Shown: positions 1 through 64,000 of the stretch, piece by piece | How positions within the stretch are numbered: position 1 is the stretch's first letter | How the letters are laid out: every line of letters starts with the position of its first letter | NCBI RefSeq assembly: GCF_016806065.1 | Contig: NZ_CP032406.1 | Coordinates: 446,648-510,647 of the forward strand | Reading direction: 5' to 3' | DNA length: 64,000 bases | Source of the DNA: Rhizobium rosettiformans | GTDB taxonomy: Bacteria > Pseudomonadota > Alphaproteobacteria > Rhizobiales > Rhizobiaceae | Notes under the pieces: model-generated | Databases searched by the model: none | What the model was told of the DNA's origin: nothing | What the model saw: only the letters and a program-made list of their open reading frames with translations | Made by a program: the position numbers and the translations under genes

Positions 1-435
1 GAAGGATACGGCGCTGGTTTCGGCAAAGCCAAAGACCTCTTCAACGGCCTCAGTAACAGGCATCGTGAAAGGCTCATGAACCACACCGCGCAACACGGGC
101 GAGACCTCGATTTTCACCTGTGATCCTTGCGCCATCACATTCAAGCGAAGGCTTGCGCCATCATGTGCGTTTTCAGTAACGCGAGCGCTAGGCAGTTCCG
201 AAAGAGCAGCCGCCTTGATGCGCTTCATGGCGGCGTCGATGTCAGATAACGCCTACGGCCTTTCATTGACGGGCAAATACATCAGATCGATATCACCAGA
301 AAGGCGCGGCAAATTGCGCACGAAAAGATTGATCGCCGTTCCGCCTTTAAGCGCAAAGCAAGTTTCGCGCGCCACGATGGGAATAAGGCGCTTGAGGAGC
401 CGGACCTGGGCCTGATACTGATCACGAAACGGCAT
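1..435 (-). pseudogene. AbiEii-type toxin gene interrupted by an amber codon (3' end outside window)
   Basis: Nucleotidyltransferase toxin of the AbiE type IV toxin-antitoxin family. The first 60 codons from the ATG at 433-435 read a protein with the family motif around LKGGTAINLF and SGDIDLMY. A TAG then occurs at 253-255. Translation continues in the same frame without another stop to position 1 (PxALSDIDAAMKRIKAA, later LRLNVMAQGS and QVKIEVSPVLRG), so this is a single nonsense change, most simply CAG(Q) to TAG, rather than a frameshift. The ATG overlaps the end of the antitoxin gene by 14 nt, the usual coupling in abiE loci. The product as read is a 60-aa stub carrying the GS/D-x-D region but not the rest of the fold. 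Suppression or a sequencing error cannot be excluded. Confidence 0.85.
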
Positions 436-1282
436 TGAGCTCCTCTGGCACCGTAATGAGATAGGCAGGATCGAGCTTGCCGCCTGGTACAAGCATTCGT
501 TTGCCCCTGCCGAGATCGATGGCGGCTTTATCAAGATGCTTTAGCCAAGCGTGATTATGCCGATCTGCGAAGTAGAGGAACAGGCGCTTGACTTTGACGC
601 TGCGGCAATCCGCCAGCAGCTTTTGCAGCTTTCTCGGGCTGAAATTGGCGGCACCTTGCATGATCATGTCGGCCTGATGGAAACTCTCGCGGCGCGGCAA
701 TTCATCAAGCATCTCGAGATAGGCGCGTTCGGGCTGGGAAAGCGTCAGCGGCCAGTCCCATTGCCCCCAGGCAAGCGAGGTCAGGCCATTGCCACGAATC
801 TGACTGAGAGGGTGGCCGGTGGCGTCCGCGATGTTCGAGATAAAACTGCCGAGCCCCTGCGCGCTCGGATCATCAGGGAACAGAATCGCGCTGTTGTGAT
901 AGACAAAGCGCTGAGAAAGGTTCAGCAGGTCGAGCCATGCAGGAGGCTTCTCTGGTCCGTAGAGGTGAACGGTCTTGATCTCATGCGAGAGATGGGCAAA
1001 ACCCTGTAATTCTAAAGCCGTGCGCCCGCCGACGTGGAAAGGCGTTCGAAAAAGCAGGGTTTGAAGCGATATGACAACCTGCTGCCAGCTCAGCCCGCCA
1101 CGTGGCCGCTTGTAGACGCCGCGAACCGGCTGTTCCAGCCAGCCGCTCTTGACATAGTAGGCGCGCAAACTCCGAGCGATGCCGCGGTTTTCCAGCCAAG
1201 CGGCATCGACGACCAGCCCTTCCGGGAGGCCCTGCTGAAGTCGGTTTAACAATGACCCATTTTGTTCAGCCATACTGAGCAT
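422..1282 (-). CDS. AbiEi-type antitoxin / transcriptional autorepressor
   Basis: The 286-aa protein has an N-terminal winged-helix region (about residues 1-90, including VDAAWLENRGIARSLRAYYV and the following VRGVYKRP turn) and a longer C-terminal domain typical of AbiEi antitoxins that precede AbiEii toxins. In known AbiE systems the antitoxin opposes the nucleotidyltransferase toxin without stable complex formation and represses its own promoter. It overlaps the toxin start. Two in-frame ATGs (1280-1282 and 1271-1273) are possible; neither has a strong Shine-Dalgarno sequence. The frame is intact even though its partner toxin is interrupted. Confidence 0.85.
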   Translation of the reverse strand: MLSMAEQNGSLLNRLQQGLPEGLVVDAAWLENRGIARSLRAYYVKSGWLEQPVRGVYKRPRGGLSWQQVVISLQTLLFRTPFHVGGRTALELQGFAHLSHEIKTVHLYGPEKPPAWLDLLNLSQRFVYHNSAILFPDDPSAQGLGSFISNIADATGHPLSQIRGNGLTSLAWGQWDWPLTLSQPERAYLEMLDELPRRESFHQADMIMQGAANFSPRKLQKLLADCRSVKVKRLFLYFADRHNHAWLKHLDKAAIDLGRGKRMLVPGGKLDPAYLITVPEELNAVS

Positions 1283-1689
1283 ATTGCATGATTTTCAAAC
1301 CAGACGCAAAAGTTTGCATCCATGCGGGATTGCACAGCCTGACTGAGCGTTTACGCAACTATTCAAACCACGGGAGAGTAGGCCGCAGAGAACTCTGCCT
1401 ATAGATGCTTGGCTGAACGGCAAAAAAACCGTACAACCCCGCCGCCAAATCAAATTTCGACGACAAAGCAATTTGGCGAAATGCTCGCGACCTATCTTTC
1501 GTTTGAGACGGTGTACGACTTAGATCGCAGTGCGGCCGGCGATGCCAGCGATACGACGCAGTCGCCGCCAACACGCATCCACAAGCAAGCTGTTGGCGAA
1601 GTCTTCCTTAAGAGGTTCGAGACGCATAGAATTTGCTCAGCAAGGTTGAGCGTATCGCGTGATTGCCAAACTCGTCAAAGGAATGCGGC
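1283..1689. other. Intergenic region between abiE and ardC
   Basis: This stretch contains the abiE promoter region with the palindrome at 1303-1320. I see no convincing coding sequence in the remainder; the short open frames lack start signals and recognisable motifs. Confidence 0.5.
1303..1320. promoter_or_regulatory. Candidate AbiEi operator palindrome
   Basis: GACGCAAA-AG-TTTGCATC is an 18-bp inverted repeat with one mismatched pair, 20-40 bp upstream of the antitoxin start. AbiEi proteins are known to bind inverted repeats at their own promoter. The assignment here rests on position and symmetry only. Confidence 0.4.
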
Positions 1690-2616
1690 CTAAGCCGCAC
1701 CCTCGATGTCGCGCTGCGAGGACGAAAGAGACATCAACCAAGTACTTGCTTCCGAGGCTTTGGACGCTGCGGTGAACACCGCCTTCTTGTCGGACTTCAT
1801 AACGGTCAGCCAGTGCTTGATGTACTGGGCATGATCGAGACGCGGTTCGGGTACCAGACCGAGATCGCCGCATAGAAAGGCAGCCCCCAGTTCGGCGACA
1901 AGCTCTTCCATCGCATAGGCTTCAGTGCCAAATCTGCCGGACAGATCGCGTGAAAGACGGCCCTTTGCGCCTGCCCAATGGGTCAGCTCATGACATAGCG
2001 TGCTGTAAAATCCCTCTGCAGGGCTTGTGGTGGTCGTCCCCATGAAGCGGCGACGCTCCGGCATCCGGATGATATCAGCAGACGGGACATAGCAGGCCTT
2101 GTCACCCGCCTCCTCGATGACTGCACCTGTTGCCGCGACGAAGGCTTCGGCTCGAGCGATCGGATCGAATGCGGGCAGATCCGGGATATCCACTTGATCA
2201 AGAGGGTAGCCATCCACCTGGGCGGCGTTGAAGACCCAGCTGGCGCGGAGAACCTTACGTTCGCCTTGCTCGGCCTCGCCAGTCTGATCATTGATCTGCT
2301 CGGCATCGAAAGTCTTGTAGAAGACGACGAGGGAGGATTTCTCTTGCCTGCGCACCTGGCAACCGGCCTCCTGCCACTGGCGGTATGTGCCCCAGACATT
2401 CGAGGGATAGTCTGAAGCCTGGGCCGCGACCCAGAGACTGACAATGTTCACGCCGTTATAGGGCTTGCGCGATGCGACATTGACGGGACGTGCAAATCTT
2501 GTCGCCGTGTTGGCGATCCAGGGGAGCTGGAATTCGCCGGCATGTTCGAGGGCATCGACGATGCGGTTGGTGACTTCCTGATGGACATCGAACCTTTGTG
2601 AAGAGAATCTGGACAT
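1690..2616 (-). CDS. ArdC-like antirestriction protein
   Basis: The 308-aa protein has the ArdC architecture. An N-terminal ssDNA-binding domain (about residues 1-140, with WIANTATRFARPVN and GVNIVSLW) is followed by a zincin-like metallopeptidase domain with the zinc motif HELTHW near residue 220 and a downstream EELVAELGAAFL glutamate region. ArdC proteins of broad-host-range plasmids protect incoming DNA from host restriction. The start is the ATG at 2614-2616, preceded by an AAGGAG-type ribosome site; the frame stays open further upstream but without a comparable start. The location beside an abiE locus fits a plasmid or integrative-element segment. Confidence 0.9.
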   Translation of the reverse strand: MSRFSSQRFDVHQEVTNRIVDALEHAGEFQLPWIANTATRFARPVNVASRKPYNGVNIVSLWVAAQASDYPSNVWGTYRQWQEAGCQVRRQEKSSLVVFYKTFDAEQINDQTGEAEQGERKVLRASWVFNAAQVDGYPLDQVDIPDLPAFDPIARAEAFVAATGAVIEEAGDKACYVPSADIIRMPERRRFMGTTTTSPAEGFYSTLCHELTHWAGAKGRLSRDLSGRFGTEAYAMEELVAELGAAFLCGDLGLVPEPRLDHAQYIKHWLTVMKSDKKAVFTAASKASEASTWLMSLSSSQRDIEGAA

Positions 2617-3078
2617 GTGTGTCTCCTTTCCTTCGCAGCCGCGACCATCGCGGCCTGATGGCGTCCGGAGAGACAGGCCAAAACAGCCCATGCACCCCGA
2701 AGGGGCGGGCGAAGCGAAAAGACGGTGCATACCGTTGCATGGGATGGGAGGGGGCTGTCAGGAAAGCCTAAAGAAGGCAGCTATGGCCGTGGCTCTTCGA
2801 GAGGAGACGCCGCGAGATCGTCAACAGGCTTGAGGATCTGATCAAAGGCGATCCCTCACGCCATGCCCCACCGACAGCCGTCCTCGACACCGTCGACCGC
2901 CGGATCGAGCTTGGAGCAGAAACGGTGAACCGTGGCCGAGTGACGGATTCATGACGAAACTGGAAGGAGACTGAAAGCCATCTTACGTCGCTGACATGCT
3001 GAGCGCCTAAAGACGTCGACGAAGGCAGCCGGTTCGTTCCAGATCGCGCTGCCGCCTCGTCAAGACAAGGTGCAAGCA
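2617..3078. other. Spacer with a possible gene remnant
   Basis: The stretch upstream of the ABC operon includes a plus-strand open segment of about 59 codons ending near 2954 (containing RRREIVNRLEDLIKGDPS) with no start. It may be the 3' remnant of a decayed gene; I do not recognise it. An AAGG at 3067-3070 is the likely ribosome site for the next gene. Confidence 0.35.
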
Positions 3079-3915
3079 ATGAAGATCATCCAGATCAGCG
3101 ACACGCATTTCAGCCCGACCAAGCCGCATTTCAACGGCAATTGGGATCCGATCCGCCAGTGGATTGAAGACGAAAAGCCCGACCTGGTCATCCATACCGG
3201 CGACCTGTCTGTCGATGGGGCCGATCTCGACGAAGATCTCAATTTTTCCATGGCGCTGCTTGGCGAACTGACGGTGCCCGTGCTCGTCGTGCCTGGAAAT
3301 CACGATGTCGGACACATGCCGGGGTCCCATCAGCCGGTTGACGATCTGCGCCTGACGCGCTGGCGCGATCTCGTCGGGCCGGACCGCTTCGCCAAGGATA
3401 TCGGCGACTGGCTGATCATCGGGATCAACAGCCTGCTCATCGGTTCCGGTCATGCCGAGGAAGAGGCACAGCGTCGATGGCTGAGCGAGACACTTGCAAA
3501 CCGTGATGGTCGCCGCGTCGTCATTTTCGCCCACAAGCCCCTCTTCGTCGACGACCCGAATGAAGGGGATACCGGCTATTGGGGAGCAGCACCCGGACCA
3601 CGTCGCGAAATCCTGGATTTGCTGAAACAGCATCAGGTCGCGCTGTTTGCCAGCGGTCATCTTCATTGGGCCTGGCAGGGCATGCTGGGTGACACGCAGC
3701 TTGTCTGGGCGCCGCCGACCTCCTTCATCATTGACAAGCTGGAGCGGGAGATGCCGGGTCGACGCCTTGTCGGCGCAGCGATCCACCGGCTCGGCACCGG
3801 GGTTGAAAGCGAACTGGTTTCGGTCGCCGGCACGACAGCACATGTTCTCGATGAGGTGATCGACGAGGTCTATCCGCGCAACAGTACAACTGCGTCCGTG
3901 GAGGCCGCGCAATGA
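3079..3915 (+). CDS. Calcineurin-type metallophosphoesterase (Icc/CpdA-like)
   Basis: The 278-aa protein carries the complete metallophosphoesterase signature: DTHF near residue 8, GDLSVDG near 45, PGNHDVG near 75 and GHLHW near 195, which bind the dinuclear metal centre. The family hydrolyses phosphodiesters or cyclic nucleotides. It is the first gene of a CUT1 ABC transporter operon and overlaps the ATPase gene by 4 nt (ATGA). This suggests that it processes an imported phosphodiester, such as a glycerophosphodiester, rather than cAMP in general; that is inference. The ATG at 3079 is preferred over the in-frame GTG at 3070 because AAGG lies about 8 nt upstream. No signal peptide is seen, so it is probably cytoplasmic. 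Confidence 0.85.
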   Translation: MKIIQISDTHFSPTKPHFNGNWDPIRQWIEDEKPDLVIHTGDLSVDGADLDEDLNFSMALLGELTVPVLVVPGNHDVGHMPGSHQPVDDLRLTRWRDLVGPDRFAKDIGDWLIIGINSLLIGSGHAEEEAQRRWLSETLANRDGRRVVIFAHKPLFVDDPNEGDTGYWGAAPGPRREILDLLKQHQVALFASGHLHWAWQGMLGDTQLVWAPPTSFIIDKLEREMPGRRLVGAAIHRLGTGVESELVSVAGTTAHVLDEVIDEVYPRNSTTASVEAAQ

Positions 3916-5081
3916 GTGCCTTCAGTCTTTGTGACATCAACAAGTCCTACGGCGGCAACAGCATTTTGAAGGGTGTCAGCCTTCAGGCCGAAGCGGGTGA
4001 GTTCATTGCCCTTGTTGGTCCCTCCGGCTGCGGCAAGAGCACGCTGCTTCGCATCGTCGCCGGCCTTGATCATGCCGACCGGGGTGAGATCATCATCGGC
4101 AGTGAAGACGTGTCTTCACGGGCGGCCGGTGATCGCAACATCGCCATGGTCTTTCAGTCCTACGCGCTCTACCCGCATCTGACCGCGGGTCAGAACATTG
4201 CCGTTCCCTTGGCCATGCGCCGTCTCTCAGTCGCTGGGCGCCTGCCCCTGATCGGCGGTCTGTTGCCAGAGCAGCGAAAGATCAGGTCCGAGATCCAGCG
4301 CCAGGTTCAGACCATGGCGACCTCCTTGAAGATCGACCATCTCCTTGACCGCAAGCCGGGCCAGATGTCGGGGGGCCAGCGCCAGCGCGTGGCTCTCGCC
4401 CGTGCCATGGTCCGCCATCCAAGCGTCTTCCTGATGGACGAGCCTCTGTCCAACCTCGATGCCAATCTTCGCGTTCACGCACGCGGCGAGATCGTCGAAC
4501 TGCACCGCCGGGCCGGTGTCCCGACGCTCTATGTGACACATGATCAGTCCGAGGCGCTGTCGATGGCAGACCGGGTCGCCGTGATGATCGGTGGACGCCT
4601 GCTGCAACTCGACAGCCCCCGCCGGATCTATGATGAGCCTGTCCATCTCGAAGTCGCCAAGTTCCTGGGCCAGCCGCGCATCAATCTCATGACCACCGTG
4701 GTCGACGACAACGGCCTCGTACAGGCGGGCGATGTCCGTCTCCTGCCCCGCGCTCCTTTCAGACCGGCCACGCCCGTCACGGTGGCGTTTCGTCCGGAAT
4801 TCGTTCACCTGACACGCGCCGGCGAAGGCAGCCTGCCGGCACGCATCGAGCGGCTTGAATTTCTGGGGTCTGAAGTCATTGCCTTTACCCGGCTTGCGGC
4901 CATGGACGCGACCATCGTGGCAAAGATCACGCCGGCCGAAGCGATCGGCCTTTCCGCTGGCCAGCCGGTCGACCTGAAACTCGATCCCTCAGCGATTTTG
5001 ATCTTCGACGACAAGGGTGATCGGCTGCTGGCCGACATCGCCATGGTCTCGGCCAAACGCCCGGAGGCCATGCATGGCTAG
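3912..5081 (+). CDS. CUT1-family ABC transporter ATPase (UgpC/MalK-like)
   Basis: The 389-aa protein has Walker A GPSGCGKST near residue 37, Q-loop FQSYALYPH, signature MSGGQRQRVALARA, Walker B VFLMDEPLSNLD, the H-loop THDQSEA, and a C-terminal TOBE-type regulatory region (from about residue 245). Between Q-loop and signature it has an extra segment (about residues 96-125), also present in some UgpC-like proteins. It would energise import through the two permeases encoded immediately downstream. The start overlaps the phosphoesterase stop by 4 nt, indicating translational coupling. Confidence 0.92.
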   Translation: MSAFSLCDINKSYGGNSILKGVSLQAEAGEFIALVGPSGCGKSTLLRIVAGLDHADRGEIIIGSEDVSSRAAGDRNIAMVFQSYALYPHLTAGQNIAVPLAMRRLSVAGRLPLIGGLLPEQRKIRSEIQRQVQTMATSLKIDHLLDRKPGQMSGGQRQRVALARAMVRHPSVFLMDEPLSNLDANLRVHARGEIVELHRRAGVPTLYVTHDQSEALSMADRVAVMIGGRLLQLDSPRRIYDEPVHLEVAKFLGQPRINLMTTVVDDNGLVQAGDVRLLPRAPFRPATPVTVAFRPEFVHLTRAGEGSLPARIERLEFLGSEVIAFTRLAAMDATIVAKITPAEAIGLSAGQPVDLKLDPSAILIFDDKGDRLLADIAMVSAKRPEAMHG

Positions 5082-6009
5082 TCTCGCTGTCGATAATGGG
5101 CTGGCACTTGTGGGCATCAGCGCTGCGGAAGCGGCCCGGCGCCGAGAAGCCCGCATTGCGCTTCTGCTTTCTGCCCCGGCCCTCTTTCTCTTGCTCAGCT
5201 TCGTCATCTTGCCGACGGCTGCCGTGATCTTCCTGGGCTTTACCGATTTCGAGCTCGGCTATGGCAGCTTCAACTTCGTCGGCTTTGAGAACTATGCCGA
5301 ACTGCTGAACGACCGTACCTTCAAGAAATCATTGTGGAACACCACGGTTTATGCGGCCATCGTCGCGCCCACGTCGATGGCGCTCGGGCTCGGAATCGCG
5401 CTGCTGATCGAATCCGAAGGCTGGGGCAAGAGCCTGTTCCGCACCGCCTATTTCCTGCCCGTCGCCTCGTTGCTCGTGGCTATGGCGACGGTGTGGCAAT
5501 ATCTCTTTCACCCGACCATAGGCCCGATCAACGCCGCCCTCGGCCTGATCGGCATCGACGGCCCCAACTGGCTCGGCGCGTCGAGCACGGTGATGACCAG
5601 CCTGTCGATCATTGGCATCTGGCAGGCGACAGGATTCAACATGGTCCTCTTCCTGGCCGGCCTGTCTGCCATTCCGCGCGACCTCTACCAGGCGGCAGAA
5701 GTAGACGGCGCGCGCTCAGCCCTTTCGCGCTTCCGCCTTGTCACCTGGCCAATGCTTGGACCGACCACGCTGTTTGTCACAACGATCTCGATCATCAACG
5801 CCGTGAAGGTCTTCGAGACGGTGAAGACGCTGACCGAAGGCGGTCCGAACAAGGCGTCGGAAGTGCTGCTCTTCACCATCTACCAGGAGGGTTTTGTCTA
5901 CCTCAAGGTCGGCTATGCCTCGGCCATGACCGTCATCTTCCTGGCGATCCTCGTCTCGCTGATGTTCCTCCAATACCGCGTCATGGACCGGAAGGTGCAC
6001 TACGCATGA
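5074..6009 (+). CDS. CUT1 ABC transporter permease (UgpA/MalF-like)
   Basis: The 311-aa inner-membrane protein has about six hydrophobic segments, the first at residues 26-48, and the cytoplasmic EAA loop around AAEVDGARSALSRFRLVTWP that contacts the ATPase. The start at 5074 (MASLAVDNG) overlaps the ATPase gene by 8 nt. It pairs with the next permease. Confidence 0.9.
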   Translation: MASLAVDNGLALVGISAAEAARRREARIALLLSAPALFLLLSFVILPTAAVIFLGFTDFELGYGSFNFVGFENYAELLNDRTFKKSLWNTTVYAAIVAPTSMALGLGIALLIESEGWGKSLFRTAYFLPVASLLVAMATVWQYLFHPTIGPINAALGLIGIDGPNWLGASSTVMTSLSIIGIWQATGFNMVLFLAGLSAIPRDLYQAAEVDGARSALSRFRLVTWPMLGPTTLFVTTISIINAVKVFETVKTLTEGGPNKASEVLLFTIYQEGFVYLKVGYASAMTVIFLAILVSLMFLQYRVMDRKVHYA

Positions 6010-6845
6010 TGATGACCGATCGTTTCACGCCCGGCCGGGCACTGCGCCTCGCCCTCCTCACGCTCGGGGCCATTGTCTTCCTCGCGCCCTACATCTTCAT
6101 GATCTCGACCGCCGGCAAGGCACAGAGCGAGATCTTCTCCTCGTCGCTGAACCTGATCCCGCAGACCTGGTCCTATGCTGAGAACTTCGCCAAGGCCTTC
6201 GGTCGGGTGTCGATGGGCGGACTGCTATTGAACGGGGTGATCGTCTGCGGCCTGATCCTGGTCGTTCAGGTGCTGGTGGCGATCCCTTGTGCCTATGCCA
6301 TGGCCAAGCTGTCGTTCCGGACTGCCCGGCTGATGATGGCGCTCGTCATGCTCGGCCTGCTCGTGCCGATCCATGCAACGGCGCTGCCGCTCTATGTCGC
6401 CTTCGACCGGCTGTCGGTGCTCAACAGCTATTTCGCTCTGGTTGCGCCGTTCTCGATTTCGGTCTTTGCCATCTTCCTCTTCCTGCAGTTCTTCCGCGGC
6501 ATTCCCGACGATCTCATCCATGCGGCCCGCCTCGACGGCATGTCCGAGGCCGGCATCGTGGCGCGCGTCGTCGTGCCCAATGCCTGGCCGGCGATCACCG
6601 CCTTTTCGATCTTCTCCGTCGTCGCCCACTGGAACGACCTGTTCTGGCCGCTGATCGTTGTGACCAACCAGAATTACGCCACGCCACCGCTCGGGCTTCT
6701 CTACTTCCGCGCGGCAGAAGCCGGCGACGATTACGGCGCGCTGATGGCTGCCACCCTCATCATCACCCTTCCCCTCGTGCTTGCCTTCCTGCTTGCGCAG
6801 AAACGCTTCGTCGAGGGCATCACCATGACCGGTCTCAAAGGCTGA
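6006..6845 (+). CDS. CUT1 ABC transporter permease (UgpE/MalG-like)
   Basis: The 279-aa permease has six predicted membrane segments and an EAA loop at AARLDGMSEAGIVARVVVPN. It begins with three consecutive ATG codons from 6006 and overlaps the previous stop by 4 nt. It forms the heterodimeric channel with the gene at 5074. Confidence 0.9.
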   Translation: MMMTDRFTPGRALRLALLTLGAIVFLAPYIFMISTAGKAQSEIFSSSLNLIPQTWSYAENFAKAFGRVSMGGLLLNGVIVCGLILVVQVLVAIPCAYAMAKLSFRTARLMMALVMLGLLVPIHATALPLYVAFDRLSVLNSYFALVAPFSISVFAIFLFLQFFRGIPDDLIHAARLDGMSEAGIVARVVVPNAWPAITAFSIFSVVAHWNDLFWPLIVVTNQNYATPPLGLLYFRAAEAGDDYGALMAATLIITLPLVLAFLLAQKRFVEGITMTGLKG

Positions 6846-6870
6846 CCGGTCTCAACCCAGGAGAACTGCG

Positions 6871-8136
6871 ATGACTTATCTCAAGAAGGCTCTCGCCGCC
6901 GCAGCGGTGTCGCTGGCGACATGCATCCCGGCCCATGCCGAGACCACGCTCAATGTCCACTATCCTATGCCGGGCTTCTTCAAGGACGTGATGGACACGA
7001 TCTCGAAGAAGTTCATGGAAGAAAACCCGGACATCAAGATCACCTTCGCCAATCCTTCCGCCACCTATGAGGAAGGCATCCAGACGATCATGCGCCAGGC
7101 TGGCACGGCCGAAATGCCCGACGTCACCTTCATCGGCCTCAACCGCCTGCGCATGGTCAACGAGCGTGACATTCCCGTCGATCTCGGCCCCTTCATGGAA
7201 AAAGACGGCAACATGGCCGAGCAGGGCTTTTCTGACAACATCCTGAAGCTTGCAAAGGTCAAGGGAAAACAGGTCGGACTTGCCTTCGCCACATCCAACC
7301 CGATCATGTATTACAATGCCGATCTCGTGCGCAAAGTCGGTGGCAATCCCGACCAGCCGCCAAAGACCTGGGACGAAGTGATCGCGCTCTCGTCGAAGAT
7401 CAAGGCGCTCGGCGACGGCAATGAAGGCATCGATTTTCGCTGGCAGGGTGACGACTGGATGTTCTCCGCGCTCCTGTTCGGCGCCGGCGGCCAGATGCTG
7501 AGTGACGATGAGGCAAGTGTCGCCTTCAACGGCCCTGAAGGTTTGAAGGCCTTTGAACTGGTCGACCGCATGGTCAAGGAAGGTGGCCTTCCGGTCTTCA
7601 CCAAGCAGGCGGGCGAGCAGGCCTTCGTCGCTGGCAAGGTCGGCTTTGCCTTCCAGACCACTGGCGCGCTGCGCAACACCATCAAGAATGTCGGCGACAA
7701 GTTCGACCTGCGCACAGGCCCGATCCCGCGCCTTGATCCCGTCAACGGCAAGCTGCCGACCGGCGGCAATGCTGCGGTCATGCTCACCCGCGACGCTGAG
7801 AAGCAGGAAGCGGCCTGGAAGTTCATCAAGTTCGCAGCCGGTCCCTACGGCGCCTCGGTTGTCGTTCCCGGCACCGGATATGTCCCGAACAATGAGCTTG
7901 CCGCCACCTCGCCGGATTATCTCGGTAACTTCTACAAGGAAAACCCGCTGTTCCGCGCCGGTCTCGAGCAGATGCCGCTGATGCAACCCTGGTACGCATT
8001 CCCCGGTTCGAACGGCGTGAAGGTCACGCAGACGATCGTGGAAAACCTGTCACGGGTCGTCGAGCAGTCGGCCGAACCGAAGGAAGCACTCGACGACGCT
8101 GCCGCGGAAGTCGAGGGCCTGCTGCCGAGAAGCTGA
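6871..8136 (+). CDS. Periplasmic sugar-type substrate-binding protein (UgpB-like)
   Basis: The 421-aa extracellular solute-binding protein (family 1) has a clear Sec signal peptide (about residues 1-23, cleavage after AHA). The mature part has the usual two-lobed binding-protein features, including EENPDIKITFANPSATYEEG and the C-terminal QPWYAFPGSNGVK. A GGAG ribosome site precedes the ATG by about 7 nt. It delivers the ligand to the CUT1 permeases. The ligand is unknown; UgpB-type architecture plus the phosphoesterase make a glycerophosphodiester or sugar phosphate plausible. Confidence 0.9.
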   Translation: MTYLKKALAAAAVSLATCIPAHAETTLNVHYPMPGFFKDVMDTISKKFMEENPDIKITFANPSATYEEGIQTIMRQAGTAEMPDVTFIGLNRLRMVNERDIPVDLGPFMEKDGNMAEQGFSDNILKLAKVKGKQVGLAFATSNPIMYYNADLVRKVGGNPDQPPKTWDEVIALSSKIKALGDGNEGIDFRWQGDDWMFSALLFGAGGQMLSDDEASVAFNGPEGLKAFELVDRMVKEGGLPVFTKQAGEQAFVAGKVGFAFQTTGALRNTIKNVGDKFDLRTGPIPRLDPVNGKLPTGGNAAVMLTRDAEKQEAAWKFIKFAAGPYGASVVVPGTGYVPNNELAATSPDYLGNFYKENPLFRAGLEQMPLMQPWYAFPGSNGVKVTQTIVENLSRVVEQSAEPKEALDDAAAEVEGLLPRS

Positions 8137-8167
8137 AGACAGCGCTCGTTCACGAAGACGCGGGCTT

Positions 8168-8197
8168 GCGCGCCGCTTGCCAAAAAAGGCGGCGCGC
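8168..8197. terminator. GC-rich hairpin between convergent genes
   Basis: A 9-bp perfect stem (GCGCGCCGC with its complement) around a 12-nt loop lies 31 nt after the binding-protein stop and before the convergent LacI gene. There is no clear U-tract, so it may be a bidirectional terminator or a 3' mRNA stabiliser. Confidence 0.5.
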
Positions 8198-8248
8198 CCT
8201 CTGCACACCACAAGTGCCTTGAATGACGGGGACGGAGACTGGGGGCAG

Positions 8249-9235
8249 TCAAGGAAGCGATCGAACAGTACCGCCCGGATTGAGCTTGAAACCCAGTGTC
8301 AGATGGCGCGGCAGAGCTGAATTTGCTGCCATGTCGAGGAGGAGCGACGCAGCTGTTGCGCCCATGCTGGTGTCGGCCATTTCGATTGTGGTCAAGGGCG
8401 GATCCATCAGTCGCCCGATGGCGATCCCGTCAAATCCCGCGACAGAAATGTCATCCGGCACCTGCAGCCTTTCCCGTCTCACTGCGCTGATCACACCGAG
8501 CGCCAAGAGATCGTTGGAGGCAATGATGGCGGTCGGCCGATAGAGCGACAGAACCCCTGAAAGATCTATCTCGCCATAACCCGTCGCGAATGAGACTTGG
8601 AGGGCGTCTGCAATCTCAAGACCTGCTTCTTGCATGGCGTCGCAATATCCTTCAAAGCGCGCGCGAGCCCGGTCGGAGCTCTCAAACCGGCCGGATACAA
8701 ACAGGATCCGGCGATGCCCATGATGGATGAGGTGGTTGGCAAGCTCTTTTCCAGCACGTCTATTGTCCGTCGTGACGGCGGCCTTGAAGCGTGACGTTGG
8801 CTGGTTGTGGAGAAGGACAGTCGGCGGCAGATCTGCAGACAAGGTCGATTGGCTGACCAGGGGATTGCAAAGGGTGATGATGAGCCCTGTTAGATTTTCG
8901 GCCAGAAGGGCTGCGATCGCATCGGGTTCACGGACCGGGTCGTAGTCGGACTGGGCAATCAGAACCCCATGTCCGGCAACCCGCATGCGGCTCTGGATGC
9001 CGGACAATGAAGCGGCAAAGACGGGATTGCTGATGCTGGGGATCAATACGCCGACGACCGGGCGACGTCGATTTGCGGCAGTGCTTCCCTCGACCTTTTG
9101 ATATCCAAGCTCACGTGCCGCCTTGCGGACACGTCTGAGCATGGCTTGACTGACCGGACCGCTGCGGTTCAGCACACGGCTGACAGTGGCCATGGAGCAC
9201 CCGGCCCGGGAGGCGATTTCCTCGATCGTCGACAT
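8249..9235 (-). CDS. LacI-family transcriptional repressor
   Basis: The 328-aa regulator has an N-terminal LacI helix-turn-helix (STIEEIASRAGCSMATVSRVLN) and a periplasmic-binding-protein-like effector domain from about residue 60, containing AIIASNDLLALG and PDDISVAGFDG. The proposed start is ATG 9235 (MSTIEE), which puts the HTH at the N-terminus as usual; the frame continues to 9277. It is convergent with the CUT1 operon and is its likely regulator. Confidence 0.88.
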   Translation of the reverse strand: MSTIEEIASRAGCSMATVSRVLNRSGPVSQAMLRRVRKAARELGYQKVEGSTAANRRRPVVGVLIPSISNPVFAASLSGIQSRMRVAGHGVLIAQSDYDPVREPDAIAALLAENLTGLIITLCNPLVSQSTLSADLPPTVLLHNQPTSRFKAAVTTDNRRAGKELANHLIHHGHRRILFVSGRFESSDRARARFEGYCDAMQEAGLEIADALQVSFATGYGEIDLSGVLSLYRPTAIIASNDLLALGVISAVRRERLQVPDDISVAGFDGIAIGRLMDPPLTTIEMADTSMGATAASLLLDMAANSALPRHLTLGFKLNPGGTVRSLP

Positions 9236-9277
9236 CTTCTTATCGCTCACTTCAATAGACGCATGGCGGCCGGCCAT

Positions 9278-9978
9278 GATGCAGTATTTGGGATCCCGCG
9301 ATGATGCTCTGACGAAGGCCGGGTACGGCTGCGTCGTCTGTCACCCGAACAAATGGGTTCCCATCAGCTCAGATGGGCGTCACGCGAGCAAGCTTCCGTC
9401 CTTCTGCACTGTCGTCCTCAATGGCCTCAGCTATCTGGCTTTACGTCGCGGACCGTGACTGGAGTGTGACATCACCGGACGGCCCATCAAGCCGCAGAGG
9501 AGCGCCAAAGTGAGGATGACGCATCGTTGCGGGACGCCGCGACGCACAGTGTCAAAAGGAGATAGGAATTCCCAAAGTTGGAGGCTGGAATGGGGCCGTG
9601 ATGAGATTGTCCGATGACGGGGTGCCGTACGGCAAAAGCAGACACTGACCTATGTGCTGATGTGGTCCCTGTTCGGCCCAGAGCCTACAGTCCGAAGTTG
9701 AACGCAGAGGGAGATGAAAGGCATCAAGGTTTTAAGGCGTCATTCAAATTCGGTCTGATGCGGTCACAATCCAATGATTGCCACGGCGGCAGCAAGCGAA
9801 GGTGCGGCCTTCCACTGCTGTTCTTACCACTGCAATCTCTGAAAGAGATCGTCAGCATTCTGTGTTCGTCTAATCAAAGAGCACCAGGACAGGACACGCC
9901 ACATGATCTTCCCATTAGAACACCTCCCAAAGGCGCCTAAAAGAGAGGCGCCAGAACGCTCTGGGGTGAAATTTCCAC
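9278..9978. other. Long intergenic region without recognisable gene
   Basis: About 700 bp separate the LacI and AraC genes. The longest open frame (9614-9940, plus) has no ribosome site and no recognisable motif. I see no convincing RNA gene or strong terminator. It may be decayed sequence. Confidence 0.4.
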
Positions 9979-10899
9979 CTATGAGGAGCGGCGAAGAGCG
10001 CCCGGGCTCTTTCCGGTGACCGACTTGAACACTCTCGTAAAGTGGCTCTGATCGGCAAAGCCACAAGAAACCGCTATCTCCGACAGAGACAGGTCGACGT
10101 CCCTGAGGAGCAGCGCTTCTGCCCGCTCGATCCGGCGCTCCGTCAGCCACTGATAGGGTGTGAGCCCCGTCGATTTGCGAAAGGCGCGCGTGAAGTGGCT
10201 GGGCGACAAGCCGCAGGCCTCCGCGACCTCGGCAACCGACAACTTGTCGCTCAGCCGGGCCGCGATCAATTCCTTGGCTCGGCGTTCCTGCCACTTCGCA
10301 AGACCGCCATTGGGCTGCAGCGGTTTCTCGTTGTTGTTCGCCCCCTGCCGCTTCAGCCCCTGGCTGGCGTGCAGGGCAGCGGCAACGAAAACTGCGCAGT
10401 CCTGCAGGAGCTGAACATCACCAGCATCAAAATAGGGCTCACGATCGGATAGCACCCATAGGGTACCGAAGGGATTGCCATTGCCGATATGCAGCGGCAC
10501 CAGCAACAGTTCCGGTATGCAAATCCCAGCCAGACAGTCGTAAAGCCGTTCCGGATAGCGTGTGAGCAGAGGCTGGTTGCGGTCGAGCACGACGCCGCAT
10601 GGGCTGTCGTTCCTCGGGGTCAATCCACCTTCCAGATCCCACAACACGCCCCGTGTGTGGCGCCAGCGAAAACAGTTCGGCTCCTCGTTGAGGCTCAGCC
10701 CCGCGCTGGAAGCACCGGTTTCCCTGAGCGCCAGATCGACATAGCGCGGCAGAACGGCTTCGGGATCTCGCGCCATTTCGGAGGCGAGGCCAACCAATGC
10801 GCTTCGCGCCCGTTCATGGTCGATGCGCTTTGCAACCCGCTTTTGCAGCGCCTCAGTTATGAATACATCTTTTATTAGATAAGTATTGTCGAGGCTCAT
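9979..10899 (-). CDS. AraC-family regulator with N-terminal GAF domain
   Basis: The 306-aa protein has a GAF-like sensor region (about residues 30-185) and a C-terminal AraC double helix-turn-helix (about 208-306) with VAEVAEACGLSPSHFTRAFRKSTG and IAVSCGFADQSHFTRVFKS. It is divergent from the DyP peroxidase gene across a 220-bp spacer, so it is the probable activator of the peroxide module. What the GAF domain senses is not evident from the sequence. Confidence 0.85.
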   Translation of the reverse strand: MSLDNTYLIKDVFITEALQKRVAKRIDHERARSALVGLASEMARDPEAVLPRYVDLALRETGASSAGLSLNEEPNCFRWRHTRGVLWDLEGGLTPRNDSPCGVVLDRNQPLLTRYPERLYDCLAGICIPELLLVPLHIGNGNPFGTLWVLSDREPYFDAGDVQLLQDCAVFVAAALHASQGLKRQGANNNEKPLQPNGGLAKWQERRAKELIAARLSDKLSVAEVAEACGLSPSHFTRAFRKSTGLTPYQWLTERRIERAEALLLRDVDLSLSEIAVSCGFADQSHFTRVFKSVTGKSPGALRRSS

Positions 10900-11120
10900 A
10901 CTTAGCTCTCCTGATCCTCGAGAAAACTAAACCCCTCCAAGATGGAGATACTATCGCTTGTCGGTCACCACGTAAATAATTGTTCCATGCCTTGAGCAAG
11001 TTTGCCCGGATCCGGCAAAATCTGCACGATTTCGGCAAGACCGTCCCGCCACCCGCCACTATTGAAACCTCAAGAACAACCATTGCGAGCCTCGCTCAGC
11101 GTTCCTTGAAGGTTAGAAAC

Positions 11121-12455
11121 GTGTTACTCGAACTTGACAATATCCAGGGCACGGTCCTGAACAACCGACCCATGCCCTACTTCGGCGCCTATGTCGCTTT
11201 CAGCATTGAAGATGCTACTGCAGCGCGCACCATGCTAAAGCGGCTGATCCCAAGGATCACGTCCTGCGCCGATTGGGCGGCTCCCAAACAACATGCCTGG
11301 CTCAACATCGCCTTTACCTGGGAAGGACTTCGCAGATTGGGGCTAAGCCCAGATATTCTCGAGGGATTTCCCGTAGAATTTCGCCAGGGCATGGCCGCGC
11401 GGAGCGCCTTTCTCGGCGATGTAGGCCGCAGCGATCCGTCCTTGTGGGACTTCCCCCACGGCAACAACGGCTTCCATGCCGGCCTCCTGGTCATGGCGAG
11501 CACGGCCGAGGGCCGGGAGGAGATTCTTGACCTCGGTCGCCATGCGCTCGATGGGCTGGACGGGATCGAAGTCACCGCCCACCTGAGCGTCGGCGTGCCG
11601 CCGACAATGCGCGAGCATTTCGGCTTCGTCGACGGGATCAGCCGGCCGTTCATCGAGGGACAGGGCGGCGAGCCGCTGCCGGGACAGGGCGAGCCGACCA
11701 AGGCGGGCGAATTCATTCTCGGATACGAGAACGAACTTGGCGAACTGGCCAAAGGGCCCGGCCCCGAGGTGCTCTGGCGCAACGGTACTTATGCCGCCAT
11801 CCGGAAGATATACCAGGACGTCGCAGCGTTCCGCACCTACCTGCGCCAGTCTGCTTCCAACGCAGCGGGGGAGGAAAAGGTAGCGGCGAAAATGATGGGA
11901 CGCTGGCGCAGCGGCTGTCCTCTCGCCTTGTCCCCAGACGTCGATGATCCCACGATCGTCGACGATCCCCAGCGCAACAACGCCTTTGCCTACTACGAGG
12001 ACGATCTGAACGGCGCGAAAACCCCGGTCGGTTGCCACATCCGGCGCGTCAATCCGAGAGACGGTCTTCAGGACACTATGGCCTACGCACGCCTGCACCA
12101 GCTCCTGCGGCGCGGTGCGGCTTACGGGCCTCTCCTGCCCGAGGGCGTGATGGCCGATGATGGCGAGGATCGTGGCATCGTACTGGCACTAATCAACGCC
12201 AATCCGGGCAGACAATTCGAGTTCGTCCAGTCCCAGTGGGTGAACGATGGCGACTTCGTGTCGCAAGGCCTACGCAGCGATCCGATCGTCGGTCGCCGCG
12301 ATCGCTCCGATGACTTTGCCTTCCCTGACAAGCCGGTTCGCCGGCGTCTGACGGGATTGCCCGATTTCACCGCGACGCGCGGCGGCGAACACGTGTTTCT
12401 GCCGAGCATCAGCGCGCTGAAATGGCTGTCCCAGATGCAAGGCAACGAAGCCTGA
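11121..12455 (+). CDS. DyP-type haem peroxidase
   Basis: The 444-aa protein is a dye-decolourising peroxidase. It has the GxxDG-type motif GFVDGISRP near residue 172, which supplies the distal aspartate, and the proximal haem-ligand region CHIRRVNPRD near 305. The reaction is H2O2-dependent one-electron oxidation of organic substrates. The proposed start is GTG 11121, because the family's typical N-terminus (LLELDNIQGTVL) begins there and GAAGG lies about 10 nt upstream; the frame extends back to 10980 without a good start. No signal peptide is visible, so it is probably cytoplasmic. No encapsulin gene is nearby. A small GAGAC-CGG-GTCTC stem followed by TTTT at 12482-12497 might attenuate transcription after it. 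Confidence 0.88.
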   Translation: MLLELDNIQGTVLNNRPMPYFGAYVAFSIEDATAARTMLKRLIPRITSCADWAAPKQHAWLNIAFTWEGLRRLGLSPDILEGFPVEFRQGMAARSAFLGDVGRSDPSLWDFPHGNNGFHAGLLVMASTAEGREEILDLGRHALDGLDGIEVTAHLSVGVPPTMREHFGFVDGISRPFIEGQGGEPLPGQGEPTKAGEFILGYENELGELAKGPGPEVLWRNGTYAAIRKIYQDVAAFRTYLRQSASNAAGEEKVAAKMMGRWRSGCPLALSPDVDDPTIVDDPQRNNAFAYYEDDLNGAKTPVGCHIRRVNPRDGLQDTMAYARLHQLLRRGAAYGPLLPEGVMADDGEDRGIVLALINANPGRQFEFVQSQWVNDGDFVSQGLRSDPIVGRRDRSDDFAFPDKPVRRRLTGLPDFTATRGGEHVFLPSISALKWLSQMQGNEA

Positions 12456-12641
12456 TCGAGGACCGACCAGGACGGCGTGGCGAGACCGGGTCTCTTTTCC
12501 AGTCTCGCTTCACGCGGCCCCGCAAGAAACCGTCCCGTCCGCCCCGAGCCCAAGCGAATGGGACGAGCCGAGACGCACATAGCAGAAAACCCAAGCAACC
12601 CCGCTGACGAGTTTAGCACCCACTATGATGGAGTATCGACC

Positions 12642-13115
12642 ATGACCAATTTTCACAACACTACCGCACGCCCAGGCACCAAGAAAGGCGTCTGGAACGA
12701 ATTCACTGTGATCATGCCGCTGAAGCCTGGCGGCGCGAATCGCATGCGCGACAGCTTCGGCGGCTTCGACGAGGAGCGCACAAAGAACACCGATCGCATC
12801 GGCACGGTGCACGATCTACGCTTCGTCATCTTCGACAATGACACCCGCTGCATTTTCGCATCGACCTTCGATGGCGACTGGGAAACCTACATCGACGACT
12901 TCGCAACAATCATCCCCGACGAGATCGACCTGCTCTTTGCGGAAGTCGTCGATTACCCGGGTGTCCGCAGCCCCGACATCAAAGACTTCATCGCAAAGCA
13001 CCAAGTCTCCGCCATGGCCTTCTACGGAGCCTATACCGATGCTTCCGTCCGCGACGTCTGGAAAGCGCTAAAGATTCGCAAGGCGCTGGACCAGATGCTC
13101 GACGCCGCCAACTGA
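12642..13115 (+). CDS. Uncharacterised protein between DyP peroxidase and catalase-like genes
   Basis: I do not recognise a functional family for this 158-aa soluble protein. It has a conserved-looking core, LRFVIFDNDTRCIFASTF then DGDWETYIDDF, and an acidic C-terminal half with AMAFYGAYTDASVRDV. The alternation of strands and helices would suit an alpha+beta ferredoxin-like fold, but that is a guess. The ATG at 12642 is chosen because the upstream part of the frame has no start signal. Co-directional placement between two haem peroxidase genes suggests an accessory role in the same peroxide process. Confidence 0.75.
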   Translation: MTNFHNTTARPGTKKGVWNEFTVIMPLKPGGANRMRDSFGGFDEERTKNTDRIGTVHDLRFVIFDNDTRCIFASTFDGDWETYIDDFATIIPDEIDLLFAEVVDYPGVRSPDIKDFIAKHQVSAMAFYGAYTDASVRDVWKALKIRKALDQMLDAAN

Positions 13116-13147
13116 TCCCACACCTCGAGCAAGATTGGATTTTGATC

Positions 13148-14125
13148 GTGAACAGTCAACAATACCGTCTGGCGTCGCAACTGGTCGATCTGCTCCATCA
13201 GCACATCGGCTTCTACCCCGGATACCGCAGCGTGCATGCGCAGGGCCGGTACTATGCCGGCGTCTTCACGGCAACGCCGCAGGCGCGTCAGATCAGTCGG
13301 GCGTCGCATTTCCAGGGCAAGCCAGTTCCAGTCACGATCCGGCATTCCAACAGCCCCTTGGCGAACCCGGTCGGTCCGGCGGATTCGGTCTCCATGGCCG
13401 TCCGGTTTTACCTCGCCGATGGCACGATCACCGATCTCATCGCCCTGCCGATCACCCTCTTTTTCACGCGCACGCCCGAAGAGACGCTCGAGCTTCTCAA
13501 AATCGCCTTGCCGGACCCCGAGACCGGCAAGGCTAACATGGAGAGGGTGGGTCAATTTCTGGCGGAAAGACCCTCCGTCATGCGCGCCGTCGGTCTGCGA
13601 AAACAGCTGCCGGCTGCCGTAAGCTTCGCGCGCACGGCCTACCACGCCCTGCACGCCTTCCGCTTCGTCAATGAAGCAGGTGCCGCCGTCTATGCGCGGT
13701 ATCACTGGGAGCCGGAAGCCGGCGTGGCGATGCAGACATTGGAAGAACTGCACAGGGAAAAGCACACCTACCTGTTCGAGGAGCTCGAAGAGCGTCTGAA
13801 CCAGGCTCCGGTGCGCTTCAATCTGGTGCTCGAATTGGCCGGGGAAGGCGATTCAACCGATGACCCAAGCGCCCCCTGGCCGGAAGGCCGGCCGCGCGTG
13901 GCCGTGGGGCAGCTTGAAATCACCCGCCCCACGACGCTTGAGGAGATCGGGGATCCCGTCATGATGCATGACCCCACGCGCGTGACGGACGGTATCGAGC
14001 TTTCGGATGATCCGATCCTCGCCGCCCGCCGCGGCATCTACGAAGTCTCCGTCGCGCACCGTACCGGCGGGTGGAAGGGGCGCTCGGCCGCGCTTCTAAG
14101 GGAAGGCGGCTGTCCGTTCGCCTGA
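13148..14125 (+). CDS. Catalase-related haem peroxidase (mini-catalase)
   Basis: The 325-aa protein is related to the core of haem catalases but much shorter than typical catalases (about 480 aa or more). It retains the distal His in VHAQGRYY, the Asn-region equivalent IRHSNSPLANP, the FRFVNEAG strand and the DPTRVTDGIELSDDPIL segment, followed by an R-x3-Y (ARRGIY) matching the proximal haem-tyrosine motif. Such proteins act as catalases or organic peroxide-dependent peroxidases. The GTG at 13148 has GGA spaced about 10 nt upstream; a TTG at 13142 is possible. It lies downstream of DyP and the 158-aa protein on the same strand. Confidence 0.85.
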   Translation: MNSQQYRLASQLVDLLHQHIGFYPGYRSVHAQGRYYAGVFTATPQARQISRASHFQGKPVPVTIRHSNSPLANPVGPADSVSMAVRFYLADGTITDLIALPITLFFTRTPEETLELLKIALPDPETGKANMERVGQFLAERPSVMRAVGLRKQLPAAVSFARTAYHALHAFRFVNEAGAAVYARYHWEPEAGVAMQTLEELHREKHTYLFEELEERLNQAPVRFNLVLELAGEGDSTDDPSAPWPEGRPRVAVGQLEITRPTTLEEIGDPVMMHDPTRVTDGIELSDDPILAARRGIYEVSVAHRTGGWKGRSAALLREGGCPFA

Positions 14126-14142
14126 CAGCATCACGCATAACC

Positions 14143-14169
14143 GGCCTGTCGGACATGGTCCGACGGGCC
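14143..14169. terminator. Strong hairpin after the catalase-like gene
   Basis: A 12-bp stem (GGCCTGTCGGAC pairing with GTCCGACGGGCC, one G-U pair) with a 3-nt loop starts 18 nt after the catalase-like stop and 29 nt before the next start. No U-tract follows. Confidence 0.5.
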
Positions 14170-14197
14170 ACCTCTCATCGTCTTGAAGGATTGTCCC

Positions 14198-15127
14198 GTG
14201 GACTCGAATACCCCTATTTCTCATCTCGGTCCCCAACCGGATAACCGGGCATCGCTGCCTGTGTCTCAGAGCGTCATGATGACCCGAGTATCGCCTCTGG
14301 ATCAGACGGGGACGATCCATCTCTATCCGGACCTCGGGACCGACCGCGGCGAAGAGATATGGGAACGATCGCCGCGGGGCGAGCTTTGGCTCCGCAACGT
14401 CACCGTTCCGACGCTGACTCCCATCCTCCCTGCTCCCGGGACAGCAAATGGAGTAGCCGTGGTCGTCGCGCCAGGTGGGGCGTTTCGGGCACTGTCTGTC
14501 GAGAACGAGGGAATGGCGGTGGCACGCTGGTTTGCCGAGCGCGGGATCGCGGCCTTCGTTCTTAAATATAGGCTTGAGCCAACACCCGTCGGCTCTAACG
14601 AATTTGAAGCCCTCGTCGCTGAATTCGAACACCTTTTCGCTGCTGGCCAAGCATCAACAAGCGATCTGACGGTGCCTGCCGTCGCAGTAAGAGACGGTCA
14701 GGCGGCCATTTGCCTTCTACGAGAGCGGGCTGCGGAATGGAGCATCGACGCAAAGCGGATTGGAATGATCGGGTTTTCGGCTGGGGCGATGACCTCGGTC
14801 GCTGTGGCAACCAGCGGCCCTGCCGAAACACGGCCCGCCTTTGTTGTCCCGATCTACCCGTCAATGCTCTCCCTTGAAGTGCCTTTGGATGCCCCACCGA
14901 TGTTCCTGGCACTAGCGTCCGACGATCCGCTCTTCGGTGCGCAGGGCTATGGACTTGTTCAGTCTTGGAAAGCTGCTGGATGCGCTGTCGAGTTTCACGT
15001 TTTCGAGCGTGGCGGCCATGGCTTTGGGATGCGCCAGCAAAATGCAACGACCGACCTTTGGCCTCATCTTCTTCAGCATTGGATGCATATGCGCGGCTGG
15101 GCGCCAGCGCCAAGCGTCGTTGCTTGA
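14198..15127 (+). CDS. Alpha/beta-hydrolase esterase (acetyl-xylan-esterase/BD-FAE-like)
   Basis: The 309-aa hydrolase has the nucleophile elbow GFSAGA near residue 195, an oxyanion segment VVAPGGAFRAL near 90, a probable catalytic Asp in ASDDPLF and a His in GGHGFGMR near 280. These match carbohydrate-acetyl or feruloyl esterase-like enzymes. The GTG at 14198 is preceded by GAAGGA with 7-nt spacing. No signal peptide is clear. The gene ends exactly where homology to the Gfo/Idh fragment begins (15128), marking a recombination junction. Confidence 0.8.
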   Translation: MDSNTPISHLGPQPDNRASLPVSQSVMMTRVSPLDQTGTIHLYPDLGTDRGEEIWERSPRGELWLRNVTVPTLTPILPAPGTANGVAVVVAPGGAFRALSVENEGMAVARWFAERGIAAFVLKYRLEPTPVGSNEFEALVAEFEHLFAAGQASTSDLTVPAVAVRDGQAAICLLRERAAEWSIDAKRIGMIGFSAGAMTSVAVATSGPAETRPAFVVPIYPSMLSLEVPLDAPPMFLALASDDPLFGAQGYGLVQSWKAAGCAVEFHVFERGGHGFGMRQQNATTDLWPHLLQHWMHMRGWAPAPSVVA

Positions 15128-15561
15128 AGAACCATGATATCGCCCAGGCACTTTTCCAAACAGAAGGTGGCGCATCGGGCGTCCTGATGGTCAATCGTTC
15201 TGCATGGGGCAGGAAGGGTCGAATTGCACTGCAGATCTTTGGCTCGAAGGGATCAATTCTCTTCGACCAAGAGCGGATGAACGAGTTGCAGATCTACTCG
15301 ACAGACGACCCAATCGGCCTTCAGGGTTATCGCACATTGCTTGCCGCACCGCCCCATACACCTTATCGCCAGTTCATTCCCGCACCGGGTCACGGTTTGG
15401 GATTTAACGAACTGAAGGTGATCGAGTGCAATGAGCTTCTGCAAGCGATCTCCGGCAACCGCGACGCTCATGTCATCGATTTTGAACGCGGCCTTGAGAT
15501 AGAGCGAATAGTGCACGCAACCGCGCGGTCGGCACAGAGCAGAGGCTGGGTAGCTCTCTGA
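15128..15561 (+). pseudogene. 3' fragment of a Gfo/Idh dehydrogenase gene (partial duplicate of the 33-35 kb gene)
   Basis: The frame encodes the C-terminal 144 residues of a Gfo/Idh/MocA oxidoreductase (from NHDIAQALF to SRGWVAL) with no start and no NAD-binding domain. The first ~198 bp differ at only two positions from 33764-33964. Here the reading continues uninterrupted through GLQGYRTLLAAPP, which is the exact point where the other copy is split by an IS element. Divergence increases towards the 3' end (SAQSRGWVAL versus SAVSGTWVKI), so the two are paralogues with a nearly identical core. The upstream boundary coincides with the esterase stop codon. Confidence 0.9.
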
Positions 15562-15676
15562 GCGGTGCCGGGTCAGCTCGCCATTAACAAGACATTTAGT
15601 CTGGGCGGGGTAGTTGGCACTCGTTTACTTCGACCGACGAACGGCAGCCAGCGACGTGCTTCTTTAGAGACCGAAT

Positions 15677-15984
15677 GCGGAAATATTTGCCGCTCTCCCG
15701 CCATGTTGACGTCGGCCCAAAGCGAGGGCACAAAGATGGCATCCACGGTCGCTCGCGACAGGAAAACAGAGCAAAATCAAAGGATTTTTTTCTACGACTT
15801 TGAAATCATGTGAGAATCCAGGTTCTCCAGGCAGGCCATTTTAGGCCGGTTTTCCGCGCAAATTCTGCGGCTGTTTCTCACAGAAAAAAGCGACGCCTTC
15901 TCAACAGCTTGAGCAATTCCGGCTGCTGTTCTTCAGGCCATCCGTCGTGCTTCAAGCGGTTCTCGCAAAACTAGCTGGGGACCC
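15677..15984 (+). repeat. 307-bp direct repeat, copy 1
   Basis: This runs from GCGGAAATATTTGCC to CTGGGGACCC. It is highly similar to 20297-20603 and 35598-35904, strongest in the first ~130 bp. It contains TGTGAGAA about 70 bp before TTCTCACA, an inverted pair also kept in the other copies. All three are in the same orientation and of the same length. No conserved start-to-stop reading frame spans it. Its nature (mobile-element relic, structured RNA or recombination site) is unknown. Confidence 0.85.
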
Positions 15985-16445
15985 GTAAGCAATGTCCTTT
16001 TCGGGACCGACATCAGGCGGTTTGAATGTGGTGCGCGCTGAAGGAAAGCTGCCTTTTTGCACGGCGCCATTTCGCCTAACAGCAAGCAGTTTGCGTGGTT
16101 TAGAAGCGCAAATCGATCCTTCAAGGTGCCTGGAGAATGTCAGCACTTCGAACTTGGGTGTGTCGTCGTGTATCACCAGGTTGAAGGACCCGGTCACGAG
16201 GAAGGTGCTGACCGGATAGTGGGAGATTGCAAGGTCGTTGCGTAAGTACCGGGCCGCGACGGCAGTGGATCAGGCCCACGGTGATGTCGATGACGATCGT
16301 GTTGACGGCCTTAATGGCCAAGCGCGAGGCGTAACTGAGGAGTCAGCCCACAGCTAGGAAGCACCGCGTTCAGGGCGATCACCAGCGGAAGCAGCGATCG
16401 CCTGCAGGAACAGCCAAAAGCCCGGTTACATAGCGTTGACCACGC
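15985..16445. other. Intergenic region between repeat copy 1 and the histidine kinase
   Basis: About 460 bp have only short open frames without ribosome sites or recognisable motifs. A minus-strand stretch (KAVNTIVIDITVGL at about 16280-16320) could be a decayed coding remnant, but I cannot assign it. Confidence 0.35.
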
Positions 16446-18506
16446 CTAAAAGATCTTCGCCAACATGCGGGCTAGTTGATCCTGGGAGTAAGGCTTGGCG
16501 AGCCGCGCGAGGTCAATGTCCGCGCCCGGTGGCAACTCGACATAGCCAGAGGCGAGCAAAATGGGCATACTGGGAATGCGCTCTTGGACAGCTTTTGCCA
16601 GTTCTGCGCCTGTCATGCCTGGCATTGAATAGTCCGTGATCAAGAGATCAAAATGGTCACCGCTATCAATCAGCGCCAGCGCGTCCTTTCCGGAATAGAC
16701 TTCCACAACCTCATGGCCGAGATCGCTCAGCATGTCAGCAGAACTCATGGCGATCAGGACGTCGTCGTCGACGAGCAGAATCTTTTTCGGACCAACTTCG
16801 TTCGAACTCGGAGCGCTCGGTGCGACAAGTTGCTGCTCGGGGGCGGAAGCGGTCGACACTGGGATCCATAGCTCCGCGGTCGTTCCTTCGCCCAGGGCGC
16901 TCATAAGGCTCAACCGACCGTTAAGCTGCAACGCGAGGCCATGGACCATCGAAAGGCCAAGCCCCGTCCCCTTCCCCAGTTCTTTAGTGGAGAAAAACGG
17001 CTCTATCGCTTTCTGAAGTGTCTCCGCATCCATGCCAGACCCCTGATCCCGAACGGAAAGCACGACGTAGCGCCCGGGCGCACAGGTATCCGCTTCTTCG
17101 CGCTGATCCGCTTCCCGCAATCCGACGTGGATACTGCCACCGTCCGGCATCGCATCGCGCGCGTTCACCGCAAGGTTGAGCAGAGCGAGCTCGACTTGAT
17201 TGGGATCGGCCGACACCTGCGGCAGGTTCTCCGGAACGTCAACTTCAATGGCGATCCTCGACCCCACCGAGCGCTGCAGGAGATCCTTCATCTCGGTCAC
17301 AAGACCGCCAAGGTTCACGGAGCCAACCTGAAGATCCTGCCTGCGGGCAAATGCAAGCAGTCGCTGGGTAAGCGAAGCCCCGCGTTGGGCACCCTGCAAT
17401 GCTCCATCGATCAACCTGATCGCTTTCAAGTCGCCAACGAGATGCTTGCGAAGGAGGTCAAGGTTGGCAAGTATCGCCATTAGCAGATTGTTGAAATCGT
17501 GCGCCACGCCGCCTGTCAATTGGCCGATCGCCTCCATCTTCTGAGCTTGGCGAAGCTGCTCTTCCGCGCGCTCACGCTGGCCGACTTCTGCCAGAACGAG
17601 GTTATGCGCCTCCTCAAGCTCACGCGTGCGCTCGGCCACGCGTTCCTCCAGCATCTCGTTGAGGCGGCGTTGCTGCTCTTCCGCCTGCAGCCGTTGCGTC
17701 ACATCGGACGATACGCCGACGAGCTTGATCGGTCGCCCGGTGCGGTCGCGGTGGAGCTGTGCGCGTATCTCTGCGCCGTGGGCGGAACCGTCAGGCCATA
17801 GGGTCCGATACGCGATGGCGTAATCGGCACCTGTCTCGAGCGTCTTGCGAACCGCTTCCTTCATGCGACCCACGTCGTCCGGGTGGATGGCACTCAGCAA
17901 GTCCTCGTAGGTGAAATCTTCATCGGCTGCCCGGCCGAATATTCCCCGGCAGGTCGGCGAGGTAGTCAGGAGATTGGTGGAAAGATCCAGCTCCCACGCC
18001 CCCAGACGGCCGGCCGCCAAGGCCGTCTGGAGCCGACGCTCGCCCTCGTCCAGGGCCTCCATGCGCGTGCGCGCGTCATATTGTCGGCGTCGACCGCGCA
18101 TGGCCGAGCGTGCGACGCTGATGAAGGTGGTCGCATGGAAGGGGCGTTCGATGAAGCTGACATTGCCGAGAACTTCGGAGAGACGGGCAGCCGCAGGGTT
18201 ACGTTCAGGGCCACCCCCGCGCGCCGTCAAGATGATGAAGGGGAGGTCCGACCAAGTCGGCTGCGCCTCGATCCAGGCCGCCAACGGACGCAAATCCGCA
18301 AACCGCAAAGCCTCTTCCGTCATGACGACGAAGGCGACGTTGTCGTTCAGAGTGGCCTCGAGATCATCGAGCGTCGAAGCAACTTTCGATGTCAGTCCCG
18401 CTTCCTGCAACAAGGCTGCAGCGATCTGGGCATCGCGACCCATTGGGGCATGGATCAGGCCGTATACATCGCGCTCAGGAATGGGAGCCATCCTCATCAA
18501 AAGCAT
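16446..18506 (-). CDS. Hybrid sensor histidine kinase with C-terminal receiver (KaiC-associated)
   Basis: Domains in order are a receiver-like N-terminal region lacking the phospho-acceptor Asp (about residues 8-130), a PAS domain with a following PAC segment (about 155-280), a coiled coil, a HisKA box GGVAHDFNNLLMAIL with the phospho-His, an HATPase with DQGSGM and GKGTGLGLSMVHG, and a C-terminal receiver with LLITDYSMPG. No membrane segments are seen, so it is a soluble sensor. The chosen start (ATG 18506, 686 aa) overlaps the KaiC-like gene by 32 nt; the frame is open to 18545. The overlap indicates co-expression with the KaiC-like ATPase. Confidence 0.87.
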   Translation of the reverse strand: MLLMRMAPIPERDVYGLIHAPMGRDAQIAAALLQEAGLTSKVASTLDDLEATLNDNVAFVVMTEEALRFADLRPLAAWIEAQPTWSDLPFIILTARGGGPERNPAAARLSEVLGNVSFIERPFHATTFISVARSAMRGRRRQYDARTRMEALDEGERRLQTALAAGRLGAWELDLSTNLLTTSPTCRGIFGRAADEDFTYEDLLSAIHPDDVGRMKEAVRKTLETGADYAIAYRTLWPDGSAHGAEIRAQLHRDRTGRPIKLVGVSSDVTQRLQAEEQQRRLNEMLEERVAERTRELEEAHNLVLAEVGQRERAEEQLRQAQKMEAIGQLTGGVAHDFNNLLMAILANLDLLRKHLVGDLKAIRLIDGALQGAQRGASLTQRLLAFARRQDLQVGSVNLGGLVTEMKDLLQRSVGSRIAIEVDVPENLPQVSADPNQVELALLNLAVNARDAMPDGGSIHVGLREADQREEADTCAPGRYVVLSVRDQGSGMDAETLQKAIEPFFSTKELGKGTGLGLSMVHGLALQLNGRLSLMSALGEGTTAELWIPVSTASAPEQQLVAPSAPSSNEVGPKKILLVDDDVLIAMSSADMLSDLGHEVVEVYSGKDALALIDSGDHFDLLITDYSMPGMTGAELAKAVQERIPSMPILLASGYVELPPGADIDLARLAKPYSQDQLARMLAKIF

Positions 18507-19983
18507 GCGTGGAGAGCTTCTTGTCTCCCACAAATAGCGGCACACCGCGCAAGATTCCTTGAAAGCCTGATAGCGGTTCGCCGAGCGTCAGACCTCGGCT
18601 GCCGATCGTGTACTCGCGGATGGTATCTTCGTGATTTCCAGTACGCTTCTTGATCACCGAGATGGCACGTCGGACGCGACCATCGGCCTCGAAGTAGCGA
18701 AGCAGGATGACGGTGTCGGCGAGGTAGGTCACGTCTACCGGCGATTTCATGTCGCCGACGAGGCCGTGCTGCGCGACCGTGATGAAAGTGTTGACACCCT
18801 GTCTGTTCAGAAACTGCAAAAGCTCATGCATATGCAGAACGAGGCCGTTCTCCTCCGGCATGGCCGCTTGATAACCATTGATGCTATCGATAACGACGGT
18901 CTGCGCCTCGAACGCGGATACCCGGTCGCGGACACGCTGGGCGAATTCTCCAGGCGACAATTCGGCGGCGTCGAGCTGTTCAATATGGATGAGGCCCTTG
19001 TCACGCATGCCCTCCAGATCCAGACCCATCGCCTTCGTCCGGGCAAACAACAGGCCCAATTCCTCGTCGAAAACGAAAATCGCGGCGCGCTCACCCCGGA
19101 GGACGGCAGCATTGACGAATTGTAGCGCAAAGAGGCTCTTGCCAGTGCCCGCGGGTCCGATCAACAACGTGCTCGAGCCGCGCGTCAGGCCGCCACCTAG
19201 AAGGTTATCGAACTCCGCGATGCCACTTCCCAGCATAGTCCGCTCGAAGCCGGATTTATGCTCGAGAGCACGCAGCCGCGGAAACACAGCCACCCCGCCG
19301 GTCTTGATGACGAAGTCATGATACCCGCCGCGGTAGGCCTGGCCACGATATTTGAGCACCCTTAGCCGACGACGCTCTGAGCCGTAGTCCGGAGCAAGCT
19401 GTTCAAGATGCATGACGCCATGCACCACGCTGTGGACTGTCTTGTCGAGCGTGTCCGACGTCATGTCATCAAGAAGGAGGACGGTCGCGTCGGAGCGCGA
19501 GAAGAAATGCTTGAGCGCCAGGATCTGGCGGCGATACCGCAGCGAGCTCTGCGCCAGGAGCCTGATTTCCGAGAGGCTGTCGATAACGACACGATGCGGC
19601 TTCACTCGTGCAAACGCTTCAAAGATCAGCCTTGTTGTCTCGCTGAGCTCCAGGTCGGAAGAATACAGCAGGCTTTGCTGCTGGTCCGCATCAAGCAGGC
19701 TTTCCGGCGGAACAAGCTCGAATATTTCCACCTGATCGCGGATGTCCCGTCCGTGAGAGAGAGCGCTCTCGCGGAGTTCCTCTTCGGTTTCAGAAAGGGT
19801 GATGTAGAGGCAACGTTCGCCTATACCAGCACCTTCCAGGAGGAACTGCAGCGCTATTGTGGTCTTCCCGGAGCCGGGAGACCCTTCGAGCAGAAAGACG
19901 CGGCGACGCGAGAGCCCTCCCGACAAAATATCGTCCAAACCCGGCACCCCGGTTAACGCTTTTGCAGTCGAGTTCTCTGTCAT
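18475..19983 (-). CDS. KaiC-like double RecA-domain ATPase
   Basis: The 502-aa protein has two tandem KaiC domains. Domain I has Walker A GSPGSGKTT near residue 34, the Glu pair in LSETEEE and Walker B VVIDSLSEI. Domain II has GPAGTGKSL near 275, FDEELG and VVIDSINGY. The C-terminal part resembles KaiC CII (ADTVILLRYFEADG, IKKRTGNHEDTIREY), but the cyanobacterial Ser-Thr phosphosite pair aligns with Thr-Tyr (VTYLAD). No kaiA or kaiB is in the window, so this is a non-clock KaiC, probably a stress-signalling ATPase partnering the overlapping hybrid kinase. An EcfG-like promoter lies upstream. Confidence 0.9.
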   Translation of the reverse strand: MTENSTAKALTGVPGLDDILSGGLSRRRVFLLEGSPGSGKTTIALQFLLEGAGIGERCLYITLSETEEELRESALSHGRDIRDQVEIFELVPPESLLDADQQQSLLYSSDLELSETTRLIFEAFARVKPHRVVIDSLSEIRLLAQSSLRYRRQILALKHFFSRSDATVLLLDDMTSDTLDKTVHSVVHGVMHLEQLAPDYGSERRRLRVLKYRGQAYRGGYHDFVIKTGGVAVFPRLRALEHKSGFERTMLGSGIAEFDNLLGGGLTRGSSTLLIGPAGTGKSLFALQFVNAAVLRGERAAIFVFDEELGLLFARTKAMGLDLEGMRDKGLIHIEQLDAAELSPGEFAQRVRDRVSAFEAQTVVIDSINGYQAAMPEENGLVLHMHELLQFLNRQGVNTFITVAQHGLVGDMKSPVDVTYLADTVILLRYFEADGRVRRAISVIKKRTGNHEDTIREYTIGSRGLTLGEPLSGFQGILRGVPLFVGDKKLSTHAFDEDGSHS

Positions 19984-20036
19984 TCTTTACCCGTCTCTAC
20001 CCATATGTTGAGCAACACATATTGCCCCTGTATAAA

Positions 20037-20061
20037 GACGTTCAGAGCAGTTCTTTGTTCC
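20037..20061 (-). promoter_or_regulatory. Candidate EcfG (general stress response) promoter for the kaiC-like operon
   Basis: On the minus strand GGAAC (20061-20057) is followed after 16 nt by CGTC (20040-20037), close to the alphaproteobacterial EcfG consensus GGAAC-N16/17-CGTT. It sits about 54 nt upstream of the KaiC-like ATG. Confidence 0.55.
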
Positions 20062-20296
20062 CGTACAGGCCTGGTCACCGAGCCGAATAACAAACCACAC
20101 ATCGCTGCCGGGCAGAGCTCAACTGAAAATCTCTACAAATTGGGCGACGTTGCCTCGCCCAACGCTCAGCCTGAGTAGCTTGAACAGACAAAGATGTACT
20201 GCTTTCAGGTTGACGGTCAAAGGCTCCCAAAGAGGTTGTAGGAGGCACCAAGCGGAGACTATCTTTCGCCGTGGAAATCAACATTAGAAGCCGAGG

Positions 20297-20603
20297 GCGG
20301 AAATAATTGCCGCTCTCCCGCCATGTTGACGTCGGCCCAAAGCCAGGGCAAAAAGATGGCATCCACGGTCGCTCGCGGCAGGAAAACAGAGAAAAAATCA
20401 AAGGCAACTTTGCTAAGCCTTTGAAATTATGTGAGAATCCAGGTTCTCCAGGCGGGCGACTTTAGGTCTTTTTTCGCGAAAATTTGGCGGCTGTTTCTCA
20501 CAGAAAAAAGCGACGTCTTCTCAACAACTTGAAGAATTATGAGGGCCACTCATCAGGCCATCCGTCGTTCTGAAACGGGTCTTGCCGAATTGGCTGGGGA
20601 CCC
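20297..20603 (+). repeat. 307-bp direct repeat, copy 2
   Basis: This is the second copy of the element at 15677 and 35598, between the KaiC-like operon and the moc-like operon. It is the most diverged in the central third. It starts GCGGAAATAATTGCC and ends CTGGGGACCC. The TGTGAGAA/TTCTCACA inverted pair is conserved. Confidence 0.85.
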
Positions 20604-20731
20604 GCTGTATTCATATCTACCTTTGGGTGACGGGTGTTCTCCGCCCCGACTATATAACCAACGCGCCAGTGCAGCAGATCCGGCCCAATCTTATGAAAGA
20701 GCCAAACCTTTGAACGCTCGCCCGAGCGGAT

Positions 20732-21727
20732 TCACGCCAATCTGATGCGCCGACCGCTCCGAACGCTTTCCAGTGCCGCGTCGGCAAGTTGAAGTGCAAG
20801 CAGGCCATCTTCACCGCTAGGCGAGATCAACGCTCCGCTTTCGATCGCAGCAATAAAGCCGGCAATTTCATTGGCGTAGGCTTCGGTGTAGCGGGTCATG
20901 AAGAAGTCGTGCAGCGGCGGGCGGGTATAGCCTTCGGCAGTCGCCACCTCAATCGAGATCGGGCGCTGGTTTTCCGCGCTGGCCGAACCCAATGAGCCGT
21001 GAACTTCGATACGCTGATCGTAGCCATATGTGGCGCGTCGCGAGTTCGAAATCACAGCCTGGCGCCCGGTGACCGTCTCGAGGATTACAGTCACACTGTC
21101 GTAGTCTCCCGCAGCGCCAATAGCGGGGTCAACCAGAACAGCAGCGTGAGCGGAGACAGAAGAGATCTCTTCACCATCCAGCAGGAAGCGCGCCATGTCG
21201 AAGTCGTGGATCGTCATATCGCGGAAGATGCCGCCAGAACGGCCAATATAGTCGAGCGGCGGAGGACCGGGGTCGCGGGACGTGATGATGATCATTTCAA
21301 CCTTCCCGATACGGCCGTCGTCTATCGCCTGCTTGACCGCCATGAAATGGGGATCGAAGCGGCGGTTGAAGCCAACCATCAGCTTTGCGTCTGTCTCCTT
21401 GACGACGTCGATGCACGCTTTGACGCGAGCTATGTCCAGGTCCACTGGCTTCTCGCAAAAGATCGCTTTGCCTGCCATCGCAAACTTTTCGATCAGATCG
21501 GCGTGGGTATCGGTCGGTGTGCAGATGATCACTGCATGGATGTCGCGGGCCGCCTCGATTTCATCAATGGTGCGAACCTCTGCGCCATACTGAGCCGCGA
21601 TTGATTGGGCGGCGGCCGGAAAAGCATCGGCCACGGCGACCAGCTTCGCATCCGGATTGCTGCTCACGGCCTTGGCATGGACACGGCCGATACGGCCCGC
21701 GCCCAGAAGGGCGAAGTTTACGGTCAT
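20732..21727 (-). CDS. Gfo/Idh/MocA dehydrogenase (IolG/inositol dehydrogenase-like)
   Basis: The 331-aa NAD(P)-dependent oxidoreductase has the nucleotide-binding GAGRIGRVHAK at the N-terminus, the catalytic-lysine motif CEKPVDLD near residue 95 and the DMTIHDFDMARFL Asp/His region near 170. The sequence resembles myo-inositol 2-dehydrogenases, so oxidation of an inositol or inosamine ring hydroxyl is likely. It is the last gene of the minus-strand moc-type operon, 23 nt after the PanB-like gene, and is the best MocA counterpart here. Confidence 0.88.
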   Translation of the reverse strand: MTVNFALLGAGRIGRVHAKAVSSNPDAKLVAVADAFPAAAQSIAAQYGAEVRTIDEIEAARDIHAVIICTPTDTHADLIEKFAMAGKAIFCEKPVDLDIARVKACIDVVKETDAKLMVGFNRRFDPHFMAVKQAIDDGRIGKVEMIIITSRDPGPPPLDYIGRSGGIFRDMTIHDFDMARFLLDGEEISSVSAHAAVLVDPAIGAAGDYDSVTVILETVTGRQAVISNSRRATYGYDQRIEVHGSLGSASAENQRPISIEVATAEGYTRPPLHDFFMTRYTEAYANEIAGFIAAIESGALISPSGEDGLLALQLADAALESVRSGRRIRLA

Positions 21728-21750
21728 GGTCTTCTCTCCTATCGGCTCGA

Positions 21751-22545
21751 TCAGCCGTTGATCATGGTGTTGAAACGGGAAAGCTCGTCGGCTGGCACAC
21801 CGACATTGTGTCGATCGGCAGGATAGGCGCCGCTTTCGACGTCGTTACGAAATTCGCGGAAAGCGGTAATCCGCTCTAGCTGAAGGCGGTCGTACTCCGC
21901 CGCGAAATCGCGATAAGTCTTGGCGTGGCGGGGAACGTGGCCACGGGTTTGGCCGAGCACGTCGTCAGCGAAAAGATACTGCGCATCACAGCCAGCGCCT
22001 GCGCCCATGGAAATCATGAAGAGCGAGGTCTTTGCACTGATAATTGCGGCGACTTCTGACGGAACGACCTCGATTTCCGCTGCGAAAGCCCCCGCCTCTT
22101 CCAGAGCCTTCACTGCATGCCATATCGAAAGCGCGCTTTCTGCCGTTTTGCCGACAGCCTTGAAACCGCCGGTCCAGGTTGCCTTCGAGGGGATGAGGCC
22201 GACATGACTGCAGACCGGAATGCCTTCGTCACGCAACCTGCGAATGATGCCGAGGCTGGCTGCGCAATAGACGGCATCGCCGCCCGCTCGCATCGCCTGG
22301 AAGGCGGCTCGCAGATACTCCTCCGCTGTAATGAAATCGCCGTATTCCAAACCGGGAACGGCAAACACCGTCGGGGCCACTTCGCGAAAAGCAGGTCCGA
22401 GCAAGGCCGGGGGAACGGAGACCATTTCGATCCCGGCCTTCTCAGCAGCCTCTGCCTCTTCGAGCGTGACAACCCGCAACATGCTCAATTGCCGCTTGCC
22501 CTTGAGTGCCAGGATGTCAGCGACAGTGGGACGTTTCGATTTCAT
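21751..22545 (-). CDS. PanB-like (ketopantoate hydroxymethyltransferase family) protein with altered metal site
   Basis: The 264-aa protein has the PanB/PEP-mutase TIM-barrel pattern: PVCSHVGLIP, TGGFKAVGKT, the Glu of EIEVVPSEVA, SMGAGAGCDAQ, and GHVPRHAKTY with a terminal VESGAYP. In E. coli PanB the Mg2+ ligands are D45, D84 and E114 next to K112. Here the matching segments read MVSVPPALLG, VFAVPGLEYG and VYCAASLG, so these acidic and lysine residues appear lost, while the Glu corresponding to E181 is kept. It is unlikely to be ordinary PanB. Its operon position between the reductase and the dehydrogenase suggests a role in the same catabolic pathway, perhaps aldol/retro-aldol or C1 chemistry (inference). 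Confidence 0.75.
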   Translation of the reverse strand: MKSKRPTVADILALKGKRQLSMLRVVTLEEAEAAEKAGIEMVSVPPALLGPAFREVAPTVFAVPGLEYGDFITAEEYLRAAFQAMRAGGDAVYCAASLGIIRRLRDEGIPVCSHVGLIPSKATWTGGFKAVGKTAESALSIWHAVKALEEAGAFAAEIEVVPSEVAAIISAKTSLFMISMGAGAGCDAQYLFADDVLGQTRGHVPRHAKTYRDFAAEYDRLQLERITAFREFRNDVESGAYPADRHNVGVPADELSRFNTMING

Positions 22546-22569
22546 GGATCTTCCTCTGGCGCTTGGCGC

Positions 22570-23799
22570 CTACAAAAGGGATTTAAGCTTGGTAGCAGGG
22601 TCGGTTAGCGCTGCTGGGTCCGGATGTGCCCGCCGTGCGATCAGCATCTCAGCGAGCCGGATATCGCGCGCAACGGCGCCTCCTCGGCCAAGCCCGCTGG
22701 CTGCGAGAAGTCGTCCATCGCCATCGAGGTGAAACAGGATTTCCGCGTCATCGGACAAGGGACGAGCAACAGTCGCGACGGCGCCGTCGGCTAAGCCGGC
22801 CACCTGCAGCGTCAAGTCATATTGATCCGACCAGAACCAAGGTACGGCGTCGAAAGCTTCGGCCCTGCCGAGCATATTCACTGCCGCCGCGCTGCCCTGC
22901 TCCTGAGCGTTTCTCCAGGATTCGAGCCTAACGCGTCGGCCGCCATAAACTGCAACAGGATAGGAACAGCAGTCACCGGCGGCGAAAATGTCGGGATCGT
23001 CAGTGCGCAGATGATCATCGACTGCAATGCCGTTTTCGAGGGCAAGCCCGGCTTGTCCGGCCAGAGCGGTATTAGGCTCTGCGCCAATCCCTACCACCAG
23101 TGCATCAGCGTGGATATGCCGTCCGTCGACGAGTGTAATGATCACACGTGCATCGTCCTGAACGATGCTCTCGATCCCCACGCCACAGACAATGTTGACG
23201 CCCTCTTCCTCATGGCGAGCCTGAAGTGCCTGAGCGAGCCGTTCTGGAACACCGCGCATCAGCACACGCGGCTGCATTTCGATTAGGGTCACCATGGCTC
23301 CAAGGTGCCGGCCCATGGCTGCAAGTTCCAAGCCGATAAAGCCTCCGCCTAAGATGGCGAGGTGCTGGCCCTGCCGCATCGCGCACCGGATGGCAGTAGC
23401 CTGTTCGACAGTCCGTAAGGCGTGAATGCGTTTCCCATAGTGCAGACCGGGTAGCTTTCGTGGCGAAGCCCCTGTTGCCAGAAGCAGTCGCTCATAAGCG
23501 AGCGTTTCGCCGCTGTCTAAAAGCAGTGAATGCGCGGTGCGCTCGATGGCGCAAACGCGAGCCCCCCGGCGGTACGAGATTCCTGCTTCGGCGAACCGGG
23601 CCTCGACAACGATTGCCCGCACGATTTCGGCCGCGGCTCCTGCCTTTGACAGGGGCGGCCGCTCATACGGCAAATGGGGCTCATCTCCGATGAGGCTGAT
23701 CGTCCCCTGGTATCCTTGTTCGCGTAAGGCAAAGGCGGCGCGGACACCCGCTTCGCCCGCGCCAACAATGACCATGCCGGAGTTGGCCATGTCAGCCAA
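22570..23799 (-). CDS. FAD-dependent ferredoxin reductase (MocF-like)
   Basis: The 409-aa reductase has the FAD dinucleotide motif VIVGAGEAGVRAA at the N-terminus, a second nucleotide-binding motif AILGGGFIGLELA near residue 150 for NAD(P)H, the ATG-type motif LLATGASPR, and IFAAGDCC for FAD. It matches BphA4/rubredoxin-reductase-type enzymes that feed Rieske ferredoxins. It overlaps the ferredoxin gene by 8 nt and would complete a three-component electron chain with the Rieske protein and the desaturase-fold oxygenase, as MocF does in rhizopine catabolism. Confidence 0.88.
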   Translation of the reverse strand: MADMANSGMVIVGAGEAGVRAAFALREQGYQGTISLIGDEPHLPYERPPLSKAGAAAEIVRAIVVEARFAEAGISYRRGARVCAIERTAHSLLLDSGETLAYERLLLATGASPRKLPGLHYGKRIHALRTVEQATAIRCAMRQGQHLAILGGGFIGLELAAMGRHLGAMVTLIEMQPRVLMRGVPERLAQALQARHEEEGVNIVCGVGIESIVQDDARVIITLVDGRHIHADALVVGIGAEPNTALAGQAGLALENGIAVDDHLRTDDPDIFAAGDCCSYPVAVYGGRRVRLESWRNAQEQGSAAAVNMLGRAEAFDAVPWFWSDQYDLTLQVAGLADGAVATVARPLSDDAEILFHLDGDGRLLAASGLGRGGAVARDIRLAEMLIARRAHPDPAALTDPATKLKSLL

Positions 23800-24106
23800 C
23801 CTGGATCAACACGCGACCGCCTTCGACCTTCACAGGATAGGTCTTCAGGTTGACGCAAACGGGAGCGCCCTTGGCCTCGCCCGTTTTGTAGTTGAAGCGG
23901 CCGTTGTGTTTCGGACATTCGATGATGTCGTTCATGACAAGACCATCCGCCAGATGTACATGCTCATGCGTGCAGTGGCCGTCGGTTGCATGGTAGGTGT
24001 CCTCCGGGCTGCGATAGATGGCGAAGCTCTTGCCCTCATGGTCGAAGCGCACGACGTCCTCTTCGTCGATCTCGTCTGACTCGCAGACGTCAATCCAATT
24101 GCTCAT
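23792..24106 (-). CDS. Rieske [2Fe-2S] ferredoxin (MocE-like)
   Basis: The 104-aa soluble Rieske ferredoxin has cluster ligands in CTHEH (Cys-x-His) and CPKHNGRF (Cys-x2-His). The architecture and place in the operon match MocE, the electron carrier for the rhizopine demethylase. It overlaps the reductase gene start. A GGGTTCTCC sequence (GGAGAACC on the coding strand) before the ATG gives a plausible ribosome site. Confidence 0.9.
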   Translation of the reverse strand: MSNWIDVCESDEIDEEDVVRFDHEGKSFAIYRSPEDTYHATDGHCTHEHVHLADGLVMNDIIECPKHNGRFNYKTGEAKGAPVCVNLKTYPVKVEGGRVLIQVG

Positions 24107-24148
24107 TGGGTTCTCCTCCCCCTACTGATTGTTGAAAGCCTGCCCGTT

Positions 24149-25321
24149 TTATTCAGCCGCTGGAGCCATAGCCTCGCCATGGAAATCCTCGCGGTATGGC
24201 TTGGCGGTCGGCGGCAGTTGCCGCTTGAGGAAGTAATCCTCATTGCGGAGCTGGCGCAGGAAGGCCGGGATCATCTCGCGATAGCCATGGAGGATCGACG
24301 GGTTCGGCGCTGGCAGGTCATCCTTGATCATGGCATGCAGCTTGGGCAGCGCGTGATAGGGCACCATCGGAAACATGTGGTGTTCGACGTGGTAGTTCAT
24401 GTTCCAATAAATGAACCGACTGATCGGGTTCATGTAGACTGTCCGGCTGTTGAGCCGATGATCGATGACATTGTCCGCAAGGCCACCATGCTGCAGCAGG
24501 CCCGTCATCACGTGATGCCAGGCGCCATAGAGACGTGGCAGACCTATCAGCATGAAGGGCAGGATCGACCCCAGGTAAATGGCCAGTGCTCCCGTCGCGA
24601 CATAGATCGCCAGCCAGATGCGCGCGACATGGATGGCCTTCGGCTGTTCGCTCTCAGGAACAAACGTCTTTTCTTCAGCGCTGATCACCCCGATGGCGTT
24701 GCGAACCATGTCGATCAGAGCATGCCAGGCATCAAGCAGGCCGAAAAAGTTCAAGACCAGCCGCACAAGATCCGGCGGACGCATGACGGCGATTTCCGGG
24801 TCTCGACCAACTATTACGGTATCGGTGTGATGCCGGGTATGGCTCCAACGCCAGGTGACCGGGTTGCGCATGATCATGAAGCAGGCGATCTGGTAGACGA
24901 CGTTATTCATCCACATCGTCTTGAAGGCCGTGCCATGACCGCATTCGTGCCAGCGGCTGTCGGATGCTGACCCGTAGAGAACGCCATAGGCGAGGAAGAA
25001 CGGGATCGCCCAAAGGCTGCCCCAGAAATAAACGCCAAGGCCGCCGAAGACGATCATGGCGCCGAGCCAGATCGCAGTGTCGCGGATAGCCGGGCCATCC
25101 TCCCGCTTCATCAACTCCTTCATCTGCTTGCGGGGAACATCGGTGTGATACCACTCGGCCGCCGAAAGCCCATTGGCAACCGCAGCCTGGGCATCACGTC
25201 CCAATAGGCTGTAATCTCTCTTGCTTGCTGTGCTCGCCACGATTTCCTCCTGCCTGTCCGGTTCTGGCCGGACAACTTCGCTTGACGAATGCCAGAAGGA
25301 ATATCGCGGATTTCGATCCAC
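24149..25321 (-). CDS. Membrane di-iron oxygenase of the fatty-acid-desaturase superfamily (MocD-like)
   Basis: The 390-aa protein carries three histidine boxes (HECGHGT near residue 125, HTRHHTD near 161, HVEHHMF near 311) and four or so hydrophobic segments, the hallmark of integral-membrane di-iron desaturases and hydroxylases. In Rhizobium and Sinorhizobium mocDEF, the MocD-type oxygenase with ferredoxin and reductase is implicated in demethylating 3-O-methyl-scyllo-inosamine. Co-transcription with a Rieske ferredoxin and reductase supports the same role here. The N-terminal ~28 residues may be an over-extension; a later start near MKELMK is less likely. The exact substrate is not proven by sequence. 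Confidence 0.85.
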   Translation of the reverse strand: MDRNPRYSFWHSSSEVVRPEPDRQEEIVASTASKRDYSLLGRDAQAAVANGLSAAEWYHTDVPRKQMKELMKREDGPAIRDTAIWLGAMIVFGGLGVYFWGSLWAIPFFLAYGVLYGSASDSRWHECGHGTAFKTMWMNNVVYQIACFMIMRNPVTWRWSHTRHHTDTVIVGRDPEIAVMRPPDLVRLVLNFFGLLDAWHALIDMVRNAIGVISAEEKTFVPESEQPKAIHVARIWLAIYVATGALAIYLGSILPFMLIGLPRLYGAWHHVMTGLLQHGGLADNVIDHRLNSRTVYMNPISRFIYWNMNYHVEHHMFPMVPYHALPKLHAMIKDDLPAPNPSILHGYREMIPAFLRQLRNEDYFLKRQLPPTAKPYREDFHGEAMAPAAE

Positions 25322-25340
25322 TCAATGGGGGCTTGATATA

Positions 25341-25382
25341 TTCTATCATTTCACATCATATAGATACCGAAGAATGATAGAA
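25341..25382. promoter_or_regulatory. Divergent moc promoter with inverted repeat operator
   Basis: TTCTATCATT (25341-25350) and AATGATAGAA (25373-25382) form a perfect 10-bp inverted repeat with a 22-bp spacer in the 82-bp region between the mocD-like and LacI genes. A second GAATGATA overlaps the right arm. The half-site resembles that of the palindrome at 26470, so both may be targets of the adjacent LacI regulator. Confidence 0.6.
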
Positions 25383-25403
25383 TGATATCAGAAAGGAACG
25401 GGT

Positions 25404-26435
25404 ATGGCATCGCGTCCCACTATTGCCGACCTCGCGAAAGCGGCAGACGTGAGCGTTGCGACTGTCGACCGTGTGTTGAACGGTCGACACAAGGTGCGGG
25501 AAGACACCGCAAAACGAGTGTACGACGCGGCGAACGAGATTGGTTTCCATGCCGTCGGCCTGCTTAGGCAGCGCGTATTCGAGGGGCTGCCTCAATACAA
25601 GCTGGGCTTCGTGCTGCAGAAGCCGGATCATCATTTCTATCAGGCGTTCGCGCGCGAGATTGAAATCGCCGTTCAGAATCATCCCGGTATACGAGGCATA
25701 GCGCAGATCGACTTTTGTACATCGCAGACGCCTTCAGAACTGGCAGACAAGCTCCGCGAGATTGGGGGCCGGAACCAGGCTGTCGCGATGACCGCGCCTG
25801 ACTATCCCGCACTGTCTGTCGTGGTTGAGGAAATGAAGGCCAAGGGGATCCCGGTGTTCTCGCTGCTATCCGACTTCGCCCCAGGGATCCGGGAAGGTTA
25901 TGTCGGCCTGAACAACCGGAAAGCAGGGAGAACGGCAGCCTGGATGATTGCCAAGACCGCGAAAAAGTCAGGTAAAGTCGCGGTTTTCGTAGGCAGTCAT
26001 CGGTTTCACGGGCACGAGCTGCGTGAGATCGGCTTTCGCTCCTACTTTCGCGAACATGCTCCTGACTTCGAGGTTCTCGATACCCTAGTAAACCTCGAGA
26101 CCGTACAGATTACGCATGAAGCAACGCTCGATCTGCTGCTGCGCCACCCCGATCTCGTTGGCTTCTACGTTGCGGGCGGCGGCATGGAAGGCGCGATCTC
26201 CGCCATCAGGGAAGAAAAGCTCGGCGGAAAGCACATTGTTGTGGTCAACGAACTGACGCCGATCTCCCGCGCCGCGCTCGCAGATGAGATTGTAACCATG
26301 GCGATTGCGACCCCACTAGCCAATCTGTGCCGTGAGCTGGTTCAGTTGATGGTGGAGGCTGTGGATAGCGGCCCTGCTACAGCACCAGGGCAAACGTTCC
26401 TGCCTATGGAGCTTCACGTGCCCGAGAATATCTAG
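25404..26435 (+). CDS. LacI-family regulator of the moc-type island
   Basis: The 343-aa regulator has the LacI HTH (PTIADLAKAADVSVATVDRVLNG) and a sugar-binding-protein-like effector domain (KLGFVLQKPDHHFYQAFAREIE, DLVGFYVAGGGMEG). It lies between the minus-strand demethylase operon and the plus-strand mocC/transport genes and probably controls both through the ATGAWAGA-type half-sites. Known moc loci use a MocR (GntR-type) regulator, so a LacI regulator here is a variation. Confidence 0.9.
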   Translation: MASRPTIADLAKAADVSVATVDRVLNGRHKVREDTAKRVYDAANEIGFHAVGLLRQRVFEGLPQYKLGFVLQKPDHHFYQAFAREIEIAVQNHPGIRGIAQIDFCTSQTPSELADKLREIGGRNQAVAMTAPDYPALSVVVEEMKAKGIPVFSLLSDFAPGIREGYVGLNNRKAGRTAAWMIAKTAKKSGKVAVFVGSHRFHGHELREIGFRSYFREHAPDFEVLDTLVNLETVQITHEATLDLLLRHPDLVGFYVAGGGMEGAISAIREEKLGGKHIVVVNELTPISRAALADEIVTMAIATPLANLCRELVQLMVEAVDSGPATAPGQTFLPMELHVPENI

Positions 26436-26469
26436 AAAAGACATATTTCCATCATGTCATTTCGCAAAT

Positions 26470-26487
26470 TCTTTCATAAATGAAAGA
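26470..26487. promoter_or_regulatory. Perfect palindrome upstream of the mocC-like gene (candidate LacI operator)
   Basis: TCTTTCAT-AA-ATGAAAGA is an 18-bp perfect palindrome. Its half-site (ATGAAAGA) matches the ATGATAGA arms of the divergent promoter at seven of eight positions. It is about 110 bp before the ATG at 26595. Confidence 0.55.
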
Positions 26488-26594
26488 TATCACCTCCATT
26501 TCTGCTTTGACGAACGTCATGAAACCTGATGATTTCGACGTCAGCGGGCCCCGAGGAGGAACAAGGGGGCCGCCAGACACTTCGGGAGAATTTC

Positions 26595-27407
26595 ATGGCT
26601 GCGCCCACCTTCGCGCTCAACCACATGGTTGCGCCACAGATGCCGCTTGGCGCTTTTTTCAAGCTCGGCAAAACCCTTGGCATCAACCAGTTTGAGATCC
26701 GCAACGATCTCTCAGGCAATGCCATTTTGGACGGGACATCGCCGTCTCAAGTACGAGAGCTCGCCGCAGCAGAGGGTGCGGAAATCATTTCCATCAACGC
26801 ACTTCAGCGTTTCAACGAATGGACACCGGCTCGTGAGGAAGAAGCACGAAGCCTTGCGACCTACGCTGCGGCATGCGGAGCGAAGGCGCTGGTTCTGGTC
26901 CCGGTCAACGATGGCTCGGGCAAGCTAGAAGGTGAGCGTCAAGGCAACCTGCGCATGGCCCTGAAAGGGTTGAAGCCGATCCTTGAACAAGCTGGCATCA
27001 TCGGCCTCGTCGAGCCTCTGGGCTTCCAGATCTGTTCCTTGCGCTCCAAGAAGGAAGCGGTCGAAGCCATCCATGCCATCAGCGGTTCGGACCGCTTCCG
27101 GCTGGTTCATGACACATTCCATCACGTTCTCGCTGGCGAGCCGGACGTATTTCCGGCGATGACCGGCCTCGTCCACATCTCAGGGGTCGATGACGGCCAG
27201 GTCAGCGTCGACGACATGCGTGATCCGCATCGGGTCATGGTGACCGCTGGGGATCGCCTTGCCAATGTGGCGCAAATTCGGGCCCTGCTCGCTCAAGGCT
27301 ATGCAGGCCCCTTCTCTTTCGAGCCTTTCTCGCCCGCTGTTCATGCCACGGCCGATGTGGTCGGCCTTATCAAAGGCAGCATGGATTTCATTCGCGAGAA
27401 GCTCTGA
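26595..27407 (+). CDS. Sugar phosphate isomerase/epimerase-family TIM barrel (MocC/IolI-like)
   Basis: The 270-aa AP-endonuclease-2-like TIM barrel contains FEIRNDLSGN, VLVPVNDGSG, GLVEPLGFQ (metal-ligand Glu), LVHDTFHHVLAG (Asp/His ligands), VHISGVDD and FSFEPFSP. Members isomerise keto-inositols or related sugars; MocC belongs to this family. The ATG at 26595 is preferred, with GGGAGA 5-10 nt upstream. It is the first gene of the plus-strand transport/catabolic unit. Confidence 0.85.
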   Translation: MAAPTFALNHMVAPQMPLGAFFKLGKTLGINQFEIRNDLSGNAILDGTSPSQVRELAAAEGAEIISINALQRFNEWTPAREEEARSLATYAAACGAKALVLVPVNDGSGKLEGERQGNLRMALKGLKPILEQAGIIGLVEPLGFQICSLRSKKEAVEAIHAISGSDRFRLVHDTFHHVLAGEPDVFPAMTGLVHISGVDDGQVSVDDMRDPHRVMVTAGDRLANVAQIRALLAQGYAGPFSFEPFSPAVHATADVVGLIKGSMDFIREKL

Positions 27408-27523
27408 CCAGATCCCCACACGCCCAGGAGGAGTTGGGCGTGTGGGCGAATTGCCTCCTGGGGAGGAGGCGTGCCGGCTTTCAGGGGTGTTGCCGGGCAC
27501 CGCACAACATGTGGAGGATTACA

Positions 27524-28447
27524 ATGAAGAAAATCGTGGCAGGAGCCCTTCTGGGCGTGCTGATGGCATCCAGCGCAATGGCAGGCAATATCGGCGTCTC
27601 GATGGCAAACTCGGACACCTTTCTGACCGTGCTGCGCAAGGGCATCGAGAAGGCGGCCGGCGATGCCAGCCAGCCTGTTCAGATCGAAATTGCCGATGAC
27701 GACGTCCAGAAGCAGCTTTCGCAGATCCAGAACTTCATCGCGTCCAAGGTCGACGCAATCATCGTCAATGCCGTCGACACGTCTGCGACCGCTCCGATGA
27801 CCAAGCTTGCCAACGATGCCGGCATCCCGATCGTTTACGTCAACCGCATGCCGTCCGACGTCGATGCATTGGGTCCCAAGGGTGCCTTCGTGGCATCAGA
27901 CGAGGTCGAGTCCGGTACGCTGCAGACCAAGGAAGTCTGCCGCATCCTCGGTGGTAAGGGCGACATCCTCGTCATGGTCGGAGACCTTGCCAACCAGGCC
28001 GCGGTTCAGCGCACGAAGGATATTCACGACGTCATCGCGACCCCTGACTGCTCTGGAATGAAGATCCTCGACGAACAGACCGCCGTCTGGGATCCGGTCA
28101 AGGCTCAAGACCTCATGACCAACTGGATCGCTGCAGGCCACAAGCCCGCTGCTGTCATCGCCAACAATGACAACATGGCAATCGGCGCCATCAATGCCAT
28201 GAAGGCCGCTGGCTGGGGCATGGATGAGGTCGTGGTCGCAGGCATTGATGCAACCCAGGAAGCGCTCGCTTACATGAAGGCAGGTGATCTCGATGTCACT
28301 GTCTTCCAGGACGCTTTCGGCCAGGGTGCCGGTGCGGTCGATGCGGCGATCAAGCTCGCCAAGGGCGATAAAGTCGACGCCAAGGTCTGGATCCCATTCC
28401 AGCTCGTAACCCCTGAAAACATGGATCAGTTCGTCACCAAGAACTGA
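27524..28447 (+). CDS. Periplasmic sugar/inositol-type binding protein (MocB/IbpA-like)
   Basis: The 307-aa type-I periplasmic binding protein has a Sec signal peptide (about residues 1-21, cleavage after SAMA). The mature part has the ribose-binding-family pattern, including NSDTFLTVLRKGIE, DAIIVNAVDTSA, AAVIANNDNMAIGA and VVVAGIDATQEAL. The GGAGG before ATG 27524 (7-nt spacing) supports the start. MocB is such a binding protein. Three-gene order with an RbsA-type ATPase and a permease follows. Confidence 0.9.
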   Translation: MKKIVAGALLGVLMASSAMAGNIGVSMANSDTFLTVLRKGIEKAAGDASQPVQIEIADDDVQKQLSQIQNFIASKVDAIIVNAVDTSATAPMTKLANDAGIPIVYVNRMPSDVDALGPKGAFVASDEVESGTLQTKEVCRILGGKGDILVMVGDLANQAAVQRTKDIHDVIATPDCSGMKILDEQTAVWDPVKAQDLMTNWIAAGHKPAAVIANNDNMAIGAINAMKAAGWGMDEVVVAGIDATQEALAYMKAGDLDVTVFQDAFGQGAGAVDAAIKLAKGDKVDAKVWIPFQLVTPENMDQFVTKN

Positions 28448-28460
28448 TGCGAGGCTAAAT

Positions 28461-28489
28461 AGACTCGCCGTCAGCTAGGCGGCGGGTCT
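28461..28489. other. Intercistronic hairpin between binding-protein and ATPase genes
   Basis: AGACTCGCCG pairs with CGGCGGGTCT (one G-U) around a 9-nt loop, 14 nt after the binding-protein stop. Such hairpins commonly protect the upstream binding-protein message and give it higher expression than the transporter genes. Confidence 0.45.
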
Positions 28490-28509
28490 GTCATTCGGGA
28501 GGAGCTGAC

Positions 28510-30063
28510 ATGGCACGATCACAGGCATTGAGCCCACAAACCATGCAGGCCGTGCGGACCAGCGGGGCTGTCCCGCAAAGTGAGTTCCTGCTTGAGGTCT
28601 CTGACGTGCGGAAAGAATTTCCGGGCGTCGTTGCTCTCGACGATGTGCAGTTGAAGCTCCGCCGCGGTACGGTGCATGCCCTGATGGGCGAAAATGGCGC
28701 TGGCAAGTCGACCTTGATGAAAATCCTTGCCGGGATCTACACACCCGATAGCGGCAGCTTCAAGCTGCGCGGCGTCGATATCCGTCTCAAGAACCCACTC
28801 GATGCCTTGCAGAACGGAATTGCGATGATCCATCAGGAGCTAAACCTGATGGCCCCCATGACGGTCTCGGAAAACATCTGGATCGGACGAGAACCTATCG
28901 GGCGTTTCGGCTTCGTTGACCATGCCGAAATGAACCGCCGCACGGCAGCACTCTTCGATCGCCTCGGCATCGACATCGATCCGGAAATCAAGGTGGGCAA
29001 GCTCAGCGTCGCCAGCCGCCAGATGGTCGAAATCGCCAAGGCCGTCTCGTTCGATTCCGACGTTCTCATTATGGACGAGCCGACATCTGCCTTGACCGAG
29101 AAGGAGGTCAACCACCTTTTCCGGATCATCCGATCGCTCCGTGAGGATGGAAAGGGCATCATCTACATCACTCACAAGATGAACGAGTTGTTCGAGATCG
29201 CCGATGAGTTTTCAGTGTTCCGCGATGGCAAATACATCGCGACCTGCAACTCAGCCGATGTAACACGCGACGACATCATCCGCATGATGGTGGGACGCGA
29301 GATCACCCAGATGTTTCCAAAGGAGCCGGCCAAGATCGGCGAGGTCGTCCTTTCTGCGAAAGGCCTCACTCTGAACGGCGTTTTCCGCGATGTGTCCTTC
29401 GATCTGCGGGCGGGTGAGATCTTGGGTTTTGCAGGTCTCGTCGGCTCCGGCCGCTCGAATGTCGCTGAAACGATCTTCGGTGTGACACCTGCCGATGCAG
29501 GCACCATCGAACTCTTTGGCAAGCAGGTGCAAGTCACCTCGCCCTCGGTCGCCATGAGCCATGGCATGGCATTCCTTACAGAGGATCGTAAGGAAACTGG
29601 CTGCTTCCTTCTTCTCAACATTCAGGAGAACGCCCAGATGGCGGTGCTCCAGCAGCGATATGTGAATTTCGGCTTCGTACAGCAGCAGGAACTAACCAAG
29701 GCTGCATCGGATATGGCCAACAGGCTTCGGGTGCGCACGCCTGACATGAACGAGCCGATCATCAACCTGTCCGGCGGCAATCAGCAGAAGGTGCTGATCT
29801 GTCGGTGGCTGATGACCAACCCAAAAATTCTGATCCTCGATGAACCTACCCGCGGCATCGATGTCGGCGCAAAAGCCGAAATTCACCGCCTGATCTCGCA
29901 ACTCGCAGGCCAGGGGGTCGCAATCATCATGATCTCATCGGAAATGCCCGAAGTGCTTGGGATGAGCGACAGGATTGTTGTGCTGCATGAGGGCCGGGTC
30001 ACGGGGATCCTGGACCGCGCGGAAGCCGACCAAGTCAAAATCATGGAGCTGGCGTCGCGTTGA
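28510..30063 (+). CDS. Sugar ABC transporter ATPase with two nucleotide-binding domains (RbsA/MglA-like)
   Basis: The 517-aa protein has two fused ABC domains. The first has Walker [13 protein letters not shown] and Walker [16 protein letters not shown]. The second has a degenerate Walker A ([12 protein letters not shown]), signature LSGGNQQK and Walker [16 protein letters not shown], as usual in CUT2 ATPases. An AGGAGC-type ribosome site precedes the ATG. Confidence 0.93.
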
Positions 30064-30083
30064 CGACCAGCCGGGAGGAAATC

Positions 30084-31166
30084 ATGTCAGATGCCACCAA
30101 CGAACTCGGCGAGACGTCGAAGACGGGCCTGAAAAAGGTACGCCGCTTACCGCCAGAATTCTCCATTCTGGCCGTTTTGATCGGGATCGCACTCGTCTTC
30201 GAAATCATCGGCTGGTACGTCGTCGGAGAAAGCTTTCTAGGCAACAAGCAGCGCCTGTCGATCATCGTATTGCAGGTTGCCGTCACGGGCATTATTGCCG
30301 TCGGCGTTACTCAGGTCATCATCACGGGCGGCATCGATTTGTCGTCAGGCTCGATGGTGGGCTTTATCGCCATGGTCGTTGCGAGTTTTGCCCAGACATC
30401 ACTCAATGCGCGTGCCGTGTTCCTGCAACCGGAATATGCTGCCTTCGGCTTGAACTGGTTCATCGACTCCAGTCCACTGTGGCCGATTCTGGCTGGCATA
30501 TTGCTTGGAGCCCTACTCGGCTACATCAATGGACTTATCATCGCCAAGACCGGAATTCCGCCCTTCATCGCTACTCTTGGTATGATGGTGTCGGCACGCG
30601 GTCTTGCGAAATGGTACACCGAAGGTCAGCCAGTCGCCCTCCTCAACGAGAACTTTACCTGGCTTGGTCAGAGCTTCGATCTCTGGGGTTTTCCAGTCCC
30701 GCGCACTGTGATCGTCTTCTTCATCGTCGCCACGATCTGTCATGTCGTCCTTTGCTACACGCGTTACGGCAAATTCACCTATGCGATCGGTGCAAATCCG
30801 CAGGCCGCACGTGTGTCCGGTATCGACATTGGTAAGCACCTGATCAAGGTCTATGCGGTTGCGGGCCTGCTCTCTGGCGTTGCAGGCGTGATGCTCGCGG
30901 CCCGTGCGCAATCGGGCCAGCCCAACATGGGGGTCGCCTTCGAACTCGACGCGATTGCCGCAGCCGTAATCGGAGGCACGTCACTTGCCGGTGGCGTTGG
31001 TCGCATTACCGGGACCGTAATCGGTACCATCATTCTTGGCGTAGTGACCTCCGGGTTCACCTTCCTCAAAGTTGGCGCCTACTATCAAGAGATCGTCAAG
31101 GGCGCGATTATCGTGGCCGCTGTGGTCATTGATGTACATCGGCAGAAGAAAAAATCCCGCGCCTGA
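30084..31166 (+). CDS. CUT2-family sugar ABC permease (RbsC/IatP-like)
   Basis: The 360-aa membrane protein has about eight to ten hydrophobic segments and the family motifs GVTQVIITGGIDLSSGSMVG, GLIIAKTGIPPFIATLG and AIGANPQAARVSGI. The start at 30084 (MSDATN) has GGGAGGA 6 nt upstream; the frame overlaps the ATPase stop with a TTG at 30060, which is less likely. It is the single permease for the MocB-like protein. Confidence 0.9.
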   Translation: MSDATNELGETSKTGLKKVRRLPPEFSILAVLIGIALVFEIIGWYVVGESFLGNKQRLSIIVLQVAVTGIIAVGVTQVIITGGIDLSSGSMVGFIAMVVASFAQTSLNARAVFLQPEYAAFGLNWFIDSSPLWPILAGILLGALLGYINGLIIAKTGIPPFIATLGMMVSARGLAKWYTEGQPVALLNENFTWLGQSFDLWGFPVPRTVIVFFIVATICHVVLCYTRYGKFTYAIGANPQAARVSGIDIGKHLIKVYAVAGLLSGVAGVMLAARAQSGQPNMGVAFELDAIAAAVIGGTSLAGGVGRITGTVIGTIILGVVTSGFTFLKVGAYYQEIVKGAIIVAAVVIDVHRQKKKSRA

Positions 31167-31183
31167 ACCTCCCGGGCGATCTG

Positions 31184-31216
31184 GGGCGATGCGGGACACC
31201 AATATCCGCATCGCCC
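31184..31216. terminator. Strong hairpin between the transporter operon and purU
   Basis: An 11-bp perfect stem (GGGCGATGCGG with CCGCATCGCCC) and an 11-nt loop are followed by ATTTCTC. It lies 18 nt after the permease stop and 43 nt before the purU start, so it is either a terminator or an attenuator for the purU-folD unit. Confidence 0.6.
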
Positions 31217-31258
31217 ATTTCTCAACCTACTTCCCGAAATCTGGAGCACTCGACATCT

Positions 31259-32143
31259 ATGGCGCCGTTTGTATTGACCGTATCCTGCCAGTCCACTCGC
31301 GGCATTGTAGCGGCGATCTCGGGTTATCTGGCCGAGCAGGGCTGCAACATCGTCGATAGTTCCCAGTTCGACGATCTGCATACCGGACAGTTCTTCATGC
31401 GCGTCTCCTTCATCTCGGAGGAAGGTGCCAACGAAGCCAAGCTCGAAAAGGGCTTCGTACCGGTGGCCGAGAAATTCGGCATGAACTGGAACCTCTATGA
31501 CGCTGCCCAGCGCATGAAGGTGCTGCTGATGGTGTCGCGTTTCGGCCACTGCCTGAACGACCTGCTCTATCGCTGGAAGATCGGTGCGCTCCCGATCGAC
31601 ATCGTCGGCGTGGTCTCGAACCACTTCGACTATCAGAAGGTCGTCGTGAACCACGACATCCCCTTCCACCACATCAAGGTGACCAAGGAGAACAAGCCGG
31701 AAGCCGAAGCCCGGATCATGGATCTGGTCGAGCAGACGGGAACCGAGCTCATCGTCCTCGCCCGCTACATGCAGGTTCTCTCCGACGACATGTGCCGCAA
31801 GATGTCGGGCAAGATCATCAACATTCACCACTCCTTCCTGCCAAGCTTCAAGGGTGCCAACCCCTACAAGCAGGCCTTCGAACGCGGCGTGAAGCTGATC
31901 GGTGCCACGGCCCATTACGTCACCGCCGATCTCGATGAAGGTCCGATCATCGAGCAGGATGTCGCCCGCATCACGCATGCGCAGTCGGCGGAAGACTATG
32001 TCTCGATCGGCCGCGATGTCGAAAGCCAGGTGCTGGCGCGCGCGATCCACGCGCACATCCACCACCGGACCTTCATCAACGGCAACCGCACGGTCGTCTT
32101 CCCGGCAAGCCCGGGCTCCTATGCCTCCGAGCGCATGGGGTAA
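31259..32143 (+). CDS. purU: Formyltetrahydrofolate deformylase
   Basis: The 294-aa PurU has an N-terminal ACT domain (LTVSCQSTRGIVAAISGYLA) and a C-terminal formyltransferase-fold catalytic domain with LIVLARYMQVLS, IINIHHSFLPSF (catalytic His) and HYVTADLDEGPIIEQD (catalytic Asp). It hydrolyses 10-formyl-THF to formate and THF. folD follows after 3 nt. In this island it may dispose of methyl-derived one-carbon units from the O-demethylase (inference). Confidence 0.93.
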   Translation: MAPFVLTVSCQSTRGIVAAISGYLAEQGCNIVDSSQFDDLHTGQFFMRVSFISEEGANEAKLEKGFVPVAEKFGMNWNLYDAAQRMKVLLMVSRFGHCLNDLLYRWKIGALPIDIVGVVSNHFDYQKVVVNHDIPFHHIKVTKENKPEAEARIMDLVEQTGTELIVLARYMQVLSDDMCRKMSGKIINIHHSFLPSFKGANPYKQAFERGVKLIGATAHYVTADLDEGPIIEQDVARITHAQSAEDYVSIGRDVESQVLARAIHAHIHHRTFINGNRTVVFPASPGSYASERMG

Positions 32144-32146
32144 TCC

Positions 32147-33046
32147 ATGACTGTTGTCATCGACGGAAAGGCAGCCGCCGCTTCGGTCATCGAAGCGGTA
32201 ACCTCAGCGGCAACGACGCTCGAAAGTTCCGGCCACCGCAAGCCAGGGCTCGCGGTCGTGATCGTCGGAGATGATCCGGCAAGCCATGCGTATGTTGGCG
32301 CCAAGAGCCGCATGGCCAAGCAGTGCGGTTTCAACTCCATCCAGCACACGTTGCCTAAGGAGACCTCGCAGGAGGAGCTGATGGCGCTGGTTGCCTCGCT
32401 CAATGCCGATCCTCAGATCGACGGCATTCTGGTCCAGCTACCACTGCCGAAACATCTCGACAGCGAGCCCGTCATCCAGTCGATCCTGCCGGAAAAGGAT
32501 GTCGACGGACTGCATATCGTCAATGCCGGCAAGCTCGCGACCGGCGATCTGAAGACCGGGCTTCTTTCCTGTACGCCGGCTGGCGCCATGATCCTGGTGC
32601 GCCAGATCCACGGCAAGGATCTCTCGGGCCTCAACGCCCTCGTCATCGGCCGCTCGAACCTCTTCGGCAAGCCGATGGCGCAGCTTCTGCTGAATGCCAA
32701 CGCAACGGTCACCATTGGCCATTCGAAGAGCCGCGATCTGCCGGAACTCGCCCGTCAGGCCGATATTCTAGTGGCGGCCGTCGGACGTGCCGAAATGGTC
32801 AAGGCCGACTGGCTGAAGCCGGGCGCAACCGTCATCGATGTCGGCATCAACCGCGTCGCAGCTCCCGAAAAGGGTGAGGGAAAGTCCAAGCTGGTGGGCG
32901 ACGTCGCCTTTGCCGAATGCAAGCCGATCGCCAAGGCCATCTCTCCGGTTCCCGGCGGTGTCGGGCCAATGACGATCGCCATGCTGATGGCCAATACCGT
33001 GATTGCTGCCCATCGCCGGGCGGGGGTTGCTGCGCCGAGTTTCTGA
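32147..33046 (+). CDS. folD: Methylenetetrahydrofolate dehydrogenase/cyclohydrolase
   Basis: The 299-aa bifunctional FolD has the signature segments [13 protein letters not shown] (catalytic Lys), [19 protein letters not shown] and [15 protein letters not shown], plus the NADP motif [11 protein letters not shown]. It interconverts methylene-THF, methenyl-THF and 10-formyl-THF. It is coupled to purU, so methylene-THF can be taken to formyl-THF and then to formate. Rhizobiaceae normally have a housekeeping folD elsewhere, so this may be an accessory copy. Confidence 0.94.
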
Positions 33047-33084
33047 TAGCGTACAACTGAAACCTTAGCCTCAAGGAGGGCGCG

Positions 33085-33966
33085 ATGGGACTGGGTGTGG
33101 GGCTGATCGGTTCTGGCTATATGGGCAAATGCCATGCCCTGGCCTGGACCTCCGTCGCTACGGTTTTTCCGGATGTGGAGAGGCCAAGGCTTGTCGCACT
33201 CGCTGATGCGACGCCGGAGCTCGCGCAACAGCAGGCGCAGGCTTTCGGTTTCGGCAGAGGCACGGGAGACTGGCACGATCTCCTGGCCGATCCAGCGATC
33301 CACGTGATCTCGATCGCAGCCCCCAACCAGTTCCACGCGGAAATGGCTGTAGCGGCTCTGGAGGCTGGCAAACATGTCTGGTGCGAAAAGCCGATGGCCA
33401 CATCCCTGGAGGATGCCACGCGCATGCGGGATGCGGCGAGTCGTTCCGGCCGAACGGCAATCCTCGGCTACAACTACATTCAAAATCCCATGATCCGGCT
33501 GGCCCGCGCGATCATTGACGAAGGCAGGATCGGAACGGTCAGCCATATCCGGCTGGAGATGGACGAGGATTACATGGCGGACCCCACCGAGCGCTTCTAC
33601 TGGAAGAGCGAAAGGGCATCAGGCTATGGCGCGCTCGATGACTTCGCGGTTCACCCGCTCTCGCTGCTGTCTGTTCTCCATGGTCGGATCACCTCGGTCG
33701 TTGCGGATATGGCGAAACCCTATGCCGAACGTCCAGCGGCCGACGGCAAGACACGCTCTGTCGAGAACCATGATATCGCCCAGGCACTTTTCCAAACAGA
33801 AGGTGGCGCATCGGGCGTCCTGATGGTCAATCGTTCTGCATGGGGCAGGAAGGGTCGAATTGCACTGCAGATCTTTGGCTCGAAGGGATCAATTCTCTTC
33901 GACCAAGAGCGCATGAATGAGTTGCAGATCTACTCGACAGACGACCCAATCGGCCTTCAGGGTTAG
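33085..33966 (+). pseudogene. Gfo/Idh dehydrogenase gene, 5' part, split by IS3-family insertion
   Basis: The frame encodes residues 1-293 of a Gfo/Idh oxidoreductase: GSGYMGKCHALAW NAD motif, CEKPMATS catalytic-lysine motif and GALDDFAVHPLSLL. It starts at ATG 33085 after AGGAGG and is placed 38 nt after folD. After GLQG it meets a TAG formed by the first base pairs of the IS element. The remaining ~83 codons are found at 35251-35501. Joining the two parts gives a protein of about 375 aa, the normal family length. Confidence 0.9.
33764..33964 (+). repeat. Segment duplicated at 15128-15328
   Basis: About 200 bp of the Gfo/Idh gene, from AGAACCATG to CAGGGTT, is nearly identical to 15128-15328 (two differences seen). 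The similarity resumes at 35251 beyond the IS element. Confidence 0.9.
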
Positions 33967-34048
33967 AGCTGGCTCGGGAAATCTGCACAGCTAGGATAAG
34001 TGGAATTTCTGCCTGACTTCGGCTTAGATGCCGGGAACAGGAGATACC

Positions 34049-34360
34049 ATGACGAGACGACCGCGCCGGAACCACAGCCCGGCTTTCAAGGCGAAGGTGG
34101 CACTTGCCGCCATCCGAGGTGAGCAGACGCTGGTGGAGTTGTCCCAGCAGTTCGATGTGCACGCCAACCAGATCAAGCAATGGAAAGACCAGCTCCTTGA
34201 GGGGGCGACGGGTGTGTTCGGCGATGAAACGAAGGCGGAGCCGACGGGTCCGACCATCGATGTCAAAACGCTGCACGCGAAAATCGGCGAACTGACACTG
34301 GAGAACGATTTTTTATCCGGTGCGCTCGGCAAGGCGGGATTGCTGGGCGGAAAGAAATGA
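34049..34360 (+). CDS. IS3-family transposase OrfA
   Basis: The 103-aa protein has a helix-turn-helix of the transposase_8 type (HSPAFKAKVALAAIRGEQTL, ELSQQFDVHANQIKQWK) and a leucine-rich C-terminal helix (LHAKIGELTLENDFL) for multimerisation. The ATG at 34049 has AGGAG 5 nt before it. Its stop overlaps the orfB start (ATGA). Confidence 0.93.
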   Translation: MTRRPRRNHSPAFKAKVALAAIRGEQTLVELSQQFDVHANQIKQWKDQLLEGATGVFGDETKAEPTGPTIDVKTLHAKIGELTLENDFLSGALGKAGLLGGKK

Positions 34361-35187
34361 TCGACCGCGAGCACAAGCTATCCGTCGTGCGCCAGGCGAA
34401 GCTTCTCGGCTTCAGCCGTGGCAGCGTCTACTATCTGCCTCGTCCGGTGTCTGACGGCGATCTGGCCCTGATGCGGCGGATCGATGAATTGCATCTCGAC
34501 TACCCCTTTGCCGGAAGTCGGATGTTGCAAGGGCTCTTGAGAGGAGAAGGTCTGGAGACCGGGCGGCTGCACGTCGCCACGCTGATGAAGAAGATGGGCA
34601 TCGAGGCGATCTACCGTCGCCCGAACACCTCCAAACCAGCGCCAGGTCACAAAATCTATCCCTACCTCTTGCGCAAGTTGGCCGTCACCAGACCCAATCA
34701 AGTCTGGGCCATGGACATCAGCTACATCCCTATGGCGAGAGGATTTGTCTATCTCTGCGCCGTCGTGGACTGGTTCAGCCGGAAGGTTTTGTCGTGGCGG
34801 CTGTCGATCACGATGGAAGCGGACTTCTGCATCGAAGCGGTCGAGGAGGCGCTCGCCCGCTATGGCAAGCCGGAAATATTCAATACCGACCAGGGATCGC
34901 AGTTCACCTCCATCGACTTCACCGCCGTGCTGAAGAAGGCGGAGATCGCCATCTCAATGGATGGCAGGGGTGCGTGGCGGGACAACGTCTTCGTCGAGCG
35001 GCTCTGGCGGTCGATCAAATACGAGGAGGTCTACCTCCACGCCTACAAGACCGTATCTGAGGCCCGCCTGGGCATTGGCCGCTATCTGACCTTCTACAAT
35101 AGCCGACGCCCACATTCATCCCTTGACCGGCAGACGCCGGATCAGGCCTACTTCAACGCGCTGGCACCAATGATGGTGGCGGCATAA
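34357..35187 (+). CDS. IS3-family transposase OrfB (DDE integrase)
   Basis: The 276-aa protein has the HTH_21 region (LHLDYPFAGSRMLQGLL) and rve integrase core with the DDE residues in WAMDISYIP, FNTDQGSQFTS and a Glu in DNVFVERLWRSIKYEEVY. The C-terminal YNSRRPHSSLDRQTPDQAYF is typical of the family. It overlaps orfA by 4 nt, so it may be made by coupled re-initiation or by frameshifting. Confidence 0.94.
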   Translation: MIDREHKLSVVRQAKLLGFSRGSVYYLPRPVSDGDLALMRRIDELHLDYPFAGSRMLQGLLRGEGLETGRLHVATLMKKMGIEAIYRRPNTSKPAPGHKIYPYLLRKLAVTRPNQVWAMDISYIPMARGFVYLCAVVDWFSRKVLSWRLSITMEADFCIEAVEEALARYGKPEIFNTDQGSQFTSIDFTAVLKKAEIAISMDGRGAWRDNVFVERLWRSIKYEEVYLHAYKTVSEARLGIGRYLTFYNSRRPHSSLDRQTPDQAYFNALAPMMVAA

Positions 35188-35250
35188 TCGAGGCGGAATC
35201 CACTTAGCAAGACGCCCGAAACTGTTCAGACAAACCGAGCCACCTCTGTT

Positions 35251-35501
35251 ATCGCACATTGCTTGCCGCACCTCCCCATACACCTTATCGCCAGTTCATT
35301 CCCGCACCGGGTCATGGGTTGGGATTCAACGAACTGAAAGTGATCGAGTGCAATGAGCTTCTGCAGGCGATCTCCGGCGAACACGATGCCTATGTCATCG
35401 ACTTCGAACGTGGCCTCGAAATAGAGCGCACAGTGCATGCGGCGGCACGATCGGCAGTATCGGGCACGTGGGTCAAGATCGAGCACGTTGACTTGCTGTG
35501 A
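35251..35501 (+). pseudogene. Gfo/Idh dehydrogenase gene, 3' part after the IS insertion
   Basis: This encodes the last ~83 residues (from the YRTLLAAPPHTPY segment to HVDLL) of the dehydrogenase interrupted at 33964. It has no start of its own. The homologous uninterrupted reading is at about 15329-15561, where the final ten residues differ. Confidence 0.9.
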
Positions 35502-35597
35502 TCCCTGAGACGCTCAACGGCGAACTCTTCGCTAGTAAAGACGCTGTGTGTCGCGGCGTTTGAGACCGAGGTTATAACCTCTTACGATACATTCCGA

Positions 35598-35904
35598 GCG
35601 GAAATAATTGCCGCTCTCCCGCCATGTTGACGTCGGCCCAAAGCCAGGGCACAAAGATGGCATCCACGATCGCTCGCGACAGGAAAACAGAGCAAAATCA
35701 AAGGCTATTTTTCTAAACCTTTGAAATCATGTGAGAATCCAGGCTCTCCAGGCAGGTAATTTTCGTCTGCTTTCCGCCGGCAATCAGCGTCCGTTTCTCA
35801 CAGAAAAAAGTGACGCCTTCTGAACTACTTGAGCAATCCCGGCTGCTGTTGTTCTGGCCATCCGTCGTGCTTGAAACGGACCTCGCCAAACTGGCCGGGG
35901 ACCC
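35598..35904 (+). repeat. 307-bp direct repeat, copy 3
   Basis: This is the third copy of the element at 15677 and 20297, about 97 bp after the Gfo/Idh stop. Like copy 1, it follows a Gfo/Idh 3' end, although the spacers themselves are not alike. It starts GCGGAAATAATTGCC and ends CCGGGGACCC. Confidence 0.85.
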
Positions 35905-36097
35905 GCAAGCACTGTCATTTATCGGCGATGATGGTGTTTCGCACGGCGGAAGCGGAAATTCAAAACATCGGGCGCTGCTGCCCGAGTTAGGCACATCGCG
36001 GACATCGGGGACCTTGACTGTAGAACCCAGATACAGCCGTAGATTGGAGGTGTTCCAAGCTTCCAACCCTTCGACGTTGCGGCACAGGATTTGAGAG
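35905..36097. other. Intergenic sequence between repeat 3 and the dsbG-like gene
   Basis: I see no convincing gene or hairpin here. A short open frame crossing the repeat lacks a ribosome site. Confidence 0.4.
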
Positions 36098-36892
36098 TTA
36101 CTGCGGCCCTAGCAGCGTGCTCATCTGAGCTTCGCTCGGCATCCCGGCGAAGGTATCGATCTTGCCTTCCTCGGTCTTGAAGACGATTGCCGGCGTGCCG
36201 CCGAAACCGAGCTCGGTCATTAAGGTGGCGTTGCGATCAAGCTTTGCAGCCGTGTCGCCATCGATCCTGTCTAGCGGGTGAATGCCGCCATCGGCATGTT
36301 TGCGCTCGTTCTCCGTCAGTGCTTCTTCCGGCGACTTCGCTTGAAGAATGGCCGCTGCCTTGGCGGGGGAATCCTGGCGGATCACGCCAACCATCACGTG
36401 GCGCAATTGGACTTTGCCGCTTTCGATCCAGGGCCGTGCGGCCAGCCAGAAGCGATTGCAATAGGGGCAATTGGGGTCGGTGAAGGTATAGACGATGCGA
36501 GGTGCATCGGGATCGCCGTCCTGAACCCAGGTTGCTGCCTCAAGTTTGGTCCAAGCGGCTTCGCTCAAGGGCTGTTCGACCATCTTTTTAAGTTGATCTT
36601 CTGCCATATCCTGCCCGTAGGCGTCGACAAGCGTTCCGACGACCACGTGTTGATTGTCGGGTGTCAGATAAATCGCCAGAGGCTGCGCACCGGCTTTGGC
36701 GGCGAAGCTTCTCAGACCACCCGGAACCTGCATCTCGCCGAGAATGCGGATGCCCTGCTGCTCAATCGTCTGGAGGATCTCGGGATAGGCCTTGTCCTCA
36801 GCCTCAGCACCGGTAGCCATGACGACGCCCATCAGAAGCGCCAGGGGGACTGTCGAAAATTGCATGGGACGGGGAAGTGCTTTCGACAGCAT
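36098..36892 (-). CDS. Periplasmic thiol:disulphide interchange protein (DsbG/DsbC-like)
   Basis: The 264-aa exported protein has a signal peptide (cleavage about AEA-ED near residue 32), an N-terminal dimerisation-like region and a thioredoxin fold with active site TDPNCPYCNRFW and the cis-proline GGTPAIVF. It would reduce or isomerise thiols of periplasmic proteins and receive electrons from DsbD, encoded 3 kb away. AAGGA lies 8 nt before the ATG. It follows an L,D-transpeptidase gene on the same strand by 45 nt, so the two are probably co-transcribed; the transpeptidase's catalytic Cys is a candidate substrate. Confidence 0.87.
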   Translation of the reverse strand: MLSKALPRPMQFSTVPLALLMGVVMATGAEAEDKAYPEILQTIEQQGIRILGEMQVPGGLRSFAAKAGAQPLAIYLTPDNQHVVVGTLVDAYGQDMAEDQLKKMVEQPLSEAAWTKLEAATWVQDGDPDAPRIVYTFTDPNCPYCNRFWLAARPWIESGKVQLRHVMVGVIRQDSPAKAAAILQAKSPEEALTENERKHADGGIHPLDRIDGDTAAKLDRNATLMTELGFGGTPAIVFKTEEGKIDTFAGMPSEAQMSTLLGPQ

Positions 36893-36937
36893 GATGCGAT
36901 CCTTTGAATGTCTGATTTCTTTTGGTGGGTACCGAGA

Positions 36938-37681
36938 TCAGGCCTCTGCGGGGCCCAGTACGACGATATTGGCGCCTGTCGGAACCTGGCTGTAGAGGTC
37001 TATGACGTCTTGGTTGAGCATCCGGATGCAGCCGGATGACGCAGCCGTTCCGATCGTCCAGGGTTCGTTGGTCCCGTGGATGCGATAAAGCGTGTCCTTG
37101 CCATTCTTGACCAGATACAGGGCACGCGCGCCGAGTGGGTTCCTGTCACCGCCATCCATGCCGTCGGCCCATTTGCCATAGCGACCGGGATCGCGCTTGA
37201 GCATATCGGGCGTGGGGGTCCAGCGGGGCCATTGGCGCTTGAAGCCTATGTGAGCGGTTCCGGAGAATTCAAAGCCGGCCTTGCCGACGCCAACGCCATA
37301 GCGGACAGCTTTTCCCTTCTCCTTGATCAAATAGAGAAAGCGATTTTGGGGATCCACGACGATGGTGCCGGGTGGATGCTCGGTCTTGTAGTCTACGATC
37401 TGCTTCAGAAACTGCTGGCCGATCCGTTGTGTATCGACAGCGGGGACGGGGAAGGGTTCGTTTCCAAGCGCCTTGTAACGCTCAAGGCCGGATGAGCGTG
37501 GTTCAGGTGCTGGCGGTTGAAAGGCATGCGGAGCAATGGGGCGGGTCGTCGGCCCGGTGGCGACGCAAGAAATGAGGCCGATCGAAACCAGACCCAGAGC
37601 GACCAATGTCTTCAGAGACCGGATATGAATAAAGCTAAGGTAGTCGGCAGATATGGGGCAGGGTGAGAAGGGTGCGGACAT
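36938..37681 (-). CDS. YkuD-family L,D-transpeptidase lipoprotein
   Basis: The 247-aa protein has a lipoprotein signal with the lipobox LISC (Cys about residue 39) and a YkuD domain. The catalytic motif is RIHGTNEPWTIG then SSGCIRM, with the nucleophilic Cys and conserved His and Arg. Such enzymes form 3-3 peptidoglycan cross-links or attach proteins to peptidoglycan. It is closely similar over the whole YkuD domain to the gene at 42572 (KAGFEFSGTAHI versus KAGLEFEGEGDI), so they are paralogues in one cluster. A CTTAAG-N5-CTTAAG box lies 54 nt upstream. Confidence 0.9.
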   Translation of the reverse strand: MSAPFSPCPISADYLSFIHIRSLKTLVALGLVSIGLISCVATGPTTRPIAPHAFQPPAPEPRSSGLERYKALGNEPFPVPAVDTQRIGQQFLKQIVDYKTEHPPGTIVVDPQNRFLYLIKEKGKAVRYGVGVGKAGFEFSGTAHIGFKRQWPRWTPTPDMLKRDPGRYGKWADGMDGGDRNPLGARALYLVKNGKDTLYRIHGTNEPWTIGTAASSGCIRMLNQDVIDLYSQVPTGANIVVLGPAEA

Positions 37682-37734
37682 GTCGAGCGAGAAGCTCCTC
37701 GTGAGGTTTACCAGGCTTCGCTTCTCTCTCTCAC

Positions 37735-37751
37735 CTTAAGGCTGGCTTAAG
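37735..37751. promoter_or_regulatory. PmrA/QseB-type box upstream of the L,D-transpeptidase gene
   Basis: CTTAAG-GCTGG-CTTAAG is a perfect match to the YTTAAK-N5-YTTAAK box of PmrA/QseB-family response regulators. It lies 54 nt before the L,D-transpeptidase start and after the sensor-kinase gene. Confidence 0.7.
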
Positions 37752-37786
37752 GCTCACCTCTCTCCCGTTGCATACCGCGCGATCGC

Positions 37787-39154
37787 TCACGCTTCTGAAC
37801 CTGGCAGCTCCAGACAAACGCAGAAACCCGTCTGCCTCTGGAACGACATCCGACCACCAAGTTTTGTCAGGGCCATTTCGACAATCGAAAGGCCGAGGCC
37901 GCTTCCAAGCGCGTTCGCGCTGCTGCCGCGCTGGAAGCGGGCCATGAGGCGCTGCTCGTCCTTCTCATCGATGCCGGTTCCGGAATCGCACACGGCGATC
38001 GTGGTGCCTGTTACGGTCTGAGTGCCAATGATCCGGACGGATGAATTGCGCGGCGCATATTGCAGGGCGTTTTCGATGACATTGCGCAAGGCCAGCCGCA
38101 TAAGAGTCTTTCCTCGGACGCTGATCACCAGGTCCTCTGCAATGTCGCTCTCAACCCTGATTTCCTTCGATGAAACGAGTGTCGCCATTTCGTTGCGCAG
38201 CTCTTCGACCATTGCTTTGACCACCACAGTTTCTGATGCCGATGAGCTATCCAATGAGTCGACGGCTGCGAGGTCTATAAGCTGGCGAACGAGGCGCCCG
38301 GTGCGGTCGACACTGAGAGAGATCTGGTTGAGGGCATTGGCGCGGACTTCATCGCTATCGCTGCGAAGGGCAACCTGGGCCTGGGTCTTCAAGCCGGATA
38401 GCGGCGTCTTCAGCTCGTGGGCCGCATAGGCGATGAAGGTCTTTTCCCGCTCGCGGGCCTCCTCCACGCGTTGGAACAGAGCGTTCAGGGAGCCGAGCAG
38501 GGGCATGATCTCGCGGGGTGCTCCGCTATCGTCGACAGGGTGGAGTTCGTCGGCTGAGCGCAGCGACAAGGCGTCGGCGACTTGTCGGAGGGGGGAAAGA
38601 CCGCGCCCGACACTCAGCCAGATCAGACCGGCGAGAATGGGCAGGATCGCCAAGGCAGGAACGAGCTGGCCCTTGATGACGTCACCGACCAGCTTTTCGC
38701 GGATCTCGATGCTATCGCCGACGAGGACCCTGACACCCAGCTCGGGATTGATGACAGCGTAGACACGCCAGCGCTCGCCGTTGACGAACTTTTCGGCGAA
38801 TCCGCTTTCGTGATCGGCGAGCGACGTGTTGGGCGCGCTCTCCGACCGGCTGACAAGATCACCCTGAAGGGACCAAATCTGACAGGACAATTGCCGGCTA
38901 TAGTCTCCGTCATGCAGGCCGAAGCCTTCGGGTATGCCAGCAGCCTGCGCTGCATCGACGGCTGCTGCGACGTCGATATGGTGGTCGGTGATCAGCGAGC
39001 TTACCATGCGCGCCGCTTCCGTCAGACGCGCGTCGAGTACGCGTTCGACTTCACGCTGCGTGCTGAGATAGGTCCAAAGCACGGCAAGCAGCCATACGGC
39101 GCCCGTTGCCGCAAGCAGGATGAGAAAAAGCCGTAGCCGGATCGATCGCATCAT
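37787..39154 (-). CDS. Sensor histidine kinase (QseC/PmrB-like)
   Basis: The 455-aa membrane sensor has an N-terminal membrane segment (residues 7-28), a periplasmic domain (to about 165), a second membrane segment, HAMP, then HisKA with AAHELKTPLSGLKTQ, an N-box NVIENALQYAPR and G-boxes DSGTGIDEKD and GSGLGLSIVEM. Its start overlaps the response regulator stop by 4 nt. It would control the redox island through the adjacent regulator. Confidence 0.9.
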   Translation of the reverse strand: MMRSIRLRLFLILLAATGAVWLLAVLWTYLSTQREVERVLDARLTEAARMVSSLITDHHIDVAAAVDAAQAAGIPEGFGLHDGDYSRQLSCQIWSLQGDLVSRSESAPNTSLADHESGFAEKFVNGERWRVYAVINPELGVRVLVGDSIEIREKLVGDVIKGQLVPALAILPILAGLIWLSVGRGLSPLRQVADALSLRSADELHPVDDSGAPREIMPLLGSLNALFQRVEEAREREKTFIAYAAHELKTPLSGLKTQAQVALRSDSDEVRANALNQISLSVDRTGRLVRQLIDLAAVDSLDSSSASETVVVKAMVEELRNEMATLVSSKEIRVESDIAEDLVISVRGKTLMRLALRNVIENALQYAPRNSSVRIIGTQTVTGTTIAVCDSGTGIDEKDEQRLMARFQRGSSANALGSGLGLSIVEMALTKLGGRMSFQRQTGFCVCLELPGSEA

Positions 39155-39810
39155 GCTTTCCCCATGCGGTAGCCGACACCGCGCACGGTTTCGATAGAGG
39201 TGGCACCCAGTTTGTGGCGCAGCTTATGCACGTGTACCTCGATCGTGTTGCTCTCAATCTCTTCCTGCCAGCCATAAAGCCTTGTTTCCAAGCTCTGCTT
39301 GGAGTGAACCATGGTCGGATTTTCCATCAAGGCCACGAGGACGGCAAATTCGCGCCGCGACAGGCCAATCGTTTCTCCGTTTTTCAGAACCTCCATGCTG
39401 GCCGGGTCGAGAGTTATTTCTTCCCAGGTGAGCTTGGGTGTGGCGCGTCCCTCGGCACGCCGGGTAATGGCGCGTAGCCGTGCTGCCACTTCGTCGAGGT
39501 CGAAGGGTTTGCCGAGATAGTCGTCGGCGCCGGCGTCGAGACCATCGATGCGGTCGGTCACCGCATCCTTGGCCGTCAATAGAAGAACGGGGGTGCGGTT
39601 TCTGGCGGCGCGCATCGCGCGAAGCAGATCCAGCCCGGATCCGTCCGGCAACATGCGGTCGAGCACGATGGCATCGAAGCTATCGCTTTCAATTGCGGCC
39701 ATCGCATCGGAAAGCGTGCTGACGGTGTCTGCCGAGAAGCCGGCGAGACCAAGCCCCACCTTCAAACCGTCGAGCAGAACCGCGTCGTCTTCGATGACAA
39801 GGATGCGCAT
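39151..39810 (-). CDS. OmpR-family response regulator (QseB/PmrA-like)
   Basis: The 219-aa regulator has a receiver domain (MRILVIEDD at the N-terminus, phospho-Asp in AIVLDRMLPDGSG, conserved Lys in GKPFDLDE) and a C-terminal winged helix (SRREFAVLVALM, EVHVHKLRHKLG, RGVGYRMG). The ATG at 39810 starts the canonical receiver; the frame reaches 39912. It is divergent from the dsbD operon across a spacer with a perfect CTTAAG-N5-CTTAAG box. Confidence 0.92.
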   Translation of the reverse strand: MRILVIEDDAVLLDGLKVGLGLAGFSADTVSTLSDAMAAIESDSFDAIVLDRMLPDGSGLDLLRAMRAARNRTPVLLLTAKDAVTDRIDGLDAGADDYLGKPFDLDEVAARLRAITRRAEGRATPKLTWEEITLDPASMEVLKNGETIGLSRREFAVLVALMENPTMVHSKQSLETRLYGWQEEIESNTIEVHVHKLRHKLGATSIETVRGVGYRMGKA

Positions 39811-39856
39811 CACACCTCCGTGAGAAAAATGTCGATTCAACGCATGGCCTGCCCAG

Positions 39857-39873
39857 CTTAAGCCTGCCTTAAG
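39857..39873. promoter_or_regulatory. PmrA/QseB-type box in the divergent dsbD/regulator promoter
   Basis: CTTAAG-CCTGC-CTTAAG matches YTTAAK-N5-YTTAAK exactly, 51 nt upstream of the dsbD-like ATG and 47 nt upstream of the response-regulator start. The identical architecture at 37735 supports one regulon. Confidence 0.72.
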
Positions 39874-39923
39874 CTGCCCCGCAGAAACGGCCTCACATTC
39901 GACGCGTAACAAGGAATGATGGA

Positions 39924-41750
39924 ATGCAGCTCTTGAGGCACTTGGCGATCTTCTTCTCCGTTTTGCTCGTCTCCGGAATCGCCATTGCCCAAACCGTGCC
40001 CCTCCAGATGGACGAGGCGTTTCGGCCGTCGCTGTCCCGGGTTTCCGCCACCGAAGTTGCCGTCACGTGGGAGATCGAGCCTGGCTACTATCTCTACCGG
40101 GAGTATCTCTCCGCCAAAAGTGACGATGGCAGCCCGCTGAAACTGGAGACGCCTGATGGAAAGATCAAGGAGGACCCGGGCTTTGGATCGACCGAGGTCT
40201 ATTATGACACCGCCCGGGCGACGCTTGTCAGTGACGCGGCGACGATCGATTTGACCTATCAAGGCTGTCAGGATGGCGGGCTCTGCTATCCGCCTGTGAC
40301 GAAAACGATCGACATGGCCAGCCTGCAGTTCAGCGACTCGGAGCACGGAAGTCCGATATCTTCCCAGACATCGAATGCACCGCAAAGCGGATGGTCGGGC
40401 TTCAGCGCTCAAGATCCGGACTTCACGCTCGCTCAGGATGAAGCAACGACCGGTGTCGATGGGCTCTTGGCGCGCGGCGGCTTGCCTCTGCTTCTGATTG
40501 GCTTCGTTGGTTTCGGCGTGCTTCTGGCCTTCACCCCCTGCGTCTTTCCCATGTATCCTATCGTTGCTGCCATGCTGTCGCGCGAAGGCGAGGCGCTTTC
40601 GCCGAAACGTGGTTTCATCCTTTCGAGCGTCTATGTCGGAGCGCTGGCATTGGCCTTTGGGCTGTTCGGTATGGTCGCGGCCTGGTCCGGGCAGAACCTG
40701 CAATTTGCCTTGCAGTCGACAACGGCCACCATTGTCATCGCAAGCCTGTTTCTGATCCTCGCCCTTTCCAACTTCGGGCTCTTCGAGATCCAGGTGCCGG
40801 CGGGGCTCAGCAGTCGGCTGTCGTCCGGGGGGCGCCGTGGCGGATCGCTTGGTGGGGCTGCAATGCTGGGCTTTACCTCCGCATTTCTTATCGGTCCCTG
40901 TGTCACCGCGCCACTCGCGGGCGCGCTTCTCTACATTGCCCGCACCGGAGATGTTCTCATTGGGGCGGCGGCTTTGTTCGCGCTCGGGCTTGGCAAGGGC
41001 CTCCCCTTGATCCTGATGGCAACGCTCGGCGGAAAGGCACTGCCGCGTGCCGGGGAGTGGATGGCAAGCATCCGCTCCGCCTTCGGCTTCGCTTTCATCG
41101 GAACGGCGATCTGGATGTTCAGCCCTCTTCTGCCTGAAACGCTAGTGTTGTTTGCCTGGGCGTGCCTGGCCGTGACCGTCGGAGTGTTTCTCTGGCAGAT
41201 GCGGGTTGCGAATGCTTCTCCTGGCGCGGCTGTCATCTCGCGATCTGTGGCCACTGTTTCGATCGCCTGGGGAGCTCTGCTGCTCGTCGGCGTCGGCCTC
41301 GGTGCCCGCGATCCGCTTTCTCCTCTGGAGCCACTCACTATGAAGACCGGGGTCGGGCAGACGGTGACTGAAATCGCAAAATCGGACTTTGAAGCCGTCT
41401 CCTCGCCTCAAGCACTGACTTCGGTGCTGGCCGAGGCCTCGGCCGAGAACAGGCCGAGCCTCGTCTATGTGACCGCGGATTGGTGCGTCACCTGCCGCGC
41501 CATAGAGCGAACTGTTCTGCCGGACCAGAGTGTCTCGGCGGCCCTCCATTATGCGCGCCTGCTGACCATCGATATGACCTCGACCTCTCCAGAGACCGAT
41601 GAACTCCTGAGGTCACTTAATGCCATTGGTCCACCGACGATGATCTTCTTCGATCACCAAAGGCAGGAAGTGGCCGGCACGCGCTTGGTGGGTGACGTAA
41701 CGATCGATAAGCTTGCTGCCTCCGCCCGGGCGGCCAAGGGTACGCGCTGA
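39924..41750 (+). CDS. dsbD: Cytoplasmic-membrane thiol:disulphide reductase DsbD
   Basis: The 608-aa protein has a signal peptide (to about residue 22), a periplasmic n-DsbD domain with the redox pair in GCQDGGLCYPP, eight membrane segments with the cysteines in TPCVFPM and GPCVTAPL, and a C-terminal thioredoxin domain with DWCVTC. It moves electrons from cytoplasmic thioredoxin to periplasmic Dsb/TlpA proteins, encoded downstream and opposite. It starts an operon of at least five overlapping or closely spaced genes. Confidence 0.92.
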   Translation: MQLLRHLAIFFSVLLVSGIAIAQTVPLQMDEAFRPSLSRVSATEVAVTWEIEPGYYLYREYLSAKSDDGSPLKLETPDGKIKEDPGFGSTEVYYDTARATLVSDAATIDLTYQGCQDGGLCYPPVTKTIDMASLQFSDSEHGSPISSQTSNAPQSGWSGFSAQDPDFTLAQDEATTGVDGLLARGGLPLLLIGFVGFGVLLAFTPCVFPMYPIVAAMLSREGEALSPKRGFILSSVYVGALALAFGLFGMVAAWSGQNLQFALQSTTATIVIASLFLILALSNFGLFEIQVPAGLSSRLSSGGRRGGSLGGAAMLGFTSAFLIGPCVTAPLAGALLYIARTGDVLIGAAALFALGLGKGLPLILMATLGGKALPRAGEWMASIRSAFGFAFIGTAIWMFSPLLPETLVLFAWACLAVTVGVFLWQMRVANASPGAAVISRSVATVSIAWGALLLVGVGLGARDPLSPLEPLTMKTGVGQTVTEIAKSDFEAVSSPQALTSVLAEASAENRPSLVYVTADWCVTCRAIERTVLPDQSVSAALHYARLLTIDMTSTSPETDELLRSLNAIGPPTMIFFDHQRQEVAGTRLVGDVTIDKLAASARAAKGTR

Positions 41751-42565
41751 TGGATGTCGTGACACTGGGGCCGCTTGCCTTCGCATCCGACAGGCTGGCG
41801 GCGATCATCGGGATCTTCGTGTTCCTCGGGCTCGGCTCATGGCTTGCGCATCGCTATGACAAGCGGCTCGCGCCTTGGACGACCGCAGCGGTGCTGTCGG
41901 GCCTCATCGCAGCAAGGGCACTGCATGTCCTGATCCATCTCGACGGTTTTCTCACCGAGCCATGGCGCGCGCTCTATGTCTGGCAGGGTGGCTTTTCGAT
42001 GATTGGCGGCGCGATGGGTGTCGCGATCACGCTCGTCTTTTTGTTGCGTGAATCCCGCCAGACGCTGCCGCTTGCAGCCGTGACGCTCGCCGCAGGATGC
42101 TTTGTCTGGTTCACGCTGACCATGCTCTGGCAGGCAGCCGAGGGGCCTGCAGCACCCCGCTTCACGCTGGCGAATCTTGATGGAACTCAGCTTGTCGCTT
42201 TGTCGGAGCGCGGTGGACGCCCCGCCGTCGTCAACCTCTGGGCAACCTGGTGCCCGCCTTGCCGCCGCGAAATGCCGCTTCTAGCGGAAGTGGCCGCTGT
42301 ACGGACAGACGTCGATTTCATTTTCGCCAATCAGGGCGAAGGGCCATCGGTGATCCAAGCCTATCTCGACGATCAGAACCTTCAGCTCGAAACAGTTCTG
42401 GTTGATCCGGCCCAGTCGCTTTCGCGCCACTACGGAGCGCCTGGAATGCCGGTCACCCTTTTTCTTGGCGCTGACGGCCAGGTTGTCACCACCCATTTCG
42501 GAGAGATTTCGCGCGAGGCCTTGAATGCCGCCATCGCCAAACTGATCCCCGCAGACAAGGAATAG
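41750..42565 (+). CDS. Membrane-anchored TlpA-like thioredoxin fused to an Lgt-like membrane domain
   Basis: The 271-aa protein has about four membrane segments in its first ~135 residues (beginning VTLGPLAFASDRLAAIIGI, reminiscent of prolipoprotein diacylglyceryl transferase N-termini) and a periplasmic thioredoxin-like domain with ATWCPPCRREMP and cis-Pro GMPVTLF. The membrane part is too short and lacks the Lgt catalytic core, so it is likely an anchor or electron conduit. The start overlaps the dsbD stop (TGATG). Confidence 0.83.
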   Translation: MDVVTLGPLAFASDRLAAIIGIFVFLGLGSWLAHRYDKRLAPWTTAAVLSGLIAARALHVLIHLDGFLTEPWRALYVWQGGFSMIGGAMGVAITLVFLLRESRQTLPLAAVTLAAGCFVWFTLTMLWQAAEGPAAPRFTLANLDGTQLVALSERGGRPAVVNLWATWCPPCRREMPLLAEVAAVRTDVDFIFANQGEGPSVIQAYLDDQNLQLETVLVDPAQSLSRHYGAPGMPVTLFLGADGQVVTTHFGEISREALNAAIAKLIPADKE

Positions 42566-42571
42566 CAGAGA

Positions 42572-43279
42572 ATGAGACTCACAGCTTTGCAGCCGGTGAT
42601 CGGCATATTGAAGAAACTGGGCACAGCGGCGGGCCTCGCTCTCCTGCTTGCCGCCTGCTCGCAGACGACGGGCACGCCGTCTCAGCTATCTCCACCGCCT
42701 ATCGATCCGGCGCTGCAGGCCATGTATGGCGAGGTGCAGGATGGCGAGGAGATCATTCCTGCTGTCGATGTCTCGAAAATGGATCCGCGCAATGTTCGCC
42801 AGATCGTCAACTATCGCACGTCCTATGTGCCCGGCACGATTGTGGTCGATCCCTATGCTCGCTTCCTCTATCTCGTGATGGAGGGCGACAAGGCGATGCG
42901 CTACGGTGTTGGCGTCGCCAAGGCCGGTTTGGAATTTGAGGGCGAGGGCGATATCAAGCGAAAGGCCCGCTGGCCGGGCTGGGTGCCGACGCCCAACATG
43001 ATCGCCCGCGAGCCGGATCGTTATGGCCCACTGGCCCAGGGCTTGCCGGGAGGAATCGACAATCCGCTCGGTGCGCGCGCGCTCTACCTCTACCAAGGCG
43101 GAAAAGACACGCTCTACCGAATCCATGGCACCAACGAGGCCTGGTCGATTGGCCAGTCCGTCTCTTCGGGTTGCATTCGCCTTCTCAACCAGGACATCAT
43201 CGACCTACACGCCCGTGTTCCGGAAGGGTCAAAGATGGTTGTCCTCACTGCCGAAGAATCCGGAAAGGGAGAATTCTGA
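42572..43279 (+). CDS. YkuD-family L,D-transpeptidase lipoprotein (second paralogue)
   Basis: The 235-aa lipoprotein has a lipobox LAAC (Cys about residue 28), spacer, and YkuD domain with YRIHGTNEAWSIG and SSGCIRLLNQD (catalytic His, Cys, Arg). It lies inside the dsbD operon, 6 nt after the TlpA-like gene and overlapping the DsbA-like gene by 1 nt. Its catalytic thiol is a plausible client of the operon's reductants. Confidence 0.9.
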   Translation: MRLTALQPVIGILKKLGTAAGLALLLAACSQTTGTPSQLSPPPIDPALQAMYGEVQDGEEIIPAVDVSKMDPRNVRQIVNYRTSYVPGTIVVDPYARFLYLVMEGDKAMRYGVGVAKAGLEFEGEGDIKRKARWPGWVPTPNMIAREPDRYGPLAQGLPGGIDNPLGARALYLYQGGKDTLYRIHGTNEAWSIGQSVSSGCIRLLNQDIIDLHARVPEGSKMVVLTAEESGKGEF

Positions 43280-43890
43280 TGATGAAGCGTCGCATAATAC
43301 TGACATCAGGGCTCGCCCTTGGCACGTTCGCCGTCTTCGGCCGTCGCCTGGCCTTCGGGCAACAGCTTACGAAGGACGAGGTCTTCAACGACAAGGACGC
43401 ACCGTTTCTCGGCAATCCGAAGGGCGACGTCACCGTGGTCGAGTTCTTCGACTATCAGTGTCCCTACTGCAAAAAGGCCCACCCGACGGTGAAAAAGGTC
43501 ATCGAAAGGGACGGTAATGTGAAGCTCGTCATGAAGGACTGGCCGATCTTCGGCGATGCCTCGATCTTCGCAGCCCAGGCGGTGCTGGGTGCGGCGCAGA
43601 TCGGCAAATACGAAATTGCCATGGGTGCCCTGATGAAGACCAAGGGGAAGCTGACACATGATGACATCGAGAGCACGCTAACCGGTGCGGGCTTGTCCAT
43701 GGATGAGATCGCTGTTGCCGTGAACCAACATGTCGAAAAAATCTCAGGCCTGTTGGACCGTAATTACGCGCAGGCCACGGCCTTCAACTTCGCGGGCACC
43801 CCGGCCTACGTCATCGGATCGAGCCTCTATCCCGGTGTGTTGGACGAAAAAGGGCTCGTCGATGCGATCGCGCGCGCGCGGCGGGGCTGA
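43279..43890 (+). CDS. DsbA-family periplasmic thiol oxidoreductase (ScsC-like)
   Basis: The 203-aa exported protein has a twin-arginine-type or Sec N-terminus (MMKRRIILTSGLALG..., cleavage near FGQ), active site FFDYQCPYCKKAH, and cis-Pro GTPAYVIG. It resembles the DsbA/ScsC proteins paired with DsbD-like ScsB in suppressor-of-copper-sensitivity loci. The start overlaps the preceding stop by 1 nt. Confidence 0.88.
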   Translation: MMKRRIILTSGLALGTFAVFGRRLAFGQQLTKDEVFNDKDAPFLGNPKGDVTVVEFFDYQCPYCKKAHPTVKKVIERDGNVKLVMKDWPIFGDASIFAAQAVLGAAQIGKYEIAMGALMKTKGKLTHDDIESTLTGAGLSMDEIAVAVNQHVEKISGLLDRNYAQATAFNFAGTPAYVIGSSLYPGVLDEKGLVDAIARARRG

Positions 43891-43894
43891 GCGG

Positions 43895-44356
43895 ATGCGT
43901 TCTATCGAAAGAGTGAACCGGCGGAGTCTTCTCATCGGCACCCTTGCCGTCGTCCTCGCGCCTTCCGTGGAGGTGCAGGCGGCGTCGACAGTGGTCGGGC
44001 CGATACGCTCCATCCGGGACTATACCGAAGCGGTTGCCTTTGCCCGTATGCGCAATAGGTATGCGCTCGTCGATGTCGCTGCAGATTGGTGTGCCTTCTG
44101 CAAGACCATTGATGGACAGATCCTCGTGCATCCGAGGGTTCGGGCGCAGATGAATGACTTTGCGTTGTTCAAGATCGACGTGACCGCCTGGACGGCGGAC
44201 AATGCCGTATTGCTTCAGTTTCTAAATGTGCAGGGTCCCCCGACGGTCTTCATAGTAGAAACAGGGCAGGGAAAAGAAGTTCCGGGTACACGTACCGTCG
44301 GCGAGTTTGACGTAAATAATCTGGTCGGCAGGTTGGAGATGGTACGTACATCGTAA
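43895..44356 (+). CDS. Exported thioredoxin-like protein (DsbD c-domain-like)
   Basis: The 153-aa protein has an N-terminal signal (RRSLLIGTLAVVLA, cleavage about VQA) and a thioredoxin fold with VAADWCAFCKTID and the cis-Pro GPPTVFIVE; it is most like the C-terminal domain of DsbD. It is the last gene of the dsbD operon, 4 nt after the DsbA-like gene. Confidence 0.83.
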   Translation: MRSIERVNRRSLLIGTLAVVLAPSVEVQAASTVVGPIRSIRDYTEAVAFARMRNRYALVDVAADWCAFCKTIDGQILVHPRVRAQMNDFALFKIDVTAWTADNAVLLQFLNVQGPPTVFIVETGQGKEVPGTRTVGEFDVNNLVGRLEMVRTS

Positions 44357-45109
44357 CGGTCTGGCACGCCACTATCAGCGACCAGGGTCTAACCGAGCCT
44401 GAAGTTTGTCTTGCCACGCACAGTGAATTGCAGCCTTTAAACGGCTGCTAAATGGGCGTTAGCTGATAATGCGCCCACCCCGCTGGATCGCGATTTGTTA
44501 TGTGACTCTGCTTCCATGGTCCATTCGGAAGAGCTGGACCATTCTCTAGCGGCACTCACTCGGACACTACGGCATTTGCATCAAATTTCCGATTCTAGGA
44601 CACAAGCGACGTGCCGGGGGCGCCCTGTCCCACGTCTGCTTTCAGGCGGGCACGACGGCAGCCTCTATGACCGACATGAAGGCGCAAAGCGGAAATGATC
44701 TCCGCAAGGTGCCGAAACTGAACTGTCCGCTGGTGCCATCTGAGCCACAGAAGCGGCCCTCCTGGCAAAGCGAACCGTGTAGGCAGGCGGTGGCGATGCA
44801 GGAGCACCGTTCGCGCCATTCGGTGCCCCGAGATCAGATTGCCCCGATTGGCACAGACCGGTGATGCCGATGCGATGGCCAAAGAGCGGGTTGCAATTAT
44901 GAGTTGATGCCGTCTCCCCATCAGCACCCAAGCGTCTGCCCCCGGCCCCGATCGGGACCAGGCAGGCGTGAAGAGCTTCCTCCCGCGTACCCCTCGGTAC
45001 CATTTCCCCACTGTATCCAATTCCAAAATGGAATACGGGCCGGAAATCTTTTCATTTTGCCGGGATGAAGACCAAAGCGACTATGGGCCATCGAATGCGG
45101 AGAAAAGTC
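44357..45109. other. Intergenic region between the dsbD operon and argH-like operon
   Basis: About 750 bp. A short GCAGCC/GGCTGC hairpin at 44430-44448 may terminate the dsbD operon. Two overlapping minus-strand frames (44595-45026) lack start signals and motifs and I do not call them. The argH-like promoter with palindrome 45020-45034 is at the right end. Confidence 0.4.
45020..45034. promoter_or_regulatory. Palindrome upstream of the argH-like operon (candidate LysR site)
   Basis: ATTCCA-AAA-TGGAAT is a perfect inverted repeat containing a T-N11-A core, the usual LysR-family recognition pattern. It is 75 nt before the ATG at 45110. The LysR gene at 49099 is the candidate regulator. Confidence 0.45.
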
Positions 45110-46525
45110 ATGAGCTCAACCAAGGCCCTTTGGGGCGGTCGTTTCCGGTCAGCGCCAGACCCCACGCTGACCCGCTACTCGCGCTCCGATGCAAGCCACA
45201 TCCGCCTCGTCGCCTTCGACGTTGCCGGGTCTCGCGCCCACGCCCGCGAACTCGTGCGTGCCGGCATCCTCGACAATGACGAATGCCGGAGCATTGTGGC
45301 GACACTCGACGCGATTGCCGCGCAAGCCGCAAGCGGAGAGATCACGCCCGTGGCCGCAGATGAGGATATTCACACCTTCATCGAGCGTCATCTGATGGAG
45401 CGCCTTGGTGACCTGGGCGGCAAGTTGCGCGCGGGTCGCTCGCGCAACGACCAGGCCGCAAACGACCTCAAGCTCTATCTTCGGGAAGAAGCCAAGGCCG
45501 TCTCGGTCGAGCTTCTGGCGCTGATCGACGCCCTGATCAGCCAGGCAACCGCCCATCTGGACAGCCCGGCGCCGGGGTTCACGCATCTTCAGGCTGCCCA
45601 GCCGATCGTCTTCGGCCACCAGCTGATGGCCCATGCCCAGGCGCTGTCACGCAATCTCGGCCGGCTGTGCGACTGGCATCGGCGCAGCAACCGCTCACCA
45701 CTGGGAGCAGCGGCCCTTGCCGGCAGCGCGATCGCCCGTGATCCGCATGAAACCGCACTGGAACTCGGCTATGAAGGCTCCTTCGAGAACTCTATAGATG
45801 CGGTCGGCAGTCGCGACCACGTTGCCGAATTCATCTTCGTCACGGCGATGATCGGCATCGATCTCTCCCGGCTGTCGGAGGAAATCATCCTTTGGTGTTC
45901 CCAGTCCTTCTCCTGGGCGAAGTTGGACGATGCCTTCTCGACCGGCTCTTCGATCATGCCGCAGAAGAAGAACCCGGACATTGCCGAACTGACCCGAGGG
46001 CGAAGCGCACGGCTGATCGGCTGCCTGTCGAGCATCATGGCCACCCTTAAAGGTCTGCCCTTCGCCTACAACCGGGACCTGATCGAGGACAAGAAGGCTG
46101 CCTTCGAGGCTGTCGACACCCTGCACATGGCGCTGCCTGCGATGAGCGGCCTCGTGCGGACACTGCAGTTCGACACGGCCCGCATGCGGGAAGCGGCGAC
46201 CCAGGGCTTCACGCTTGCAACCGAGATGGCCGATTGGCTGGCGCTGCGCGGCGTGCCCTTCTCGCATGCCCATGAAATCACCGGCCGGGCCGTACGCTAC
46301 TGCGAGGATCAGGGCATCACACTCGAAGAGCTCACAGCCCAGATGCTGGCGGAAATCGATCCAGCCCTGGACCCATCGATCATGGAGCACATCTCGGTAA
46401 AAGCCGCGCTTGCAGCACGCTCGGCGCAGGGCGGCACGGCTCCTGAAGCTGTTCAGCGCCAGATCGATCGCCTCGGCCTGACCTTGGCGCCGTTCCGGAC
46501 CTGGGCAGCGGAGGGCGCGCGATGA
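45110..46525 (+). CDS. Argininosuccinate lyase family enzyme
   Basis: The 471-aa protein of the fumarase/aspartase superfamily has LWGGRF at the N-terminus, the GRSRNDQ region, THLQAAQP (active-site His) and the signature GSSIMPQKKNPD containing the catalytic Ser loop. It would cleave a C-N bond of a succinyl-amine, releasing fumarate. ATG 45110 (MSSTKALW) has GGAGA 6 nt upstream; the frame reaches 45065. It is coupled to a polar amino-acid ABC transporter, so the substrate is probably imported rather than biosynthetic. argH is therefore not assigned with certainty. Confidence 0.85.
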   Translation: MSSTKALWGGRFRSAPDPTLTRYSRSDASHIRLVAFDVAGSRAHARELVRAGILDNDECRSIVATLDAIAAQAASGEITPVAADEDIHTFIERHLMERLGDLGGKLRAGRSRNDQAANDLKLYLREEAKAVSVELLALIDALISQATAHLDSPAPGFTHLQAAQPIVFGHQLMAHAQALSRNLGRLCDWHRRSNRSPLGAAALAGSAIARDPHETALELGYEGSFENSIDAVGSRDHVAEFIFVTAMIGIDLSRLSEEIILWCSQSFSWAKLDDAFSTGSSIMPQKKNPDIAELTRGRSARLIGCLSSIMATLKGLPFAYNRDLIEDKKAAFEAVDTLHMALPAMSGLVRTLQFDTARMREAATQGFTLATEMADWLALRGVPFSHAHEITGRAVRYCEDQGITLEELTAQMLAEIDPALDPSIMEHISVKAALAARSAQGGTAPEAVQRQIDRLGLTLAPFRTWAAEGAR

Positions 46526-47394
46526 CCACTGCCACCGGCTCTGAAGCCTATCGCAGCCCGATGCGACCGGATCCGACTGCCTTTACCATTCTGCCACGCC
46601 GTCACTACGGACGATGGCTGGCAACGGCGCTCATTCTTCTCGCCATTGGCGGCATCGTCAGGGCGTTTGCGCTCGGCCAGATCGAATGGTCCGTGGTCGC
46701 CCAGTTCCTAACCGCGCCGGCCATCCTCTTTGGCCTCGTCAACACCATCATCATGGCCATCGCCGCCATGGCACTCGGCATCACGCTAGGCGTTCTCTTC
46801 GCCGTGATGGTCATGTCGCCGAACCCGGTGCTGCATTACTCCGCCAAGGGCTATATCTGGTTCTTCCGCGGCACGCCGCTGATCCTGCAACTCCTGCTCT
46901 GGTTCAACCTGGCGCTGGTGTTTCCGACACTCGGGATCCCCGGCCTCTTCGAATTCCGGACGGTCGACGTCATTACTCCCTTCATGGCGACGCTCCTTGG
47001 ACTGGGGATCAATCAGGGCGCCTACACGGCCGAAGTCGTGCGGGCGGGCATCCTGTCGGTGGATCAAGGCCAGACGGAGGCCGCCCAGTCGATCGGCATG
47101 GCGCGCCCCACGATCATGCGCCGCATCGTCTTGCCGCAGGCCATGCGTGTCATCATCCCGCCCGTCGGCAACGAATTCATCAGCATGGTCAAGCTGACCT
47201 CACTGGCCTCGGTCATCCAGTTCTCCGAGATCTTGCGCAATGCGCAGACGATCTACTTCGCCAACGGCCGTGTCATCGAACTCCTGATCGTGGCAGCCAT
47301 ATGGTACATCGCCGTGGTCTCGGTGATGTCCGTCGGACAACACTTCCTGGAACGCCGCTTTTCGCGCGGACAGGCCAACCGGGGGCGCGGATAA
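46522..47394 (+). CDS. Polar amino-acid/opine ABC transporter permease
   Basis: The 290-aa HisM/GlnP-type permease has about five membrane segments and the EAA loop [19 protein letters not shown]. It overlaps the lyase stop by 4 nt. A single permease gene suggests a homodimer. Confidence 0.9.
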
Positions 47395-48182
47395 TGAGCC
47401 TGGACCCAAAGCAATCGACGCAGACGCTGCTGTCCGCGCGAAAGATCACCAAGACCTTTGGAAGCCTGACGGCCCTCGATGCGGTCGATCTCGACGTCAT
47501 GCGCGGTGAAGTCCTCTGTATCATCGGCCCCTCGGGTTCGGGCAAGTCGACCTTGCTCCGTTGCATGAACCAGATCGAACGCTTCGATCGCGGCGCGGTC
47601 TGGATCGACGACGAGCTGATCGGCTACCGTCAGGGCGGTAACACGCTCCACGAACTGGACGATCGCGCCATCGCACGCCAGCGGCTTGCCTGCGGCATGG
47701 TGTTCCAGCGTTTCAACCTGTTCAATCACATGACGGCCTTGCAGAATATCATGGAAGGCCCCGTCACTGTCCTCAAGCGACCACGGCAGGAGGTGCGCCA
47801 AGAGGCAATCGCCTTGCTCAAAAGGGTCGGTCTGTCGGACAAGCATGACGCCTATCCCGCACAGCTGTCGGGTGGCCAGCAGCAGCGTGTGGCGATCGCC
47901 CGTGCGCTGGCCATGAAGCCGAAGCTGATGCTGTTTGACGAGCCGACATCCGCGCTCGATCCCGAACTGGTCGGCGAAGTGCTGACCGTCATGCGCGACC
48001 TTGCCGCCAGTGGCATGACGATGATCGTCGTGACCCACGAGCTCGGCTTTGCGCGCGAGGTGGCCGATCGCGTCATCTTTATGGACGGCGGCCGGATCGT
48101 CGAGACGGGCGCTCCGGACCGGGTCCTGGGTGAACCTTCAGAGCAGCGGACAAGAGACTTCATAGCGGCCGTGCTGTCGTAA
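47394..48182 (+). CDS. Polar amino-acid ABC transporter ATPase
   Basis: The 262-aa PAAT-type ATPase has Walker [14 protein letters not shown]-loop [10 protein letters not shown], signature [14 protein letters not shown], Walker [15 protein letters not shown] and the H-loop THELGFA. The ATG at 47394 overlaps the permease stop by 1 nt. Confidence 0.93.
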
Positions 48183-48212
48183 GGCCGGCCTATAACAAGA
48201 GAGGAACTGAAT

Positions 48213-49049
48213 ATGCCATTCAAAACACTTCTGATCGCCGGTACTGCCCTTGTGGCCACGGCTACCTTCGCCAGCGCCCAGGAATTGCCGCAGCGTATCC
48301 GCGACGCGGGCAAAATTGTTGCAGCGACGAACCCGAACTACGCGCCGATCGTCTACAAGGATCCGGAGACGAACACGCTCCAGGGCCTCGACATTGCGCT
48401 TGGCGAAGCCATTGCCGAAGAGCTCGGCGTCAAGATCGAGTGGCAGGAAACTGAATTCGTTCAGATGCTGCCTTCGCTGCAGACAGGTCGCGTCGACATG
48501 GCCATGGCCGGCATGTCCGACCTTCCGTCCCGTCGCGAAACCGTCGACTTCGTCGACTACATGGTCTCCGGTGCCCAGTTCTACACCCTGAAGGCGCTGT
48601 CGGAAAACATCACCCGCACCGCTGACCTGTGCGGCAAGCGCGTCGGCGCCTCACGCAACACGAACTGGCCGAAGGACATCGCCGAATGGAGCCAGGAAAA
48701 CTGCGAGGCGAAGGGCCTGACGCCGATCGAAGTCATCGGTACCGAAGGTTCGGTCGATGCACGCACCCAGCTGAAGAGCCAGCGCCTCGACGCGGCCGTG
48801 CAGGGCAATGAGACCCTTCCCTACTTCCAGAACCTGGAGCCCGACACCTATGTGCTGCTGGGAGAGCCCTTCACACGTTCGCTCGCAGGCATTCCCTTCC
48901 TCAAGACAGAAGAAGGCGTCCAGATCCGCGAGGCTGTACAGGGCGCGCTCGAGAGACTGAAGAAAAGCGGCCGCTATGCCGAAATCTTTGCCGAATACGG
49001 TCTTGCCGCCAACGAGATCGATGCGATCGCCCTCAACCAGGGCGAATAG
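48213..49049 (+). CDS. Amino-acid/opine-type periplasmic binding protein
   Basis: The 278-aa family-3 solute-binding protein has a signal peptide (residues 1-22, cleavage SA-Q). The mature part includes the conserved TNPNYAPIVYKD and GLDIALGEAIAEELG, then SDLPSRRETVDFVDY. It delivers substrate to the permease and ATPase. AGAGGAACTG precedes the ATG. Confidence 0.92.
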   Translation: MPFKTLLIAGTALVATATFASAQELPQRIRDAGKIVAATNPNYAPIVYKDPETNTLQGLDIALGEAIAEELGVKIEWQETEFVQMLPSLQTGRVDMAMAGMSDLPSRRETVDFVDYMVSGAQFYTLKALSENITRTADLCGKRVGASRNTNWPKDIAEWSQENCEAKGLTPIEVIGTEGSVDARTQLKSQRLDAAVQGNETLPYFQNLEPDTYVLLGEPFTRSLAGIPFLKTEEGVQIREAVQGALERLKKSGRYAEIFAEYGLAANEIDAIALNQGE

Positions 49050-49063
49050 GCCAAAGCGTTCCA

Positions 49064-49092
49064 GACCAGCGTGACACCCCGTCATCCTGGTC
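49064..49092. terminator. Imperfect hairpin between convergent genes
   Basis: GACCAG...CTGGTC arms with an inner TGAC/GTCA stem lie between the binding-protein stop and the convergent LysR stop, so a bidirectional terminator is likely. No long U-tract follows. Confidence 0.45.
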
Positions 49093-49098
49093 CGGCCG

Positions 49099-49992
49099 CT
49101 AGTCCCGCCGTGTGATTTCTTCCATCAACCAGTCATGGAAAAGGTTGAGCGCGCGGCGGGACGTCCGGTCTGCAGGTCGGGTGAACCAGTAGCAGTTGGG
49201 GCTTTGGAATCCGAGCCCGCCCGGATTGACCAGATCACCAGAAGCGAGTTCCCGGACGATCAGTTCGCGCGGGATGAGCGCCAATCCCTGACCCGCAATC
49301 GCCGCGCGGATGACCAGCGTATAGAAACCGAAGCGTACATAGTGGCGAGGCTCCGGCGCGTCCGCTGGTAACGCCAGTGCGGCGCGCATGTTCTGCCAGC
49401 AGTTCGGCGTCTGCGGATGCTCCAGAAGCGTGAAGCGTTCGATGTCGTCCAGAACTTCCAGCCTACCCACCCTGCGGATATACTCGGGTGCCCCCACCAA
49501 AGCCACATCGGCTCCAAACAGATAATCGGCCGTTTGCCCACGCCACGGCGGCGCGCCATAGCGAAAGGCCGCATCGGGTTCGGACTGACCGGGCGTCTCA
49601 AAGCTCGTGAACTGCACGTCGATCGTCGGATACCGCTCGGAAAATCGTGCAAATCGCGGCAGCAGCCAGCGATCACCCAGGATCGGCAGCAGATGGAGGA
49701 GCAGGACGTCCGGATCGCTCGAGAGACGCGCCACCCGAAGCGCGGCGTCCTCGAGCGCCTTCACAGCGATCTTGGCATGTTCAAGGTAGATGTGCCCAGC
49801 TTCGCTCAACTGTAGACCTGACGTATGCCGGATGAAGAGGCTCTGACCCACAAAGGCCTCGAGCTTCGACAACTGCTTGCTGACCGCACTCTGGGACAGG
49901 TTCACCGCATCTGCCGCTGCGACCGTCGACCCTCGTTCAGCCAGTGCGATGAGGACCCGAAGTCCTGCTGTCGAAGGTATTCGCGAACTCAC
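49099..49992 (-). CDS. LysR-family regulator (GcvA-like)
   Basis: The 297-aa regulator has an N-terminal HTH (LIALAERGSTVAAADAVNLSQSAVSKQLSKLEAF, given in parts) and a LysR effector domain with FRYGAPPWRGQ and GLALIPRELI. A GTG at 49990-49992 puts the HTH at the usual distance; the frame extends to 50175 with other possible starts. It is convergent with the argH-like transport operon and is its likely regulator. Confidence 0.85.
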   Translation of the reverse strand: MSSRIPSTAGLRVLIALAERGSTVAAADAVNLSQSAVSKQLSKLEAFVGQSLFIRHTSGLQLSEAGHIYLEHAKIAVKALEDAALRVARLSSDPDVLLLHLLPILGDRWLLPRFARFSERYPTIDVQFTSFETPGQSEPDAAFRYGAPPWRGQTADYLFGADVALVGAPEYIRRVGRLEVLDDIERFTLLEHPQTPNCWQNMRAALALPADAPEPRHYVRFGFYTLVIRAAIAGQGLALIPRELIVRELASGDLVNPGGLGFQSPNCYWFTRPADRTSRRALNLFHDWLMEEITRRD

Positions 49993-50164
49993 GCCTGCTT
50001 GCTTTCGATTGGCGACATTAATGCGCAGCCATATCTTGTCTTGGACAGTCGACAGGATAATCGGCGAAATGAACGACATGTCACCATAGGCAATATTCCT
50101 CATGCCCGCCAGTGGCAGCTTTTGGCGCGAGAGAGACCACCGGCTGTCGCCGATGGTCAAGAAA

Positions 50165-50785
50165 CTAAAGCTCAATTTGCTCCGCGATTCTCAGCGCGTC
50201 GTCTATCTCGACGCCGAGGTATCTGACCGTGCTTTCGAGCTTGGTGTGACCGAGCAAAATCTGGACCGCGCGTAGATTGCCCGTCTTCTTGTAAATCTGT
50301 GCTGCCTTGGTTCTTCTCATAGAGTGGGTGCCGTATGCGCTAGCATCCAGCCCGATAGACGCGACCCACCGTTGGACAATCCGAGCATACTGCCTTGTCG
50401 AAAGATGCTGCGACGTCTTCCGATTGCTCGGAAACAGATAGCTGCTGCCGTTCCTTCGAACGAATGGCAGCCATGCGGCGAGCGCGATCTTGGTCTGCTC
50501 GGTGACCTCGAACTGCACGGGCCGCTTCGTCTTCTTTTGAATGACGGTAGCTCGATCACGGATCGAGCTACCGGACCACAAGTCCTCGACCTTCAGCTTA
50601 ACGAGGTCACAAGCGCGAAGCTTGCTGTCGATGGCGAGATTAAAGAGCGCGAGTTCTCGGATCGCGCCGCTCATCTCCAGTCGAACGCGGATCGACCACA
50701 CGTTCTTCGGCTGCAGTGGGCGCTTCTGGCCTACCAGAATTCCTTTGTTCCATGGATATCGATGACGCAATACGGCGGTGTCCAT
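50165..50785 (-). CDS. Tyrosine recombinase / site-specific integrase
   Basis: The 206-aa protein keeps the catalytic residues of tyrosine recombinases: Arg57 (LRACDL), Lys in QKKTKR, His154-x2-Arg157 (HSMRR), His180 (LGHTKLEST) and the nucleophile Tyr189 (VRYLGV). It lacks the separate N-terminal core-binding arm of phage integrases and is of the small plasmid-borne type common in Rhizobiaceae. It is near the 5' end of the LysR frame. I did not identify an att site. Confidence 0.88.
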   Translation of the reverse strand: MDTAVLRHRYPWNKGILVGQKRPLQPKNVWSIRVRLEMSGAIRELALFNLAIDSKLRACDLVKLKVEDLWSGSSIRDRATVIQKKTKRPVQFEVTEQTKIALAAWLPFVRRNGSSYLFPSNRKTSQHLSTRQYARIVQRWVASIGLDASAYGTHSMRRTKAAQIYKKTGNLRAVQILLGHTKLESTVRYLGVEIDDALRIAEQIEL

Positions 50786-50958
50786 GCCAAAGCCTCCGCC
50801 ACACCTCCCACCGCGTCGCCTCCGTCAGGCAGTCGGATCATAACACGCTCCGTCGCTTTGCGGCCCAAAGCAGTCAATGGCCGCCGCAAACTCCGAACTT
50901 TGCAAGGAAGGTGCGGCGGCCAACTATTCAGGTGTAGGCTGACTGCTGGCGCAGTCTT

Positions 50959-51702
50959 TCAGACCGCCACAAAGCCGCCATCGACAAATAGTTCCTCGCC
51001 TCCAATGAAGCTGCTTTCGGCCGATGCCAGAAACAGCACCGCCTTGGCGATCTCCTCGGTCTGGGCGAGCCTGCCGAACGGAATGGTCTGCTTCATCCAT
51101 TCCTCAGCGCCGGTGTTGTTCTGCAGATAGGTCTGCATTGCCGGGGTAAGGACCATGCCAGGTGAAACGACATTGACACGAATGCCCTGACTTTTTAGAT
51201 CAGTCGTCCACGTCCGTGCCAGAGAGCGGATCGCTGCTTTGGTAGCGCTATAGATCGACAGGTTTGCAAAGCCCTTGCTGCCCGCCCCCGATCCGCTCAA
51301 CACGACAGAGCCGCCCGCAGACATTAGTGGAAGCGCCTTCTGCACGGTAAAGACGGTGCCCTTGACGTTGATGTCGAAGACGCGGTCGAAATGGTCCTCT
51401 TCGATGCTACCGATTGGAGCCGACTCGGATATGCCAGCATTGGCGAACACCACATCCACCCGACCGTGATCTTGCTTCACCTGTGCGTACAGCCTGTCGA
51501 GATCGGCAAGATCGCTGATATCACCCTGAACACCGATAGCACCATTGCCGATTTCCTTGAGCGCCTCGTCCAAGCGCTCCTGCCGACGTCCCGTGATGTA
51601 CACGTGGGCACCCTCTGCGGCGAACGAGCTGGCTGTGGTCAAGCCGATACCGTCCGTTCCGCCCGTGATTACCACGACCTTGTTTTCAAATCGTTTCGTC
51701 AT
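50959..51702 (-). CDS. Short-chain dehydrogenase/reductase
   Basis: The 247-aa classical SDR has the NAD(P) motif TGGTDGIG, NAG at FANAGIS, catalytic Ser in SGSGAGS and YSATK (Tyr, Lys). The substrate is unknown. It is divergent from a TetR regulator with a tandem operator. Confidence 0.92.
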   Translation of the reverse strand: MTKRFENKVVVITGGTDGIGLTTASSFAAEGAHVYITGRRQERLDEALKEIGNGAIGVQGDISDLADLDRLYAQVKQDHGRVDVVFANAGISESAPIGSIEEDHFDRVFDINVKGTVFTVQKALPLMSAGGSVVLSGSGAGSKGFANLSIYSATKAAIRSLARTWTTDLKSQGIRVNVVSPGMVLTPAMQTYLQNNTGAEEWMKQTIPFGRLAQTEEIAKAVLFLASAESSFIGGEELFVDGGFVAV

Positions 51703-51723
51703 GTCATATGCTCGCTAGTCTTC

Positions 51724-51768
51724 AAGTGGAGTATTGCTCCACTTACTATATGGAGATATCCTCCACTT
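51724..51768. promoter_or_regulatory. Tandem TetR-type operator in the SDR/TetR divergent promoter
   Basis: AAGTGGAG-TATTG-CTCCACTT (51724-51744) is a perfect inverted repeat. A second site follows at 51748-51768, with ATATGGAG and CTCCACTT arms and the same 5-bp spacer, 24 bp downstream. Two sites between divergent genes match TetR-type autoregulation. Confidence 0.65.
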
Positions 51769-51793
51769 AACAAGTCGCGGCGAGGCAGATTTT

Positions 51794-52348
51794 TTGGTCG
51801 ACGGAATCCCATTGCGCGCTGACGCGCAGCTAAACAAAGAGCGAATTCTTGCGGCAGCCGAGGAGGTCTTCCTTGAGAGAGGCGCAGGCGTATCGCTGGA
51901 CGAAGTCGCAAAACGTGCCGGGGTCGGAATCGGCACGCTCTACAGAAGGTTTCCGACGCGCGAAGAACTTCTGGCCGCGACATACAGCGCCAGATTCCTG
52001 ATGCTTGCAGAGACCAGCCGTGCCAGGGAAGCTGATCTTGACGCATTGAGCGCCCTGCGTGCCTATCTTGAAGAGCTCGTGCAATATACGAATATCTACC
52101 GTGGTTTTGCGGCATCGCTTGGGACGGTCCTGCAGATTGGAACGCCCGGATGTCTCGCAACCAGCAATACAGGCGCTCGACTTTTGCAGAATGCGCAGCA
52201 GGCGGGAACTGTTGCACCTGACGTCAGCTTCAACGACTTAGTATGTATCGCGACCGCAATCTCGCTATCAACGGAGCAAGATAGCTCTCCGCAAGCGCAC
52301 ATCGCGCATCTGGTGAGCATCTTCATGAATGGGATAGTGAAACGCTGA
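51794..52348 (+). CDS. TetR-family transcriptional regulator
   Basis: The 184-aa TetR-family repressor has the HTH (ILAAAEEVFLERGAGVSLDEVAKRAGVGIGTLYRRFPTREEL in parts) and an alpha-helical ligand domain. The TTG at 51794, preceded by GAGG, gives the normal N-terminal length before the HTH; the frame runs back into the operator at 51734. It probably represses the divergent SDR gene and itself. Confidence 0.85.
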   Translation: MVDGIPLRADAQLNKERILAAAEEVFLERGAGVSLDEVAKRAGVGIGTLYRRFPTREELLAATYSARFLMLAETSRAREADLDALSALRAYLEELVQYTNIYRGFAASLGTVLQIGTPGCLATSNTGARLLQNAQQAGTVAPDVSFNDLVCIATAISLSTEQDSSPQAHIAHLVSIFMNGIVKR

Positions 52349-52413
52349 GACGTCCGCAATGACTGCAATTGGCGCTTCTGAGCCTTGACGCCCATCGGCC
52401 CTTTGCGGACCTG

Positions 52414-52770
52414 TCAGATGCGCGGCTTGGACGCCGGTTCGCGATCGGAATCACCTGAATTTGGTTCGCCTTTCGGTTCGATCAGGAGAACTTTGACCTC
52501 ATTCTTGGCTCGAGGGCGATGTACAACCCCTTTGGGGACGACAAACAGCTCGCCAGCTTTAACGGTGTGAGGCGGCTCTCCTTCAATATCCATTTCCATT
52601 TCACCTTCGAGGACGTAGAAGAAGTCATCAGTCGTGTCATGTTTGTGGAAGGGATACTCACCACTGAACCTAACGACCATCACGTCATTTTCGTTGTAAT
52701 CCGCGATGACATGAGGGTCCCAGTGGCTTGAGAACTGGTTGAGTTTTTCATCAAGATTGATTGTTTTCAT
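52414..52770 (-). CDS. Cupin-domain protein
   Basis: The 118-aa single cupin has HKHDTTDDFFYVLEG and GELFVVPKGVVHRP, the two metal-binding cupin motifs. Function (isomerase, dioxygenase or ligand binding) cannot be told. It is divergent from the AraC gene at 52810 and is its likely target. Confidence 0.87.
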   Translation of the reverse strand: MKTINLDEKLNQFSSHWDPHVIADYNENDVMVVRFSGEYPFHKHDTTDDFFYVLEGEMEMDIEGEPPHTVKAGELFVVPKGVVHRPRAKNEVKVLLIEPKGEPNSGDSDREPASKPRI

Positions 52771-52809
52771 CTGTGTTTCCCGATTGTTCGACCGCTAAGG
52801 AGAAGCGAC

Positions 52810-53688
52810 ATGTCAGCTAGCGCTAGCCGCAAACGTGTCGTGACACAGGGGACTACGCCGGGTCTTGAACGATTGTGCACGGGAGACTGGGTCCGTCATG
52901 CGCCTTTGCAAGTTGGAATCCAGCGCATCGAAGCGTTCTTTTCAGGCGAAGCATATGCTCCTCATCGGCATGACACTTACTCGATCGGTTACACGATCGA
53001 TGGCGTCCAGAGCTTTGACTACCGCGGAACGCGTGTGAACAGCACGCCTGGGCGCGTGATCGTCTTGCATCCTGACGAAATTCACAATGGCGAGGCAGGC
53101 ACCGAGCAGGGCTTCCACTACCGCATGCTTTATATTGAACCATCTTTGATCAGAGAGGCGTTATGCCGACCAGCCAGTGCACTCCCATTCGTGAGAGATG
53201 CTGTGTTAGACGACCCGAGGCTGTTCGAGATCGTACATTCAGCGCTTTCCGAAATGGACGCAGTGATGGAGCCGATTGCAATCGATGGCATAACGGCTCA
53301 TTTGGCAGATGGTTTGCTGGTCAATGATGCCTCTACGATCGGCCCCGCTCGCAATCTGATCGACATCAAGGCCGTGCGCCTCGCGCGGGAGTATCTTCAG
53401 GCCAATATTCACAGGACCGTGGCCTCACGTGAGCTTGAACTCGTTACAGGGCAGGATCGCTACGAACTCGCCCGCCAATTCCGAAAAGCTTACGGCACAA
53501 GCCCTTATCGGTATCTAACGATGCGCCGTCTCGACAAGGTGCGTTTCGATATCGCGCAAGGCCTGAATTTAGCCGACGCAGCCATAAACGCCGGGTTTAA
53601 CGATCAAGCTCACATGACCCGCCGGTTCAAAGCAAACTTCGGTTTGTCACCTGGTAGTTGGCAGCGCTTGGTTCGAAGCTCAGCTTGA
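52810..53688 (+). CDS. AraC-family regulator with cupin-like N-terminal domain
   Basis: The 292-aa regulator has an AraC ligand-binding fold at the N-terminus (HRHDTYSIGYTIDG, VIVLHPDEIHNGE) and a C-terminal AraC double HTH (LARQFRKAYGTSPYRYLTMRR, ADAAINAGFNDQAHMTRRFKANFG in parts). GGAG lies 8 nt before the ATG. It is divergent from the cupin gene. Confidence 0.9.
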   Translation: MSASASRKRVVTQGTTPGLERLCTGDWVRHAPLQVGIQRIEAFFSGEAYAPHRHDTYSIGYTIDGVQSFDYRGTRVNSTPGRVIVLHPDEIHNGEAGTEQGFHYRMLYIEPSLIREALCRPASALPFVRDAVLDDPRLFEIVHSALSEMDAVMEPIAIDGITAHLADGLLVNDASTIGPARNLIDIKAVRLAREYLQANIHRTVASRELELVTGQDRYELARQFRKAYGTSPYRYLTMRRLDKVRFDIAQGLNLADAAINAGFNDQAHMTRRFKANFGLSPGSWQRLVRSSA

Positions 53689-54031
53689 ACCAGCACGATC
53701 GGCGCAAAGGAATTCGTCTAATACGCCTTGCCAGTGTCTGATGCGGCGAAAACAGTTATTCCGCTATTGGCGCGAGGCGGAAGACACCTGGCGGCCCATT
53801 GCGGTCATCATGGGCCGAAGGGATAAGGGCAGCTTCGCGCCTTCAATCCGGACATTTGCGAGCTTAATTCACGGCTTCTGAAGCAGCCGCTCCACGCGGC
53901 ACGTCAGCGGCGTTTTTGCAGAGGCGCTAAAGTAAATGGGGACGGAAGCGGTGATTTAGTTCGCAGGCGGGTTCACAAGCTGATGTGAATGTCTTCTTTA
54001 GCTCGGTGGTTTTGCAGGCCACGCATTAGGG
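53689..54031. other. Intergenic sequence, no gene recognised
   Basis: About 340 bp downstream of both the AraC gene (plus) and the histidine kinase (minus) hold no convincing coding sequence, and I see no strong hairpin with a U-tract. Confidence 0.4.
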
Positions 54032-55384
54032 TTATTGTTTTGGTGGCGGGAGGGAGAGTTCACATTCGAAGCCCGTATGTCCCTCAGGCAGAACCACAGT
54101 CCTCAAGCTCATCGAGCCGCTCATCTGAGCCACTAGTTTCTCGACGATCGCAAGACCGAGACCGGATCCGGGCTTACTCGTATGGCCACGCCTGAAGCGC
54201 GCTCGGTAAACATCAAGGTCCGGATCGAGTGGAGCGGAAACGGCATTTGTCACTGTGATGCGACCATCTGCGGATATGGCGATCGTGACGGGCTGTTCGG
54301 CTTCGCCGTAACGGGTTGCGTTTTCCAGAAGGTTGTTGAAGGCAATGGCGAAGGCGTCTGGGTCAATGTCTCGAACGAGGCCCAACAAACTGGGTTCTGG
54401 TCGTAATACGATCATCGCGGACGGATGCGAGCGCTGGAACGTCTCGACAAGCAGCTTGACGAGGGCAAGCAAGTCAACGGGAGTGCTGGATAATCCGACA
54501 CCGGCTTCTGCGCGGGAGAGCTGCAGCAGTTTCTCCAGCATCAGCGATAGGCGACGCAGAGCTTCGAGCACACGCGCCGAACGAGACCTGTCGTCAGGCT
54601 CGGTTAGCTGTTGGGAGAGCAGTTCCATCTGGGCGAGTGCACCAGCGAGTGGCGTTCTAAGCTCGTGGGCGCTATTCGCGGCGAGGTCGCGTTCGGCCTG
54701 GATCGCATGTTTCAGCCGTGCGAGCAGGGTGTTCACCGAGCCCGGGATCGTTGCGATTTCCGTCGGCAGGCCATCAAGCGCGATCGGTTCGAGATTGCTT
54801 CCGTCTCGGGCGCTGATCGCGTCCCGCAAACTGTTGACGGGGCGTGTGGCGCGCACCACGATCCAGCGGGTCGCGAACATGCCGAGCGGCAGGAGCAGCA
54901 GGATCGGCAGGAGAAGCGTGAGCGCGCTTTCGAGCGTGGCCTCCCGACGATGCGCCAGTGAATCCGCCACCTGAATGAAGAGCGTGTCGCTCACGGTCGC
55001 GATGGTGAAGATCCTGATGTCGTCGCCGCTCCAGAAGCCGGATGTGAGCGGCGCAGGATAGGGCTCCGTGCCGACATTATGCGAATGCATCAGCACGCGC
55101 CCGGCCGCGTCCCGCACCTGATAGGTCAGATATTCGTCGGCTGTGCCCGGCGTGAGGGCCGCGACCCGGTTCGGCATGGTGCCGGCATCCCGGCGGAAAT
55201 AGTCGTCGACCACCAGGGGCGCGAGACGCTCGGTGGTCTCCTGCAGCGCGCTGTCGAAGACCTCGTCGAATTCCGCGCGCATGACATGGATGGAGAGGCC
55301 GACGGCGATCGTCCAGAAGACGGCAAGCAGGATCGACAGGGACCAGACGAGGCGTCCGGCAAGGCTTCTGGTTTCAAGTCGCAT
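54032..55384 (-). CDS. Sensor histidine kinase (PmrB/QseC-like) of the lipid A cluster
   Basis: The 450-aa sensor has a membrane segment (about residues 10-32), a periplasmic domain, a second membrane segment (about 160-180), HAMP, HisKA with ANSAHELRTPLAGAL, N-box NNLLENATRYG and a G-box GSGLGLAIVEK. The ATG at 55384 (MRLETRSLAGRL) overlaps the regulator's end by 11 nt; the frame is open to 55504. It likely senses cationic or envelope stress. Confidence 0.9.
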   Translation of the reverse strand: MRLETRSLAGRLVWSLSILLAVFWTIAVGLSIHVMRAEFDEVFDSALQETTERLAPLVVDDYFRRDAGTMPNRVAALTPGTADEYLTYQVRDAAGRVLMHSHNVGTEPYPAPLTSGFWSGDDIRIFTIATVSDTLFIQVADSLAHRREATLESALTLLLPILLLLPLGMFATRWIVVRATRPVNSLRDAISARDGSNLEPIALDGLPTEIATIPGSVNTLLARLKHAIQAERDLAANSAHELRTPLAGALAQMELLSQQLTEPDDRSRSARVLEALRRLSLMLEKLLQLSRAEAGVGLSSTPVDLLALVKLLVETFQRSHPSAMIVLRPEPSLLGLVRDIDPDAFAIAFNNLLENATRYGEAEQPVTIAISADGRITVTNAVSAPLDPDLDVYRARFRRGHTSKPGSGLGLAIVEKLVAQMSGSMSLRTVVLPEGHTGFECELSLPPPKQ

Positions 55385-56042
55385 CGCCGGAAATCCTGTA
55401 GCCGACACCGCGCACGGTCTCGATCGAATCCTTGCCGAGTTTGCGCCGCAGGCGACTGACATAGACCTCGACGGTGTTGCTCTCGACCTCTGCCCCGAAG
55501 GCATACAGCGCTTCTTCGATCTGGGCCTTGGAAACGATGGCGCGCTTGCGGGCGATCAGCCTGTCGAGAACGGCCCATTCGCGCGAGGACAACTGGATTT
55601 CCTCGCCGCCTCTGCCGGCAATCCGTCGTTCGGACGGGTAGATGGCAAGGCCCCCGATCGTCAGATCGGGCAGCTTGTGCGTTCCATAGCGTCGCGACAC
55701 GGCGTGTATGCGGGCCTGCAATTCGCCGAGATCGACGGGCTTGACGAGGTAGTCGTCCGCGCCGGCATTCAGCCCGGCGATCCGGTCCGACACCTGGTCA
55801 TGCGCCGTCATTATGATGACCGGCATCTCGTCGCGGCGGGCGCGCAGAACCTTGAGGATGTCGAGCCCGCTTCCATCCGGCAGCCGCAGGTCGAGGAGAA
55901 CGAGATCATAAGCCACGGCCTCGAGGCTGGCTTCCGCCTCGTCGCGCGTCAGCGCCCAGTCCACGGCATGGCCCTGGCGGTCGACATGCGTCTTCACGGC
56001 ATCGCCCAGCATCTCATCGTCTTCCACCAACAGTACCCGCAT
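55374..56042 (-). CDS. OmpR-family response regulator (PmrA/QseB-like)
   Basis: The 222-aa regulator has receiver features (LLVEDDE, LVLLDLRLPDGSG, VKPVDLGEL) and a C-terminal winged helix (SSREWAVLDRLI, EVYVSRLRRKLG, RGVGYRI). It is divergent from the PepSY gene. Its promoter contains GTTCAG-N3-CCTGTCAG, shared with eptA. Confidence 0.92.
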   Translation of the reverse strand: MRVLLVEDDEMLGDAVKTHVDRQGHAVDWALTRDEAEASLEAVAYDLVLLDLRLPDGSGLDILKVLRARRDEMPVIIMTAHDQVSDRIAGLNAGADDYLVKPVDLGELQARIHAVSRRYGTHKLPDLTIGGLAIYPSERRIAGRGGEEIQLSSREWAVLDRLIARKRAIVSKAQIEEALYAFGAEVESNTVEVYVSRLRRKLGKDSIETVRGVGYRISGDAT

Positions 56043-56089
56043 TCCATGTCCTCAATCCAAGCGACTGCGATCCCTTGTGCCGCACGAAA

Positions 56090-56106
56090 CTGACAGGCTG
56101 CTGAAC
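56090..56106 (-). promoter_or_regulatory. Shared response-regulator box upstream of the pmrA-like and PepSY genes
   Basis: On the minus strand it reads GTTCAG-CAG-CCTGTCAG, with TCAG repeated at 11-bp spacing, 48 nt before the regulator start. The same box at 59197-59213 differs only in the three central bases. Confidence 0.6.
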
Positions 56107-56198
56107 CCGCCGCAAGATTGGTTGAACCCATTCAGGTGGATGTCAGCTTGAAGATTGATCTTCCCCTCCGTGTCCAACACAGGAAAGGAACACGTCAC

Positions 56199-56465
56199 AT
56201 GCGCAAGATCATCATTGCCCTCAGCCTCGCAGCAGCATTCGGCGGCACCGCGCTAGCCTCCGAAAAATGCAACGTCGCCATGGCCGACTGGAAGCCGCGG
56301 GAGACCCTGCAGGCCAAGCTCGAAGGCGAAGGCTGGAAGGTCCGCTCGATCAAGACCGAGGACGGCTGCTACGAAGCCTATGCCATCAATGCCAAGGGCG
56401 AGAAGGTCGAGGCCTATTTCAACCCGCAGACGCTTGAGTCCGTCGACATGAAGGTCGAGGACTGA
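56199..56465 (+). CDS. Exported PepSY-domain protein
   Basis: The 88-aa small protein has a signal peptide (about residues 1-20, cleavage after LAS) and one PepSY domain (WKPRETLQAKLEGEG, CYEAYAINAKGEKVEAYFNP in parts). PepSY proteins often accompany two-component sensors or cytochromes. It overlaps neither gene but is 3 nt before the cytochrome b561 gene, so they form an operon. AGGAAAGGAA precedes the ATG. Confidence 0.87.
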   Translation: MRKIIIALSLAAAFGGTALASEKCNVAMADWKPRETLQAKLEGEGWKVRSIKTEDGCYEAYAINAKGEKVEAYFNPQTLESVDMKVED

Positions 56466-56468
56466 TCG

Positions 56469-57008
56469 ATGGCGTCGACAGTCAAGGTCTGGGATCGTCC
56501 GGTCAGGCTCTTTCACTGGAGCCTTGCGGGCAGTGTCGCCTTGTGCTGGTTGACGGCGGACGAATTGCAGAGCGTGCACGAAGTGGCAGGCTATGCAGCC
56601 GCGGGCCTCATTGGCCTGCGGCTCGTCCTCGGCTTGGCCGGCACGCGCTACGCCCGCTTCAGTCAGTTCATCCGCTCGCCGAAGAGCACGCTCACTTATG
56701 CCCGTGAAATGCTGCGCCACAAAGAGCAGCGTTACCTGGGCCACAACCCGCTCGGGGCGGCCATGGTCGTTGCATTGATCGTGATGGTCGCCGGCATTGC
56801 GCTGACGGGATGGATGCAGACGACGGATGCCTATTGGGGCATCGAGTGGGTTGAGGAAACGCATGAGACGCTGGCAGAACTGCTCCTGGTAGCGATCGCC
56901 TTGCATGTCGCAGGCGTCATCCATGCCAGCCTCCGGCACCACGAGAACCTGGTGCTGGCCATGATCACCGGCCGCAAACGCGCGCCTGCCGGCGGCGATA
57001 TCGCCTGA
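56469..57008 (+). CDS. Cytochrome b561-family membrane protein
   Basis: The 179-aa protein has four hydrophobic segments with haem-ligand-like histidines in RLFHWSLAG, SVHEVAGY and ALHVAGVIHASLRHHEN. It is a membrane dihaem cytochrome b, probably donating electrons at the periplasmic face. It is co-directional with the PepSY gene (3-nt gap). Confidence 0.87.
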   Translation: MASTVKVWDRPVRLFHWSLAGSVALCWLTADELQSVHEVAGYAAAGLIGLRLVLGLAGTRYARFSQFIRSPKSTLTYAREMLRHKEQRYLGHNPLGAAMVVALIVMVAGIALTGWMQTTDAYWGIEWVEETHETLAELLLVAIALHVAGVIHASLRHHENLVLAMITGRKRAPAGGDIA

Positions 57009-57030
57009 TTTCTGATATCCGTTGAAAACA

Positions 57031-57063
57031 AACAAGGACGCCGCTGCCCGCGGCGTCCTTGTT
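57031..57063. terminator. Bidirectional terminator between cytochrome b561 and dgkA
   Basis: AACAAGGACGCCGC and GCGGCGTCCTTGTT form a 14-bp perfect stem with a 5-nt loop, 22 nt after the cytochrome stop and 55 nt after the end of the convergent dgkA gene. Confidence 0.75.
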
Positions 57064-57118
57064 GTATTTGGGCTCGCTCGAGCGGATCTCCCGCACTGCG
57101 AGGCCGGCAACGGCAGCG

Positions 57119-57508
57119 TCACATCGAGAAGTGAATCGAGAGCGCGTACAAGAGCAACAGGGAATTGGCCAGGATCAGACAGAAGACGGCGAGAGAGCCG
57201 AGATCTTTGGCATGCTTGCCGGTATCGGACACTTCGGGCGAGATACGGTCGATGATCTCCTCGATTGCCGTGTTGACCGCCTCCATGGCGATCAGAAGGA
57301 GAAACAGCACGGCCGCAGACAGCCTGATCGCGGCCGTCACATCCATGATGGCGTAGGCGGCCAATAACCCTGCGCCCGCCACGACCTCCTGGCGGAAGGC
57401 TGCTTCTTTCGCCAGTCGTGTCAGACCGCCCACCGAATAGCCGGCTGCGGAGAACAGATGGGAAATTCCGACCTGCTTCAGCGGCGCCTGTTCAGTCTGC
57501 TGGGTCAT
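57119..57508 (-). CDS. dgkA: Diacylglycerol kinase
   Basis: The 129-aa integral-membrane DgkA has three hydrophobic segments and the catalytic motif EAVNTAIEEIIDR. It phosphorylates diacylglycerol. Its start overlaps the eptA stop by 4 nt, and eptA activity releases diacylglycerol from phosphatidylethanolamine, which this enzyme recycles. Confidence 0.94.
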   Translation of the reverse strand: MTQQTEQAPLKQVGISHLFSAAGYSVGGLTRLAKEAAFRQEVVAGAGLLAAYAIMDVTAAIRLSAAVLFLLLIAMEAVNTAIEEIIDRISPEVSDTGKHAKDLGSLAVFCLILANSLLLLYALSIHFSM

Positions 57509-59142
57509 GAGGAAGCTCCCGTGCGGCAGGCGGCGAAGATATCCAAAGCGGGATCACGAACCTGCGTGTCCACCTGCATCAGGCCGAGAACGCTGTGAAA
57601 GAGGTTGTCATGCGAATGGGCTGCCTCTGCATTGGCCGCGAGGCAGGAGGTGTCGATCCCCGACGATTGCCGCAGGCCCGGCGAAACCCAGAGAACGAAG
57701 GGCACATGGGTCTGCTCAGTTGGTGCGAACATGTAGGGCGCTCCGTGGAGGTAAAGACCGTTCTCACCCAGCGATTCCCCATGGTCCGACATGTAGATCA
57801 TCGCCGTGTCCAGCCGGTCGCCATGCGCGCCGAGCGTGTCGATCACCTCCGCGAGGATGTGGTCGGTATACAGCAGCGCATTGTCATAGGCGTTGGTGAT
57901 GGTCTCCGGCGTGCAGGTATCGAAGTCGACGGAGCGGCAGTCGGGAGTGAATTTCGCGAAGTCTTGCGGATAACGGAGATAGTAGGCGGGGCCGTGATTG
58001 CCGAGCTGGTGCAGCACCAGCACCGCGTCGCCATCGACCTTCTCAAGCCATGCGTCGAGACCGTCGACCAGGATTTGATCGAGGCACTCGCCTCCATCGC
58101 AGAAGCGCGGATCGTTCGACTTGAAGAACTCCGTCTTCTTGATCCGGTCGGCGACATGTTTGTCACCGGTATTATTGTCCCACCATTCCGTCTTGATCCC
58201 GGCATGGGTGAGAACATCCATCAGATCTTCAGTGGCCAGCCCCTTCGCGTGCGAATAGTCCTTGCGGCTGTAGACGGAGAACATGCAGGGCACGGAGACG
58301 GCCGTTGCCGTCCCGCAACTGGACGTATTGTCGAAATAGACGATGTCGCGCTTCGAAAGCTCGGGGTTGGTTTCTCGGGCATAGCCTCCGAGCTGGAAAT
58401 TCTGTGCGCGGGCTGTCTCGCCGACCACGACGATAGTCACCCGCGGCTTACGCTGTCCGAACGTCAGATCATCCGCGACCTTCGCATCGGTACCGAGGGA
58501 CTGAACGACGATGTTCTGCTCCTTGCTTTCCCCGATCAGGAAACCGGCAGCGCTCGCCATGGGGAAGACCGGGTTCAACGTGCGAAACCAGTCACGGTGC
58601 TGCCGGATGTTGAAGATGAAGGTGCCGCTGTTAGAAAGCCCGGCCAGCCCGAACACGACCAGGCAGGGCAGGATGATCATCAGATTGACGGCGACCTTTT
58701 TCAGGATCGGCCGGTGAACGATGTCCACGACGGCGATGAAGAGAGCGGGAAGGGCGCCGAAGAGCAGCATATGCAGGATGAAAGCGGGGGTGATCAGGTG
58801 CCCGGCTTCCGCCTGATTGGTCTCCATCGCGTTGCGGATCATCTCGCCGTCGATGATGACGCCGAAGCGGTCCATGAACCAGGCTCCGGAGACGGCAGCC
58901 AGGACGATAACGATCAGCACCGGCTTGATGACGTATTTCGCCGAGAAGGTGACGATCAGCGCGATGAACCCGGCGAGTAGCCCGATGCCGAGCGCCAGCA
59001 GTGCCAGCGCATCGCCTTTCAGGAAGACCGAAGACTTGTCCCAGAACGTCCCGTTCATGAAGAAGAGAAGATAGACTGCCGTGAGGATGCTCAGCCATTC
59101 GCTGCGCATCCGCGGCCTGAAGCTCAAAAGCGTCTTGAACAA
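57505..59142 (-). CDS. eptA: Lipid A phosphoethanolamine transferase (EptA-like)
   Basis: The 545-aa enzyme has five N-terminal membrane segments and a periplasmic alkaline-phosphatase-fold domain with VVVGETARAQNFQ (metal Glu), SCGTATAVSVPCMFS (nucleophilic Thr), HQLGNHGPAYY and SDHGESLGENG with LHGAPY. It transfers phosphoethanolamine to lipid A, a change that reduces cationic-peptide binding. Its promoter has the regulator box at 59197-59213. Confidence 0.94.
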   Translation of the reverse strand: MFKTLLSFRPRMRSEWLSILTAVYLLFFMNGTFWDKSSVFLKGDALALLALGIGLLAGFIALIVTFSAKYVIKPVLIVIVLAAVSGAWFMDRFGVIIDGEMIRNAMETNQAEAGHLITPAFILHMLLFGALPALFIAVVDIVHRPILKKVAVNLMIILPCLVVFGLAGLSNSGTFIFNIRQHRDWFRTLNPVFPMASAAGFLIGESKEQNIVVQSLGTDAKVADDLTFGQRKPRVTIVVVGETARAQNFQLGGYARETNPELSKRDIVYFDNTSSCGTATAVSVPCMFSVYSRKDYSHAKGLATEDLMDVLTHAGIKTEWWDNNTGDKHVADRIKKTEFFKSNDPRFCDGGECLDQILVDGLDAWLEKVDGDAVLVLHQLGNHGPAYYLRYPQDFAKFTPDCRSVDFDTCTPETITNAYDNALLYTDHILAEVIDTLGAHGDRLDTAMIYMSDHGESLGENGLYLHGAPYMFAPTEQTHVPFVLWVSPGLRQSSGIDTSCLAANAEAAHSHDNLFHSVLGLMQVDTQVRDPALDIFAACRTGASS

Positions 59143-59196
59143 GCCCGCTTCCTTTCATGCATGGGTCAAAGAGATCCGATGCACTGACCCGGAAAG

Positions 59197-59213
59197 CTGA
59201 CAGGAACCTGAAC
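59197..59213 (-). promoter_or_regulatory. Shared response-regulator box upstream of eptA
   Basis: On the minus strand it reads GTTCAG-GTT-CCTGTCAG, 55 nt before the eptA start. It is 14/17 identical to the box before the pmrA-like gene, in the same relative orientation and at a similar distance. Confidence 0.62.
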
Positions 59214-59347
59214 GGCAGCCCCGGACTGACGTAAGGCCGAGGTTCAGGTGAAAGCGAATACGAAGCTGCCAGCTTGATTGGGTCCCTGCACGGTCAACTA
59301 CTCTGGGGTCCCCAGCCAATTCTACCAGACCCTTGTGCGCAGAGCGG

Positions 59348-59381
59348 AAGGAGCGCGGCTTATCGCTGCGCTCCTTTTTTT
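59348..59381 (+). terminator. Rho-independent terminator with no upstream annotated gene
   Basis: AAGGAGCGC and GCGCTCCTT form a stem with an 11-nt loop followed by a run of T (59375-59381). It may end a small RNA or an antisense transcript of the eptA upstream region. Confidence 0.7.
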
Positions 59382-59575
59382 GATTTTGGCTGGCGGGAAG
59401 CGACCCTGGCTGAGCTAAGGCAGCTATTTCTACATGGCTGTTGGAACCGGACATTCCGCTCCCGGCCCCATTACAGGCATGAACTCCGACGCGGCGCACG
59501 TCTCCTATTGGCGCACAGGCGACGAAAAGGGGCCGGGCGATGTCTGCTTCCTGGCAGGTTAGTCAGCGAGGATTT

Positions 59576-60523
59576 TCAGCCCTGTGCCTTTGTCCGCAAG
59601 GACGCATCATGACGCGCCTCGGACTGTTGCGCCTCGTGAAGCTTGCGCGCCAACCAGTCGACGAAGACGCGGACCTTGTTGCTCAGGTGGCGGGTCTGGG
59701 GATAGACGACATAAAGCGGGATGGGATCACGTTGCCAGTCCGACAGGATTTCGACGAGTTCCCCGCGCTTGACGCTATCCGAAACCGTGAAGGCGACGGC
59801 CTGGGCGACACCAATCCCGGCGATCGTGGCGGCCATGTAACTTCTGAACTCGTTGACCGAGATCACATAGTCGAGGCTGACTTCAACGTCTTCCTCACCT
59901 TTTCGAAACATCAGGGGAAAGACCCGTCCCTCATAGGCCTTCATGTAACCCACGCCGAAGTGACCCTTGTTAAGGTCGCGAGGATGATGGGGCGTGCCCA
60001 TGCGCTCGAGATAGAGCGGAGCTGCATAGGTTCGAAGTTCCAGATCTGCCACCTTACGAGCGACGAGCGATTGATCGCTCGGCGTGCCGGCCCGCAAGGC
60101 GCAGTCGATGTTTTCGGCAACATAGTCGACGATCCGGTCACCTATATCGAATTCCAGCTGGATCTTGGGATATCGTGTGTGAAACTCGCAAAGTGCTGGC
60201 ATGATGATGCGATCGGCGAAGGCACCCGACAGCGCCACACGCACCTTGCCGGACGGCTGAGCCTGGGAGCTGGAAAGACTGTTGTCGAGCTCGTCGAGCT
60301 CGGACAGGATCCGTGCAGCCCGTTCGTAATAGAGCGCCCCATCCGTGGTGACGACGACCCGTCGGGTTGTCCGGTTCAACAGCTTCGTCGCCAGATGCGC
60401 CTCAAGAGCCTGGACTGCCGTGGTGACTGATGTCTTCGGCATTTTGAGCGAATTGGCAGCTTTCGAAAAATTGCCGGTTTCCACCACTCTCGTGAACACC
60501 CGCATGGCGGATAGCTGATCCAT
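59576..60523 (-). CDS. LysR-family regulator of the divergent efflux operon
   Basis: The 315-aa regulator has the HTH (MDQLSAMRVFTRVVETGNFSKAA, PKTSVTTAVQALEAHLATKLL in parts) and an effector domain (DIGDRIVDYVAENIDCALRAG in parts). The ATG at 60523 is preferred; the frame reaches 60532. It is divergent from the hydrolase-like/RND genes and probably regulates them. Confidence 0.9.
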   Translation of the reverse strand: MDQLSAMRVFTRVVETGNFSKAANSLKMPKTSVTTAVQALEAHLATKLLNRTTRRVVVTTDGALYYERAARILSELDELDNSLSSSQAQPSGKVRVALSGAFADRIIMPALCEFHTRYPKIQLEFDIGDRIVDYVAENIDCALRAGTPSDQSLVARKVADLELRTYAAPLYLERMGTPHHPRDLNKGHFGVGYMKAYEGRVFPLMFRKGEEDVEVSLDYVISVNEFRSYMAATIAGIGVAQAVAFTVSDSVKRGELVEILSDWQRDPIPLYVVYPQTRHLSNKVRVFVDWLARKLHEAQQSEARHDASLRTKAQG

Positions 60524-60670
60524 GAACTGCAAACCCTCTGAAGAAATATGCTCATTATACGGATATTCGGAACAGAGATATCAATAATAGGCAACTTGTG
60601 CCGATAGGAAGGACAATAATATATATTGGCGGCAAGTGGAAGCGCATTCTAGCGGGCGATCACCAAGACA

Positions 60671-61465
60671 ATGACCAGGCAATGGCAAAGCGGAGAAGTT
60701 GACGAGGCACGGTTTCCCATGCCGTTTCGCGTCTATAAGACACCGGCCAAGGCGGGTCCCAGACCGCTGGTGCTCTATTTTGCCGGAGCGGCATTCGGTG
60801 CAGCTCCATCACGCACAGGCGACGCCCCGGCAGCTTTGGCCATGGCCGAAGCTGGTGCGCTCGTCGTTGAAGCGGACTGTAGCGACCCGAAGCAAGCTGT
60901 GTTTCCCGGCTGTCTGGAGCGGGCATTCGAGGCACTGAAACATCTGTTTTCAAAGCGCAAGCTTTTCGCGACCAATCGCTCTCCGGTGCTGGTTGCAGGA
61001 GACGAGGCCGGGGGAAACCTCGCGGCCAGCCTCGCCTTGAAGGCACGCGATGCCATGCCGGGTGAGCTTGCAGGGCAGGTTCTTCTGTCTCCTCTGCTCG
61101 ATCCCCGCATGGTGACGGTGTCGTTTCGTGAGGCCGATGAGATCGACCTGCAGCAAAGGTGGGCCAAGGGCTGGCAGCATTATCTAGCAAATCCAGGCGA
61201 TGGCCAGCACCCCTATGCCGCTCCTTGTCTGTGCAGCCGACTGATGGGAGTGGCTCCGGCTTTGATCATGACGTCGCTTGATGATCCCTTGCGCGACGAA
61301 AGCCTCGACTACGCTGAGCGCCTGCGAACGGCTGGCGTCTCAGTAAACACGAAGATCTTGCCCGAGCATCTCGGATGGACGGGCCTTTATGACGGCCGGG
61401 TCGGCGAATGGCATTCGCACGTCTCGACCGAATTCTCGCGGTTCCTTTCAGAACTGCCACACTGA
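60671..61465 (+). CDS. Alpha/beta-hydrolase-fold protein lacking the usual nucleophile
   Basis: The 264-aa protein resembles hormone-sensitive-lipase-type hydrolases, but the nucleophile motif GDSAGG reads GDEAGG (Glu for Ser) and the HGG oxyanion motif is replaced (LYFAGAAFG). The Asp of DDPLRDES is present and a His follows in PEHLGWTG. It may be a non-catalytic or altered-function member. It precedes the RND adaptor by 60 nt and so may belong to the efflux operon. Confidence 0.8.
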   Translation: MTRQWQSGEVDEARFPMPFRVYKTPAKAGPRPLVLYFAGAAFGAAPSRTGDAPAALAMAEAGALVVEADCSDPKQAVFPGCLERAFEALKHLFSKRKLFATNRSPVLVAGDEAGGNLAASLALKARDAMPGELAGQVLLSPLLDPRMVTVSFREADEIDLQQRWAKGWQHYLANPGDGQHPYAAPCLCSRLMGVAPALIMTSLDDPLRDESLDYAERLRTAGVSVNTKILPEHLGWTGLYDGRVGEWHSHVSTEFSRFLSELPH

Positions 61466-61525
61466 CGGCGGGCTCCAACCCGCTCCCACCACATAGCGGT
61501 TCCAGGCGAACCGAAGGAGACGATC

Positions 61526-62704
61526 ATGACCGCAAGGATCAGGAACGCGGCCCTGTGGGGTTTCGCGATGGCGACAGCTTTGGCAATTGGCGGCACGCTT
61601 TATGTTCAATCGTCATCAAATGCTGAGGCGGCATCGACCGAAACGCAAGCGACGCCACCGGCTGTGCCGGTCACGGTGACTACGGTCCAACCACGTCCGG
61701 TTCACGTCTGGCGCGAAGTCTCCGGACGCTTTGAGGCCGTCGACCGGGTCGAGCTCCGCTCGCGGGTCGCCGGCGCCGTCCAGTCGGTGCATTTCAAGGA
61801 AGGCGGGCTCGTGAACAAGGGCGACCTTCTGTTTACGATCGATCCGGAGCCTTACCAGGCCGTCGTCGAACGAGCCCATGGCGCCGTGGCGTCGGCCGAA
61901 GCGCGGCTCGTGCTTGCAACCACCGAACTCGACCGCGGCAATGCCCTGCTTTTGCGCAACACGATTTCTCAAAGCGAGGTCGCACAGCGCAAGAGCACGA
62001 AAGCCTCGACTGAAGCCGAGCTCAAGTCCGCAAAGGCAGCATTGAGGTTGGCCGAACTGGACCTCGCTTACACCGAAATCCGCGCGCCGATCGCAGGCCG
62101 CATCGGCACGCTCGAGGTCACCCCCGGAAATCTCGTGGCGGCCGGCCCGTCGTCTCCGTCGCTCGTCACGCTTGTTTCGCTTGACCCGATCTATGCAAGC
62201 TTCACCATCGACGAGGGCCATCTGCGCGATGTCTTGTCGACACTGCCGGCCAATGATGCAAGCCTGCTTCTCGATCAGATACCGGTGGAAGTCGACACCG
62301 GCACCGGTACCGCGGCGACAATCCCTGGCCGGTTGCAACTGATCAACAACGAGATCGACGCCTCGACCGGGACGATCCGTATACGCGCGGTCTTCGACAA
62401 TCACGACGGTCGGCTTCTGCCTGGACAATTCGCCCGCATTCGCCTGGGACAGCCAAAGGCGCAAGACCGTGTGACAATCAGCGAGCGTGCGGTTGGTACC
62501 GATCAGGACAAGAAGTTCGTCTTTGTGGTCGCAGCTGACAATACGGTCAGCTACCGGCAGGTCGAACTGGGTGCTGCGGTTGACGGCCAGCGCATTGTCG
62601 AAACCGGCTTGAACGCCGGCGATCGGATCGTCGTCAGCGGTCTGCAGCGCATCCGACCAGGTGCCGTCGTCGCCCCGCAGGAACAGACGGCCCTGAAGAA
62701 CTGA
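61526..62704 (+). CDS. RND efflux periplasmic adaptor (membrane fusion protein)
   Basis: The 392-aa protein has an N-terminal signal/anchor (about residues 9-27), then the lipoyl half-motifs and hairpin (VDRVELRSRVAGAVQ, LDLAYTEIRAPIAGRIG, in parts) and beta-barrel/MP domain (GRLLPGQFARIRLG). It couples an RND pump to an outer-membrane channel. It lies 141 nt before the pump gene. Confidence 0.92.
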   Translation: MTARIRNAALWGFAMATALAIGGTLYVQSSSNAEAASTETQATPPAVPVTVTTVQPRPVHVWREVSGRFEAVDRVELRSRVAGAVQSVHFKEGGLVNKGDLLFTIDPEPYQAVVERAHGAVASAEARLVLATTELDRGNALLLRNTISQSEVAQRKSTKASTEAELKSAKAALRLAELDLAYTEIRAPIAGRIGTLEVTPGNLVAAGPSSPSLVTLVSLDPIYASFTIDEGHLRDVLSTLPANDASLLLDQIPVEVDTGTGTAATIPGRLQLINNEIDASTGTIRIRAVFDNHDGRLLPGQFARIRLGQPKAQDRVTISERAVGTDQDKKFVFVVAADNTVSYRQVELGAAVDGQRIVETGLNAGDRIVVSGLQRIRPGAVVAPQEQTALKN

Positions 62705-62845
62705 TCAAAAAGCCTAAGGCACAAGCTCGCTTGGGCCTGGCCAACCCGTCCTGCCCTCACTCGGCTCACCATCCAAATCTACCACGCGCCCGGGATCGTG
62801 ATCCCGGGACCGATCCTCCCGTGTCCGCCTTATGGGGCCTTAAAG

Positions 62846-64000
62846 ATGAACTTCTCTCGATTCTTTGTTGATCGGCCGGTCTTTGCCGCCGTCTTGTCCA
62901 TCCTCATTCTCGTCGCGGGCCTGATCGGCCTTCGCGCATTGCCGATTTCGGAATATCCGGAGGTCGTGCCGCCATCCGTTGTGGTGCGGGCCGTCTATCC
63001 CGGTGCCAATCCGACCGTGATTGCCCAGACAGTGGCAACGCCGCTCGAAGAGCAGATCAATGGCGTGGAAAACATGCTCTACATGTCGAGCCAGGCAACA
63101 TCCGATGGCGTGATGACGCTCACCGTCACCTTCCGCCTTGGAACCGACCCGGACCAGGCACAGCAACTTGTGCAAAACCGTGTTGCCCAGGCCGAGCCGC
63201 GCCTGCCGGCAGAGGTCCGGGCGCTCGGTGTAACGACCGTCAAGAGTTCGCCCGATCTGATGATGGTGGTCCATCTGGTATCCACCGGTGATCGCTATGA
63301 CCTCACCTATCTGCGCAATTACGCGACGCTCAACATCAAGGACCGGCTGGCGCGCATCGAAGGGGTCGGTCAGGTTCAGATCTTCGGCGCGGGCGACTAT
63401 TCGATGCGCATCTGGCTTGATCCACAAAAGGTCGCCGAGCGGGGCCTCACGGCCAGCGATATCACCAGCGCCATTGCCCAGCAAAACGTCCAGGCCGCGG
63501 CTGGCACGATTGGCGCCTCGCCTTCGCCGGAGGGTGTTGATCTCCAACTGAACATCAATGCCCAGGGCCGTCTCCAGACCCCGGAGGAGTTCGGAGACAT
63601 CGTCGTCAAATCCGGCTCGAATGGCGAAATCACGCGGCTTTCAGATCTCGCCCGCATCGAGCTTGGGGCTGCCGAATACGCGCTCCGCTCGCTGCTCGAC
63701 GGCGAGCCAGCTGTCGCCATTCCGATCTTCCAGGCGCCTGGATCGAACGCGATCGCGATTTCCGACGCCGTCCAACAGACCATGAGTGATCTGAAGCAGG
63801 CCATGCCTGAGGGCGTCCGTTTCGAGATCGTCTATGACACCACGGAATTCGTCCGCGCCTCGATCGACAAGGTGGTTGACACACTTCTTGAGGCCATCGC
63901 GCTGGTCGTGCTTGTGGTTATCCTCTTCCTGCAGACCTGGCGCGCTTCGATCATTCCGCTGATTGCCGTTCCCGTCTCGATCATCGGCACATTCGCGGTC
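62846..64000 (+). CDS. RND-family efflux pump, inner membrane subunit (partial, 3' end outside window)
   Basis: The first 385 residues of an AcrB/MexB-like hydrophobe/amphiphile efflux RND transporter are visible from ATG 62846, all open to the window edge. Features include the N-terminal FFVDRPVFAAVLSILI membrane segment, LPISEYPEVVPPSVVVRAVYPGA (in parts), GVENMLYMSSQA and EGVGQVQIFGAG of the porter domain, and the start of the second membrane helix at AIALVVLVVILFLQ. The rest of the protein (about 650 aa) is beyond the window. Confidence 0.94.
   Translation, partial: MNFSRFFVDRPVFAAVLSILILVAGLIGLRALPISEYPEVVPPSVVVRAVYPGANPTVIAQTVATPLEEQINGVENMLYMSSQATSDGVMTLTVTFRLGTDPDQAQQLVQNRVAQAEPRLPAEVRALGVTTVKSSPDLMMVVHLVSTGDRYDLTYLRNYATLNIKDRLARIEGVGQVQIFGAGDYSMRIWLDPQKVAERGLTASDITSAIAQQNVQAAAGTIGASPSPEGVDLQLNINAQGRLQTPEEFGDIVVKSGSNGEITRLSDLARIELGAAEYALRSLLDGEPAVAIPIFQAPGSNAIAISDAVQQTMSDLKQAMPEGVRFEIVYDTTEFVRASIDKVVDTLLEAIALVVLVVILFLQTWRASIIPLIAVPVSIIGTFAV

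Follow-up and report, generated by a model that had tools for sequence, protein, structure and literature searches.

Why should an island encoding a Moc-type oxygenase also carry its own genes for folate one-carbon metabolism? The locus in question lies within a 64,000-nucleotide stretch of DNA (the window, meaning the whole stretch analysed) and combines mocDEF with purU, folD and a gene resembling panB. Legume nodules and exudates are rich in methylated inositols. The portions of the literature available to our search contained little on how rhizobia deal with inositol methyl groups. We favour, with a probability of about 0.62, a catabolic locus under LacI control (FixV-type) whose substrate is an O-methylated cyclitol, pinitol, ononitol or another O-methyl-inositol being the likeliest, and which couples MocDEF demethylation to a FolD-PurU one-carbon route. 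The probable role of the island is to demethylate plant inositols and to oxidise the released carbon with folate enzymes of its own.

From this gene set we infer the substrate, the reaction of MocD in the island and the flow of the one-carbon unit as follows. The ABC transporter would import the O-methylated cyclitol, and electrons would pass from NADH through MocF and MocE to MocD, which would hydroxylate the O-methyl group to a hemiacetal that yields the free ring and a one-carbon unit at the formaldehyde level. The ring would enter the chromosomal iol pathway via IolG and the MocC-like protein (iolD is present in the same genome). The one-carbon unit would join tetrahydrofolate (THF) as methylene-THF, be converted by FolD to formyl-THF and leave through PurU as formate, with THF regenerated. 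If so, the repeatedly assembled set of oxygenase and one-carbon oxidation genes amounts to a concrete pathway open to testing.

Gene content and borders of the island

Profile searches of the window confirmed the island genes at 20732-33966 as they had been described at gene level, in two divergent, tightly spaced runs (gaps of -8 to +93 bp). All components named in the preliminary description were recovered by profile matches: the MocD-like oxygenase, Rieske ferredoxin, reductase, dehydrogenase, MocC-like and transporter genes, and, in the same island, purU, folD and the PanB-like gene. Neither a tRNA nor a known RNA family (at gathering score) was detected in the window. The features are as follows.

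15115..15576, + strand: orphan copy of the dehydrogenase C-terminus (residues 224-377)
15677..16000, unstranded: dispersed repeat R, copy 1
20297..20605, unstranded: dispersed repeat R, copy 2, beside iolG
20732..21727, - strand: iolG, inositol 2-dehydrogenase (TIGR04380, 408.5 bits, cut-off 355)
21751..22545, - strand: PanB-like TIM-barrel protein without the PanB metal-site residues (Pfam 137.3, below both NCBIfam panB cut-offs)
22570..23799, - strand: mocF, FAD ferredoxin reductase
23792..24106, - strand: mocE, Rieske 2Fe-2S ferredoxin (TIGR02377, 173.8 bits, cut-off 136)
24149..25321, - strand: mocD, membrane di-iron oxygenase (FA_desaturase family)
25404..26435, + strand: LacI/GalR-family regulator in the FixV-type position, divergent from mocD
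26529..27407, + strand: MocC-like / Msi119-type TIM-barrel protein (AP_endonuc_2)
27434..28447, + strand: sugar ABC transporter (ribose/galactose-type), substrate-binding protein (SBP)
28510..30063, + strand: the same transporter type, ATPase
30060..31166, + strand: the same transporter type, permease
31259..32143, + strand: purU, formyl-THF deformylase, the genome's second copy (344.7 bits, cut-off 286)
32147..33046, + strand: folD, methylene-THF dehydrogenase/cyclohydrolase, the genome's second copy (484.2 bits, cut-off 396)
33085..33966, + strand: levoglucosan-dehydrogenase-like Gfo/Idh protein, N-terminal part (229.8 of 650 bits; matches the P. desertarenae protein, 377 residues long, over residues 2-294)
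33966..35248, ends approximate, + strand: IS3-family insertion sequence (transposase ORFs 34028-34360 and 34357-35187)
35226..35489, + strand: C-terminal remnant of the interrupted dehydrogenase
35598..35924, unstranded: dispersed repeat R, copy 3

Among the best 80 of at least 586 MocD homologues, the boxes H.RHH and H.EHH were present in 80/80 and H..GH in 76/80. MocD had no PDB match at E<=0.01, and the MocC-like protein matched two entries only, neither with a named function. The earlier gene description needs correction at its last dehydrogenase, which is split by the IS3 element; a 1289-bp stretch containing this element is 100% identical at C1:1958917-1960205. The interruption may weaken the pathway in the present strain.

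The direct repeats at both ends, which had been taken to bracket a segment that moved as one unit, are real. The copies measure ~310-325 bp, and the identities of the two others with copy 3 are 82% and 88%; copies 1 and 3 are parts of a longer duplication that includes the dehydrogenase 3' end (15115-15576). Repeat R occurs at eight places in the genome, three in the window and five on the chromosome within ~40 kb, and is therefore not specific to the island. It was also present in 13 of 23 other genomes of the genus, a set that includes three less than 90% complete. The collinear island of P. desertarenae has a single copy, on the iolG side. Recombination between direct repeats could still have moved the segment, as both ends carry them and P. 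desertarenae keeps the gene block in differing flanks, but the dispersal of R in the genus and on the chromosome and its one-sided presence in P. desertarenae make this improbable. A search of plasmid records with both flanks returned no empty site, the flank matches in any single place never exceeding 48% of the query. The repeats were rejected as island borders: R is a genus-wide dispersed element of ~310 bp.

Recurrence of folate genes beside mocD

Had purU and folD of the island been the only copies in the genome, and had mocDEF loci elsewhere never carried them, their presence beside mocDEF would have been coincidental, as the preliminary description conceded. The chromosome carries another purU (97%) and another folD (95%), unlinked, and a housekeeping role for the island pair was rejected. 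DNA identity between island and chromosomal copies was 91% for purU and 86% for folD. The island therefore holds an extra purU and folD, distinct from the genome's other copies, beside a demethylase-type oxygenase, as expected of a catabolic FolD-PurU module.

Loci with mocDEF elsewhere do carry purU, and less often folD, as the preliminary description led one to expect. We analysed the best 80 of at least 586 mocD matches, of which 72 had flanks long enough to be scored for the panB-like gene and 62 for purU and folD. purU was found near mocD in 18 of these 62 (22 of 80 overall); 44/62 had no purU nearby and 58/62 no folD, so that the module is optional. All 22 purU genes stood, always on the same strand, directly after the panB-like gene (17) or the ABC permease (5), and four (L070, L082, L092 and L097) were of a distant kind (50-55%). 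A LacI-family gene was nearby in 77 of the 78 eligible loci of this sample.

Within the genus, among the matches listed, a purU-folD pair also comes after operons of the FA_hydroxylase-mocE-panB-like-iolG-mocF, DMGDH-like/ETF and gmaS/glutamate-synthase-like types; six listed places had the pair alone, four of which were inspected (L231-L234). For the purU tree, hits of ~240 residues or fewer were dropped and identical rows merged (74 to 57). It required 13 label changes, at least eight forced by well-supported branches, where the label 'other' includes purU of further demethylation operons (for example L118) and the bootstrap had not fully settled. Two island purU genes paired with a non-island copy of their own genome (support 100/100 and 100/99). 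The tree fits repeated recruitment, a pattern that gene conversion between copies could mimic. Closeness to the chromosomal copies would also be expected if purU and folD were passengers of a recent duplication, unlinked to the demethylase. The two fixed slots, common strand and tight gaps, together with several tree origins and several demethylation contexts, render that explanation very improbable.

A PanB-like family beside di-iron oxygenases

Many relatives again have these folate helper genes next to oxygenases of this kind, accompanied by an altered vitamin-synthesis enzyme, the PanB-like protein. Its predicted structure has the PanB fold (pLDDT 84), and, PanB aside, its nearest folds are those of class II aldolases and of relatives of PEP-mutase/isocitrate-lyase. 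A true PanB is encoded elsewhere in the genome (345 versus 131 bits). Ketopantoate hydroxymethyltransferase PanB has D45, D84, K112 and E114, which we take to form the metal/keto-acid site of the E. coli enzyme. By alignment, equivalents were missing in 101/101 members of the family (0/67 from mocD and MocR loci, and 0/34 from 30 distant loci, L231 and three plasmid loci), with D45 falling in a gap and some members carrying an Asp no more than two columns away from D84. PanB (EC 2.1.2.11) needs a metal, according to the available text of PMC4814558. The missing metal-site residues make a role as an ordinary folate enzyme, implied when the gene was counted in the folate module, doubtful.

Of 30 distant PanB-like loci, hand-picked for diversity from 60 such places among 67 matches listed, some ending at contig ends, 24 were near a di-iron oxygenase of either of two superfamilies or a Rieske ferredoxin. 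A MocF-type reductase was found in only five, and purU or folD within 7.5 kb in none (L260 has purU just beyond). Seven comparison loci proved to be another PanB-type clade, with C at the D84 column and Q at E114 (four of the seven, and L240, inspected); as these are not true PanB, the 0/7 contrast lies between two PanB-type clades.

We propose that the PanB-like protein putatively handles the one-carbon unit. More specifically, and only tentatively, the family may comprise metal-free PanB descendants. Their step would immediately follow that of di-iron O-demethylases supplied by a ferredoxin (of FA_desaturase or FA_hydroxylase type), and they would move the hydroxymethyl/formaldehyde unit from the hemiacetal to THF, or discharge it, with no free formaldehyde; purU and folD would be add-ons repeatedly recruited downstream. 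In that case the classical rhizopine operon is longer than mocDEF. As this PanB-derived family sits beside di-iron oxygenases of two kinds, its function can be tested directly. Its occurrence with both superfamilies even where purU is absent, and its aldolase and mutase fold neighbours, would also suit a different chemistry, in which MocD hydroxylates another cyclitol or sugar position, the PanB-like protein cleaves off a one-carbon or longer fragment by retro-aldol reaction and FolD-PurU serve that fragment. We consider this unlikely: catabolism of methylated rhizopine requires mocDEF, as stated in the accessible parts of PMC10107442 and PMC3538637, and MocR loci without mocDEF also lacked both panB-like and purU genes (16/16, some loci ending at contig ends).

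Substrate and comparison with known systems

The island had been assigned to the catabolism of rhizopine (3-O-methyl-scyllo-inosamine). MocDEF was reportedly shown by Bahar in 1998 to remove the rhizopine methyl group, and the S. meliloti mocCABRDEF locus shares with the island MocDEF, an IolG/MocA-type dehydrogenase and a TIM-barrel protein. The SBP next to MocR in S. meliloti HM006 also shares 59% identity with that of the island. However, the present genome, which has MocDEF, has no match to MocR at E<=1e-180, a threshold that 16 of 394 family genomes pass. The regulator is instead of the LacI (FixV) type, as in the clusters described in the available text of PMC3538637, and the assignment to a rhizopine moc locus proper was therefore rejected. 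The rhizopine-binding SBP model NF052284 gave 39.1 of 420 bits, though it also misses the SBP beside MocR in S. meliloti L101 at 1e-20. It exceeded its cut-off in 7/394 genomes, at loci without mocDEF, and so does not help to define rhizopine demethylation. Rhizopine catabolism proper is accordingly improbable here; the preliminary description is supported as regards a Moc-type oxygenase island that includes its own purU and folD, and not supported as regards the rhizopine locus proper and the mobile borders.

Pinitol and other O-methyl-inositols are likelier substrates. The available text of PMC5789663 reports mocDEF of R. mesoamericanum up 1.5-2.1-fold, and a mocB-like transporter up, in root exudate, with pinitol the most concentrated component of the mixture; its authors interpret the induction as rhizopine catabolism. 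A MocR biosensor was tried with pinitol and ononitol, and the activators reported in the accessible part of PMC6668481 are inosamines.

The S. meliloti-type rhizopine loci (mocBA, mocR, mocDEF) resemble the island in that mocDEF is followed by panB-like and purU genes in S. meliloti HM006 and S. kummerowiae and, by DNA match, on plasmids of Phyllobacterium zundukense, Rhizobium lentis, R. leguminosarum and R. indicum. Plasmid loci with MocR and mocDEF continue into panB-like-purU, and 14 of 883 matching plasmid records carry at least 80% of the MocR-mocDEF-panB-like-purU block. On this evidence the mocDEF operon of the 1998 description may extend two genes further. A literature search confined to non-subscription papers, in the text available and among the papers listed, found no link of panB-like or purU to rhizopine or mocDEF. 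These loci differ from the island in their GntR-type regulator MocR and in the order of the transporter genes, and no folD was found in L101 or L103. The FixV/LacI-mocDEF clusters of rhizobia have a LacI-family gene that diverges from mocD, with an Msi119-type epimerase behind it in some species, and the window shows this arrangement; the available text on them (PMC3538637) contains none of the terms panB, purU, hydroxymethyl and formyltetrahydrofolate, whereas the island has panB-like and purU genes.

Catabolic use of PurU, mostly with FolD, is reported in the accessible text for chloromethane (FolD-PurU, PMC3621897), sarcosine (glyA-soxBDAG-purU, with sarcosine oxidase, PMC3691474), nicotine (purU-mabO-folD, PMC3891541) and TRIS (FolD-PurU, PMC10848231). 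Those modules are fed by CmuB, sarcosine oxidase, MABO or mSHMT, which pass the one-carbon unit to THF, whereas the island has a ferredoxin-dependent di-iron oxygenase as its candidate feeder and no known THF-loading enzyme among its genes. Their purU genes, mostly accompanied by folD, lie as in the island next to a step of demethylation or hydroxymethyl release, and they oxidise the one-carbon unit to formate.

Layout of the island and its repeats

The window (G000:C2:446648-510647) forms the right-hand end of a contig of 511 kb; the whole genome measures 5.14 Mb. Within it, an 82-bp gap separates two divergent, tightly spaced gene runs that extend from 20732 to 33966.

Gene runs of the island and copies of the ~310-bp repeat R in the window
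Left run from the 82-bp gap, outermost gene first: iolG, panB-like, mocF, mocE, mocD
Right run from the 82-bp gap: lacI, mocC-like, SBP, ATPase, permease, purU, folD, Gfo/Idh dehydrogenase
15677-16000: repeat R
20297-20605: repeat R
35598-35924: repeat R

An IS3 element, present in an identical copy on the chromosome (C1), breaks the Gfo/Idh dehydrogenase gene; the gene's P. desertarenae counterpart is unbroken (377 aa). The duplicated end of this gene is a mosaic: on the left side of the point where IS3 inserted, 33764-33965 matches 15128-15329 at 99% identity, and on the right side 35248-35456 matches 15326-15534 at 88%. This suggests recombination or gene conversion around IS3.

The preliminary description had R copies 2 and 3 flanking the island as if it moved as one unit, a view that finds no support here. 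R also lies at five places within C1:2.293-2.332 Mb (about 40 kb), and was found in 13/23 other same-genus genomes versus 0/16 genomes of other genera. Collinearity of the island with its P. desertarenae counterpart extends across 20297-33965 (88.8% DNA identity) and includes the R beside iolG, and no R matched at the other island end within the 41-kb stretch compared. The duplicated dehydrogenase 3′ end has R copies 1 and 3 as its tail, and the island block is conserved with differing flanks. R is a genus-restricted, dispersed, intergenic and clustered element, in several places just 3′ of a gene end.

Neighbouring modules were also noted. DyP_N-domain, catalase-domain and esterase-like proteins are encoded in a run at 9979-15127, adjoined by an AraC/GAF regulator. 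At 16446-19983 a two-domain KaiC-like ATPase precedes a PAS histidine kinase/response regulator, a unit matching Sinorhizobium, Agrobacterium and Neorhizobium plasmids. The stretch 36098-41750 carries genes for a thioredoxin-like protein, an L,D-transpeptidase, a sensor kinase and DsbD, a module that also occurs on Rhizobium, Agrobacterium and Neorhizobium plasmids.

purU and folD as additional copies

In the island purU and folD are 3 bp apart. Second copies lie on the chromosome 1.4 Mb from each other (purU, C1:723962, 97% protein identity; folD, C1:2155802, 95%), among scanned neighbours bearing no relation to demethylation. The preliminary description would have deemed the link coincidental were these the sole copies and never beside mocDEF elsewhere; there are second copies and purU/folD do recur beside mocDEF, and therefore that objection fails.

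The 80 closest mocD loci in the genome collection (best 80 of 586) were compared with the island proteins. Among eligible loci of this set, mocD was followed by mocE in 79/79, by mocF in 78/78 and by panB-like in 58/72, and lacI lay nearby in 77/78. Within 10 kb of mocD, purU occurred in 18/62 eligible loci (22/80 overall) and folD in 4/62 (5/80 overall); by coincidence alone purU is estimated to lie near mocD in roughly 1% (25 genomes of 4.7-7.8 Mb with 1-5 purU-like matches). All 22 purU genes were on the same strand, 17 directly 3′ of panB-like (gap −16 to 180 bp; four of a distant kind, 50-55% identity) and five directly 3′ of the ABC permease (96 to 118 bp). The complete permease-purU-folD-dehydrogenase junction was found in 11 of 60 same-genus genomes, sampled from a larger group.

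The purU-folD pair also stands in further operons of the genus. On an R. rhizophilum contig it lies 3′ of a cluster encoding an FA_hydroxylase-type protein, MocE (64%), a TIM barrel, PanB-like (52%), IolG (52%) and MocF (42%). In genome G456 it adjoins a dimethylglycine-dehydrogenase-like set made up of an 844-aa DAO/GCV_T protein and ETF, and G475 holds a fourth instance of the pair. In G463 it follows Gln-synt_C/Glu_synthase genes, which resemble the N-methylglutamate route. PurU, mostly with FolD, is placed in catabolic C1 oxidation in passages of PMC3621897, PMC3691474, PMC3891541 and PMC10848231.

PanB-like proteins occur elsewhere as well. On Bradyrhizobium guangxiense p53363 (L239) one accompanies an oxygenase of the sterol-desaturase type together with a Rieske ferredoxin and a reductase, with GH88 and AraD1 genes adjoining; in this setting O-methyl uronic acids may be what is demethylated. 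A second PanB-type clade (L271-L277, L240) has VGDSLAM and VKPQGG motifs and keeps the equivalents of D45 and K112, not those of D84 and E114.

Origins of the island purU

A tree of 57 PurU proteins labelled by context, its bootstrap not fully settled, needed 13 label changes versus a shuffled mean of 20.8, with at least eight forced by well-supported branches. The label 'other' does not equal housekeeping, as the L118 purU belongs to the FA_hydroxylase cluster. Island purU pairs with a non-island purU of the same genome in Root1334 (support 100/100) and AFS060926 (100/99), and in AFS068226 shares a 100/100 clade with purU from its own genome. This pattern fits repeated recruitment of purU into mocD islands. 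Gene conversion between purU copies could also produce it, but leaves the two different purU slots unexplained.

Rhizopine loci and the predicted substrate

S. meliloti HM006 pSymA (L101) encodes MocR, which scores 763.9 bits against a cut-off of 650, together with a MocA-like dehydrogenase, SBP and mocDEF, then panB-like and purU. Of 883 plasmid records that matched some part of this MocR-mocDEF-panB-like-purU block, 14 contained at least 80% of it; they span Sinorhizobium, Phyllobacterium and Rhizobium, several being near-identical strains. Among the 60 plasmid records listed, MocR occurred only in these 14. None of 16 MocR loci from 394 Rhizobiaceae genomes, some ending at contig ends, contained mocDEF, and neither panB-like nor purU was found in any of the 16; panB-like and purU thus accompany the oxygenase rather than the inosamine regulator. 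The mocDEF locus of S. meliloti pSymB (L102) has panB-like and lacks purU.

No MocR was found in the island's own genome at E≤1e-180; iolD is present, and the island IolG scores above its equivalog cut-off. Mimosa exudate, in which pinitol was the most concentrated component (145 µM), induced mocDEF and a mocB-like transporter in R. mesoamericanum, according to passages of PMC5789663 whose authors read the induction as rhizopine catabolism. Our best guess for the island substrate is an O-methyl-inositol. The island regulator is a LacI protein, as in the FixV-mocDEF clusters, for which passages of PMC3538637 propose an inositol derivative as the signal.
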